A DNA stretch of 64,000 nucleotides, taken from assembly GCF_020382885.2 (NCBI RefSeq), contig NC_058504.1:12597019-12661018 (forward strand), given 5' to 3'. Position numbers and translations under genes: made by a program. Positions within the stretch are counted from its first letter, which is position 1. Each line of letters begins with the position of its first letter. This document shows positions 1-64,000 of the stretch, one piece after another. The notes under the pieces are model-generated. The model was not told the DNA's origin and did not search any database. It worked only from the letters and a program-made list of their open reading frames with translations. The DNA comes from Scatophagus argus (Eukaryota; Chordata; Actinopteri; Scatophagidae).

Positions 1-129
1 ATTTCCAATGACTGTTCCTGGTTTTATCTCCTCTGGGACAGAATAGCTCACCTCGGCACACACGGATTGCAGCCCAAGTAGGCAGATGACAAAGCGGGTA
101 ACCAGGCCAAACTCCCCTTTGCGATCCAT
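1..129 (-). CDS. pcdhg: Gamma-type protocadherin variable exon, 5' end only (cut by window edge)
   Basis: First 43 codons of a ninth gamma-type variable exon; the rest lies outside the window. The ATG is at 127-129. The product begins MDRKGEFGLV, followed by a hydrophobic signal peptide (FVICLLGLQSVCA) and the start of EC1 with the family signature VSYSVPEEIKPGTVIGN. The basic residues followed by a hydrophobic core and the S-Y-S-V-P-E-E motif match every complete exon in the window. Known for the family: this is the N-terminal region of a homophilic neuronal cell-surface adhesion protein. A CSE-type promoter lies about 230 bp upstream. Family assignment is secure; isoform identity cannot be given. 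Confidence 0.9.
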   Translation of the reverse strand, partial: MDRKGEFGLVTRFVICLLGLQSVCAEVSYSVPEEIKPGTVIGN

Positions 130-304
130 TGTTGAAAATGGCAAATATCCGCACCACAAAGACGATACTGAGAAGGTATTGAGTTCAACTCTTCAACACG
201 TGTACGATGTGCGAAATAAGCAAAATACAAAGGCAGAAATCCGCAACACAATCCGACAGTTCGATCTGCAGCTGCAACATAACGGCAAACACAAAGCTTA
301 AGCA

Positions 305-385
305 CAATGGGTGGAGACGTTAAGCTACCCAACACGGTAGTATTTTCTTGTAAACTGGTAGACAGCGACACTATGTGTTCATTTG
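305..385 (-). promoter_or_regulatory. Protocadherin variable-exon promoter: CSE (CGCT core) plus CCACCC box
   Basis: On the minus strand this reads ATAGTGTCGCTGTCTACC around the CGCT core (364-367), the hallmark of the conserved sequence element of clustered protocadherin promoters, a CTCF contact site in mammals. A CCACCC box lies at 309-314. Spacing here is about 55 bp, against 32-38 bp in the other gamma exons. It serves the partial exon at 1-129. Confidence 0.7.
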
Positions 386-479
386 AGATACATTTTCAAC
401 ATTTCCAACATTTCTATGGATATACTTGACCAAATCACCGGAAGCTATGGCCAAGATTTTTGCAAAGTTAAAACAGTGT

Positions 480-775
480 GTGAGTCGATTTTTATTTCTA
501 TGCTCATGTCATGATCCACCTGCTGACCATTTACACTGTTTACCTCACCTACTTGCACGACATCCACTCTGTACTACCTCACTTTTGTACTACCTCCAGA
601 ACCATATTTATTTTACTTATTTTATTTTTGTTTTACCGTATTCTATTTTATTTTATCCTATTATTATATGGTACTCGCTCTTACGTTCTATGTACGCACC
701 AATCACCAAGACAAATTCTGAGTAATGTGAAACCTCTTCACTTACATGGCAATAAATTCTGATTCTGATTTTTTA
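480..775 (+). mobile_element. 3' tail of a degenerate non-LTR retrotransposon (L2/CR1-like)
   Basis: An AT-rich stretch ends with a caccaagacaaattctgag block, then tggcaataaattctgattctg. The AATAAA-like end followed by an ATTCTG microrepeat is typical of fish LINE 3' tails. No reverse transcriptase coding remains. The element type is inferred by memory of the tail pattern, and the 5' limit is approximate. Confidence 0.45.
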
Positions 776-995
776 AAACTTACTGTAAGTCCTACTGTAA
801 AAGGCTGCAATTACGGTGCGTTGACTGACAAACGTACGTCTAAATACATGCATGAAAGTGTTAAATTTGAAACAATATTAATACTGTTTCCCAATTTCAC
901 AAAGGTTGAATGACATTTGTGTCGAAAACAACAATAACTGACGTCTGCAACAGACATGGCTTTACATCTTCTTGCGTTTCCCAAACTGAAGTCTT

Positions 996-1016
996 TTCAG
1001 CACCATGGACAGAGCT
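996..1016 (+). promoter_or_regulatory. NRSE/RE1-like site (REST binding)
   Basis: TTCAGCACCATGGACAGAGC matches the canonical RE1 consensus at 18 of 21 positions over the 21-bp site, with both half-sites (TTCAGCACC and GGACAG) intact. It lies about 870 bp upstream of the partial exon's ATG. Known: NRSEs are scattered through vertebrate protocadherin clusters and recruit REST to silence them outside neurons. Confidence 0.75.
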
Positions 1017-1907
1017 TACTGGTGTCCATGAGGAAGACTGCAGTCGTTCCTTTGTCAGTGAGAAACTAAACTTGAAAGTGTGTTAAACCTATGCCATTTC
1101 AAAATAAAGATTAAAGCATTCAAGACGAATTACATCACTGGTACTGCAGCAGAATTCATTTCAAGACACGGAACAAAATGGTGTTCGTTGCAGTTAACAC
1201 TTCATTTCAGTACTGTAAGGACATTTTGCTAATATTGATGAGTTTACTGAAACACATCCTGATGACTGAGTGAAATGTTAGAGAGTCAACAGAGACAAAA
1301 GCAGCTCATTTGTATGACACAAAAAGTGCTGTTGATGGAAACCAGACAGATGAATGTTATCAAAGAGAAAAGGAGTGATGAAGGAGTTCACACCAATGAA
1401 CGTATGACCTGTACGTAGTGGGTCATTTGAACTGCATTTTGTTTACACTGATTGTCCAGCTCATTTCCAGCTTTAGTTGAGCAAAAACATTTGAACCACT
1501 GAATAATCTTTCTGCCAAAGGATCAAAAATGACATTGCTGGAGTGTAACACAAGGGACTTATATTTATGCACATCTGAACGGGACTTTCTTGTTAATGGC
1601 AAATAAGATAAAAACAAATTACTCATGAAAGATATTCGATCATGGTCAACTACCGTGACTGTGAACTAAATAAATGAAATTACTAAGAAATTTTGTTTTC
1701 TTTGCTCTGGGGAAGGCACCTTAAGATAGAAATGGCAGCACAAAACATCCACTTTATAATTATTAATAGAGAAAGAAAATGCTTTCTGAAAGTACTTTAT
1801 TGACGGTTGATAATTATGTATATAGTGGTTGGCACTTCAAATATGTGGACTGCAGCCTCTGAACACCAGTGGATGAAAAAAAGAACTTCACACTCTTAAA
1901 TTCTTAC
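1017..1907. other. Spacer without recognisable gene
   Basis: AT-rich spacer between the NRSE and the splice donor of the next exon. A 67-codon minus-strand ORF at 1423-1626 has no family features. I see nothing else. Confidence 0.6.
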
Positions 1908-4298
1908 CTGGGAAGAATTGTCAGAGTCACCAAAAGCTTCAAGAAAGTCACTGGGACTTTTTCTGATTGTTTCCTCAGCAGGCAGCGTGTTGTCATTGTA
2001 AGACGTCACAAACTTAAAGTCACTGGTTCTTGATCCTGTCGTCAGATATGCGTCATAATTGTAAGCGCTGCGCAAAGTTCCTGTGCCGTCAACATCTGCG
2101 TAATTAGGAGGGAGATAAGCGCCGGGGATGGCGACTGCTCCATCAAACAACAGTCTGGGCTTTCTCCTGCGACAAAACCTCACACCCAGGATGATGATGA
2201 TGAACGTCAGAAAAAACGTGGACACACACACCAGAGCGATAATAAGGTAAGACGTCAGTTTGGAATTCTTCTCCTCGTAAGAAATATCCTTCAGTTCGGG
2301 CACCTCAGCCAAGTTGTCAGAAATCAGTAAATACATGGAACAGGTGGCAGACAGAGAGGGCTGGCCGTTATCTTTCACTGCCACAATAAGGTTCTGTTTC
2401 ATGCTGTCAGATTCAGAAATGTCCCGCTGTGTCCTGATCTCTCCGCTGTGGACACCAATACTGAAAAGGCCCGGATCAGTGGACTTCACTATATGATAAG
2501 ACAGCCAGGCGTTCTGGCCGGAGTCCGCGTCCACCGCGATCACTTTGGACACCACAGAGCCTCCGTGGGCAGCTTTGGGGACCAGCTCGGTCATGAACGA
2601 GTTGCCCTCCGGGGCGGGGTACAGGATCTGAGGACAGTTGTCATTCACATCCGATATGAACACACTGACGGTCACGTTGCTGCTCAGCGGAGGAGAACCG
2701 TTGTCTCGGGCCATCACGTGGACTTTAAAACTCCTCAACTGCTCATAATCAAACGACCTCACAGCGTGGATCGCCCCCGTGTCTCCGTTCACAGACACGT
2801 AGGAGGACACCGGGGCACCGTTCACCTCACCGGCCAACAGAGAATAAATCACTGTACCGTTCTGTCTCCAGTCGGGGTCTCGAGCACTCACGGAACATAA
2901 AGTGGAGCCTGGTTTGTTATTTTCACTCACATATGCGCTGTACGACTGCTCCTCAAACACAGGTGGGTTGTCGTTGATGTCTGCTACAGATAACTGAACA
3001 GTTTTAGACGAGGACAGAGGTGGAGAGCCCTCGTCAGTGGCACTGATTGTAATGTTGTAATCAGACACCACTTCACGGTCCAGCTGTCCTGTGCTCACCA
3101 GAGAATAATAGTTTTTAATAGAAGGAACCAACTTAAAGGGGACGTCTTGCTGAATGGAGCAACGGACCTGTCCGTTGGTCTCAGAATCTGCATCCTGCAC
3201 ACTAATGATGCCCACCTCTGTACCAGGTGACACGTTCTCAGGTATGGGGTTTTTCAGTGATTTCAGATATATCACCGGAGCGTTGTCATTCACATCAGTG
3301 ATATCAATCATTACTTTAGAATCTGATGAAAGTCCATAACCATCTTTGGCATTAATGCGCATCTCATATTTAGAATTACTCTCAAAATCAAGCTGTCCTA
3401 TAACTTTTATGTCTCCAGTGTTGCTGTTCAGAGAGAAAACCTTTTTAGCTCTGTCTGGAATGCGGCTGAACTCATATGTCACCTCTCCATTGACGCCCTC
3501 GTCTGCATCAGTGGCACTTACTGTGATCACGACAGTATCAAGGGCGGAGTTTTCAGGCAAACTGGCTTTGTAAACGGCCTGGCTGAACACTGGAGCGTTA
3601 TCATTAGCATCCAGCACACTCACGTGTATATTGGTCGTTCCTGATCTTTGTGGATTACCACCATCAACTGCAATCAGCACCAAATTTAAATCTTCTTCCT
3701 TTTCACGGTCGAGCTCTTTGTCTAACACCAGTTCGACGTTCTTAGATCCATCAGTGTCGTCTCGAACTGACAGCACGAAATGTTCATTCTTTTGCAGGCT
3801 GTATTGTTTCACAGTGTTTTGTCCAATATCAGCGTCGTGTGCTTCATTAACGTAATATCGAGCCCCTTTGTCGGCCGATTCTCGAATTTCCAGTTTCATT
3901 GTATCCTTTGGAAAAACGGGTGAATTGTCGTTGACATCCTGAATGAGCAGCGATATGCGGTGCAGCTCCAACGGGCTCTCGAGAACTAATTCAAATCTAA
4001 GCATACACGAAATCTTCTCCCCACACAGCTCCTCTCTGTCAATCCTTTCCTTGATGACTAAATTTCCCGTTTTAAGATCAATATCACAGTACTGCTGGTA
4101 GCGCTCCTCGGTATCAATACGAGCTGTACGAGTTAACAATTTCCCGACCTCCAGTCCGAGGTCCTTGGCAATGTTTCCAACAATGGATCCGGGTCTCACC
4201 TCCTCTGGAACAGAATAGCTGAGGTCTGCAGTGGTGATGTGGACCAAGATCGCAAAACCGCAGACAAAACCCAACAACGATTTCCCCTTGTGGTTCAT
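1908..4298 (-). CDS. pcdhg: Gamma-type protocadherin variable exon (divergent EC1-EC3)
   Basis: Complete variable exon of 797 codons, phase 0, ending ...SDNSSQ before the donor CAG|GTAAGA at 1906-1908. I chose the ATG at 4296-4298 ([10 protein letters not shown]) because it sits at the same place before the signal peptide as in its paralogues; an in-frame ATG 15 codons upstream is less likely. It has a signal peptide to about residue 25, then six cadherin repeats with DVNDNSP, DANDNAP, DVNDNAP, DINDNPP and DVNDNCP linkers. A membrane helix ([20 protein letters not shown]) is followed by RRRKPRLL and the gamma-type tail. EC1-EC3 differ widely from all other exons here, while EC4 to the mid-tail is nearly identical to them. 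The last codons are again private. Role by family: trans-homophilic recognition through EC1-EC4 at neuronal surfaces. Confidence 0.95.
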
Positions 4299-4425
4299 TG
4301 TTTCACAGAAAATAATCTCCAAACACTCTGTTGCTACCGTCACAAATAAAACGTAATGGTAACATTAACATGCCACCTCCTGCAACAATGGCGACTCTGG
4401 ATTTAATGCAAGATTACTCCCTTTG

Positions 4426-4485
4426 CAGTGGGTGGAGAAAAAAAACCTCTCATATCTGTGAGAGACTAGCGACGCCGTGAGTTTA
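4426..4485 (-). promoter_or_regulatory. Variable-exon promoter: CSE plus CCACCC box
   Basis: The minus strand reads ACGGCGTCGCTAGTCTC with the CGCT core at 4468-4471. The CCACCC box is at 4430-4435, 38 bp nearer the gene. It is about 130-170 bp upstream of the ATG of the exon at 1908-4298. The flanks differ from the C-to-I promoters, in keeping with this exon's divergent 5' half. Confidence 0.75.
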
Positions 4486-4653
4486 TTTGGAACATTACAT
4501 ATAAATATCTTCAAGGATAAAATGCCTCGGTTTTTGAAAATTTCAGAACTTCAGTGCCGTACTTCATGTTAGGACGCAAAGGGAAAGGAGATTCCCGAGA
4601 TGTTTTGGATTTGTTTAACAGGCGAATAGTACACACATATGGACGCAACACTT

Positions 4654-4674
4654 TTCAGCACCATGGACAGCGTT
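4654..4674 (+). promoter_or_regulatory. NRSE/RE1-like site
   Basis: TTCAGCACCATGGACAGCGT: 18 of 21 positions match the RE1 consensus over 21 bp, with both half-sites and the following CG intact. It is the best-preserved site in the window, 356 bp upstream of the ATG of the exon at 1908-4298. Confidence 0.8.
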
Positions 4675-4831
4675 TGAATGGTGACAACTGGACCACAAGT
4701 GTCCCGTCATTTACGATTCGACGTCATGATGTTTCAATAAGACGGAATGCTCACTGAACATAAAGAACTCTAATCTTTCACTCCAAATGTATTCCATCTT
4801 TTATGAGCTAAAAATGACAAAGAATTTCAAG

Positions 4832-4885
4832 AATTTCCCTCAAGGGATTAATAAAGCAATTAATAAAGGAATTCTGATTCTGAAA
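4832..4885 (+). mobile_element. Short retroelement 3' tail remnant
   Basis: The pattern tttccctcaagggattaata, then aataaaggaattctgattctg, resembles the terminal 40-50 bp of fish non-LTR elements (a small fold-back ttccct/aggga followed by an ATTCTG tail). No coding sequence remains. The class is inferred only. Confidence 0.4.
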
Positions 4886-5616
4886 AAGAAAGAGTTCGGA
4901 TTTGAATCAAGATCCTGGGTACAAAATATCAAGATTTGATTTTCACATTTGTTAAATAGAGGGTGTGATTTTATTTCATTTGTGTGAGGAAAGTAATGTC
5001 CGAAGACCACGCCAATACACTCAGTAATCTGAACTGTTTTGACAACTTAAGCTTTCCATCAATTAATAAAATCTAAAACATGATTAAAGCAGACGGTCAA
5101 CGTCACATTTGCAACAGTCACCTGAAATGCAACGAATTAAAAAGACTGGGATTGCCATGTCCAAAAAATAAACATCGATTTGTTTAATTGTAGGCGGAAG
5201 GAGGTCTGACGTAAGACTTAAGCTATAAACATATTTGACTGAAAATTGATATGGCTTTCATCGAGGTTACACGTAATTGTTGCTTTAACAGCATTTACGT
5301 GAGCACATATCAGAGTGCAGTGAACTCGCTCATAATTACGGATTAAAATGTATGAATGAAAAAGAAAACAAACAAACTTAAACTACACAGACACGCAGAC
5401 AAATGACTAAAACCGGGTGTAGTGGGAGGTAATTCATTCAATTTAAAAGCGAACCAGAAATTTTGAAGAAGCATATGCAAGAAATTAGAGTACTGAACGG
5501 AAAGCGTCAAGGTCAACCAAAATAAAAATCAAATATTTATATGCAAAGACAGCAGCCCATGGCAATACAACAGGAAAGTCGCAATCACTGTTAAATGTTA
5601 AAAACAGATGGCCTAC
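4886..5616. other. Spacer without recognisable gene
   Basis: AT-rich sequence upstream of the exon at 1908-4298 and downstream of the splice donor of the exon at 5617-8001. I find no promoter core, NRSE or open frame of note. Confidence 0.55.
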
Positions 5617-8001
5617 CTCAAAGGACTCATCTGGTTGATCAAACACTTCTGCAAAGTCACTTGGACTTTTCCTCAGAGTCTGCTCAGCTGGCAGCGTGTT
5701 GTCATTGTAAGACGTCACAAACTTAAAGTCACTGGTTCTTGATCCTGTCGTCAGATATGCGTCATAATTGTAAGCGCTGCGCAAAGTTCCTGTGCCGTCA
5801 ACATCTGCGTAATTAGGAGGGAGATAAGCGCCGGGGATGGCGACTGCTCCATCAAACAACAGTCTGGGCTTTCTCCTGCGACAAAACCTCACACCCAGGA
5901 TGATGATGATGAACGTCAGAAAAAACGTGGACACACACACCAGAGCGATAATAAGGTAAGACGTCAGCTTGGAATTCTTCTCCTCGTAAGAAATATCCTT
6001 CAGTTCGGGCACCTCAGCCAAGTTGTCAGAAATCAGTAAATACATGGAACAGGTGGCAGACAGAGAGGGCTGGCCGTTATCTTTCACTGCCACAATAAGG
6101 TTCTGTTTCATGCTGTCAGATTCAGAAATGTCCCGCTGTGTCCTGATCTCTCCGCTGTGGACACCAATACTGAAAAGTCCCGGATCAGTGGACTTCACGA
6201 TATGATAAGACAGCCAGGCGTTCTGGCCGGAGTCCGCGTCCACCGCGATCACTTTGGACACCACAGAGCCTCCGTGGGCAGATTTGGGGACCAGCTCCGT
6301 CATGAACGAGTTGCCCTCCGGGGCGGGGTACAGGATCTGAGGACAGTTGTCATTCACATCCGATATGAACACACTGACGGTCACGTTGCTGCTCAGCGGA
6401 GGAGAACCGTTGTCTCGGGCCATCACGTGGACTTTAAAACTCCTCAACTGCTCATAATCAAACGACCTCACAGCGTGGATCACCCCCGTGTCTCCGTTCA
6501 CAGACACGTAGGAGGACACCGGGGCACCGTTCACCTCACCGGCCAACAGAGAATAAATCACTGTACCGTTCTGTCTCCAGTCGGGGTCTCGAGCACTCAC
6601 GGAACATAAAGTGGAGCCAGGTTTGTTATTTTCACTCGCATATGCGCTGTACGACTGCTCCTCAAACACAGGTGGGTTGTCGTTGATGTCTGCTACAGAT
6701 AACTGAACAGTTTTAGACGAGGACAGAGGTGGAGAGCCCTCGTCGGTGGCACTGATTGTAATGTTGTAATCAGACACCACTTCACGGTCCAGCTGTCCTG
6801 TGCTCACCAGAGAATAATAGTTTTTAATGGAAGGAACCAACTTAAAAGGGACGTTTTGCTGAATGGAGCAGCGGACCTGTCCGTTGGTCTCAGAGTCTCT
6901 GTCCTGCACGTTAATGATGCCCACCTCTGTACCAGGTGACACGTTCTCAGGTATGGGGTCAGTCAGTGATTTCAGATAGATCACGGGAGCGTTGTCATTC
7001 ACATCAGTAACATCTATTATAACTTTAGCATACGAAGTTAACCCCAAACCATCTTTAGCTTGCACTCTCATCTCAAAGGAACTCCTTTCCTCAAAGTCAA
7101 TCACTCCTGTTACTCTAATTACTCCCGTTTTAGGATCAATAGAGAAAACATTTACGTCGTCATCAGACACGTGGCCAAAATGATACGTCACATCTCCATT
7201 CACTCCTTCATCTGCGTCTGTAGCACTAACATGAATCACTGTGGTATCTGCAGGAGAGTTTTCTGGCAGACTGGCCTTATAAACGGCCTGGCTGAACACT
7301 GGGGCGTTATCATTAGCATCCAGCACAGTAACGTGTATGACCACAGTACCTGATCTCTGAGGAGAGCCGCCATCTAAAGCTGTCAGGAGCAAATTAAGCT
7401 CTTTTTGTTTCTCTCGATCCAGTGTATTTTCCAGTACGAGTTCAACCTTGTTGCTGTCAACAGCGAGAATAAAGTTGTCGTTCTTCTGAAGGTTGTACCT
7501 TTGAACCGCATTTTGACCAATATCTGCGTCATGGGCCTCCTCGATGGAGAAGCGATTACCCTTATCTGCCGACTCACTTATTTCCATTTCAATCAAACTT
7601 TCTCTGAATTTTGGCGAGTTGTCGTTGACATCTTGAATATGAAGACTTAATCGATGAAGCTCCAATGGATTTTCTAACACCAGATCTACCTTCACAACAC
7701 ACGACGGTTTCTTGCCGCACAGGCTTTCTCTGTCTGTTCTCTCCGATGTGATCAAATCCCCCGTTCTCAGATTAATGTCACAGTAACGCTTCTGACTTCC
7801 CTCAAAATCAACACGGGCCTTTCGGGAGGACAAAGTCCTCACATCAAGACCGAGATCTTTGGCGATATTTCCAATGACAGAATCGCGTTTCATCTCTTCT
7901 GGGACAGAATAACTCAGGTCTCCATTAACGAGGTGCAGCGCTACAATAAAGAAAGCGAAGCAAACGCTCATACGGAGCGCTGAGAATCCTTTGTCTCCCA
8001 T
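5617..8001 (-). CDS. pcdhg: Gamma-type protocadherin variable exon (exon 'C')
   Basis: 795 codons from the ATG at 7999-8001 ([10 protein letters not shown], good Kozak context AGGATGG) to the donor GAG|GTAGGC at 5615-5617. Signal peptide 1-27. Approximate domains: EC1 28-132, EC2 133-236, EC3 237-341, EC4 342-446, EC5 447-556, EC6 557-675, membrane helix 681-703, cytoplasmic 704-795. The calcium-linker motifs DVNDNSP (124-130), DANDNAP, DVNDNAP, DINDNPP and DVNDNCP are all present. The tail carries [18 protein letters not shown], related to the gamma-type motif before the constant region. Its final residues ([12 protein letters not shown]) are unique among the exons. Its 5' 275 codons and promoter are identical to the exon at 17442-19826, because it supplied that part of the duplication chimera. 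After splicing it would join the gamma constant exons outside the window. Confidence 0.96.
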
Positions 8002-8180
8002 CCTGACACAAAAAGGCTCCTCAGCTTGTACGACTTATCTTTCACAGGACGAAAACAACAAATGCTCAGCAAAAAATACTTGATAATCCAACACTTATCA
8101 GAACTGTGCACGATGAAATAGCTCGGAAATGGAACCGTTTCTCTGTAAAATCTGCAACTGAGATCTGTGTAGTACGAACA

Positions 8181-8240
8181 GCAGTGGGTGGAGTGGAGAA
8201 TGTCCGTTTTCTGTCAGCCAACAGCGACACCAAGAGCCCT
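8181..8240 (-). promoter_or_regulatory. Variable-exon promoter: CSE plus CCACCC box
   Basis: The minus strand reads TTGGTGTCGCTGTTGGCTGA (core 8223-8226), a strong match to the family CSE. The CCACCC box is at 8186-8191, 37 bp closer to the gene. It is 185-225 bp upstream of the ATG at 8001. Confidence 0.85.
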
Positions 8241-8614
8241 CCTTTTACTTTTTCACATGAACTTGAAAAAACATTCAGAACAAACTCTCAAATCACACAG
8301 GAAAATAATTTCTTCGAGTTAAAACGAACTGTCCATGTATCTTGCATGATTTGGAGTAGTCCTTAAAAACACTCGCTGTCTATTAATTGTATTGCCTCAG
8401 GTGTAAAGAAGTTCAGCCCAGCACAGCTGAGCCCAATGAAATTTGGTTTAAGATTACGTTACTTCAGCTTTCTGAAAGTTGCAAAAGGAAAGGGGGCACA
8501 AAGAGACAGTATATGTGAACGAAAATCTTATCCTACAGTTATTAAAATGCAACCAGGATCAATGAAGAGAAAGATATCTCTCGATGAGAATGTGCCACAG
8601 TGCCAGAAGAGCAT

Positions 8615-8635
8615 TTCAGCACCATGGACAGATAA
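8615..8635 (+). promoter_or_regulatory. NRSE/RE1-like site
   Basis: TTCAGCACCATGGACAGATA: both half-sites are intact, 16 of 21 consensus positions over 21 bp. It is 614 bp upstream of the ATG at 8001, in the same orientation as the other sites. Confidence 0.75.
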
Positions 8636-9493
8636 ACCTTGAGATTTCAAAGGACTGACGGGACAAAAACACTGACCTCTGTCTTGTTGTCGAAGCTTTC
8701 TTATGCACAGTAATGACAGCTACAGTTTCACAAAAAAATAATGACAAACTCTTTGACCTAAAAATTTACCCACCTGCGTTAGAACGCTGAGCTGGGTTTG
8801 CCCAAGTCATGATTAATGACACATGTTGATGATGGAAAAAAGTGGCTTACTGGTAACAATGGAAAAGTTAAAATCATTATGAAATACATCGAAAAAGGCT
8901 TGACTAAAGCAAAGTAATTCTGTGTTAACTTCTTGCATCACAACATTTGGTTGATAAAAATGTTATTGCAACTATGTACTTGGCCACGGGGCAAAGGAAT
9001 TGTGCTGGCCAAGATCAGCTGGAGCAAGTCTTTCAATGCGAATGACGTTGCATTTTAAAAATCTTATCAGCTCGACTTAAAAATAAAATTCTGAAATACC
9101 ACCTTTATGAAAAAAACAGTGTTATATTTACGGATTGTATTTGTCAAGGAATCGTTTACAAACTTAGTCGTTAAGAGAAAAATCCCCCAAAAAATTCAAC
9201 CAAAGGAGCAAATATGTTGACTAGAAGTTGAAGTATAAACAAGACAGTAATGAGTCGTGCAATTTTTAAAGAACTTGTCAATGACAAGATGTGACGATTA
9301 ACTGAACAAATCCACAAAGGAATAAGCGACAATATCAAGGGGTTAGTCTTGTTCTAATAATTCACTTGAACAACAACGGCAACGTGAAAATTTCGAAAAC
9401 ACCAACGCAAGCTGCTGCCAAACATGAAAAAAACGATTCATTTAACAAACAAAAATGCATTGTGGCCAGTGACTTTATTTAAAGGGATCCTAC
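8636..9493. other. Spacer without recognisable gene
   Basis: AT-rich spacer between the NRSE of exon C and the donor of the next exon. Nothing recognisable was seen. It is duplicated at 20461-21318. Confidence 0.55.
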
Positions 9494-11878
9494 CTCTGCA
9501 GACGCCTCTAAATCTTCAAAAGGATCAGCAAAGTCACTTGGACTTTTCCTCAGAGTCTGCTCAGCAGGCAGCGTGTTGTCATTGTAAGACGTCACAAACT
9601 TAAAGTCACTGGTTCTTGATCCTGTCGTCAGATATGCGTCATAATTGTAAGCGCTGCGCAAAGTTCCTGTGCCGTCAACATCTGCGTAATTAGGAGGGAG
9701 ATAAGCGCCGGGGATGGCGACTGCTCCATCAAACAACAGTCTGGGCTTTCTCCTGCGACAAAACCTCACACCCAGGAAGATGATGATGAACGTCAGAAAA
9801 AACGTGGACACACACACCAGAGCGATAATAAGGTAAGACGTCAGTTTGGAATTCTTCTCCTCGTAAGAAATATCCTTCAGTTCGGGCACCTCAGCCAAGT
9901 TGTCAGAAATCAGTAAATACATGGAACAGGTGGCAGACAGAGAGGGCTGGCCGTTATCTTTCACTGCCACAATAAGGTTCTGTTTCATGCTGTCAGATTC
10001 AGAAATGTCCCGCTGTGTCCTGATCTCTCCGCTGTGGACACCAATAGTGAAAAGTCCCGGATCAGTGGACTTCACGATATGATAAGACAGCCAGGCGTTC
10101 TGGCCGGAGTCCGCGTCCACCGCGATCACTTTGGACACCACAGAGCCTCCGTGGGCAGCTTTGGGGACCAGCTCCGTCATGAACGAGTTGCCCTCCGGGG
10201 CGGGGTACAGGATCTGAGGACAGTTGTCATTCACATCCGATATGAACACACTGACGGTCACGTTGCTGCTCAGCGGAGGAGAACCGTTGTCTCGGGCCAT
10301 CACGTGGACTTTAAAACTCCTCAACTGCTCATAATCAAACGACCTCACAGCGTGGATCACCCCCGTGTCTCCGTTCACAGACACGTAGGAGGACACCGGG
10401 ACACCGTTCACCTCACCGGCCAACAGAGAATAAATCACTGTACCGTTCTGTCTCCAGTCGGGGTCTCGAGCACTCACGGAACATAAAGTGGAGCCTGGTT
10501 TGTTATTTTCACTCACATATGCGCTGTACGACTGCTCCTCAAACACAGGTGGGTTGTCGTTGATGTCTGCTACAGATAACTGAACAGTTTTAGACGAGGA
10601 CAGAGGTGGAGAGCCCTCGTCGGTGGCACTGATTGTAATGTTGTAATCAGACACCACTTCACGGTCCAGCTGTCCTGTGCTCACCAGAGAATAATAGTTT
10701 TTAATAGAAGGAACCAACTTAAAAGGGACGTTTTGCTGAATGGAGCAGCGGACCTGTCCGTTGGTCTCAGAGTCTCTGTCCTGCACGTTAATGATGCCCA
10801 CCTCTGTACCAGGTGACACGTTCTCAGGTATGGGGTCAGTCAGTGATTTCAGATAGATCATGGGAGCGTTGTCATTCACATCAGTAACATCTATTATAAC
10901 TTTGGCATACGAAGTTAACCCCAAACCATCTTTAGCTTGCACTCTCATCTCAAAGGAACTCCTTTCCTCAAAGTCAATCACTCCTGTTACTCTAATTACT
11001 CCCGTTTTTGGATCAATAGAGAAAACATTTACGTCGTCATCAGACACGTGGCCAAAATGATACGTCACATCTCCATTCACTCCTTCATCTGCGTCTGTAG
11101 CACTAACATGAATCACTGTGGTATCTACAGGAGAGTTTTCTGGCAGACTGGCCTTATAAACGGCCTGGCTGAACACTGGGGCGTTATCATTAGCATCCAG
11201 CACAGTAACGTGTATGACCACAGTACCTGATCTCTGAGGAGAGCCGCCATCTAAAGCTGTCAGGAGCAAATTAAGCTCTTTCTGTTTCTCTCGATCCAGT
11301 TTCTGTTCCAGTACGAGTTCAACCTTGTTGCTGTCAACAGCGAGAATAAAGTTGTCGTTCTTCTGAAGGTTGTACCGTTGAACCGCATTTTGGCCAATAT
11401 CTGCGTCATGGGCCTCCTCGATGGAGAAGCGATTACCTTTTTCAGCTGACTCCCTTATTTCCATTTCAATCAAACTTTCTCTGAATTTTGGCGAGTTGTC
11501 GTTGACATCTTGAATATGAAGACTTAGTCGATGAAGCTCCAATGGATTTTCTAACACCAGATCTACCTTCACAACACACGACGGTTTCTTGCCGCACAGG
11601 CTTTCTCTGTCTGTTCTCTCCGATGTGATCAAATCCCCCGTTCTCAGATTAATGTCACAGTAACGCTTCTGAGCTCCCTCAAAATCAACACGGGCCTTTC
11701 GGGAGGACAAAGTCCTCACATCAAGACCGAGGTCTTTGGCGATATTTCCAATGACAGAGTCGCGTTTCATCTCTTCTGGGACAGAATAACTCAGGTCTCC
11801 ATTAACGAGGTGCAGCCTTACAATGAAGAAAACGAAGCAAACGCTCGTACGGAGCGCTGAGAATCCTTTGTCTCCCAT
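9494..11878 (-). CDS. pcdhg: Gamma-type protocadherin variable exon (exon 'D', copy 1)
   Basis: 795 codons, from the ATG at 11876-11878 ([18 protein letters not shown]) to the donor GAG|GTAGGA at 9492-9494. An in-frame ATG six codons upstream (MFFCVR) has a weaker context. Domain order and linker motifs are as in the exon at 5617-8001. Distinguishing residues: FRESL after the EC1-EC2 linker, EQKLDRE in EC2, Met in DNAPMI at the EC3-EC4 linker, NGVPVSS in EC5, and Phe in the helix (IIIFLGV). The cytoplasmic end is [12 protein letters not shown]. The protein is identical to that of the exon at 21319-23703, its duplicate. Expected role: homophilic recognition isoform at neuronal contacts. Confidence 0.96.
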
Positions 11879-12050
11879 CCTGACACAAAAAAACACTTCA
11901 GCTCGTACAACTTATCCTCCCAGGAAGAAAAAATAGAATCTCAGCAAAACATTCAATAATCCGACATTTGTCGATAGCGCATACGGTGAAATAGGTTGTA
12001 AATTGAACCGTGTTTCCGGAAAATCTGCAACTGATATTGATGTAGAACAG

Positions 12051-12110
12051 CCGTGGGTGGAGTGGTGAGTGTCTGTTTTCTCTCAGCCAACAGCGACACC
12101 ATGAGCCCGA
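12051..12110 (-). promoter_or_regulatory. Variable-exon promoter: CSE plus CCACCC box
   Basis: The minus strand carries CATGGTGTCGCTGTTGGCTG (core 12092-12095), with the CCACCC box at 12055-12060. Spacing is 37 bp, as in exon C. It is 180-230 bp upstream of the ATG at 11878. Confidence 0.85.
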
Positions 12111-12677
12111 GTTTAAATTTTCACCAAAAGTGTAAAAAAAATAATAATAATAATAACATTCCTCGATAAATCGCAAACTACAACATAAGTCGCTCATGTT
12201 CAAATGGACGTTGCATTTTCCTTCGATGTTTTGTTGTCTTTAAGTACACATGCCATCTATTCATAGTAACTTACTCAGGTGTGGTCAAGTTCGGTCAAAC
12301 ACAGCTGAGCCCAGTTAGATATGTATTGAAACAAGCTACTTCATCCTCGTAGACGTTCTAACAGGGAGTAGGCTACAGACAGACAAATACTACAACTAGA
12401 ACCACAGAAAGACAAGACGAGGTACAATTTGATTACAACACTGTAACATTCCCAAAGTGTATGACTGAAATGGAACATAACATGCAGTAATAAAGAGCTG
12501 TGGTTGAGCGCCGCATATTAAGGCAATGAGCTGGAGCCTTCAGCTATATCACAACAATCCAAATGCATAAACACATATCAATGGAATTATCAACTTATTA
12601 TCGTAATTATTAATAATATGAAAACAGTATGGATGAGGACAGAGACATATGTCGTGTCGGTTGTGCCTGAGGAGTGT

Positions 12678-12698
12678 TTCAACAAACTGGACAGAAAC
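12678..12698 (+). promoter_or_regulatory. Decayed NRSE/RE1-like site
   Basis: TTCAACAAACTGGACAGAAA keeps the GGACAG right half and the TTCA start but has lost the CAGCACC core (13 of 21 over 21 bp). Its flanks (gcctgaggagtg before it) resemble those of the intact site at 16577, so it is probably a degenerated orthologue rather than chance. Confidence 0.45.
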
Positions 12699-13521
12699 AC
12701 CTTCCTCATTCGGTCGTTAAAATAAGACAAAAAAATAAACGCTGTGTTGGTCTTTTAGTCTGTATTCTAAGACTTAAATTACAGGAGTTAAAGACAGATT
12801 CATGAATGTTAACACTGACTTAATATTAGACCTAAAACGTTAACCACACATGGTGAGGCGGACTCAGAAAACGGCGCTGTGTTTGAACCAGCTGAGGATA
12901 ATTCAGGATTGAAAGAATTAAAAAGTGAAAGTGAAAAACATATGAGAGACTGGACAAAACGCTTAATTGAGAACTAATTCTGTGGTAACTTTATTCACGC
13001 CAAGAATAATTTAACAAAACGTTTTACGACTATTAAACCATATCCTATGAGGAACATGTTTTCTGCTGGCAAATATCAATTCGAAGCAAGATCCTGGTAA
13101 CTCATGATTCTGTTATATTCTCATCGAATTTATCCCACTGCTGAAAATCCACAAATAGCAACTTAAGAGAAGAAACAAAATGAGCTGAAAATTAAGACCA
13201 GAAAGTATATTGTCAAAAAAATCATATTTAGACGGTATCTGTCAGTAACAAGACCGGAAAAGTATCAACCACGACATGGGGGAAAAGAGCGAAAGATGAT
13301 AGGAATCAGCGAAACACAAACACAAAGTAAAAAGTACCATAATGATGGAAGGCAAACGGCACGTAAAAATTCAGGGACGTCGCTTATAAATACAGAAATC
13401 ACTAGAGAAAATAATATTCATATAATTTCCACATGCTCAAAACACAGTCACGTGCTACAGGCAAACAGACAAGGAAAAGAAAATCAAAAAAGCATTCAAA
13501 AACAATTTAAACGAATCCTAC
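12699..13521. other. Spacer without recognisable gene
   Basis: AT-rich spacer, duplicated at 24524-25346. An open plus-strand frame at 13296-13631 runs antisense into the next exon and has no family features. Nothing else was seen. Confidence 0.5.
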
Positions 13522-15906
13522 CTCTGCAGACGCCTCTAAATCGTCAAAAGGGTCAACAAAGTCACTTGGACTTTTCCTCAGAGTCTGCTCAGCAGGCAGC
13601 GTGCTGTCATTGTAAGACGTCACAAATTTAAAGTCACTGGTTCTTGATCCTGTCGTCAGATATGCGTCATAATTGTACGCACTGCGCAAAGTTCCTGTGC
13701 CGTCAACATCTGCGTAATTAGGAGGGAGATAAGCGCCGGGGATGGCGACTGCTCCATCAAACAACAGTCTGGGCTTTCTCCTGCGACAAAACCTCACACC
13801 GAGGATGATGATGATGAACGTCAGAAAAAACGTGGACACACACACCAGAGCGATAATAAGGTAAGACGTCAGTTTGGAATTCTTCTCCTCGTAAGAAATA
13901 TCCTTCAGTTCGGGCACCTCAGCCAAGTTGTCAGAAATCAGTAAATACATGGAACAGGTGGCAGACAGAGAGGGCTGGCCGTTATCTTTCACTGCCACAA
14001 TAAGGTTCTGTTTCATGCTGTCAGATTCAGAAATGTCCCGCTGTGTCCTGATCTCTCCGCTGTGGACACCAATAGTGAAAAGTCCCGGATCAGTGGACTT
14101 CACTATATGATAGGACAGCCAGGCGTTCTGGCCGGAGTCCGCGTCCACCGCGATCACTTTGGACACCACAGAGCCTCCGTGGGCAGCTTTGGGGACCAGT
14201 TCCGTCATGAACGAGTTGCCCTCCGGGGCGGGGTACAGGATCTGAGGACAGTTGTCATTCACATCCGATATGAACACACTGACGGTCACGTTGCTGCTCA
14301 GCGGAGGAGAACCGTTGTCTCGGGCCATCACGTGGACTTTAAAACTCCTCAACTGCTCATAATCAAACGACCTCACAGCGTGGATCACCCCCGTGTCTCC
14401 GTTCACAGACACGTAGGAGGACACCGGGGCACCGTTCACCTCACCGGCTAACAGAGAATAAATCACTGTACCGTTCTGTCTCCAGTCGGGGTCTCGAGCA
14501 CTCACGGAACATAAAGTGGAGCCTGGTTTGTTATTTTCACTCGCATATGCGCTGTACGACTGCTCCTCAAACACAGGTGGGTTGTCGTTGATGTCTGCTA
14601 CAGATAACTGAACAGTTTTAGACGAGGACAGAGGTGGAGAGCCCTCGTCAGTGGCACTGATTGTAATGTTGTAATCAGACACCACTTCACGGTCCAGCTG
14701 TCCTGTGCTCACCAGAGAATAATAGTTTTTAATGGAAGGAACCAACTTAAAAGGGACGTTTTGCTGAATGGAGCAGCGGACCTGTCCGTTGGTCTCAGAG
14801 TCTCTGTCCTGTACGTTAATGATGCCCACCTCTGTACCAGGTGACACGTTCTCAGGTATGGGGTCAGTCAGTGATTTCAGATAGATCATGGGAGCGTTGT
14901 CATTCACATCAGTAACATCTATTATAACTTTGGCATACGAAGTTAACCCCAAACCATCTTTAGCCTTCACTCTCATCTCAAAGGAACTCCTTTCCTCAAA
15001 GTCAATCACTCCTGTTACTCTAATTACTCCCGTTTTAGGATCAATAGAGAAAACATTTACGTCGTCATCAGACACGTGGCCAAAATGATACGTCACATCT
15101 CCATTCACTCCTTCATCTGCGTCTGTAGCACTAACATGAATCACTGTGGTATCTACAGGAGAGTTTTCTGGCAGACTGGCCTTATAAACGGCCTGGCTGA
15201 ACACTGGGGCGTTATCATTAGCATCCAGCACAGTAACGTGTATGACCACAGTACCTGATCTCTGAGGAGAGCCGCCATCTAAAGCTGTCAGGAGCAAATT
15301 AAGCTCTTTCTGTTTCTCTCGATCCAGTTTATTTTCCAGTACGAGTTCAACCTTGTTGCTGTCAACAGCGAGAATAAAGTTGTCGTTCTTCTGAAGGTTG
15401 TACCTTTGAACCGCATTTTGACCAATATCTGCGTCATGGGCCTCCTCGATGGAGAAGCGATTACCCTTTTCTGCCGACTCCCTTATTTCCATTTCAATCA
15501 AGTTGTCGTTGAATTGCGGCGAGTTGTCGTTGACATCTTGAATATGAAGACTTAATCGATGAAGCTCCAATGGATTTTCTAACACCAGATCTACCTTCAC
15601 AACACACGACGGTTTCTTGCCGCACAGGCTTTCTCTGTCTGTTCTCTCCGATGTGATCAAATCCCCCGTTCTCAGATTAATGTCACAGTAACGCTTCTGA
15701 GCTCCCTCAAAATCAACACGGGCCTTTCGGGAGGACAAAGTCCTCACATCAAGACCGAGATCTTTGGCGATATTTCCAATGACAGAGTCGCGTTTCATCT
15801 CTTCTGGGACAGAATAACTCAGGTCTCCATTAACGAGGTGCAGCCTTACAATAAAGAAAACGAAGCAAAAGATCGGACGGAGCGCTGAGAATCCTTTGTC
15901 TCCCAT
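13522..15906 (-). CDS. pcdhg: Gamma-type protocadherin variable exon (exon 'E', copy 1)
   Basis: 795 codons from the ATG at 15904-15906 ([18 protein letters not shown]) to the donor GAG|GTAGGA at 13520-13522. Signal peptide, six EC repeats, helix and tail are as in the paralogues. Private residues: QFNDNL just after the EC1-EC2 linker (others KFRESL), ENKLDRE in EC2, VKAKDG in EC3, Ser in TSYNDSTL, and the tail end [12 protein letters not shown]. Identical in protein to the duplicate exon at 25347-27731. Its promoter and 5' UTR align closely with those of exon C, which suggests C and E are older tandem duplicates. Confidence 0.96.
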
Positions 15907-16086
15907 CCTGACACAAAAAGGCTCCTCAGCTCATACAATTTATGTTTCCCAAGACGGAAAAAAACAGAAGCCCGGCAAAAGTACTTGATAATCCAACACT
16001 TCTCAGAATTGTGCACGATGAAATAGCTCAGAAATGGAACCGTTTCTCTATAAAACTCTGAAATTGAGACCGAGGTAGTACGAACA

Positions 16087-16140
16087 GCAGTGGGTGGAGA
16101 ATGTCCGTTTTCTGTCAGCCAACAGCGACACCATGAGCCC
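16087..16140 (-). promoter_or_regulatory. Variable-exon promoter: CSE plus CCACCC box
   Basis: The minus strand carries CATGGTGTCGCTGTTGGCTG (core 16124-16127) with the CCACCC box at 16092-16097. Spacing is 32 bp, about 5 bp shorter than in the C and D promoters, owing to a small deletion after the box. It lies 185-230 bp upstream of the ATG. Confidence 0.85.
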
Positions 16141-16576
16141 ACTTTTTAAACTTTCACATACAAATGTAAAAACCATGTTCAAAAGAAACATGCTTCACAA
16201 ATGCCCCAAAATGTCAAAGCACATCCCTCACATTCACATTAACTGTGCATGTGTCCTATTTTCATTTTCATTTATTTATTTGTTTTTAACTGTTCTTAAA
16301 ATACATTCGAAATCTCGTCATTGTAATTGGTTAAGGTGTGGTCAAGTTCAGCCCAGCACAGGTGAGCCTAATGATATTTGGATTCTGTTACTTTATCTTT
16401 CTAAAAGTTACAAAAGGGAGACGGTTACAGATCAACAACATCAATGGCATTTTTATTATTAGTATGAATCGTATAAGTATTACTCGTATTATTATTCTGA
16501 TTAAAAATCTGAATAGCATGAATGAGGATAAGGAGACATCTGTCTTTGCATCTGTACCTGAGTGACTGAGGAGCAT

Positions 16577-16597
16577 TTCAGCACCATGGACAGATAC
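16577..16597 (+). promoter_or_regulatory. NRSE/RE1-like site
   Basis: TTCAGCACCATGGACAGATA: 17 of 21 consensus positions over 21 bp, both half-sites intact, 671 bp upstream of the ATG at 15906. Confidence 0.75.
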
Positions 16598-17441
16598 AAC
16601 ATCAGACATGACAGGATTGACAGGACAGAAACAGAACGCTGTTTCATTCTCTGAGTTTTCTCATGCACAGCTAACGACAGAGACAGTTTAACAAAATAAT
16701 AATAATAATGATAATAATACTGACATACTCAGAAATCTAAACTGCAGTCCACCTAGTTAGAACTCGGACCTATGCCTGTATAACCGACGATTAGCGACAC
16801 ATGCTGATGACGGAAAAAGTAGACTGCTGCGAACACTGGAAAAGTTTAATACGTCGAAGAAGGCTCGATTTTAGCAACGTAAGTCTGTAACTACCTCTTT
16901 CATAACTATATATTTTGTTGATAAAAATTGTGACTAACTACACACGTGGCCATAAGGCCCAGGTTGTCTGCTGGAAAAGATCATAGTGAAGAAATTCTTT
17001 CATTTTTGTTTTGTATGCAGCTAATACCTTCCATATGCTAAAATAGCAACTTCATGAAAAAAAACTGTCATACATAATTTATTTTGTCAAGGAATCACTG
17101 ACAAATTTCATCTTTCTGACATAAAACCAGGGGGGAGGAAACACAAAACCTGCACGTCTTGACAAGAAGTTGAATTAAGAAACACATGTATCACTAAAAG
17201 GAGGTGAAATGAGCCTCACTGTTTTGAAAGAAAATGCAAAATATGCAAACATTCACTGAGGAAATCTGCGAAGGAAAAGGCGACCAAAAGAGGAGGTCTC
17301 TCTTGTGCAAACAGTTCACTTTAACAACCGCAAAAAGTGAAAATTTTGAAAACACCAAAACAAGCTGCAACCAAACATAAGGACTCGATAAACAAGTCAA
17401 AAAAGCATCGTGATCAGTGAAGCACGTTAAAGGGATCCTAC
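16598..17441. other. Spacer without recognisable gene
   Basis: AT-rich spacer with a short ATA/AAT microrepeat near 16694-16720. It is duplicated at 28423-29266. No gene or promoter core was seen. Confidence 0.5.
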
Positions 17442-19826
17442 CTCTGCAGACGCCTCTAAATCTTCAAAAGGATCAGCAAAGTCACTTGGACTTTTCCTCA
17501 GAGTCTGCTCAGCAGGCAGCGTGCTGTCATTGTAAGACGTCACAAACTTAAAGTCACTGGTTCTTGATCCTGTCGTCAGATATGCGTCATAATTGTACGC
17601 ACTGCGCAAAGTTCCTGTGCCGTCAACATCTGCGTAATTAGGAGGGAGATAAGCGCCGGGGATGGCGACTGCTCCATCAAACAACAGTCTGGGCTTTCTC
17701 CTGCGACAAAACCTCACACCCAGGATGATGATGATGAACGTCAGAAAAAACGTGGACACACACACCAGAGCGATAATAAGGTAAGACGTCAGTTTGGAAT
17801 TCTTCTCCTCGTAAGAAATATCCTTCAGTTCGGGCACCTCAGCCAAGTTGTCAGAAATCAGTAAATACATGGAACAGGTGGCAGACAGAGAGGGCTGGCC
17901 GTTATCTTTCACCGCCACAATAAGGTTCTGTTTCATGCTGTCAGATTCAGAAATGTCCCGCTGAGTCCTGATCTCTCCGCTGTGGACACCAATAGTGAAA
18001 AGTCCCGGATCAGTGGACTTCACGATATGATAGGACAGCCAGGCGTTCTGGCCGGAGTCCGCGTCCACCGCGATCACTTTGGACACCACAGAGCCTCCGT
18101 GGGCAGCTTTGGGGACCAGCTCGGTCATGAACGAGTTGCCCTCCGGGGCGGGGTACAGGATCTGAGGACAGTTGTCATTCACATCCGATATGAACACACT
18201 GACGGTCACGTTGCTGCTCAGCGGAGGAGAACCGTTGTCTCGGGCCATCACGTGGACTTTAAAACTCCTCAACTGCTCATAATCAAACGACCTCACAGCG
18301 TGGATCACCCCCGTGTCTCCGTTCACAGACACGTAGGAGGACACCGGGGCACCGTTCACCTCACCGGCCAACAGAGAATAAATCACTGTACCGTTCTGTC
18401 TCCAGTCGGGGTCTCGAGCACTCACGGAACATAAAGTGGAGCCAGGTTTGTTATTTTCACTCACATATGCGCTGTACGACTGCTCCTCAAACACAGGTGG
18501 GTTGTCGTTGATGTCTGCTACAGATAACTGAACAGTTTTAGACGAGGACAGAGGTGGAGAGCCCTCGTCGGTGGCACTGATTGTAATGTTGTAATCAGAC
18601 ACCACTTCACGGTCCAGCTGTCCTGTGCTCACCAGAGAATAATAGTTTTTAATAGAAGGAACCAACTTAAAAGGCACGTTTTGCTGAATGGAGCAGCGGA
18701 CCTGTCCGTTGGTCTCAGAGTCTCTGTCCTGCACGTTAATGATGCCCACCTCTGTACCAGGTGACACGTTCTCAGGTATGGGGTCAGTCAGTGATTTCAG
18801 ATAGATCACGGGAGCGTTGTCATTCACATCAGTAACATCTATTATAACATTAGCATACGAAGTTAACCCTAAACCATCTTTAGCTTCCACTTTAATTTCA
18901 AAGGAACTCCTTTCCTCAAAGTCAATCACTCGTGTTACTCTAATTTCTCCCGTTTTTGGATCAATAGAGAAAAAATTAACTTCTTCATCAGACACGTGGC
19001 CAAAATGATACGTCACATCTCCATTCACTCCTTCATCTGCGTCTGTAGCACTAACATGAATCACTGTGGTATCTGCAGGAGAGTTTTCTGGCAGACTGGC
19101 CTTATAAACGGCCTGGCTGAACACTGGGGCGTTATCATTAGCATCCAGCACAGTAACGTGTATGACCACAGTACCTGATCTCTGAGGAGAGCCGCCATCT
19201 AAAGCTGTCAGGAGCAAATTAAGCTCTTTTTGTTTCTCTCGATCCAGTGTATTTTCCAGTACGAGTTCAACCTTGTTGCTGTCAACAGCGAGAATAAAGT
19301 TGTCGTTCTTCTGAAGGTTGTACCTTTGAACCGCATTTTGACCAATATCTGCGTCATGGGCCTCCTCGATGGAGAAGCGATTACCCTTATCTGCCGACTC
19401 ACTTATTTCCATTTCAATCAAACTTTCTCTGAATTTTGGCGAGTTGTCGTTGACATCTTGAATATGAAGACTTAATCGATGAAGCTCCAATGGATTTTCT
19501 AACACCAGATCTACCTTCACAACACACGACGGTTTCTTGCCGCACAGGCTTTCTCTGTCTGTTCTCTCCGATGTGATCAAATCCCCCGTTCTCAGATTAA
19601 TGTCACAGTAACGCTTCTGACTTCCCTCAAAATCAACACGGGCCTTTCGGGAGGACAAAGTCCTCACATCAAGACCGAGATCTTTGGCGATATTTCCAAT
19701 GACAGAATCGCGTTTCATCTCTTCTGGGACAGAATAACTCAGGTCTCCATTAACGAGGTGCAGCGCTACAATAAAGAAAGCGAAGCAAACGCTCATACGG
19801 AGCGCTGAGAATCCTTTGTCTCCCAT
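17442..19826 (-). CDS. pcdhg: Gamma-type protocadherin variable exon, duplication-junction chimera (exon 'F')
   Basis: 795 codons, ATG at 19824-19826, donor GAG|GTAGGA at 17440-17442; reading frame intact. Codons 1 to about 275 (signal peptide, EC1, EC2, first third of EC3) are identical to the exon at 5617-8001: [27 protein letters not shown]. From about codon 281 on ([36 protein letters not shown]) the sequence is identical to the exon at 29267-31651, including its tail [12 protein letters not shown]. The switch falls at FGHVSD (275-280). Since trans recognition in clustered protocadherins pairs EC1 with EC4 and EC2 with EC3, the hybrid may have its own specificity. It keeps promoter and NRSE copies of the C type. 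Confidence 0.96.
18985..19004. other. Unequal crossing-over junction of the 11.8-kb duplication
   Basis: 20-bp interval identical in the exons at 5617-8001 (7160-7179), 17442-19826 and 29267-31651 (30810-30829). To its left the middle exon carries the variants of the third exon. To its right it carries those of the first. The crossover therefore lies within or at the edge of this interval. Confidence 0.9.
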
Positions 19827-20005
19827 CCTGACACAAAAAGGCTCCTCAGCTTGTACGACTTATCTTTCACAGGACGAAAACAACAAATGCTCAGCAAAAA
19901 ATACTTGATAATCCAACACTTATCAGAACTGTGCACGATGAAATAGCTCGGAAATGGAACCGTTTCTCTGTAAAATCTGCAACTGAGATCTGTGTAGTAC
20001 GAACA

Positions 20006-20065
20006 GCAGTGGGTGGAGTGGAGAATGTCCGTTTTCTGTCAGCCAACAGCGACACCAAGAGCCCT
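20006..20065 (-). promoter_or_regulatory. Variable-exon promoter: CSE plus CCACCC box
   Basis: Duplicate of the promoter at 8181-8240, with the CGCT core at 20048-20051 and the CCACCC box at 20011-20016. It drives the chimeric exon F. Confidence 0.85.
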
Positions 20066-20439
20066 CCTTTTACTTTTTCACATGAACTTGAAAAAACATT
20101 CAGAACAAACTCTCAAATCACACAGGAAAATAATTTCTTCGAGTTAAAACGAACTGTCCATGTATCTTGCATGATTTGGAGTAGTCCTTAAAAACACTCG
20201 CTGTCTATTAATTGTATTGCCTCAGGTGTAAAGAAGTTCAGCCCAGCACAGCTGAGCCCAATGAAATTTGGTTTAAGATTACGTTACTTCAGCTTTCTGA
20301 AAGTTGCAAAAGGAAAGGGGGCACAAAGAGACAGTATATGTGAACGAAAATCTTATCCTACAGTTATTAAAATGCAACCAGGATCAATGAAGAGAAAGAT
20401 ATCTCTCGATGAGAATGTGCCACAGTGCCAGAAGAGCAT

Positions 20440-20460
20440 TTCAGCACCATGGACAGATAA
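20440..20460 (+). promoter_or_regulatory. NRSE/RE1-like site
   Basis: Exact duplicate of the site at 8615-8635, both half-sites intact, 614 bp upstream of the exon F ATG. Confidence 0.75.
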
Positions 20461-21318
20461 ACCTTGAGATTTCAAAGGACTGACGGGACAAAAACACTGA
20501 CCTCTGTCTTGTTGTCGAAGCTTTCTTATGCACAGTAATGACAGCTACAGTTTCACAAAAAAATAATGACAAACTCTTTGACCTAAAAATTTACCCACCT
20601 GCGTTAGAACGCTGAGCTGGGTTTGCCCAAGTCATGATTAATGACACATGTTGATGATGGAAAAAAGTGGCTTACTGGTAACAATGGAAAAGTTAAAATC
20701 ATTATGAAATACATCGAAAAAGGCTTGACTAAAGCAAAGTAATTCTGTGTTAACTTCTTGCATCACAACATTTGGTTGATAAAAATGTTATTGCAACTAT
20801 GTACTTGGCCACGGGGCAAAGGAATTGTGCTGGCCAAGATCAGCTGGAGCAAGTCTTTCAATGCGAATGACGTTGCATTTTAAAAATCTTATCAGCTCGA
20901 CTTAAAAATAAAATTCTGAAATACCACCTTTATGAAAAAAACAGTGTTATATTTACGGATTGTATTTGTCAAGGAATCGTTTACAAACTTAGTCGTTAAG
21001 AGAAAAATCCCCCAAAAAATTCAACCAAAGGAGCAAATATGTTGACTAGAAGTTGAAGTATAAACAAGACAGTAATGAGTCGTGCAATTTTTAAAGAACT
21101 TGTCAATGACAAGATGTGACGATTAACTGAACAAATCCACAAAGGAATAAGCGACAATATCAAGGGGTTAGTCTTGTTCTAATAATTCACTTGAACAACA
21201 ACGGCAACGTGAAAATTTCGAAAACACCAACGCAAGCTGCTGCCAAACATGAAAAAAACGATTCATTTAACAAACAAAAATGCATTGTGGCCAGTGACTT
21301 TATTTAAAGGGATCCTAC
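20461..21318. other. Spacer, duplicate of 8636-9493
   Basis: No gene seen. Identical to the copy-1 spacer wherever I compared them. Confidence 0.55.
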
Positions 21319-23703
21319 CTCTGCAGACGCCTCTAAATCTTCAAAAGGATCAGCAAAGTCACTTGGACTTTTCCTCAGAGTCTGCTCAGCAGGCAGCGTG
21401 TTGTCATTGTAAGACGTCACAAACTTAAAGTCACTGGTTCTTGATCCTGTCGTCAGATATGCGTCATAATTGTAAGCGCTGCGCAAAGTTCCTGTGCCGT
21501 CAACATCTGCGTAATTAGGAGGGAGATAAGCGCCGGGGATGGCGACTGCTCCATCAAACAACAGTCTGGGCTTTCTCCTGCGACAAAACCTCACACCCAG
21601 GAAGATGATGATGAACGTCAGAAAAAACGTGGACACACACACCAGAGCGATAATAAGGTAAGACGTCAGTTTGGAATTCTTCTCCTCGTAAGAAATATCC
21701 TTCAGTTCGGGCACCTCAGCCAAGTTGTCAGAAATCAGTAAATACATGGAACAGGTGGCAGACAGAGAGGGCTGGCCGTTATCTTTCACTGCCACAATAA
21801 GGTTCTGTTTCATGCTGTCAGATTCAGAAATGTCCCGCTGTGTCCTGATCTCTCCGCTGTGGACACCAATAGTGAAAAGTCCCGGATCAGTGGACTTCAC
21901 GATATGATAAGACAGCCAGGCGTTCTGGCCGGAGTCCGCGTCCACCGCGATCACTTTGGACACCACAGAGCCTCCGTGGGCAGCTTTGGGGACCAGCTCC
22001 GTCATGAACGAGTTGCCCTCCGGGGCGGGGTACAGGATCTGAGGACAGTTGTCATTCACATCCGATATGAACACACTGACGGTCACGTTGCTGCTCAGCG
22101 GAGGAGAACCGTTGTCTCGGGCCATCACGTGGACTTTAAAACTCCTCAACTGCTCATAATCAAACGACCTCACAGCGTGGATCACCCCCGTGTCTCCGTT
22201 CACAGACACGTAGGAGGACACCGGGACACCGTTCACCTCACCGGCCAACAGAGAATAAATCACTGTACCGTTCTGTCTCCAGTCGGGGTCTCGAGCACTC
22301 ACGGAACATAAAGTGGAGCCTGGTTTGTTATTTTCACTCACATATGCGCTGTACGACTGCTCCTCAAACACAGGTGGGTTGTCGTTGATGTCTGCTACAG
22401 ATAACTGAACAGTTTTAGACGAGGACAGAGGTGGAGAGCCCTCGTCGGTGGCACTGATTGTAATGTTGTAATCAGACACCACTTCACGGTCCAGCTGTCC
22501 TGTGCTCACCAGAGAATAATAGTTTTTAATAGAAGGAACCAACTTAAAAGGGACGTTTTGCTGAATGGAGCAGCGGACCTGTCCGTTGGTCTCAGAGTCT
22601 CTGTCCTGCACGTTAATGATGCCCACCTCTGTACCAGGTGACACGTTCTCAGGTATGGGGTCAGTCAGTGATTTCAGATAGATCATGGGAGCGTTGTCAT
22701 TCACATCAGTAACATCTATTATAACTTTGGCATACGAAGTTAACCCCAAACCATCTTTAGCTTGCACTCTCATCTCAAAGGAACTCCTTTCCTCAAAGTC
22801 AATCACTCCTGTTACTCTAATTACTCCCGTTTTTGGATCAATAGAGAAAACATTTACGTCGTCATCAGACACGTGGCCAAAATGATACGTCACATCTCCA
22901 TTCACTCCTTCATCTGCGTCTGTAGCACTAACATGAATCACTGTGGTATCTACAGGAGAGTTTTCTGGCAGACTGGCCTTATAAACGGCCTGGCTGAACA
23001 CTGGGGCGTTATCATTAGCATCCAGCACAGTAACGTGTATGACCACAGTACCTGATCTCTGAGGAGAGCCGCCATCTAAAGCTGTCAGGAGCAAATTAAG
23101 CTCTTTCTGTTTCTCTCGATCCAGTTTCTGTTCCAGTACGAGTTCAACCTTGTTGCTGTCAACAGCGAGAATAAAGTTGTCGTTCTTCTGAAGGTTGTAC
23201 CGTTGAACCGCATTTTGGCCAATATCTGCGTCATGGGCCTCCTCGATGGAGAAGCGATTACCTTTTTCAGCTGACTCCCTTATTTCCATTTCAATCAAAC
23301 TTTCTCTGAATTTTGGCGAGTTGTCGTTGACATCTTGAATATGAAGACTTAGTCGATGAAGCTCCAATGGATTTTCTAACACCAGATCTACCTTCACAAC
23401 ACACGACGGTTTCTTGCCGCACAGGCTTTCTCTGTCTGTTCTCTCCGATGTGATCAAATCCCCCGTTCTCAGATTAATGTCACAGTAACGCTTCTGAGCT
23501 CCCTCAAAATCAACACGGGCCTTTCGGGAGGACAAAGTCCTCACATCAAGACCGAGGTCTTTGGCGATATTTCCAATGACAGAGTCGCGTTTCATCTCTT
23601 CTGGGACAGAATAACTCAGGTCTCCATTAACGAGGTGCAGCCTTACAATGAAGAAAACGAAGCAAACGCTCGTACGGAGCGCTGAGAATCCTTTGTCTCC
23701 CAT
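21319..23703 (-). CDS. pcdhg: Gamma-type protocadherin variable exon (exon 'G', duplicate of D)
   Basis: 795 codons, ATG at 23701-23703, donor GAG|GTAGGA at 21317-21319. The translation is identical to the exon at 9494-11878, including EQKLDRE, DNAPMI, NGVPVSS and IIIFLGV. The shared promoter and decayed NRSE are also copied. Because the protein is the same, it adds no new recognition identity but adds a second promoter for the D isoform. It could be a true recent paralogue or an assembly duplicate. Confidence 0.94.
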
Positions 23704-23875
23704 CCTGACACAAAAAAACACTTCAGCTCGTACAACTTATCCTCCCAGGAAGAAAAAATAGAATCTCAGCAAAACATTCAATAATCCGACATTTGTCGAT
23801 AGCGCATACGGTGAAATAGGTTGTAAATTGAACCGTGTTTCCGGAAAATCTGCAACTGATATTGATGTAGAACAG

Positions 23876-23935
23876 CCGTGGGTGGAGTGGTGAGTGTCTG
23901 TTTTCTCTCAGCCAACAGCGACACCATGAGCCCGA
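23876..23935 (-). promoter_or_regulatory. Variable-exon promoter: CSE plus CCACCC box
   Basis: Duplicate of 12051-12110, with the CGCT core at 23917-23920 and the CCACCC box at 23880-23885. Confidence 0.85.
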
Positions 23936-24502
23936 GTTTAAATTTTCACCAAAAGTGTAAAAAAAATAATAATAATAATAACATTCCTCGATAAATCGCA
24001 AACTACAACATAAGTCGCTCATGTTCAAATGGACGTTGCATTTTCCTTCGATGTTTTGTTGTCTTTAAGTACACATGCCATCTATTCATAGTAACTTACT
24101 CAGGTGTGGTCAAGTTCGGTCAAACACAGCTGAGCCCAGTTAGATATGTATTGAAACAAGCTACTTCATCCTCGTAGACGTTCTAACAGGGAGTAGGCTA
24201 CAGACAGACAAATACTACAACTAGAACCACAGAAAGACAAGACGAGGTACAATTTGATTACAACACTGTAACATTCCCAAAGTGTATGACTGAAATGGAA
24301 CATAACATGCAGTAATAAAGAGCTGTGGTTGAGCGCCGCATATTAAGGCAATGAGCTGGAGCCTTCAGCTATATCACAACAATCCAAATGCATAAACACA
24401 TATCAATGGAATTATCAACTTATTATCGTAATTATTAATAATATGAAAACAGTATGGATGAGGACAGAGACATATGTCGTGTCGGTTGTGCCTGAGGAGT
24501 GT

Positions 24503-24523
24503 TTCAACAAACTGGACAGAAAC
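24503..24523 (+). promoter_or_regulatory. Decayed NRSE/RE1-like site
   Basis: Duplicate of 12678-12698. The right half GGACAG is kept and the CAGCACC core is lost. Confidence 0.45.
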
Positions 24524-25346
24524 ACCTTCCTCATTCGGTCGTTAAAATAAGACAAAAAAATAAACGCTGTGTTGGTCTTTTAGTCTGTATTCTAAGACTT
24601 AAATTACAGGAGTTAAAGACAGATTCATGAATGTTAACACTGACTTAATATTAGACCTAAAACGTTAACCACACATGGTGAGGCGGACTCAGAAAACGGC
24701 GCTGTGTTTGAACCAGCTGAGGATAATTCAGGATTGAAAGAATTAAAAAGTGAAAGTGAAAAACATATGAGAGACTGGACAAAACGCTTAATTGAGAACT
24801 AATTCTGTGGTAACTTTATTCACGCCAAGAATAATTTAACAAAACGTTTTACGACTATTAAACCATATCCTATGAGGAACATGTTTTCTGCTGGCAAATA
24901 TCAATTCGAAGCAAGATCCTGGTAACTCATGATTCTGTTATATTCTCATCGAATTTATCCCACTGCTGAAAATCCACAAATAGCAACTTAAGAGAAGAAA
25001 CAAAATGAGCTGAAAATTAAGACCAGAAAGTATATTGTCAAAAAAATCATATTTAGACGGTATCTGTCAGTAACAAGACCGGAAAAGTATCAACCACGAC
25101 ATGGGGGAAAAGAGCGAAAGATGATAGGAATCAGCGAAACACAAACACAAAGTAAAAAGTACCATAATGATGGAAGGCAAACGGCACGTAAAAATTCAGG
25201 GACGTCGCTTATAAATACAGAAATCACTAGAGAAAATAATATTCATATAATTTCCACATGCTCAAAACACAGTCACGTGCTACAGGCAAACAGACAAGGA
25301 AAAGAAAATCAAAAAAGCATTCAAAAACAATTTAAACGAATCCTAC
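24524..25346. other. Spacer, duplicate of 12699-13521
   Basis: No gene or promoter core seen. Confidence 0.5.
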
Positions 25347-27731
25347 CTCTGCAGACGCCTCTAAATCGTCAAAAGGGTCAACAAAGTCACTTGGACTTTT
25401 CCTCAGAGTCTGCTCAGCAGGCAGCGTGCTGTCATTGTAAGACGTCACAAATTTAAAGTCACTGGTTCTTGATCCTGTCGTCAGATATGCGTCATAATTG
25501 TACGCACTGCGCAAAGTTCCTGTGCCGTCAACATCTGCGTAATTAGGAGGGAGATAAGCGCCGGGGATGGCGACTGCTCCATCAAACAACAGTCTGGGCT
25601 TTCTCCTGCGACAAAACCTCACACCGAGGATGATGATGATGAACGTCAGAAAAAACGTGGACACACACACCAGAGCGATAATAAGGTAAGACGTCAGTTT
25701 GGAATTCTTCTCCTCGTAAGAAATATCCTTCAGTTCGGGCACCTCAGCCAAGTTGTCAGAAATCAGTAAATACATGGAACAGGTGGCAGACAGAGAGGGC
25801 TGGCCGTTATCTTTCACTGCCACAATAAGGTTCTGTTTCATGCTGTCAGATTCAGAAATGTCCCGCTGTGTCCTGATCTCTCCGCTGTGGACACCAATAG
25901 TGAAAAGTCCCGGATCAGTGGACTTCACTATATGATAGGACAGCCAGGCGTTCTGGCCGGAGTCCGCGTCCACCGCGATCACTTTGGACACCACAGAGCC
26001 TCCGTGGGCAGCTTTGGGGACCAGTTCCGTCATGAACGAGTTGCCCTCCGGGGCGGGGTACAGGATCTGAGGACAGTTGTCATTCACATCCGATATGAAC
26101 ACACTGACGGTCACGTTGCTGCTCAGCGGAGGAGAACCGTTGTCTCGGGCCATCACGTGGACTTTAAAACTCCTCAACTGCTCATAATCAAACGACCTCA
26201 CAGCGTGGATCACCCCCGTGTCTCCGTTCACAGACACGTAGGAGGACACCGGGGCACCGTTCACCTCACCGGCTAACAGAGAATAAATCACTGTACCGTT
26301 CTGTCTCCAGTCGGGGTCTCGAGCACTCACGGAACATAAAGTGGAGCCTGGTTTGTTATTTTCACTCGCATATGCGCTGTACGACTGCTCCTCAAACACA
26401 GGTGGGTTGTCGTTGATGTCTGCTACAGATAACTGAACAGTTTTAGACGAGGACAGAGGTGGAGAGCCCTCGTCAGTGGCACTGATTGTAATGTTGTAAT
26501 CAGACACCACTTCACGGTCCAGCTGTCCTGTGCTCACCAGAGAATAATAGTTTTTAATGGAAGGAACCAACTTAAAAGGGACGTTTTGCTGAATGGAGCA
26601 GCGGACCTGTCCGTTGGTCTCAGAGTCTCTGTCCTGTACGTTAATGATGCCCACCTCTGTACCAGGTGACACGTTCTCAGGTATGGGGTCAGTCAGTGAT
26701 TTCAGATAGATCATGGGAGCGTTGTCATTCACATCAGTAACATCTATTATAACTTTGGCATACGAAGTTAACCCCAAACCATCTTTAGCCTTCACTCTCA
26801 TCTCAAAGGAACTCCTTTCCTCAAAGTCAATCACTCCTGTTACTCTAATTACTCCCGTTTTAGGATCAATAGAGAAAACATTTACGTCGTCATCAGACAC
26901 GTGGCCAAAATGATACGTCACATCTCCATTCACTCCTTCATCTGCGTCTGTAGCACTAACATGAATCACTGTGGTATCTACAGGAGAGTTTTCTGGCAGA
27001 CTGGCCTTATAAACGGCCTGGCTGAACACTGGGGCGTTATCATTAGCATCCAGCACAGTAACGTGTATGACCACAGTACCTGATCTCTGAGGAGAGCCGC
27101 CATCTAAAGCTGTCAGGAGCAAATTAAGCTCTTTCTGTTTCTCTCGATCCAGTTTATTTTCCAGTACGAGTTCAACCTTGTTGCTGTCAACAGCGAGAAT
27201 AAAGTTGTCGTTCTTCTGAAGGTTGTACCTTTGAACCGCATTTTGACCAATATCTGCGTCATGGGCCTCCTCGATGGAGAAGCGATTACCCTTTTCTGCC
27301 GACTCCCTTATTTCCATTTCAATCAAGTTGTCGTTGAATTGCGGCGAGTTGTCGTTGACATCTTGAATATGAAGACTTAATCGATGAAGCTCCAATGGAT
27401 TTTCTAACACCAGATCTACCTTCACAACACACGACGGTTTCTTGCCGCACAGGCTTTCTCTGTCTGTTCTCTCCGATGTGATCAAATCCCCCGTTCTCAG
27501 ATTAATGTCACAGTAACGCTTCTGAGCTCCCTCAAAATCAACACGGGCCTTTCGGGAGGACAAAGTCCTCACATCAAGACCGAGATCTTTGGCGATATTT
27601 CCAATGACAGAGTCGCGTTTCATCTCTTCTGGGACAGAATAACTCAGGTCTCCATTAACGAGGTGCAGCCTTACAATAAAGAAAACGAAGCAAAAGATCG
27701 GACGGAGCGCTGAGAATCCTTTGTCTCCCAT
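25347..27731 (-). CDS. pcdhg: Gamma-type protocadherin variable exon (exon 'H', duplicate of E)
   Basis: 795 codons, ATG at 27729-27731, donor GAG|GTAGGA at 25345-25347. The protein is identical to the exon at 13522-15906 ([31 protein letters not shown]). Six EC repeats, membrane helix and gamma-type tail are intact. The promoter and NRSE are duplicated with it. It makes the same isoform from a second promoter. Confidence 0.94.
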
Positions 27732-27911
27732 CCTGACACAAAAAGGCTCCTCAGCTCATACAATTTATGTTTCCCAAGACGGAAAAAAACAGAAGCCCGG
27801 CAAAAGTACTTGATAATCCAACACTTCTCAGAATTGTGCACGATGAAATAGCTCAGAAATGGAACCGTTTCTCTATAAAACTCTGAAATTGAGACCGAGG
27901 TAGTACGAACA

Positions 27912-27965
27912 GCAGTGGGTGGAGAATGTCCGTTTTCTGTCAGCCAACAGCGACACCATGAGCCC
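27912..27965 (-). promoter_or_regulatory. Variable-exon promoter: CSE plus CCACCC box
   Basis: Duplicate of 16087-16140, with the CGCT core at 27949-27952 and the CCACCC box at 27917-27922. Confidence 0.85.
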
Positions 27966-28401
27966 ACTTTTTAAACTTTCACATACAAATGTAAAAACCA
28001 TGTTCAAAAGAAACATGCTTCACAAATGCCCCAAAATGTCAAAGCACATCCCTCACATTCACATTAACTGTGCATGTGTCCTATTTTCATTTTCATTTAT
28101 TTATTTGTTTTTAACTGTTCTTAAAATACATTCGAAATCTCGTCATTGTAATTGGTTAAGGTGTGGTCAAGTTCAGCCCAGCACAGGTGAGCCTAATGAT
28201 ATTTGGATTCTGTTACTTTATCTTTCTAAAAGTTACAAAAGGGAGACGGTTACAGATCAACAACATCAATGGCATTTTTATTATTAGTATGAATCGTATA
28301 AGTATTACTCGTATTATTATTCTGATTAAAAATCTGAATAGCATGAATGAGGATAAGGAGACATCTGTCTTTGCATCTGTACCTGAGTGACTGAGGAGCA
28401 T

Positions 28402-28422
28402 TTCAGCACCATGGACAGATAC
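28402..28422 (+). promoter_or_regulatory. NRSE/RE1-like site
   Basis: Duplicate of 16577-16597, both half-sites intact, 671 bp upstream of the ATG at 27731. Confidence 0.75.
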
Positions 28423-29266
28423 AACATCAGACATGACAGGATTGACAGGACAGAAACAGAACGCTGTTTCATTCTCTGAGTTTTCTCATGCACAGCTAAC
28501 GACAGAGACAGTTTAACAAAATAATAATAATAATGATAATAATACTGACATACTCAGAAATCTAAACTGCAGTCCACCTAGTTAGAACTCGGACCTATGC
28601 CTGTATAACCGACGATTAGCGACACATGCTGATGACGGAAAAAGTAGACTGCTGCGAACACTGGAAAAGTTTAATACGTCGAAGAAGGCTCGATTTTAGC
28701 AACGTAAGTCTGTAACTACCTCTTTCATAACTATATATTTTGTTGATAAAAATTGTGACTAACTACACACGTGGCCATAAGGCCCAGGTTGTCTGCTGGA
28801 AAAGATCATAGTGAAGAAATTCTTTCATTTTTGTTTTGTATGCAGCTAATACCTTCCATATGCTAAAATAGCAACTTCATGAAAAAAAACTGTCATACAT
28901 AATTTATTTTGTCAAGGAATCACTGACAAATTTCATCTTTCTGACATAAAACCAGGGGGGAGGAAACACAAAACCTGCACGTCTTGACAAGAAGTTGAAT
29001 TAAGAAACACATGTATCACTAAAAGGAGGTGAAATGAGCCTCACTGTTTTGAAAGAAAATGCAAAATATGCAAACATTCACTGAGGAAATCTGCGAAGGA
29101 AAAGGCGACCAAAAGAGGAGGTCTCTCTTGTGCAAACAGTTCACTTTAACAACCGCAAAAAGTGAAAATTTTGAAAACACCAAAACAAGCTGCAACCAAA
29201 CATAAGGACTCGATAAACAAGTCAAAAAAGCATCGTGATCAGTGAAGCACGTTAAAGGGATCCTAC
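28423..29266. other. Spacer, duplicate of 16598-17441
   Basis: No gene seen. It has the same ATA/AAT microrepeat as copy 1. Confidence 0.5.
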
Positions 29267-31651
29267 CTCTGCAGACGCCTCTAAATCTTCAAAAGGATCA
29301 GCAAAGTCACTTGGACTTTTCCTCAGAGTCTGCTCAGCAGGCAGCGTGCTGTCATTGTAAGACGTCACAAACTTAAAGTCACTGGTTCTTGATCCTGTCG
29401 TCAGATATGCGTCATAATTGTACGCACTGCGCAAAGTTCCTGTGCCGTCAACATCTGCGTAATTAGGAGGGAGATAAGCGCCGGGGATGGCGACTGCTCC
29501 ATCAAACAACAGTCTGGGCTTTCTCCTGCGACAAAACCTCACACCCAGGATGATGATGATGAACGTCAGAAAAAACGTGGACACACACACCAGAGCGATA
29601 ATAAGGTAAGACGTCAGTTTGGAATTCTTCTCCTCGTAAGAAATATCCTTCAGTTCGGGCACCTCAGCCAAGTTGTCAGAAATCAGTAAATACATGGAAC
29701 AGGTGGCAGACAGAGAGGGCTGGCCGTTATCTTTCACCGCCACAATAAGGTTCTGTTTCATGCTGTCAGATTCAGAAATGTCCCGCTGAGTCCTGATCTC
29801 TCCGCTGTGGACACCAATAGTGAAAAGTCCCGGATCAGTGGACTTCACGATATGATAGGACAGCCAGGCGTTCTGGCCGGAGTCCGCGTCCACCGCGATC
29901 ACTTTGGACACCACAGAGCCTCCGTGGGCAGCTTTGGGGACCAGCTCGGTCATGAACGAGTTGCCCTCCGGGGCGGGGTACAGGATCTGAGGACAGTTGT
30001 CATTCACATCCGATATGAACACACTGACGGTCACGTTGCTGCTCAGCGGAGGAGAACCGTTGTCTCGGGCCATCACGTGGACTTTAAAACTCCTCAACTG
30101 CTCATAATCAAACGACCTCACAGCGTGGATCACCCCCGTGTCTCCGTTCACAGACACGTAGGAGGACACCGGGGCACCGTTCACCTCACCGGCCAACAGA
30201 GAATAAATCACTGTACCGTTCTGTCTCCAGTCGGGGTCTCGAGCACTCACGGAACATAAAGTGGAGCCAGGTTTGTTATTTTCACTCACATATGCGCTGT
30301 ACGACTGCTCCTCAAACACAGGTGGGTTGTCGTTGATGTCTGCTACAGATAACTGAACAGTTTTAGACGAGGACAGAGGTGGAGAGCCCTCGTCGGTGGC
30401 ACTGATTGTAATGTTGTAATCAGACACCACTTCACGGTCCAGCTGTCCTGTGCTCACCAGAGAATAATAGTTTTTAATAGAAGGAACCAACTTAAAAGGC
30501 ACGTTTTGCTGAATGGAGCAGCGGACCTGTCCGTTGGTCTCAGAGTCTCTGTCCTGCACGTTAATGATGCCCACCTCTGTACCAGGTGACACGTTCTCAG
30601 GTATGGGGTCAGTCAGTGATTTCAGATAGATCACGGGAGCGTTGTCATTCACATCAGTAACATCTATTATAACATTAGCATACGAAGTTAACCCTAAACC
30701 ATCTTTAGCTTCCACTTTAATTTCAAAGGAACTCCTTTCCTCAAAGTCAATCACTCGTGTTACTCTAATTTCTCCCGTTTTTGGATCAATAGAGAAAAAA
30801 TTAACTTCTTCATCAGACACGTGGCCAAAGTCATACGTCACAGCTCCATTAATTCCTTCGTCTGCATCAGTCGCACTGACAGTGACCACTACAGTATCTG
30901 CAGGAGAGTTTTCTGGCAGACTGGCCTTATAAACGGCCTGGCTGAACACTGGGGCGTTATCATTAGCATCCAGCACAGTAACGTGTATGACCACAGTACC
31001 TGATCTCTGAGGAGAGCCGCCATCTAAAGCTGTCAGGAGCAAATTAAGCTCTTTCTGTTTCTCTCGATCCAGTTTCTGTTCCAGTACGAGTTCAACCTTG
31101 TTGCTGTCAACAGCGAGAATAAAGTTGTCGTTCTTCTGAAGGTTGTACCTTTGAACCGCATTTTGACCAATATCTGCGTCATGGGCCTCCTCGATGGAGA
31201 AGCGATTACCCTTTTCAGCTGACTCGCTTATTTCCATTTCAATCAAATTTTTTTTGAATTTTGGCGAGTTGTCGTTGACATCTTGAATATGAAGACTTAA
31301 TCGATGAAGCTCCAATGGATTTTCTAACACCAGATCTACCTTCACAACGCACGACGGTTTCTTGCCGCACAGGCTTTCTCTGTCTGTTCTCTCCGATGTG
31401 ATCAAATCCCCCGTTCTCAGATTAATGTCACAGTAACGCTTCTGAGCTCCCTCAAAATCAACACGGGCCTTTCGGGAGGACAAAGTCCTCACATCAAGAC
31501 CGAGGTCTTTGGCGATATTTCCAATGACAGAATCGCGTTTCATCTCTTCTGGGACAGAATAACTCAGGTCTCCATTAACGAGGTGCAGCGCTACAATAAT
31601 GGAAGCGAAGATGACGATCGGACGGAGCGCTGAGAATCCTTTGTTTCCCAT
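29267..31651 (-). CDS. pcdhg: Gamma-type protocadherin variable exon, first of the gamma array (exon 'I')
   Basis: 795 codons from the ATG at 31649-31651 ([18 protein letters not shown]) to the donor GAG|GTAGGA at 29265-29267. In-frame ATGs 6 and 12 codons upstream (MFFSSK, MVRAVD) are possible but would bury the signal peptide. It is the 5'-most gamma exon, nearest the alpha constant exons. Private 5' features: KFKKNL after the EC1-EC2 linker, EQKLDRE, and [20 protein letters not shown] at the start of EC3, which recalls the exon at 1908-4298. From FGHVSD onward it is identical to chimera F. It is the likely donor of that exon's 3' half. Confidence 0.96.
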
Positions 31652-31822
31652 CTTCGAGGAAAAAAACATGTCCACGGCTCTGACCAATTACTGTAGAGAC
31701 CCTCAAAAAATATACTTCCGAAACAGAGTCAATCATCCAACATTTTAGTCAGCGAATACAGTGAAAATTCTCGTGGAATGGTAGCTTTCCTCTGAGAATT
31801 AACGACCGATTTTCATGCAGTC

Positions 31823-31880
31823 ACAGTGGGTGGAGATGTCAGTGCTGCTTTTGCGCTGACCTATAGCGGCACCATGAGTC
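31823..31880 (-). promoter_or_regulatory. Variable-exon promoter: CSE plus CCACCC box
   Basis: The minus strand carries CATGGTGCCGCTATAGGTCA (core 31865-31868) with the CCACCC box at 31828-31833. Spacing is 37 bp. The core has GCCGCTATA where C to H have GTCGCTGTT. It lies 170-230 bp upstream of the ATG at 31651. Confidence 0.75.
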
Positions 31881-32045
31881 GCTTTTCACTCATGGCATGC
31901 AAAGTCCAAATCCGCCCCGTCTTCACCCACTTTCACTGAGTCACAAGTAAAATATAAATACTACAACCTTGTGTAATTTTCAAAATATCCAAATGTGTAC
32001 ATTTTCATTACATTTCCACTGATAAATTGCCATAAAAATGCACCT

Positions 32046-32066
32046 TTCAACAGCATGGACAAACTG
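32046..32066 (+). promoter_or_regulatory. Weak NRSE/RE1-like site
   Basis: TTCAACAGCATGGACAAACT: 13 of 21 consensus positions over 21 bp, with GGACA kept and the left half degraded. Its place, 395 bp upstream of exon I, matches the placement of the other NRSEs. Confidence 0.4.
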
Positions 32067-32700
32067 CAGACGCACGTTCTACAATGTAAATCCAAACTAC
32101 TATTTAGATATACAATATCATCATCAGTACTTAAGTTCAGTTTCAGCAGGCAGACACATTAGAATTGATGCAATTAATACGGATATAATTTTACACTCAA
32201 TACTAAATTTGACCTAAACATGTATACAGGTGGGAATACATGTATACAGGAGGTGTAGTATATGTGGGCTGTAAACACTGTAACAAATACCTAAATACAA
32301 CACTAAATTCTCCAAGTTCTACATGCTAACTATATCACAATGACAAAACTGCTGTGGTTCCCTATGCAAAACCTTCCAGGCTTGTTAATGATGTGATCTC
32401 ATTGGTCAGCATGGAATAAATTAGCTGAAATGAAAACCAATTCAATTTTGAATTCAATCCAGATATACCTTGGACTGCTAGTGTGATATTTTTAAAAACA
32501 GATTATACACAACATGTTTGCAGTAATAAGCTTTATGATCTTGTTTTAAATAAGATATTTTTGTATTGCTATAAGTCTTCAAGGACAGATTTATAATGAA
32601 ACGGGCATAGCTCACTTGAAGCTCTATTTTTTCCACAAACTGTGGTTAATACATCACTGAAGGAAGAATTAAATGATTACATTATGATCTCTATCACTAT

Positions 32701-32742
32701 TAGCAGCAGTAGTAGTACTAGTAGTAGTAGCGGCAGCAACAG
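32701..32742. repeat. AGT/AGC trinucleotide microsatellite
   Basis: Imperfect run of agcagcagtagtagtactag type triplets, with no coding frame assigned. Confidence 0.7.
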
Positions 32743-32808
32743 CAAACATGTCACAAATTCAGAAAATAAGGTAAAATAGAGTAAGACGTTTCCATTTGCA
32801 CTGGTTGC

Positions 32809-32829
32809 TTCAGGACCATGGACAGAGAC
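32809..32829 (+). promoter_or_regulatory. Orphan NRSE/RE1-like site
   Basis: TTCAGGACCATGGACAGAGA: 17 of 21 over 21 bp. The only core change is C to G at position 6. It is 1.16 kb upstream of exon I, and no variable exon of its own was found. Confidence 0.6.
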
Positions 32830-32983
32830 AACAGCATGATCACATAGCCTGGTAGTGGTTGTGCTACAAAATTAGGTTTTGGATTGGTGGTGGATTTACT
32901 TCTCTTACCAGCCAAAAAAAATATGTTCATCTACTGATGAGGGTTTTGATGTTCCCAGGATTACACAGTCTGTTATCCAGGTC

Positions 32984-32989
32984 TTTATT
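32984..32989 (-). terminator. Candidate polyadenylation signal (AATAAA) of the small minus-strand gene
   Basis: AATAAA on the minus strand, 141 bp past the stop codon at 33130-33132 of the candidate small gene. Confidence 0.35.
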
Positions 32990-33129
32990 TACTGCACTCT
33001 GTGTTCTGTCTTTGCAGATGGAGTGATGTTGAGTCAGCTGGGTCACTTGGTCTGGCATCTAGCTATGTCTCAGTCAGGCAACAGATGTTGCAATCACTCA
33101 CGTTTAACTGAAATGTTATCTTAACCCTG

Positions 33130-35493
33130 CTATTGTCCAAAGACCGGACATTTGCTTTCAGGAAATTTGGCAGGAGAAACTGCTGAGCCTGAGCTCTCAA
33201 TCTGTTCCAAAGTCAGTGTTTTCCCGAATGCTGCCACAACCCCACCCCTGAAAGAAACAAAATATTGAATATTTAATTACGAATTTGTTTCCACACCTTT
33301 CTCTTTCTGCTTATCATCTACAATGTGTTTATGCTGTAATTAGGGTAGTTAGCTGGGTAGAAGACACCGAGGATGTTAACTGTAATAATCCTACCGAAGG
33401 GTTAATGTAGTACAACAACTAAATTCTCTCTCTGTATTTCACCACGTTGTGCTGTCTCGCTGATTCTTAGTATACTGTACCACTGTAATTTCAGTGAAGA
33501 CTCATTTCAGTATGTAGCCTTTTTAAAAACTAGCCTCACTAATGGCATCACTAGCTTGCCTGGTATTGTACACACAGTTATCACTGTTTCAGTATGGTTA
33601 CTGCAAATGCTGTTTGGCAATCACAGAGTGTGGCATTCTACAATTCTTAAATGCTTTTAGTTATTAATATCTTTCTTGACCCCACTCCAAACACGCTGAC
33701 CCCACTCCAGTCACAAACTCTGGTTAAGTCTGAACTGATGTCCAAAAGAGCACTGCTGCACTGCTCAAATAAAATAATAACCAGACTTGAAACAATGGCA
33801 TCTGAACTCAGCCACAGCATCTTTCAGCTAGATTATCACATCACATAAGCATCTTCAATATCTCAATCAATCATTGTCCTATAATTGATGATGTGATATG
33901 TGGCCAAAAATGTAAAGACCATACTCAAATTTAAAGTAGTAAGACAGTCGGAGGAACCTCAAAAAACTGTCAGTAAAACACAGACCTGAACTCTTTCAGC
34001 ACCATGGAAAGCATCACACAGTTCAACGTGTGTTCTTAGTCTTTCTACTTAGTCCTCAACAACATCAGTATCTACAACTCTAGCTCCACGCCCCATGACT
34101 CCTTTTTTTTTTTTTAAACTTGCAGCCTACAGTTCCAGACAATGCTTTCTCAAGTTGCTATAATTAATGTTGAATGTCACAGTTCATCCATTTAGTCAAA
34201 ACACAGTTTCAGCACGAACAAGTTCGATTCCAGCAATATCAAGGTGATCACTAAGTTTTGTTAACATCATACTAACATCAATGTAACACTAGGCACTCAC
34301 ACTGGGTGGATATTAGCACAGTGGTCTTTCATTTGGTTGTAACAAGCACATAAAATGTTACGGTTCTTTTTCATTGTTATATAAAGGAGAAAACATCTTA
34401 CTTACCTGTATAGCAGTTCTGCACAATGAGCATGAGTTTTGTTAACATCATACTAACATCAATGTAACACTAGGCACTCACACTGGGTGGATATTAGCAC
34501 AGTGGTCTTTCATTTGGTTGTAACAAGCACATAAAATGTTACGGTTCTTTTTCATTGTTATATAAAGGAGAAAACATCTTACTTACCTGTATAGCAGTTC
34601 TGCACAATGAGCATGAGTTTTGTTAACATCATACTAACATCAATGTAACACTAGGCACTCACACTGGGTGGATATTAGCACAGTGGTCTTTCATTTGGTT
34701 GTAACAAGCACATAAAATGTTATGGTTCTTTTTACATTTTATATAAAGGAGAATACAACTTACTTACCTGTGTAGCAGTTTTGCACGATGAGCATGAGTT
34801 TTGTTAACATCATACTAACATTAATGTAACACTAGGCATTCACACTGGGTGGATATTAGCACAGTGGTCTTTCAATTGGTTGTAACAAGCACATATAATG
34901 TCGCGGTTCTTCTTACATGTCATATAACGGAGAATACAGCTTACTTACCCGTGAAGTAGTTTCGCACGATGAGCAGAGAAAAAATGTTCTTCATGTACGC
35001 CCAACATTATCCACAAAGCCCATGTTTCCTCTGAAGGAGTGGGGAAACCTAAAGAGAAAATACATCATCGTCAGATCTTTAGTATACTGTTCTTTCTTTC
35101 ATACGGAGCACTTTCCAAGTCACTGTAAAAAGTTGTTTCCCTTTCATCTGTTGGACGAAGAAAAGAAAAACAGAAGGAAAAGCGAACTAATATTAATAGA
35201 CCATATTTCTCAGATATTAAAGTCTCAACAACATAAGTGGTGGTTACATCAATGTCTTTGATGTACTTGCACCTAACAAACATTTAACAGAGTGTTCAAT
35301 GCTACCGTGAAAACGCTTATAAAGATGAGCAGCCAATTATCTCAGTGTTCGCTTTGTTCTCTATCCTGAACATGCAGGCGTTATTTTATGAGAAGTTGAA
35401 GAGTACAACTGTACCAACTTTGAGAGCGAACAAAGCTTCAATAAACATACATGGAACAACGACATTTAAATAAACTTACTTACCAGGTTTCAT
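33130..35493 (-). CDS. Candidate three-exon small gene (about 75 codons), unrecognised
   Basis: Three minus-strand blocks can be spliced into one open frame. Block 1 ends at 35484: ATG at 35491-35493 in context GCCATGA, then MKPG with donor CTG|GTAAGT. Block 2 is 34949-35048: acceptor TTTTCTCTTTAG|G with a CTGAC branch-like motif upstream, donor CGG|GTAAGT. Block 3 is 33130-33247: acceptor TTTGTTTCTTTCAG|G, ending at TAG. The phases match (10 + 100 + 118 nt), giving MKPGFPTPSEETWALW at the start and FPESKCPVFGQ at the end. A polyA signal follows at 32984. I recognise no domain. The last ~26 nt of block 2 lie in a 181-bp repeat array. All splice calls are inferred, and it could be a noncoding RNA or chance. 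Confidence 0.33.
33995..34015 (+). promoter_or_regulatory. Orphan NRSE/RE1-like site
   Basis: TTCAGCACCATGGAAAGCAT: 17 of 21 over 21 bp. The left half is perfect and the right half has GGAAAG for GGACAG. No variable exon lies downstream of it before exon I; it would sit in the second intron of the candidate small gene. Confidence 0.55.
34254..34975. repeat. Four tandem copies of a 181-bp repeat
   Basis: The unit begins agttttgttaacatcatact and recurs at 34254, 34435, 34616 and 34797. The first two copies are nearly identical, while the third and fourth have drifted. Each copy carries on the minus strand a CTATACAG|GTAAGTAAG-type splice donor, with exon ends at 34406, 34587, 34768 and 34949. 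The fourth copy overlaps the end of block 2 of the candidate small gene, so the array probably arose by duplication of that exon-intron edge. Confidence 0.9.
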
Positions 35494-36561
35494 GGCTGAG
35501 TCTTGTAACTGAAGCGAGCAGTCAGCACTGATAAAACGAGACTAACAATAAAGCAGCTAATGTATGCTGAATCTTGCTAGTTTAGCACTTAAGCTAAGCT
35601 AGCACTTAAACTAGCAAACATTAGACTGACCGAACGCTTGACCGTTGAGCTAAGATTAATGTTCTGTACCGTCCACTTCTGTTTGATGATTTACGGATTA
35701 TGTCGTTAATTTGGCCGCAAACTTGAACAACGAAGTAATTTAGGCTAAACTGCTAGACATTCATTGAACAATTACAACTGAATGGGAAGAGAGTAGGCTA
35801 GTACGCCACATGGAGTTTGAATAACGCGTGAAAAAAAATGACTGGAGGGAAGTTTTGTGACCGGAACTTGACCTTAATTACTTCCGCCACCATCAAGCCC
35901 AGTTTGAATATTTAATTCTATATTTAAATATTAAAATAATGTAGATATCTATTTACCATACAAAGGGGCATGTTTATATTCAAGACAGATAGCTGCATTA
36001 ATATTATTAATTAAATTAAAAATATAAAAAATAATTTAACTGTAAATCTCGAATACGAGATCGACCTTTATTTTCCTCAGTAAGAGTAAGGTACTCTACC
36101 TACCAGGCAGGCCTTTATTTAGAGGCTTATATTAGAGACATGCTTTTATTTCCTATTCCCTCTGTTTCCCTGCATATTTACGGTCATACAGTATTTTACT
36201 ATCAAGACTCCTTGTTTTCTGATCTGCTCCCGTTGTTACTGCACTAAGCTGTTACTACAAACTTAATACTTCCTGTGTTATTTTCAAATTTAAAGCCTCC
36301 TGGGGTTTCATTGGATAGAATCCATTAAATTCGTAGCAAGGCTTTTATTGTGTAAAAACCTGGAAGGCTTTGTGAAGAATTCAGTGACATGTGCAGTTCC
36401 CATATTTTGACGTAAGATGTTACCTAGCTGCTTCCGTCCCTCGGCACCTCTATGTTACTACAAAATATAGTTTTGTCTGGGACAGCAACAAATACACCCA
36501 TAAAGAAATCTGCCAATAACATTTAAAACAAGTAATCCAGAACCAATGTTGAAAGTATAGC
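35494..36561. other. Spacer, possible 5' region of the candidate small gene
   Basis: It includes a paired tagcacttaa direct repeat inside a gctagttta/taaactagc inverted frame near 35576-35616. The element acttccgccacc (35880-35891) resembles an ETS-type GGAAG site on the minus strand. No open frame is convincing. Confidence 0.3.
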
Positions 36562-36602
36562 TAGATAGATAGATACTTTATTGATTCCAAGGGAAATTCA
36601 AG
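36562..36602. mobile_element. Retroelement 3' tail with GATA microsatellite
   Basis: A short GATA run is followed by actttattgattccaaggga and aattcaag, the usual end of fish Rex1/L2-type tails. No coding part was seen. Confidence 0.45.
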
Positions 36603-39012
36603 GCTTTTTTTTGTTTTTTTTCCAGATAGATAGATGTTGAATTTATTAAATTGTATATTATGATTAAGCCGTATGCACATCATATGACATAATTTTTCAG
36701 TGACATTATCTGTCTGCTTTACCTCCTGAATATTTTGGCCTCCCAATATCATCGTATTATATTTTCAGTAAAAACATCTCTCTGAATGAAAATCATCTGT
36801 GTCCTGAATTCACCCGTCAGAGAAAAGTAATCTCTTGGGAAATGATTTTATTTGAAAGCCGAACTGAACTGAAATAACTCATGAACAGCCACAAGAAAGC
36901 CCGATACTCAAGATTATTTAACAACTGATGACAGTTTAGAGAAAAATATCAAAAGAATAAAACACATTGCAATGACAGTCTAGTCACACGGTTTCATTAT
37001 CCTTTCCTTTCCTTTCCACCACTTTCTAGTGTATGCGATTCTTATCAGAATGAGTTAAAATTCAAAAAGGAAATGACAAATTGTCTTTTCATTTGTTACC
37101 GGTTAGTTGTTCTGTCTCTGTGGCTAAATGTGCTGTGACACTTTAACCAGAAGATGGCGCCTTTTGCTCAACACTCCCGAACATAGAACAAGTGTACCAG
37201 ATAGGAATTAATGTAAAATACAATGTGCTGCCATCATGTAGTCCTTTCAGACAGTAAGGTTTTACAACCTCTAATAAAAGTGTGAACATGCTCGGAAAAT
37301 CTCTGACAATAAAGAGCCTCTGACTTCGGCGTCCAAGTCCCTGTTAGATTTAACTAACTGAGATGACACAGCGTCTCGGACAGTGTCCACAGGCAAGCAT
37401 CACGTCCAACACTCTCAAACACACACTATGGATACAGTGACATCCATGACTTCTGCATTGTGGCTGATGTTGAGGCAGCGACTGTTGAAGAGGAGGTCGG
37501 TTATTGTTGGGGTGCATCTATCTTCGCTTTCCAGGTCGGACGGTCGTTACACTTAATGCAGAACGGCACAGCTTGTGGCAGCAGCCTGCATATTAAATCA
37601 TCAAGGCACGTCTGAAACCGCTTCATTTGTAGCTGCTCACTGCCACGTCCTCTCACAGCTCATCTGAGGTGCGGTTTATGACCGTCGAAAACAAAATAAT
37701 AGAACTTGGAATTTTTTACGTTTTAGCCCACAGTATCACAAGCAAAGGAGTGTAACATTCAAAATGAAAAAAGAAACATTTGAGAGATAGATTATAACTT
37801 ACCATGAGTAGGCATGATTTTATTTTTGACATCCTCATATTTTGGCATCTTGAATATATATATATATATTTTTTTCAATGTTAGATTTAGTTGAAATTGT
37901 TCAAAATGAAACTCTTAAGAAGCTAGTGCTCAGTTTTTATTAAAAAATAACAACAACATTAATTATTGTTGTACAATGTACATTAACATTGTACATTCAT
38001 ACTGTGAAATATCAAACACCAAGGGTTATATTTGCACTTGCTACCACTCAGACATTTCTATTTAGAATACCAGCATGCCGGTTAAGATCATTTGCATTAA
38101 GCATGACAGGCTGAGACAAACTTCATCCTACTGTCTGCTGTTCCATTAACTCCTTTGCGCTTACACACACTTGCACTCACACAAACAAGCACAAAGTGTC
38201 TCTGCAGTGGGTTGTGTAGTGCTGTTATTGCCACAGGCAAAAATTATTGTGCACATGAATCTCTCCATCTTTACCGTGGTTGCTTCCATGTCACTCCATT
38301 TGCTTTCCTCAGCAGGATGATAGTTTGCTGAGTCACTGCAGCTGGCAACATCATCAGCCAACACACCCACCAAGACAAACACATGCACACTTCAGTTCCA
38401 GTGTGCTGTGATTCACCTTAATCCATCTTATCCTGTGTTTTAGCAACCTTTGAAATTGTGGGACCATTATAGTTGTTTGTAATTCGCTTCCTCCCGTGGT
38501 TAGTTCAATCCATATTGCATTCATGAAGGTAGACTTATGGACTGTACAATATAGTCTGCTTATGTTGTTATGTTTAAAGTGGTATGCATGTGTCTCTGTG
38601 GACTGGACAGCTTAGAAAGGGAGTGAGCACAACAGTAGCCCACCGCTTTGCTTGCATGGCTCTCTTCACTGTGCCATAATATATATATCCATATTCATTA
38701 GCAGGGGACTCACTGCTCTGCAAACTGAACACTGCAGGCTACTTTTCTTTGCTTGTTTGTTAGTTTGTTTGCATACCTAAAAACAAAAGCCAAAATTCAT
38801 AAAGACCAGAACACAGTTTGTGAAGGCTCATGGGAATATGTAACTGTAGGCATTTCAAATGTGTGGGCGTTAGTAGTTTTTGTTAAAACGTACTTCTTCC
38901 ATAGATCTGTTGTTTTTAACAGTGAAATGTTAGTGGGTATAATCACACACTGTTGGTGTTGTTGCGTTAAATCGGCAGCCTTAGTCTGTGGCATATGACA
39001 GGACACGCCCCT

Positions 39013-39047
<35 letters not shown>

Positions 39048-40263
39048 TGACCCCATCCTCAGCACCCCACAGTTTTGACCCTCTGTTTTTTAACTACATA
39101 AGCTGTTGCTATAGAGACTATTCCCAAAATAGCTGTAACCATAGAAACGATTTTTGTCTGCCTCCTGGAGAAAATGAAAAAAGAAAAAAGAAGTGGCTGT
39201 ATCATTAAAGCAAGCAGGTTTTTATTTAAACTTGAACTCTTGAACCAGCCACACTGCCATCTCCCTTCTCTGGGTCCAAGGTAAAAGTCAAATAAATAGA
39301 GGGGGAAACTTGATTAAATTTATACATTTCGAGAGTAGCACCAGTATACAAAAACACAAGAATGACCAAGCACATCCATTTAACACTCAGCCATGACTAA
39401 TTATGAAATTGTGTTTATTCTGAACAAACAAAACAATAAAATGGGAAATCTGCTGCCAAGTTTAGAGCTCTAAATGACTCTTTAGGAAACCTTCGAGCTG
39501 GCTGCCATAGATGACTGGATAAAAGTATTGATTAGCAATACTGCACTTTATCTAGGCCAGCGTGACTGATGTCTCTCTTTTGTGATCCTTTTTTTTTTTT
39601 CCAAGATTACCCTCAGGAATACAATAAATCTACTTAGCTACTCTACAAAATTATGTTGCTTGTGGAAGCTTCCTAACACAAGGGACCACTTGGACCATCT
39701 GTGACCATGGCTTTCAGCAAGGACAAATGGAGCAGCAATGCTGGGCAGGTCATTCTGCCTGTGTCTCACATGTGAGTGCATGTCTGCACTGACATGACAG
39801 CATGAGAGATGGAGCAGAGCAGCTTGGAGATAGTTTATCAGTCCTGCCCTCACAGATGTGGAGAGAGGTATTCCTTCTCCTTCTTTCTGATCCATTCTCT
39901 CCTGCTTGGTGTTGCACTGACCCATTTTTAAAAGACTCTCCAGAGATAAAACGACCACCAAAATAAGGATAAATCTAATACTAATTTTTAATTAAGGCTT
40001 TCATTACATAAGGCTCTCTTTTAATCACAAATAGTCTTCAGGCACAGATGAACTGTGTAAAAACTGCCATTTGTATTAATAACCTAAACAAAACTATTAT
40101 CTAAATTCAATCATATTCTGCATTTTATTTACTCATCTAAAGAAAATTATTGTCTTGTAATGAATAACTAATTTCATGGTAATATATTTCTTTAAATGAC
40201 AGAAAGAAAATGAGAACACACACACTCACCCACCACTCCAACCCCAGAGACAATGAATTAACA
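36603..40263. other. Intergenic region, no gene recognised
   Basis: It contains a (CA)15 microsatellite at 39015-39045, a short AT run at 37856-37871 and a 10-bp perfect inverted repeat at 37970-37995 (tgtacaatgt arms). Short open frames lack start context and domains. In mammals the HS5-1 enhancer lies 3' of the alpha constant exons, so this region is where an equivalent might sit, but I see no diagnostic motif. Confidence 0.45.
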
Positions 40264-43132
40264 TTTATTTTTAAGAAAGAAAACTTTATTAGTGATTTAT
40301 AAACAAAACACATTACCACTGTTTCCATTTAAGTAAAATAAAAAAAAAAGTCATAAAATAAATGAAATAAATGAATTTCACTACTTCACTGTCACAGCTG
40401 ATGAGCGGGTGTACAAAAAAAAGGTTTTACAACAGATCTGGGCTAGTCCATTCGGGACAGCACATTGCCACCATAGTTCACCACCATACATTGGGAAAGA
40501 ATGACAGCATGAATGCTCACTAAACACAAGCATACACTACATATATGTTTTTTTTTGTTTGTTTTTGTTTTTGTTTTTTTGCTTGTTTGTTTGTTTTATA
40601 CAGGAATATTTTTTGAGTTTTTTTTTTTTTCTTTGAAGTGAAAGGGAAGTGATAGCTCATCATAGGATCATACATATTTCAGTTACAATATTACAGTGTT
40701 AGTTAGATCGTCATGTCAAAGCTGGACACAGAGAGTGTTTTTTTTTTTCCTTTTCTTTTCTTGCTGGTAAAAGAAAAATAATAAACTTGCGTTGAAAGGT
40801 ATCACACTATAGCATTTACAAATATCTAAAGAGGTTTAGTGGATGCCATACAACATCTGTGGAGTGTGAAGATTGTAGTACATAGATGTTTGGCGGACAG
40901 AAGTACATACAAATATCTCCTGTGCAAGTAATGAAGAAAAATGATAATACAAAAGAATAAAATCATAGCCATCTATCTATTTATATATATATTTCTCTAT
41001 ATAGTATGTGTTTCCTTAGAGCAGTACATGCAGCAGCCACTTAATGGACTGACGTCATACTGAGCCGCAAAACTTTGGGGACGTGGCAACAAGTTACAGG
41101 CAGGGGAGGGGAACCAACAGAGGCAGGTCTCAAAGGCATGTGTGCGCCCCTTTTACAATACCTCCTGAGAGAGGACTGGTGGGATGGAGCCGTGGGAATT
41201 CATAGATGCCCATTTTTTTTAGCTTAACCAATGTAGAGACAATCTATGTAAAGTCTGCACTGCATTTACGGTGTGCAAAATCTAATATGTGACTCAATGA
41301 TCCTGAACAATTACTTCAGAGAACAATGTTCTTCTCTTGTACATAGAGGGGGAGAGCAAGCCCACGGCACCTGTCTCCTCACTCTATGCCAGTCCTCCAC
41401 CTGTGTAATGTGCCTCATCCCACCTGGTCCTCTCTCATCAGAGGCTACAAACAGGAAAATAAACAGCATAATGTAGTACTCACAAGTTAAAAGCACTGAA
41501 CCTTTGTGCACTTAGACATCTGACAAGAGTTCAGGGCACAGACCCCCAAATGGGCTTCCCGAGGCCTCGTCCACATTACTCCATGCTGTTCGCAGCACAC
41601 CACAATGCTCAGAGCAGGCCATTGCCAGGATCGATCCTGAGCAGGGGGTCAGAGTGGGGGTTGGGTGCAGTGTAAATAGGGGGTAATTAGGAGGTTGGCA
41701 TGACACGCAAAAAGCAGTTAAAGCTGTAAGGAAGGAAATGAAGAAAAAGCCAGAATAGTGAATCTCTTTAGAGAACAAATGAAAACAAAATTTTTTCACA
41801 GACTTCATCATCACACGAAGAGGCAGTCAGTGGAGTGGGTGACTGTGGGGGGAAAAGGCAGTTGGGGGGAAGGAGTGGACGGCTCGTGGCAGCTTAGGGC
41901 AAGTACAAGCAGGTGAGCAGTTGTAAACTCAAGGTATCAGGTAAAGACTGGTTGCTACCAAACATTCAAAGCAGACAGCGTTAGGCTTTTGCTGCAGCAG
42001 GGGGAGAAGAGAAGGTGTTATCAAAATCTCAACACTCTCCTAAAATTCTGTAAGGTTTTGTCAGAGTCCAATGACTGAAAGCGGAGTCTCAAACCAGCTC
42101 AGCCGGACTCTCCCCTCTGTGATGTTCAGGAGAATGTGAGGAATCCTCCTCCACATCTCCATCTTTCCGGTGCTCTCTGCATTCTTCAGCTGGGGTTCTG
42201 GTTGGAGATGATTCTCTCTCTGTGTCCTTCAAATGCAGTGAGCAAATACAGAGTGATCGCAAAGGATGCTGCTTCCATCCTGAGAGGGTTGATGTACACA
42301 AGCGCACAAAAGCTTGCAGTGTCTATTTTTTTAAGCACATTTCTTGGATGTCTGTTGAATTTCTTTCCTTTTTTTTACTCTCTCCCTCTCTCTAGGTCTC
42401 AAGTGCTTTCTGTGTCTACCTTGTCATGGTAAGTGTATGTATACGTTTGCATGTTAGAGTGTTTGAGCATGCGCCTGTGTACATGTGTTTTCATTAAGAC
42501 CTCAGGAAACACTGTTGGTAATTACCGGAGGAATCTGAAGCAGTGTCATGTCAGCCTTAGTTTCAGTGACTCTCTCCTGTGCTATTTACAAGTAGTGTGT
42601 GTCCAGCTTCAGATGGCGTGCATCTGTCTCATTCTCCGTTGTCTTTCTTCTTTCCTTGGCTGGCACAGAGCTTTTTGTTATTGTACAAAGTATTTGTCTT
42701 CTCTCAGAGAGAATGGTTTACATGTCATAGTTGGGGAGGGGGTAAGACAGAGGTGCCAACGTGCCCAGTGGGTTCACAGGAGAAAATAAAATCAAGACGA
42801 GGGCAAAAGGGTGGTCCTTTCTTTTTGACTGACATGAGTTGACTCAGGGTGTATAGGCACATCGGGGTGTGGAGCAAAATCAATCACTTTACTGTTTATC
42901 AAGGCAAGATCAATAATTTACCTCAGGCAGGGACTGAAGGTAAAATAAATCTTGGTAAGGCCAGGTTCATAACAGAAAGAGCTTTAAAATATTATCAGTG
43001 AAAGTGGGTAATATGATGAAATTGGAAAATCTATAATAGTTTTCACATTTTCTTTTTGCCCAGTGGACTTTGGTTGGTACCTCTGTTTTAACAACACCCT
43101 TTACTTCTTTGCTGTTTTCTCTTTCTGCGCCT
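40264..43132 (-). other. Probable 3' UTR of the alpha transcripts
   Basis: The region downstream of the alpha stop codon contains no AATAAA on the minus strand until 40285-40290 and then 40264-40269, which would give a UTR of about 2.85 kb. Long alpha 3' UTRs are usual. A T-rich/TTTG tract at 40547-40631 would be an A-rich stretch in the mRNA. The end is inferred from the signals only. Confidence 0.4.
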
Positions 43133-43440
43133 CTACTCGTCACCATCATCCTTCCCCTTATCCTTCTTGTCTTTCTTCTCCTTCTTCTTCTTCTTTTTCT
43201 TCTTGGCCTCCTCTTTCTTGCCAAAGGTGATGAAATCACTTTTGTCGTCCTCTCCTCCCTGGTTCTGTCTGATGGATATTATGGCGGGGGAGCCAGGGAT
43301 GATGAAGGCTTCTGGGGGAACCTCGCCAGGTTTCAGGTGCTGTGGGGGTGCACCGGGACCACCGGGGCCATAGCGAAAGTGCCAACTGTTGCTGTCTACG
43401 CCAGCACCCATTGGGGGGGACACCTCTCCCCCTTCAGCAT
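43133..43440 (-). CDS. pcdha: Protocadherin alpha constant exon 3 (C-terminus)
   Basis: It begins after TTGTTTCAG at 43441-43443, with two nucleotides completing an Asp codon, and ends with TAG at 43133-43135. It encodes 101 full codons. Recognisable conserved blocks are [30 protein letters not shown] and [20 protein letters not shown], followed by an acidic/lysine-rich end DKGKDDGDE. These match the vertebrate alpha constant domain nearly word for word. The middle ([20 protein letters not shown]) is fish-variable. Family knowledge: this shared cytoplasmic tail binds FAK/Pyk2 kinases and links alpha isoforms to WAVE signalling. Present in every alpha isoform of the cluster. Confidence 0.97.
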
Positions 43441-45267
43441 CTGAAACAAACACAGAGAGATGGAAATGACTAATTATTCACAATCTATTTGCTCCGAACA
43501 GATGTAATTATTAGAATGACCAAATATTATAGATTTCTTACTCATGGACAATACAAAATCTGCTAGACCTCTACTCCAACCACTCTGAATTGCAATAGAG
43601 ACATACAGGACATGAGTTACTAACTCTTTTCCAAGTCATCCACGATTCATTCTGCAGCTAAATGAATGTTATTTATAAAACACAGCAGCTCAAAAGCACA
43701 GTTTTGCCTGTATGTGTCCTTCATGCATGCAAATTTAAAGGAGGACTGGAGAAATAACCAGAAGAGATATCATAAGAGATGCTGACAGAACACATTCTGC
43801 TGGATTTACAAATGATCTGCCAATTAACAGGGTCGGTTTTGTGTGAAAATGTATTTTCAAGTGAAGAGGAGGTGCAATGAGCAGATGTATACAGTGGACA
43901 GATGTATATAGTGGAGTGAAAAAATAACCTAGCACAGATATCTATCTTGACTACAGGGTGATTTAAAGTTGACATTCGACTGCACCAAAGCAAACACATT
44001 CTAAGGTTTTTACAAGCCATCCGTCACCCTGTGCAACATTTTATGTGCTTCCATCTTGTTTTGATTTCATTAAATCCTGCTGTATTAGTTCCATAAATCA
44101 TTCTATAAAATAAGGCTATTGACAATATATGTTTATGATCATATCTCTATTTTAATCAGTGATAGATCAGTGTTTTCTGAATTAAAGATTAACTGCAGTC
44201 AGTATCTCTGTTTAGCATTACCATATTTTTTGAGTTTTTCCTCAGACCAATCCCCCCATTGAATGGCACCTTTTTGAGCTCGCAGACTGGACCTGTAGGA
44301 GGCAGTCTCAGTGGCTGGCCATAAAATTAGCTGCAGCTAATTAAATAAAAAAGCCACAGCGCAAACCTGCCCCAAGCATTTATATACATAAATCAGGCCT
44401 ACTGTGCCAAAATTTTGACTGCATGGAGAGTTGAGCAATAACCACAGCAGTGGCCGTAAGAAAAAAAAATCTTATCAGTCAATAATGAGTGGCCATGACA
44501 CACTACAAAAGGTGGGGGGTGGTGGAACTTAATGGGAGGATGCTGAGAGGAGACTGCTAAGTGGGCAATGAATCAAAGACTCCCTCCTGGCCAAAGCTAA
44601 CATCTATGGCACTGAGTGATGAAAGATTAAGCCCCTTATCATTATTTAAACGTGTAGTAATGTAATAAGGTATGAGTGCGGTATTTGAATGAATTTAAGT
44701 GTAAGAAAGCAAGATTTTATTTTTTGAACAAAAATAAATAAGCAATCCCTTGGTGAAAAGGACACTTGCAGTAAAAGTGGACACAAAGTAAACATGTCAC
44801 TATTTAGTAATGGTAAGGTGTAACTGTATCAAGACGGGCATTATAACATACATGAGCATGCATCAATGGGTGATCACACCCTTACTTCACTGTGTGGGTG
44901 TATGTCATTGCATTAATGTTTGTGTGTGGCATATAACAAACTAAGCCCAGTCTACCAGCAAAAAGACGCCATCACTTTGGTTCTTTCCTCACAGCGGTGA
45001 CCTACTTGCCACACTTGCCTCACATATTCCTTTTATTTCTCTGACTCCTTTTCTGAGTTCTTTCCAAAGGGGGAGATTAACTGAGCAGGGCTCCATCCAA
45101 CCAGAAGGAACAGTGTCTGGAAGAGAAGGCCTGACCCCATGTAGTACCCAGAGCAGAGAATACCAGCTTCCAGCCCTAACTTACCCAGCCGACCTCAAAG
45201 TAAACACTCTATGTTGGGTTTCAGTTTGCTTCGTGCTGCACAATATGAACCATCACTTATGTAGTCG

Positions 45268-45326
45268 GACACAGAGAACACAGACATGACTCTGTTAGTC
45301 AGAGTCACGTCTGTGTTCTCTGTGTC
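45268..45326. repeat. Near-perfect inverted repeat (27-bp arms, 5-nt loop)
   Basis: The arms 45268-45294 and 45300-45326 are complementary at 26 of 27 positions around the loop ttagt. The one mismatch is an A-C in plus-strand RNA but a G-U pair in minus-strand RNA, which is the transcribed sense here. A further 5-bp pairing (45262-45266 with 45329-45333) extends the stem. It could be a miRNA-like hairpin or a miniature inverted-repeat remnant. Confidence 0.85.
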
Positions 45327-48001
45327 AGGACTATGAACGAACTGTCGGGTGTAAGCTGGATTTTATCCTGCTATGATGACCAGTGTGCGACCAGAGACAG
45401 TGAGTCTCCACTTCACATATGTGTTTGTGTTTACATTCAGATGCAGGGTGATGATTCAGCCGTAAATCAGCAGCACTAATAAACTTTAATTCATGTGACA
45501 GTGGAATTCATTAGTTCCCAAGCTTTTTATTTTTCTATTCCGGGTATAAATTCATACTTTGCTCACTCTTCTTAGACGACAAACATGATATCTCCCGCCT
45601 GGCTTTCAGTCTTACGAAGTCATAGAGGTCTGGACTGCTGTAAAGCTCCTCCCTTGTTTTTTTAATGTGTGAACTTAGATGTGAGCTTGGAGTTTTGAAC
45701 TGAAGGCTGGACACTAACAAGTCATCTGAAACATTACTTAGGGCTTTAGGACATTGAGGAGAGCATTTTTCATTTGTTTACGTTTACAGACCAAACTTTT
45801 CACTGTCTGAGAAAATAATTGGCAGATTGCTCAATACTGAATTTTTAGCTGCAGTTCGAGTCTGAACTGTCATTTTCATCATCATGTTTCATTCTCTCAG
45901 ATATATTTAAACAATCGTCCTGGGACTGCTGCATCGGAATTAAGTGGGTCACGCAACTGAAATTGTTTAAAAATCATTATTCCCCAAAAAGCTCTCATGT
46001 TTTCACCAACTGAGAGAAGACACAATTTGACAGAGACTGAAAAGATTGGGAAAGGACAGGCTAAATCCAGTCACTGCTTCCTCCACATGTAGACACAGAG
46101 ACAGCTAGAGTCACATTCATTTACAAGGCAAGAGTCTTCCTCCAGTTGATAAGCCCTCATCTGGCTCCCCAAGCAGAAACATGACCCTGATTCTACAATC
46201 TCAATACGACGTCAGAAACAGGAGTAAATCAGCACAAAAATACTTAATGAATGCCAGTGCTTCGCTCTGACGTGTCCCCTCTCTTGCCTCTAAGAAATTA
46301 CCTGTCTATCTCAAAGTGGGAAGCTGATGAGACACCAGTGCCCCTGTGCAAACTAACATTCATAAACAAAACAGCACCCCGGAGAGTGATGAGTCATGCT
46401 GAGAGCAGACAGATAGAAAAGGGTAAGGCAGGGTAGGCTAACTCTGCTGAGAGGGTCAATGTCTTATGCTGGATTTACAAATGGGATGTGCTGTAGTCTA
46501 GATGTGTGTTACACTCTTGTGCGAGTGAAAAGGTCATATCATAATAATCTTTGCTGCTTTGGGGGATTATTTCTGTAAAATATCTAATGACATATGTAGT
46601 TTTGATGTTGACATGGGCATTATGGGCACCTGTGAGGCTGGTTTCACTCTATATTTAATCCTCACATGTTAACGCTCTGCATCTTTTCCTTCACGACAAC
46701 AGTAAGACTGATCTCCACACAGCCATCGCTTCAGTCTGATTTGTCAATGGCTGTTGCAGAGCAAAACCTCCTCTCTTCTCTACTGCCTATTCTTCTTTCC
46801 TCCCCCACCCCACCACCCTCTCTCTCTTGCTATCGCTCATTTCCCCTGACCTTTCAACTAATCTTGCGTGAAAACTCAGTCAGCTAACATCCATCCCTCC
46901 CAGTTATTGACAAAAGTCATAAGCATGCCTATCAGTGTTTATGGTAACATTAATGTGATTGGGTATTAAACAACTTGTCCATCAGTGACAACTTCCAGGC
47001 ACATTAGAGACAAGGATGTTTATCTGTTACATAGTGATGGCTGTTGCTGCCCCCACCCCCCCAACTCTATTACTCTCTCCATGTGTCTGCAACATGCACA
47101 CTTTATACCCTCTGCATTTGAAATGAGTGACACAAGCCACTGTAATCAATAAATTTCCTTCGTAGATCAGGTTTCTCCATATCTCATCCCCCTCCAAATC
47201 TCTGGAGTCTTCAGTCCAACTGCTCTGTCCCTGAATGTCCCGTCCCTCCCCTGTGCCGCCCAAGGTTTTCACAGCCACTTAAATCACCCGAGCTCCATTT
47301 TGCCACGTCTACTTTATTCATCCCCTTGTCTCACCCTACCGTCGGCCAGTTGGGCAGAAGCGCAGTGGAGCGCAGTGCTGCGTTACATAACGAGTCGAGA
47401 AAGAAGGGGAGGAGGAGGAGGAGGATGAGGAAGAAGAAGAAGGGCCAGGAAGTGCAAGGATGCAGATATGAAACACAATGTTCACCATCAAAACGGAAAA
47501 TGGTAGGTATGGGGATTTAAAAAAAAGGACTGAAAGAAATCTGTGATTGTTACAACAGCCAACAGTCAGACCACACCCTTCTTAAGCATAGCACCTGTGT
47601 CTGTTGATGTGCTGTGCAGCGTATGCACGTTCTGTTAAAAAAAAAAAAAAAGTGATGTTCCAGTCTATTCAAAACCTAATTCATATTCATGTGTCTGTGT
47701 CCTCACTGATATGCCTGGATGGTGATGGAAGAATACATTTTTGTGTCTGCACAAATTACCATATCTTCCCCGGTTTGCCAACAGCAAATGAGATAGAAGA
47801 CAAAAAACTGTTTTTAAGAGCAATTACAGCCGAGTGTGTGTGTATGTGTTTGGGTTTCGTGCCATGCCGAGCACCTTGCTGTCTGCTCCCAGCTGGGTCA
47901 TGTGGCAGATGGTGGACACAGGCAATCCCAAGTGACAGGACTTAGCACAATAAAAATAACAACTGAATGTAGGTGTGCATGTGGGAGTTTGAGTTGCTAT
48001 C

Positions 48002-48004
<3 letters not shown>

Positions 48005-48034
<30 letters not shown>
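48005..48034. repeat. (GT)15 microsatellite
   Basis: Uninterrupted GT dinucleotides. A second, interrupted GT tract lies at 48719-48768. Confidence 0.95.
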
Positions 48035-48036
<2 letters not shown>

Positions 48037-48728
48037 GTGCTGTGGCAAAAAAAGAAATGAAAAATTATAAACTGATTTATTCTCCAGAGAAAAAGAGAGG
48101 GAGAGAGCTGGCAGGACATCTAAAGACTGGGAGCAAAAATGGGTGACAATAAAGGGAAGCAAATAACTGAAGTCGAGAACAGGAAGCAGATGGGGCGGAG
48201 GGATCCACAAACAGTGAAATGTCCCTGACAGCTTCCAAACTTCTGTACTTTGCCTTTCTGACTGTGCCAACAATCTTTTCATATCAATTACTTGCTATCT
48301 AAAACAGTGCAGCTCCAACGTATCATATTTAGCTTTAGGCTAAATCAACTGCATGCTTTTCTCTATTTTACCTACAACTTTGTCTCTTTTTATCCACCTA
48401 TGAAGAGAGCACACTCAAAACGTGACACTGAGAAAGATACTATACATGTAAATGGATGAGTTCATGGTACTACATGCTAGCTAGCAGATCTATGGTCACG
48501 CCCAGAGGCGCTGAAGGATCAAAATGTAGGATAAACCCCAAGCTGAGTCTCCTCTTGTCCACCTTTTCCTCCATCATCTTGCTTCACTCTCTCCCTCTCA
48601 CCCGGCCTTTTGCCTCCACCCTTGGGCCTATTTTTTGCCTTGACAGGTGACTGCTGCAGTTGACTGCTGTTAACTCTTATCAAATCTGTCTTTTCCAGTT
48701 CCTCTCTGGGTATATTTCGGTGTGTGTC

Positions 48729-48761
<33 letters not shown>

Positions 48762-49227
48762 TGTGTGAGAGAGGGAGATCTGGACTATAGATACAGAAAA
48801 CAGTAAAGCTGCATCCACCTCTGCAGTACACCACCGCCCTGGTGGATGTAGGTCACTCTCCTTCCCTTACTCGCGCCTCTGCTATCTCTTTCTCTCTCTC
48901 TCACTTTATACATCTTACCTCCAGCTCTGACTTTCTAAACACAACCCCTCCTTCCTTTAGCTCTGTCACTCCTTCCAGCTCATATTTGTCCCCTTCGACT
49001 TGTCCTTCACCTCCTAATGCCACAGTGTATTTTAGTTCCCCCTTTCTGCCCCTCCCTTACCACACGCCATATGTTTGCACCTCTCTATATCACCCCATCC
49101 CCCTCAGCGCTCTCTCCTGCCAATATTAGGGGCCATGAATGGTTGCCATAGAAACTGCATCCTAGTAGGACATTGGTAGAGTCATGGTGACAGTGCTTGT
49201 GCTGATGGAGAATAATGCTGCAAACTC

Positions 49228-49284
49228 TTTCTCTCTCTCTGTCTCTCTCTCTCTGTCTCTCTCTCTCTGTCTCTCTCTCTGTCT
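49228..49284. repeat. (CT)n microsatellite with CTGT interruptions
   Basis: A run of ctctctctctgt units. Confidence 0.9.
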
Positions 49285-52102
49285 AGTCTAACCACTCTCC
49301 CCTAGCAACAGCAGTCTAATGCAGCTTCCTCTCTTTCCTTTTCCACAGTCGATCACTCTGATTTACTCATTGTTACTCCCTCGCAAACAGTTTATGTCCA
49401 TCGCTCTCTACCTTGCCGTCCACCTTATCGCTTACTGCTCGTTCTCTTCTATCTTTCCTGTCTCTCACTTTGCAACCCACCCATCTCCCTCCTGTCCCTG
49501 TCTGGCTGCTTATCTCTTCAGGGGACGGTTGCAATTTTGCACAGTTTTCTCTGAATGCCTACATGACTGGGGTTTAAAGACAGAGCCGTGAAACAGAGGA
49601 AGTGTCAGTGGAGGATGACATAGAGGGAGTGAAGAACAGACAGGGAGAGAGCATTAGACAACAAGCAGAACCCTGATTTCATTAATGTGGGTCTGTTAAT
49701 CTGGGCGTGGGCTGCTCTCCATCTGTCACAGCAGGAGCAGTACACAAAGCAGGCAGCCAAAACACACTTGGAAACACAGCCAGGCACACACACACACAGA
49801 CAGACACGTACACATGAAAGCACAAAACAAGATGCTGCGACACAGACACACAAACTGATACCAACACACAAATCAGCACACTCGAAATCAGAGCGGAAGA
49901 AACAGGGGCGTTGTCAGCTCTACCTCTGTGTCTCACATCGGAGGATAAAAACAGAATGTGTGAGGCAAAACAGCATCCTGCAGGTACAGCACCCAGTCTG
50001 AAAACAAGTACCTCAAAAAAAAACAAGCTCTCATATTCTCCTGCTCCCCACCTAAGGACCACAGCCTGCCTAACAAACAAGACGACTTAGTTATAAATAG
50101 CACAGACTGTGACTCATAGTGATGTGACAGGCCACATTGAATCAATATCTCCATTTCTCTCATTTCTCAGATATGATAAACAGAACTTGAAAGTCAGAAC
50201 ACAAATCTTTCGCAATCACTTAACCCAGAACAATCCTTAATCCAACCCTAAAATGTGACATGAAACTAATATAGCCCTGAGCTTATATTTCCATTTTTAA
50301 CCTGACTAACGATGAAATAAAGAAGGCACAATAAAAGCCTTCAGGCACAGCGAGGATGGTGTGTATAAAATGTGTTGTTCTGTTGCCATGACTTAATTAG
50401 ACCACCTTAAATCCTCACCAGCTGATCTTGTTACCACTGACCCACCCTGAGGATGTCACTACTGCCTGTTCTCATCTCTTCCCCTCTCCATCCATCTTTC
50501 TATCTCTCTCTCTCTCTCGTGTTTTGAAGGGCCTGCAGGCTGTAAGTTCTCAGCCAAGGCAAAAAATCAATGGCAGAGTGGAGGCTGGGTGTGTGTGTGT
50601 GTGTGTACGGAAAGGAACGGTAGTTAGTGTGTGGGCAGTTTGTCTGCCTGCCCATCCTACCACCTCCTGTCTATAAAAGGCAGGAGGCCAGGCCATTTCT
50701 GCATCCTTAATTACAACAAATCACCTCTTCATGTGAACTGAATTGCACTGGCGTCCTTGCTCCAGTCCTCTCCTTGTCTCACCTCACCTGCCTGCTCTCT
50801 CATTTTTCTCTTCCAGACAGTTTCTCTGTTTCACTCTTAATCCTTTTTGACCCCACTTGTCATTATGGGAAAAGTCAAGAGTTGACAACTGAATTCCCCT
50901 CAAAGCACAGAGGCCGCTGACACTGTGTGCGGCAGTGCATGTTTGGTCATAAGTCTTGGTTTGGGGCAGGGAATATGGCATCATATGCAATGACATTCAC
51001 ATTACATTGTCCACGAAATGTCATTTAACATTGAGTATGCTGTCATTTAGAGTTTCGTCATGCTCCAGTGTTCCTGTTCTTACGACTCAACTAGTTTTCC
51101 AATAAGCTCCTTTGCAGTGCTTTGCCTGAGCCTGGCTGAGGTCTTGTCCACCCTGCTGAGGGCCACAATACCATAAATATTTTCTCTTCTGTAAAAAGAA
51201 CAAAAAGTGACTTCTTCCCACTGAATACCAAAAGTGTTGCCAATACTGTTTTGCAACTGATGGCTTAAATTCATTAAGATTGTTTCCTACATGACAGCAA
51301 CATTAAAAAAAAAATCTGGCACTACAAAATAATTAGCAATCAGCTGTTTTAATTATGAAATGCACGCATACATTAATTCAAATCTGCATATGTCATATAA
51401 AATTATAGCTCATATTAAGCTTACAAATATATTCAAATAGTGAACCTTTCTATTATTTTCCTCATCAGGCACCACTAATCTTTGTGAGTGCATGTGTATG
51501 AGAAGGAGAGAATTAGAGAGATCCACATTAAGTGGAAAGGGAAAGTAATTGTGCTTTACCATTCTTTTCTAATGTCTTCTCCAATGTTTGTCCTCAGTGG
51601 CTCAGTGGCTCAAACCTCTGCAAATGTCTTTCTGATAATCCAAACAACTGCTGCCTCTCTCTAGCTCTCTCTGCCTCTTTTTCGCTGTATTGTCTCCCTT
51701 CCTGATGCAGAGAGCAGAGATATCTATCTGCGCCTACGTAGCATGTGTCATTTCCTCTCTCTGCAGCAGTGGGAAGGGGTAGGGAGTGGGTTGGGGGCGA
51801 TCTCGTAGCTGATATGTCTCTTTTGTCATTTTATTAGCCTCTTGTGGTTTGATAAGCTTTTCAGGAATACAAGGTTATTGGTATGAGATATGGCCTTAAT
51901 CTGTGCTGTGGAATGTGTCGCTCAGAGATCCATTCAACTAAATCGTACACAACTGTCACTTAGACCTTAAAAACTAAACTGCGTGTGCCAAGCGGACATC
52001 TTTATTGAAGTTCATTTTTATTATGCATAAGCTAGTGTTTAAGTTAGATGTGATTGGTAAGATGTGATTGGTTTAGGTGAAAGTAACATGACAGATTCTT
52101 AC

Positions 52103-52188
52103 CAGCGGCGCTGGATGCAGTGGGCCAGTTCTGAACCAGGACCCCTTGGGCTCCCTGCATTACTGAAGATTCTTCCATGTGCACTGAG
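52103..52188 (-). CDS. pcdha: Protocadherin alpha constant exon 2
   Basis: 86-nt exon with acceptor TTTTCCAG|CTCAG and donor GCTG|GTAAGA. Its first base completes the Ser codon left by exon 1, and its last G starts the Asp codon finished in exon 3. It encodes SVHMEESSVMQGAQGVLVQ then NWPTASSAA, aligning with the mammalian SVHLEEAG...QWPTVSSA block. Too short to show up as an open frame; placed by splice sites and phase. Part of the shared cytoplasmic domain. Confidence 0.93.
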
Positions 52189-55047
52189 CTGGAAAACATA
52201 AAATAAACATGCACATATTAAACACTGGAAAGATATTCTCTCACACAGTACCATGCTGTGTTAAATTAAACAGCACAACAGAAGGCACCCATGCATATAA
52301 TTTAATACTTATGTATAGTCTATATTATGATTGTTGTATGTGACTACAATATGAGCATATCTAATTCTCTGGTCTCCACATGTTTCCTATACTGCACAAT
52401 ATTTCAAAACTTGGTACTCTGTGTTTGCTTATTGATTCGAGATGTAGCAGTGTCAGAAAGGCGACATTCAAATTAGGATTAAAGTATTCAACCTAAATTT
52501 TCCTAACATTCTCTGGATTATGGATTACAGATGGCCGTTTTTACATTTTCACACTCTGTGTGTGGGATTTTAGCACCCTCCCCTCTATTAGAAAACACCA
52601 CACACTCTGTCGTGTTAAACAGCAACAGAAATGCTGCTACAAACTGCAGCTTTTCTCTCACTGCCACTTCCCTATCTTTAAAAAGGCAGGATGAAAATTT
52701 TCTCTGACAAAAAAGATTTCAGTCATGAAGATAGAAACCAAAACCTATGAATCATCACAAAGGGTCACTGCTTCCTGATGTGATCCAGGTGATGAGGACA
52801 AAACCTCTTTTAAAAGGTCAGTTTGGCCATGAATGGGAAAAAAAACAACACAGACAGTAACATGAAACTATTTTGTCTGTGATTTGACTCCTAAGAGATA
52901 TTTCAGATATAAATAAATGTTCCCAAACTAAAACCACTCCTCTACCTGCTGCTATTCCACTTGAATTCACCTGTCCATTCTTCTCCTTGTGTCCCTAAAT
53001 GTAACACTAGGTCTCCTGAAATTAAACACTTGTTTTTAATCATCTGGTCTTTTTTCCTGATAATTTATGCATTCTGAAGTTTTGGTAATTGTTTTCCTTC
53101 TCGAAAACAGGGGAATTAAAAAATAGCAGAATTGTTTAATAATGCTAAAGATGGTTATAAGATGTATGGATATAAATCTCTATGTACGGTGGTTCTGTCA
53201 GGATCCCACAAGTGATTTGGGGATGGAGGCCATCTTAAGTGCTGCTGAAGCACCAGCATCATCAAGATACATTAATGAAACAATGTGGCAAACACTGGAC
53301 TGATCATATACTTTTCCTTCTTTCCCATCTTCTCCTACTGTCTGTATGTACACTCTCATCATTTTCTAGCATTAATTCCTTCACATAAGGCTACATTTCT
53401 AAATACACTGATCGCTAAATGAAGTCAAACACAACATCTATACGACCAGAAATGAAACAAAATTAAATAGGTCAGTGCATTACATGGTGTTTGGGTGTGG
53501 TATCCAAAATCTCTATGCAAGCTCTGATTGCAGATGAACATTCAGTGAGGCTTGGTAACGGGACATGGGGGGCAGTCAACTTAAAACAAATCAGAGGCTG
53601 GTAGTCACGAGACAGATTTAACGTGTTAGACTGGTTCACATTAACTCTCATTAATCCCTGCCGTAATTATGAGGGAATCTGTGTATCATGAGTGATGCTC
53701 AGATGGTGCACAGTTATTAATCTGACATGGACATCAGAGCGCACACATGAGTACATACATATGGCACATGTATCTAATCTAAACGGCCTTACTCAGGTTG
53801 CCTGTGGGCTGAGACAAAGACATTAGCCTGCACAGCAGCACAGATGACTGCATCTCAGGAAATGTGTGTGTTTGTGTGCCACAGCCACACAGACAGTCTT
53901 CTGTTTGTGCACATCTGACGCTATTACAGGATTGAGTGTTACAAACACTTCTGTTTTCTCCAAGCCATTTTTTTTCTATTGAAAGCCAGTGTCTCAAATC
54001 TATCTAAGCCAAGTATATCCACAGGAAGAGGATATATGAGATTACACAGATGGCAGATGACAAAATATTTTGGCTGAGTCTAATGCATTAAGCCTGTGAC
54101 TTTTTGTAACTGTGCTGCCACCTCATTTGTATGACCCTTAATTTAGTCGTGTCCATCTGATCCCACAGCAGGTAATAGCGCAGTGACTTATGGGTAACGT
54201 GATCACTGGTGTGGTCATGCAGCAATCCCCAAGTCCGTGATAGGCCATCTTTCCACCTGACTACCTGCCCTTCACCCTTCAGTGACCTCCTCGCTGCTTA
54301 CTCTTCCCTCCTGTCAGTTCTCCATCTGTCTGTGGCTATGCTAAGAGAGAAACACTTCCAACTGCACTTCACCCTCACTATGTCCAGTCTCTGATGTTTC
54401 ACATTCAATTGTTTTCACTGAAATGTTTTTAAATCAAATTTAAATTGTTCTCAATTTACCTTAATATATATTTAATATAAATAATATGCCATGGGAAATG
54501 GTAAACACAACGTTCTGTTGTGGATGTGAGTCTCTTTTCTTCTCAGCATTAATCACAGCTGGAAGCAAAATGATCTCAGACATCTTTGCTGAACCTGAAT
54601 ACCTCACATGGCTCCATTATACAAAGGTGGGTGTAGGGCTTTGAAGATGTTGAAAAATTTTGCCTGGTGGCCCCGTAATGGGGGCATCCATGTACCCTTT
54701 CATGTTGATGCTGTTTATTCCATTTCAACAGACTAAAGTGTTTCAGTGAAATGTCAAGAGTGTGCAGCAGACCTCAATGTCAGCTCAGGATCAAAACCAG
54801 TGCCAAAGAAGTATTTTCAAAGGTACCATTATCATGTGAGTGCATAAGATAAGATTTTATTGATTGCCGAGGGGAATTTTGGTCTATCATCTATCAACAA
54901 TGGATAGGAGATGCTAAATATCAGTTAGTTAGAGAGAGGTGCAGGATTTGATTATTTGCTTAAATCTCATCAGATGGGATGGTGTCATATGTTTTTTTTG
55001 GTCTTTGACAAAACATGAAAGTGACAGAAAAAAGATGGGATGCTTAC
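52189..55047 (-). other. Intron between alpha constant exons 1 and 2
   Basis: 2.9-kb AT-rich intron. A retroelement-type tail (aagattttattgattgccga followed by ggggaatttt) lies at about 54846-54881. Otherwise nothing recognisable. Confidence 0.8.
54846..54881. mobile_element. Retroelement 3' tail remnant
   Basis: ataagattttattgattgcc plus gaggggaatttt resembles the tail at 36573-36602, without coding sequence. Confidence 0.35.
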
Positions 55048-55112
55048 CTCTGCATTACACCTCCTGCTCTCAGGGAGGCTGAATATCTCCAGTCTGCACT
55101 CGGCACTTTGGG
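55048..55112 (-). CDS. pcdha: Protocadherin alpha constant exon 1
   Basis: 65-nt exon between CTCTCTTGCAG and GCAGAG|GTAAGC. It starts in phase 0, matching the end of the variable exon at 58430, and ends with two bases of a Ser codon. It encodes PKVPSADWRYSASLRAGGVM then QS, a close match to the vertebrate alpha block PxxPNPDWRYSASLRAG. The DWRYSASLRAG core is diagnostic for alpha rather than gamma clusters. Too short to show up as an open frame; placed by motif and splice consensus. Confidence 0.96.
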
Positions 55113-58100
55113 CTGCAAGAGAGAGCGAGAAGAATTGAGTCTTAAGTACAGGCGAAAACCAATACCATCTCATTAATAAGTCATAGCGAGAGCTACCAGT
55201 GCATGCGCATCACGCACACACATAAGCACACCAACTCTCAGTCACACACACCAAACACAGCAATGACAGTTTGGGTCTCCAAAGGAAGGGGGCCATTCAG
55301 AAAAAAAAGACTAAGGTTCTAGGTGCCCTCATCCCGCCCCATCCCCCACCTTGCGCCTTCACCTGCCCTCCCTCCCCTGCATGTATTTTCACACACAGTA
55401 ACACACACACACACACAAAGAGATTTCTGACCCTGGTACTGTGATATATAGGTCCTGAGGCAACACCTGCAGGGGTTGGTCCACTCAGACTAGGCTGGTT
55501 ATGGCTCCCTCACTTACTATGCAGAACTCTCACATTGCTGTATGTGGGGATGAAAGACTCAGTTACTGCTCTTCATCCCTTCACCTATTTCAAAATGTGA
55601 AAACAAGTCATCACAAAATTACTGCAAGATGCTTTTCAGCAACGCTTCTGTACAGCTTCTGCTGTATTTTCTGCTTTAAGCTGTACAGCCCTCCCTTCCT
55701 CTGTGCCGCTTCTGTATATTCACCACCCCCTCTCCCGTGCTGCTGAGTTCTTTCTCCCTGTTACATCCTCTTTACACTGATCAAAACCTTGAGTTTCACT
55801 TGAACGCGGCCTGTGTGAGTCAGTCTGACACATCTCACCATGGTAACAGTGCAGAGCCCGGTCTACATTCTACCCTGCACCCACTACCCTCTGTCATTCC
55901 AGTTCTGTGAAGGTCACAGGTGGAGGAAGGAGGAGGGACAGATATCAGATTAACCCCCTTAGTCCTGCATCCAGGGACACCACATCTCTACAATTGACAT
56001 TCTGATGTGAGATTTCACTGTCTGTGCATCTAGTACAACATCTATACATCTATGCAACATCGTAAAACTTGACTAATGAGTTATAGGACTAAAATTCATT
56101 AGTGGTTGGGATTCTTCTGTAAAGTCAAGCTCACAGTGCAGAAAAACGAGTTGTTAACCTGACCACACAACTCAGATGAAATTGCACTTTCTCTAATCTC
56201 GAGCTAAAGCATGGACGCATCTAAACCAATCTGACTGAGGACACTAAATTTTCCCTGCTTGGCCACGCAGTTCATAAGAGACCCATTTGCAATCCCATTT
56301 CCTTTCAAATATGACAGATGTTCACTTGCTGCTGAAGCTGCATTGACCTCCGTGAGTCTGCAGTGGACATTCATCACCTTTGAAATCCAATATTTGGTCT
56401 TAATGAGAAAAGCCTGGTATTCCTCCTGGAGTCAATCAGAGCAGAATGTGAACATGGAAACAGAGCACTGCAGTACTGAAGACACTTGGTGCACTTGATT
56501 AGCTCAAGACAATTTCTTATCAAAACAAGTCAGTGGCTTTATCAATAGTTCAGATTGACACCAAAAGTATGATATATAAGTATGGTATTAAAAACCATAC
56601 TTAAATATATTTATATATTTTCTTTCTTTTTTACCTTTCACACAATGCATGACAGAGACAGAGAGACAAAGAGAAAACACACATTCAGAACCAGATTGTC
56701 CACAAATGGGACTAAACTGCTTTGCTAAATGTTTGCCCTGTTGCAGCGTGCCAGCAGCCGAAGGGAGCGGTCTGCCTGGCCGTATGGTGTTTATGGGGGT
56801 AAATGAAAAACACACACACACACACACACACACATACACTAGCACATACAAACATCAGATGTAAGCATCTGGAACCTAAACATGTATACTCCCAAGGGAA
56901 GACATCCGTGCAGAACTAGAATATTAGCAGTCACCACACAGTACACGTTAACAAAAACAGACAAATAAAAATATGTATACTGAGGAGGACAAATCAATAC
57001 GTTGAGTTTAATAAGTGGAGGGATAGAATTTAAATTAAGAGGGGAAAGCATTTCTTTAGTGTATCCTTTCCTTGTCTGGCTGTACATATGTAAATCAGGG
57101 AGTGATGAATGCTTTTGGTTTGGCCACTCAACCCTTTTCTCGCCTTTTTTTCCCCCTCCCTTCTTCCCTCTCCCTCTGAGTGAAGACTCCTAGCATGGAT
57201 ACAGAGCTCACACCTCCGCCATCAACACTGTGTCCAATCACCTTTCATCCCCCGCCTCATCATTGCCGAGCCAGCCAATCCACACACAATGCTGAGAAAC
57301 ACATCGCTGCCAGTTAATTACATAGCAAGAACAAACATGCCTGGAATTTAATGAGAAACACGGCAAGTGTTAACCGAACAATTATCTTACAGATTTCTTT
57401 GTTTGTCTTTTTATCTCTTTCTCTGATATCTGTCTATCTATCTGCATAGGCCGACCCAGAGAGGCTCTCCGGCAAACACTATTAGGTAGAAAATAAATAA
57501 TATTTGTTTTATCCGAATAATACTGCTTAATAATACTGCTTTACTACAACCAGAAATGATTTCAACAATTTTGTGTCTGTTATCATCAAACATTTAGATG
57601 GGGGAAAAACATGACAAAACCATGAAAAATAAGCTTTAATTTAATTGAAACTCTGCCTCATTCTGCCTTCTTTACCAATCCTAAAACTCTGGCTTGCTGG
57701 CTCGGTACCAGGGAGGTACGTGACCAGAAGAAGGATGGTTTGGTGCAGTGGGACTGGTGGCCCTCGTAGCAGGCAAAGGCTGCACTGTTTCCCAGAGTCT
57801 CCCCCCCTGACAGAGCTGACCAATGAATGCCCTGTGGATCTACTGGACTTGAATACAGTGGCGGACAGTCCATAGCAGACAAATGACACTGACTGTGTGG
57901 GGTCATAGGTGAACAAGCAACTGAAATCTACAAGGTTGTTTGGAAAGAGAATCAATAACAGGGAGAAAAGAAAGAGAAAGATGATTCTTGAAAAAATTAT
58001 TTGATTCAAGTTAAACGACTGTTCTCTACCACAACCAGTGAATCAGAGTATACCCACCTGCCCACTCAATAAAATCATAACCAACTGAAGCGAGCATGTG

Positions 58101-58429
58101 CATGAACAAAATGGTGGTATGGGATAAACACAGATTTGTACCTTCACGACTGAAAAATGTTCATACACCACACAAAGCAATCTATCTTAAACAGCAGCAA
58201 GAAAACCCTTCTTATTTTTATAACCTCACACACAAGAGCAAATGAAAGGCTTCAACAGCTCCAGAGCCATAAATGTCAACTGCAATCCTTCTGCAAGAAC
58301 ACCGCCCTAGAGCGAAACCTGAACCATAACTCTCTGAGAATTTTCCTTTCATGGCTTGTCCTTTGTGTGTCATTTACTGTTTTGAAGCAGTCTAAAATAA
58401 CAAACACAGATTTCACACCAGGCACACAC
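55113..58429 (-). other. Intron between alphaC2-like variable exon and constant exon 1
   Basis: 3.3-kb intron, beginning GTGTGTGCC at the variable-exon donor. It includes a CA microsatellite at 56811-56834 and pyrimidine-rich tracts. No gene was seen. Confidence 0.8.
56811..56834. repeat. (CA)12 microsatellite
   Basis: Uninterrupted CA dinucleotides. Confidence 0.95.
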
Positions 58430-61015
58430 CTGAATGGCAGTGGCGTCTGGCATACTGAGACGCCGTACGAATATCTGACTCTGTCCACTGTGGCTGGTGA
58501 CGTAGCCTGAGCCCCAGGTGCCACTGTGCGGCCGTCCCGTGTTGTAGAACATAAAAGTGTCACTTCCAGACGTGGCGGTCAGGCATGTCTTGTAACAGTA
58601 TGTTTTGGTCAAAGACCCATTTCCTCGGACTTCAATATAATGAGGTTCCACTTTGAGGTCCCGGCGTAGGGCCACATTGTTGCTTTGCTGCCCCCCTGCT
58701 CCTCCTCCTCCTCCTCCTCCTCCTCCACCTCCACCTCCTCCACCCGCAGCTCTTCCTCCACCCCCGCCACTGGCTGGGGTGCCCCCCTCTGGAACACTCT
58801 TCTTGGATACACAACAAGGGGAACAGGATCCTGGCTGGGTGCAGTAGGCATGGCAACGCACAATGGCCAGCACAAAGACGGTGACCAGGAACACAAAGGT
58901 TGTGGCACACAGGGCAATGATGAGGTAGAGAGTGACATTGGAAAACATTAGGGGGCTGTTGGGCCTGATGATGCGCTTAGGATCAGGGGCCAACTTTGGC
59001 GGCAGCTCCATCACGTGCACATGGATGGTGGCGGTGGAGGAGAGTGGTGGTAAGCCGTTATCGCGCACCACCACTGTCAAAACAAAGGAGGTGGAGTTGT
59101 CCTCAATGACACGCCTCGTGGTGCGGATCTCACCTGTGTACTCATGCACCTTGAACAGGTCAAGGTCTGTGTTGATCTGCCCCAGGGTGTAGAACAGCCA
59201 AGCATTCTGCCCTGCATCACCGTCCCACGCCGTCACCTTGCTAACCAACACTCCTGCCTCAGCGTTTTTCATCAGCGTCTCTGTGGTGTGGCTCCCATTG
59301 GCAGGTGGGTAGACTATCTTGGGCACATGATCATTCTGGTCCATAATGTAAACATACACTGTGGCTACACGGCTGAGGGGAGGCACGCCATTGTCCTGGG
59401 CCTTAACCTGAAAGTGGAACTCTCTCAGCTTCTCGAAGTCAAAGGCTCGCAGGGCATAGGCCTCACCTGTATTAGGTTTGATGCTGACGTAGCTGGCTAC
59501 GGGGATACCATGGTTAATGTCATTGAGGACAGTGTAGGTGATGCGTGCATTTTCTCCAGCGTCAGCGTCTATGGCCTTAACAGCACACAGAGGCGCACCA
59601 GGAGCATTGTTCTCTGTAATATAAACAGTGTATGATGTCTGTTCAAAACGAGGTGGGTTATCATTCACATCTGCCACGTCCACCTTAAAAGTCATTTGAG
59701 ACGAGAGGGGAGGGGTGCCTCCATCCACGGCGTTGACAGTGACATTGTAGGAAGAGATGGTCTCCCGGTCCAGGAAAGCGGATGTCACGATGGTATAGTG
59801 GTTCCGGAAGGACTTGATCTTAAAAGGCAAATTGGGCATGATCTCCAGGGTAACTTGTTTATTTGGTCCAGAGTCACGGTCATTCACACTGATCAATGCT
59901 ACGACTGTGTCAGCCCGGGCATCCTCACGTACAGGACTGGAGAGTGAAGACAGTACAATCTCAGGAATGTTGTCATTGACATCTAAAACTTCTACAACTA
60001 CTTTACAGTGTACTGCCACAGCAGCTGGCCCCTTGTCCATAGCCTGTATGTACATTTCATATGAGTTTGTCTCCTCATAGTCAATGTTGTTTTTCACGCG
60101 AATTTCTCCAGTGTCTGTGTCCATGGAAAACATCTGTCTGACTCTTTCTGGTGTGTAACTGCTGAATGAGTAAAAAACGTCCCCATTTGAGCCCTCGTCG
60201 GGGTCTGTTGCGTTTAACTTGATGACAAGCGCGCCCTTTGGAGAGTTTTCAGACAGTTTTACTTTGTACACGGAGCTGTCAAACGCAGGCACGTTATCAT
60301 TGGCATCAAGGATACGTACATTGATTTTGGCCGTGCCAGTTCGCTGTGGGGTGCCTCCATCCACTGCTGTGAGGATTAGCTGATGGGAGGGCATCTGCTC
60401 GCGGTCAAAAGGCTTTTTGAGAATGAGCTCGATTTGCTTGTTATTAGAAAATGGCTTGACAGAGTCCAGGGTGAGGTGGTCGTTTGGACTGAGGCGGTAC
60501 TGCTTCACAGAGTTGGAGCCATCGTCTGCATCCTGAGCGCCCTCGATGTGGAACCGCGAACCGGTGAGCGCGGACTCCGACACCTCAAGCTGATATTCAT
60601 CTCGAGGGAATTGTGGCGCGTTATCGTTCACGTCCAAAATCTCCACCTCTACGTTGTGCACCTCCAGTGGGTTCTCCAGTACCACCTCCAGGTTACGCGA
60701 ACAAGTGCCACTGAATTCACAAACTGTCTCGCGGTCGATGCGGTCACTCACCACCAGCTTCCCGGTTTTGTGATTTATGGTGAAGTATCGCCGGCCGCTG
60801 TCCGACGTGATTCTGATTCGTCGGGTGGAAAGTTTTCTCGGGTCCAAACCCAAATCTCGGACAATGTCACCGACCAATGCCCCGTTCTCCAGCTCCTCCG
60901 GGATGGAGTATCGAATTTGTGCATTTGTAAGGCCACTGAGTACGAAAAGAAGCAGATATAAGGAAAAAGGCACATTCTCCTTTACACTGTAACAGCATCG
61001 CGCCGTCACAGCCAT
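58430..61015 (-). CDS. pcdhac2: AlphaC2-like protocadherin variable exon
   Basis: 862 codons, ending ATTCAG|GTGTGT at 58430 in phase 0. I chose the ATG at 61013-61015 (GCGATGG, strong context, directly before a hydrophobic signal peptide ending LSGLTNA). An in-frame ATG 23 codons upstream (61082-61084) has T at -3. Six cadherin repeats: QIRYSIPEE opens EC1, with linkers DVNDNAP (128-134), DANDNVP, DVNDNIP, DVNDNPP and DQNDHVP. The membrane helix is about 694-719. The tail has a CCxCC-type cysteine cluster, a Gly-rich run (749-775), and the block KVEPHYIEVRGNGSLTKTYC with SGSDTFMFYNTG typical of alphaC2. It sits immediately 5' of the alpha constant exons, as C2 does in mammals. In mammals C2 is constitutively expressed, not randomly chosen. 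Full protein after splicing would be about 1,010 residues. Confidence 0.94.
58697..58760 (-). repeat. Trinucleotide repeat encoding poly-glycine in the alphaC2-like tail
   Basis: CTC/CCT triplets on the plus strand are GGA/GGT glycine codons on the coding strand. They encode 15 or more consecutive Gly in the cytoplasmic segment, flanked by shorter Gly runs. Confidence 0.9.
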
Positions 61016-61396
61016 CGCAGGCAGGCAGAATTTGCAGAAATCTTTCCGCCTTTTCAGCTTACTGTGCGTCCCCACCCGCCTCATTAAAAACGAGGGAATA
61101 GTCCGTGCGCAACCCCGACTATGTACAGGACGACCACCGCATCCTCTCTGGTGCCCGTTTAAAGGGAATTTTCTTTTGTGCGTCCATGTTTTCCTTTGTC
61201 TGCACAGCTGATGTTTATAAAATTCTTTCTCCTCCGAGCAACGCTGACTTTCACCGATGCTGCCTATTGGTCTCCCCCTCTCCCTCTCCCTCTCTCTCTC
61301 TCTTTCTCTCTCCCTCTACCTCTCTCTGCGATGTGGTGATGTGTCTGTGGGCAAAAGGGGAGGGGGAGCCACTCGCTCACACGGCGCTGGCTGCAT
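61016..61396 (-). promoter_or_regulatory. 5' region of the alphaC2-like exon (no CSE seen)
   Basis: The region includes a CT-rich tract at 61271-61327, an AG-rich tract in the sense strand. No GGTGTCGCT-type core or CCACCC module like those of the gamma exons is visible. This agrees with the known lack of a CSE at mammalian alphaC2 promoters. Confidence 0.4.
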
Positions 61397-61417
61397 TTCA
61401 GCACCATCGATAAAATG
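61397..61417 (+). promoter_or_regulatory. Half NRSE/RE1-like site upstream of alphaC2
   Basis: TTCAGCACCATCGATAAAAT: the left half is perfect and the right half is lost (13 of 21 over 21 bp). It is 382 bp upstream of the ATG, where the intact sites sit in the gamma exons. Confidence 0.45.
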
Positions 61418-64000
61418 ATCGAGCACAATCTAATAAAATCAAACTCAAAAGACGAAAAGACTCCGGAGGTTTATCCATCCACAGATCTGGACGCCGTGCA
61501 CGCAAGGGCCAATGTCACCTACACACTGATTCCGGTGAAACGAGCTCGACACAGTCGTTTTCCCTCTTTTTGTCTGTGCCACCGCCCTTTTCATTGTGCG
61601 CTGGGAAACTGATTTATGGACTAGGTTGGCGATTAGACGCCCTCGCTGATGAAAACACAGTTACCTAGGAGCCCTCTAACCAAACGGAAAGGCAGCTTTC
61701 TGTTACAGTGAGAAATAAAAGAAAACTGATAAACACTATTTTTAAAGGAGAAGTGGTTTTACTGCAGCAACTCTCCGTAATGCAGGCGCTCTGACTTTAG
61801 AGAAGGGATTTTATTATTTATATTTTTGTTGTTTATATTACAACAAAAAGAAGGGGCAGGTGTGTTAGAGGTTTGTTCTCCACCTGGTTTCAACCAGACG
61901 ACCAGAAAACCAAAAACTGTTGTTGATTTTGCTGTTTCACTCCGTGTCAGTTCACGAGTTAAGACCCAGGAGGCTTCTGTCAACACAAAAGCATTTTGTG
62001 TTCCTCCACATCGCTTTTCCTCTTGCACGGTGACAGCTGACAGCGCCCCTCTGCGCCACAGGTTTCATTCCCAACATAAAACACAAAACCTTACCGGGTC
62101 ACAGACGTGATGCTCCAGATGTGACCCCCTTCCATGTCTGACACAAACGCAGAGCTGGCCTCTCCTGACCAGCAGTAATGAGAATGCACACGTGAACTGC
62201 GCATGCACTAATAAAGCAACCACCTCACTGTTTGCCACAGCACTTAACAAAGAGCTACACGCCGGAAGTGTAATTATGCCGTATTTTATCAGTATATACA
62301 CATGATCCTGTCGCTACAGCATGTCAGTTTCCTTTCAGGCCACAAGGTACACATTATGAGATTCTAGTTTCTCCAACCGGACGTTTTTCGACGCCTCAAA
62401 CAGGGTCTGAACTGCGCATGTGCATCGTGGAAGGTAACGACATTAACACCCAGCTGACCCTGCTCTGTCTGTCCTCTAATTACTCCGGCCTCAGCACCCG
62501 TGTATCTCAGTTCATTTCAGTTTTGAATCGGATTCATGTTAATTAGACGCTCTTTATCTGAACACAGAGAGTGTGATGTGAATATAAATACAAGCAACGA
62601 TGAGCCGACATTAAATCTGTGCTCATGTGATCAGCCACTCCTTAAACAAGTTACATACTGTCATGAAGTGGCCTTGTGAGACCCTGACCCCGGCCACTGG
62701 GCCAAGATGAGCCTCCACCGCCCACATAATCTTTTATGTCTCTCTTTGTGCGCTGCCACTCTCACCCACGCCCCGCTCTGCCCACGGCGATGACAGCGCT
62801 TGGCAACCCGGGAGACAGGGAGAAGACAGTGACTCACTCGGATGCTGCTAGTGGATGGGTGGATAGAGAGCGAATCTTCACACTCCAAAGCGACGAGGAG
62901 GAGGAGGAGGTGGCGAAATGGGGAGTTGGGGAAGCAGCCAAACGTCCGTCGAAGGAAGACAAATTACATACGAAATTCCCTCCTTTATAGAAGACTTTGA
63001 GCACTAGTTCATATCTAACGGTATAAGTAGGGCTACATTGATAAAGTGCACACGTTGTACTCAGTAACTGTCTATATGTAGCATTTCTGATTTTTTTTCA
63101 GAGTTACATACATTCGGCAGGGATTTCTCTGTATGCATTATTTTCCCACTGAGTGATGGTGATAAGAGAGTTTCTTTCAGGAGTCTCCGGTGGTCTACAT
63201 GTGCGGTCTGCCACGCTCACTGTGACATTTAGCAGATTTACCCGGTGGGATGTGTGGACCTCCGTGTCTGGCAGTGACACAAAAATGAAAACAGGCGACG
63301 TTTATCTCGTCAGTAACAAACACAGAGCTGGATTTACACCTGACCTTTTGCGCCTGTCTCTTTCATTCTCCTCCTCCGATGTGATATGGTACAGCTCTCT
63401 CCTACCTGTTTCAAATACGCCCATCTGTTTCAGAGTTGATTGCGTGCCGCTGAGCTGTGGATTATTTATTTTTTTTTCTTCTTTTTTTACTCAAGGGTGC
63501 TGCAGATAAAGTTATCACCGTTATTTCACATGCAGACAGACGCCTGTTACGCATCAACAAACACTGCGCTAATTGGCTAATTGGAGCTTATTTTTTTCCC
63601 CTGTATTTTTTCTTGGAAAAAAGGCAGCCGTCTCCGCTCTGGACAGTCTTCAGATGGACAGTTGACAGATGCGGGTGCAGCTGATGGGTATGCTGAGGTG
63701 GAAATACAAGAGCTCCTCTCTTTGGCAGACTGAGAAAAAAAAAGTGGTTTGGTACAGGTTGGCCTGTGACAGACATGGGGAAGAGAGTTAATTCGGCTTT
63801 TAAAAACCGAGACTCCCTCTTTGTTCATTCTGTCAGAATATTAACATTCCCCCATTTCATCAATTATGCAAGATGGCCACCATATTAATAACATTCTCTT
63901 CACTAAGACTCAACCTCATTAATACTGTAAGCGGCCACTCTAAAAGCCATTACTTCCGCTACTCTCTGGAAATCCCTCCCATTTTTAATGAGTCAGATGA
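61418..64000. other. Upstream flank, no gene recognised
   Basis: Presumably leads to further alpha variable exons outside the window. The open frames are short and lack cadherin motifs. No NRSE, CSE or RNA gene was found. Confidence 0.5.

Follow-up and report, generated by a model that had tools for sequence, protein, structure and literature searches.

Clustered protocadherins supply the surface identity tags of nerve cells, and a cluster in which neighboring variable exons are repeated base for base raises the question of whether the extra copy belongs to the fish or to its assembly. We address this question in a stretch of 64,000 nucleotides from Scatophagus argus (hereafter the window; C12:12597019-12661018, where C12 is the window's contig in an assembly of 570.7 Mb and 48 contigs).

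The Locus and Its Exons

Eight long frames (E1 to E8), all on the minus strand, span 1896-31687 of the window, and their order in the direction of transcription is E8, E7, E6, E5, E4, E3, E2, E1.

1896-4298, minus strand: E1, gamma variable exon, frame intact, inside copy 2 of a 31.8-kb duplication (unit B, below)
5485-8001, minus strand: E2, gamma variable exon, the boundary exon common to both tandem duplications; the frame continues into the intron
9479-11878, minus strand: E3, gamma variable exon, identical to E6
13507-15906, minus strand: E4, gamma variable exon, identical to E7
17427-19826, minus strand: E5, hybrid variable exon (E2-type 5' part, E8-type 3' part)
21304-23703, minus strand: E6, second copy of E3
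25332-27731, minus strand: E7, second copy of E4
29252-31651, minus strand: E8, the gamma variable exon that opens the array

Pfam scanning of six of the eight frames (E1-E5 and E8) found the Cadherin_2, Cadherin, and Cadherin_C_2 domains, and E6 and E7 carry the same domains because they are identical in sequence to E3 and E4. Among solved structures, Protocadherin gamma B4 (6e6b, E 1e-195) comes closest to E8. Judged by their sequence, E1-E8 have the predicted make-up of clustered protocadherin gamma variable exons, each a single exon encoding six cadherin repeats, a putative transmembrane segment, and a short cytoplasmic segment; the shared gamma constant exons to which they would be spliced lie outside the window. 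Further upstream in the direction of transcription lie the following alpha elements, the constant exons having been located by tblastn with a human alpha constant region:

43139-43441, minus strand: alpha constant exon 3 (aligned part; exon ends unmapped), E 4e-35
52107-52190, minus strand: alpha constant exon 2 (aligned part), E 8e-5
55062-55112, minus strand: alpha constant exon 1 (aligned part), E 1e-4
58370-61084, minus strand: C-type (alpha-C2-like) variable exon adjoining the alpha constant exons, recognized by its Pfam domains, start codon unsettled

The C-type label of the last of these is based mainly on position; in PDB it matches Protocadherin-10 best (6vg4, E 3e-186), and Pcdhac2 (4zpm, three repeats, E 3e-114) tops the chains of that length. 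A (CCT)n tract at 58695-58741 corresponds to a polyglycine stretch in the cytoplasmic portion of this exon. Given the cadherin domains, the gamma B4 relative, and the upstream C-type alpha and alpha constant exons, the window is the alpha-gamma boundary, at which a teleost clustered protocadherin gamma array starts on the minus strand; the gamma variable exons follow in tandem after the alpha variable exon and three alpha constant exons. Genome-wide there are 111 Cadherin_2 matches, 93 of them within C12:12.41-12.84 Mb, and three others at C14:7.10-7.13 Mb are likely to mark a second protocadherin locus.

The 2.4-kb exons E2, E3, E4, and E8 are 96-97% identical in pairwise comparison, with similarity falling off beyond the exon limits, and exon 3' regions are homogenized within the array. 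In these four exons EC1 and EC2 are nearly identical, the signal peptide excepted, and differences are concentrated at alignment columns 131-146 and 192-193, and for E8 also at 254-326 (EC2, EC3). A conserved box with a CGCT end lies 217-225 bases 5' of the ATG in E2, E3, E4, E5, and E8, and resembles the CGCT core of protocadherin promoters. Elsewhere in the window, a 181-bp tandem unit (four copies, 95% match) occupies 34254-34975, which puts it between E8 and the alpha constant exons, and an interspersed repeat at 500-770 recurs on many chromosomes (40 of 986 first-look candidates were scored). Rfam and tRNA scans across the window found nothing.

An Exact Tandem Repeat

The first-pass annotation had described an exact tandem duplication of 11,825 bp, free of indels and substitutions at the places compared, and had proposed aligning 7180-19004 to 19005-30829 base by base. 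In that alignment, 0 of 11,825 positions differ. The exact match at this offset in fact spans 7160-19004, or 11,845 bases, the additional 20 being the junction bases common to E2, E5, and E8. We refer to this repeat as unit A:

7160-19004: unit A copy 1, 11,845 bp, 0 differences from 18985-30829
18985-30829: unit A copy 2, 0 differences from 7160-19004

Beyond the exact match, exon-level paralogy continues at 98% identity over 5651-7159 (27 mismatches) and at 95% over 19005-19820 (41 mismatches). Unit A exceeds ordinary paralogy, since an intergenic 1-kb probe (12300-13300) has two matches in the 570.7-Mb assembly, one in each unit A copy and both at 100%. Two whole exons are doubled (E3 as E6, E4 as E7), there is no indel between the copies, and every exon is open; under a simple tandem duplication, the exon order before the event would be E8-E4-E3-E2-E1.

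Taken at face value, 0 differences in 11,845 bases set a 95% upper limit of 2.5e-4 per site, or approximately 12,700 generations at a mutation rate of 1e-8 per site per generation. The identity does not discriminate between the readings considered below, because a stretch spelled twice by an assembler is identical whether or not a real second copy exists. Microsatellites are uninformative for dating, as perfect repeats of 1-4-base units in unit A reach at most 15 bases.

The Hybrid Exon and Its Junction

18985-19004, minus strand: junction A, 20 bp common to E2, E5, and E8, inside EC3 at G-H-V-S-D

The three breakpoints of unit A had been placed at the same codons of three paralogous exons, and they are indeed in register. 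At 18985-19004 the sequence switches from E8 type at lower coordinates to E2 type at higher coordinates. The upstream sequence of E5, its EC1 and EC2, and its EC3 up to the middle are of E2 type, and the remainder of EC3 through the cytoplasmic segment is of E8 type; among the first 770 aligned columns, 13 residues separate E5 from E2 and 19 separate it from E8, compared with 32 between E2 and E8. The frame of E5 is intact, and a CGCT-type element is found at -225, as in E2. The repeat at the junction is an in-register hybrid, of the form expected from non-allelic homologous recombination (NAHR).

The place of the switch fits such an exchange less well. E2 and E8 have 59 mismatches in 2,299 aligned positions (5651-7949; 97% identity over 2.3 kb), and 28 of the 59 are packed into 182 bp (7062-7243) that include junction A. 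NAHR would be expected inside long, near-perfect identity, but the identical run that holds the switch is 20 bp long and lies in the most divergent E2/E8 stretch, while runs of 339, 191, 190, 173, 161, 135, and 119 bp occur elsewhere; runs of at least 100 bp hold 57% of the identical bases and runs of at most 21 bp hold 12%, the latter being the chance of such a site if identical bases were picked uniformly. Ranked for divergence of its surroundings, the junction is in the top 0.6-5%, depending on window size, the sizes having been chosen after the site was seen. A simple crossover in long homology would not favor this place, nor would a simple k-mer misjoin. The offset from the long tracts could stem from displacement by conversion or mismatch repair; the junction could also fit template switching, a misjoin of noisy overlapping reads, or a switch where a block of strong similarity ends.

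Counted along the alignment, the switch adjoins the residue aligned with gamma B4 position 253, which is the same in E2 and E8. Position 253 belongs to an EC2:EC3 pair that is named as contributing to the specificity of gamma B (PMC5106212), and the location of the switch beside it may be regarded as a lead to the specificity of E5.

An Abutting 31.8-kb Duplication

In a megablast self-comparison of 334 kb, three pairs of direct repeats were found (at least 2.6 kb, 97% identity): unit A, a second duplication of approximately 31.8 kb (unit B), and a 3.3-kb pair. Unit B adjoins unit A at E2, which is common to both.

C12:12539098-12570880: unit B copy 1
C12:12570880-12602600: unit B copy 2, its tail being window positions 1-5582

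The 3.3-kb pair (C12:12507803-12511068 and 12514049-12517309, 97.6% identity) lies inside the gamma array and is an older tandem duplication.

The copies of unit B differ unevenly along their length. The first 15.9 kb (12539098-12555000) has one substitution and 15 indels, 14 of which are deletions in copy 2; the next 9 kb (12555000-12564000) has 59 substitutions (37 transitions, 22 transversions) and 32 indels, with 29 deletions in copy 2; and the last 6.8 kb (12564000-12570800) has 13 substitutions and one insertion, without the deletion pattern. Taken together, the first two stretches have 47 indels, and in 43 of these the bases are missing from copy 2 (two-sided binomial p 3e-9). Many indels with hardly any substitutions have the look of an uncorrected long-read consensus and not of DNA divergence; the middle stretch also holds allele-like substitutions. 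Unit A shows no such one-copy consensus errors, which in unit B affect part of copy 2.

Copy 2 of unit B has seven variable exons, of which E1 alone is intact; the six broken exons account for seven domain matches at C12:12570880-12597100, and one of them is the hybrid at the unit B junction (junction B), which is broken by a substitution. E1 is among the other 86 matches in C12:12.41-12.84 Mb, every one of which has an open frame of 792 aa or more. At junction B, which sits on the outer 3' boundary of the exon, the sequence to the left is the intergenic flank of E2 and that to the right is exon A; the E2 flank is unrelated to the flank of exon A, and only approximately 4 bp (ATCA) are shared. 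No run of N is present in the 334 kb examined.

Misassembly or Copy-Number Change

The assembly is unreliable directly beside unit A, and neither junction is where a homologous crossover is expected. Our preferred explanation, which we hold to be fairly probable, is that the exact tandem duplication and the hybrid E5 are products of a local misassembly. The near-identical exons E2, E3, E4, and E8 would have tangled the assembly, and a false join between look-alike exons would have let the assembly path run twice through the stretch from E2 through E3 and E4 to E8, and also through the abutting 31.8-kb stretch. That unit A is false, and that the assembler erred in this manner, is what we infer from the company in which unit A is found: a second tandem duplication that shares E2 with it, the consensus-error signature and the six of seven broken exons in copy 2 of that duplication, a junction B at the edge of exon homology, and a junction A in a short run amid divergent sequence. 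Zero differences in 11,845 bp is also what a sequence spelled twice would give, and there is precedent in the fugu draft, in which most protocadherin genes were misassembled, a failure that the authors blamed on near-identical exon 3' regions (PMC1852091). Several observations count against misassembly, however. Unit A has none of the faults of unit B, and the last 6.8 kb of unit B, with its intact E1, lacks the deletion pattern; a gap separating the copies is among the listed signs of false duplication (PMC9516828), yet the 334 kb has no N run; alleles placed in tandem should differ, and the unit A copies do not; a k-mer misjoin is a poor fit to the 20-bp run; a true recent duplication can also suffer asymmetric polishing; and genuine tandem duplication is frequent in protocadherin clusters.

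A real, very recent copy-number change, which is a known kind of event, is the main rival to misassembly; with its two mechanisms taken together, we regard it as possible, at less than even chances. The mechanism proposed in the first-pass annotation, unequal crossover between the paralogous exons E2 and E8 with E5 as the middle product and E3 and E4 doubled, is by itself unlikely, although not remote. The in-register hybrid stands as evidence for it, as do the 97% identity of E2 and E8, the intact E5 frame with its E2-like upstream element, the absence of indels between the copies, lineage-specific tandem duplication in teleost clusters (PMC1852091), and copy-number variants in human PCDH clusters (PMC4151104). 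The choice of site tells against it, the switch missing all of the long identical runs and falling in markedly divergent surroundings, as does the need for a second duplication that ends in E2 and whose copy 2 is demonstrably badly assembled. Alternatively, in a one-step complex rearrangement, a replication fork that template-switched backwards twice would yield both duplications and both hybrid exons. This would account for the short shared sequence at both junctions (20 bp and approximately 4 bp), neither of them lying in the long homology beside it, and for the abutment of the units at E2. A single event should leave copies of equal divergence, but past the first 16 kb the unit B copies differ by 72 substitutions (59 + 13) and the unit A copies by none; we therefore consider this rearrangement improbable, and its fuller form, two germline template switches in one event that leave two abutting duplications, two hybrid exons, and a live copy-number polymorphism, slightly more so. 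An older duplication held identical by gene conversion is the least credible reading, with very little probability: exon 3' regions are homogenized in the array, as in fugu (PMC1852091), but the similarity of E2, E3, E4, and E8 falls off outside the exons, and 11.8 kb of exon and intergenic DNA alike is identical. Gene conversion was rejected as the source of the unit A identity for this reason.

A recent event, a copy-number polymorphism, and an assembly duplication had initially been offered side by side. Because of the one-copy consensus faults of unit B, and because junction B lies outside a homologous exon, we place the assembly reading above the biological ones.

Consequences of Either Outcome

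If both duplications are false, ten gamma exons are spurious (seven in unit B and three in unit A), including two hybrids and six broken exons, and the error would carry over into fish protocadherin gene counts and birth-death analyses built on such assemblies; looking for junctions inside near-identical exons would be a simple screen for errors of this type. If the duplication is real, it would show a new recognition isoform at its origin, formed by an exchange within the specificity region and as yet without accumulated mutations. Under a real crossover, E5 could acquire a novel homophilic specificity from the switch in EC3; under template switching, the chimeric EC3 of E5 could likewise bring a new neuronal recognition specificity.

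Comparison With Known Systems

Titles and abstract openings in the open-licence literature yielded no report of this duplication, which is not a claim that it is absent from print. The Pcdh2gamma clusters of fugu and zebrafish have the same organization as the array described here: single 2.4-kb variable exons in tandem after an alpha array and three constant exons, exon 3' parts that are almost identical among neighbors, tandem duplication specific to a lineage, and a second locus elsewhere (here represented by the three matches on C14). Fugu gamma1-17 have a mean nucleotide identity of 72.7% in the EC1-EC2 part (Table 1 of PMC1852091), in contrast to the near-identity of EC1-EC2 among E2, E3, E4, and E8, and this sub-array therefore looks young.

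Whole variable exons together with their promoters are gained or lost in the 16.7-kb deletion of human PCDHA8-A10 and other PCDH variants, and gained in the engineered tandem duplication of mouse alpha2-alphac2 (PMC4151104), as they would be here. The human and mouse variants described there were observed in populations or were built, whereas the S. argus duplication is seen in a single assembly and has an in-frame hybrid exon. Heterotype and homotype false duplications resemble the S. argus locus in having tandem copies on one scaffold, with consensus errors in one copy, as in unit B (PMC9516828). Unlike the false duplications listed in that source, the copies here have no gap between them, and unit A is free of errors and of allelic difference.
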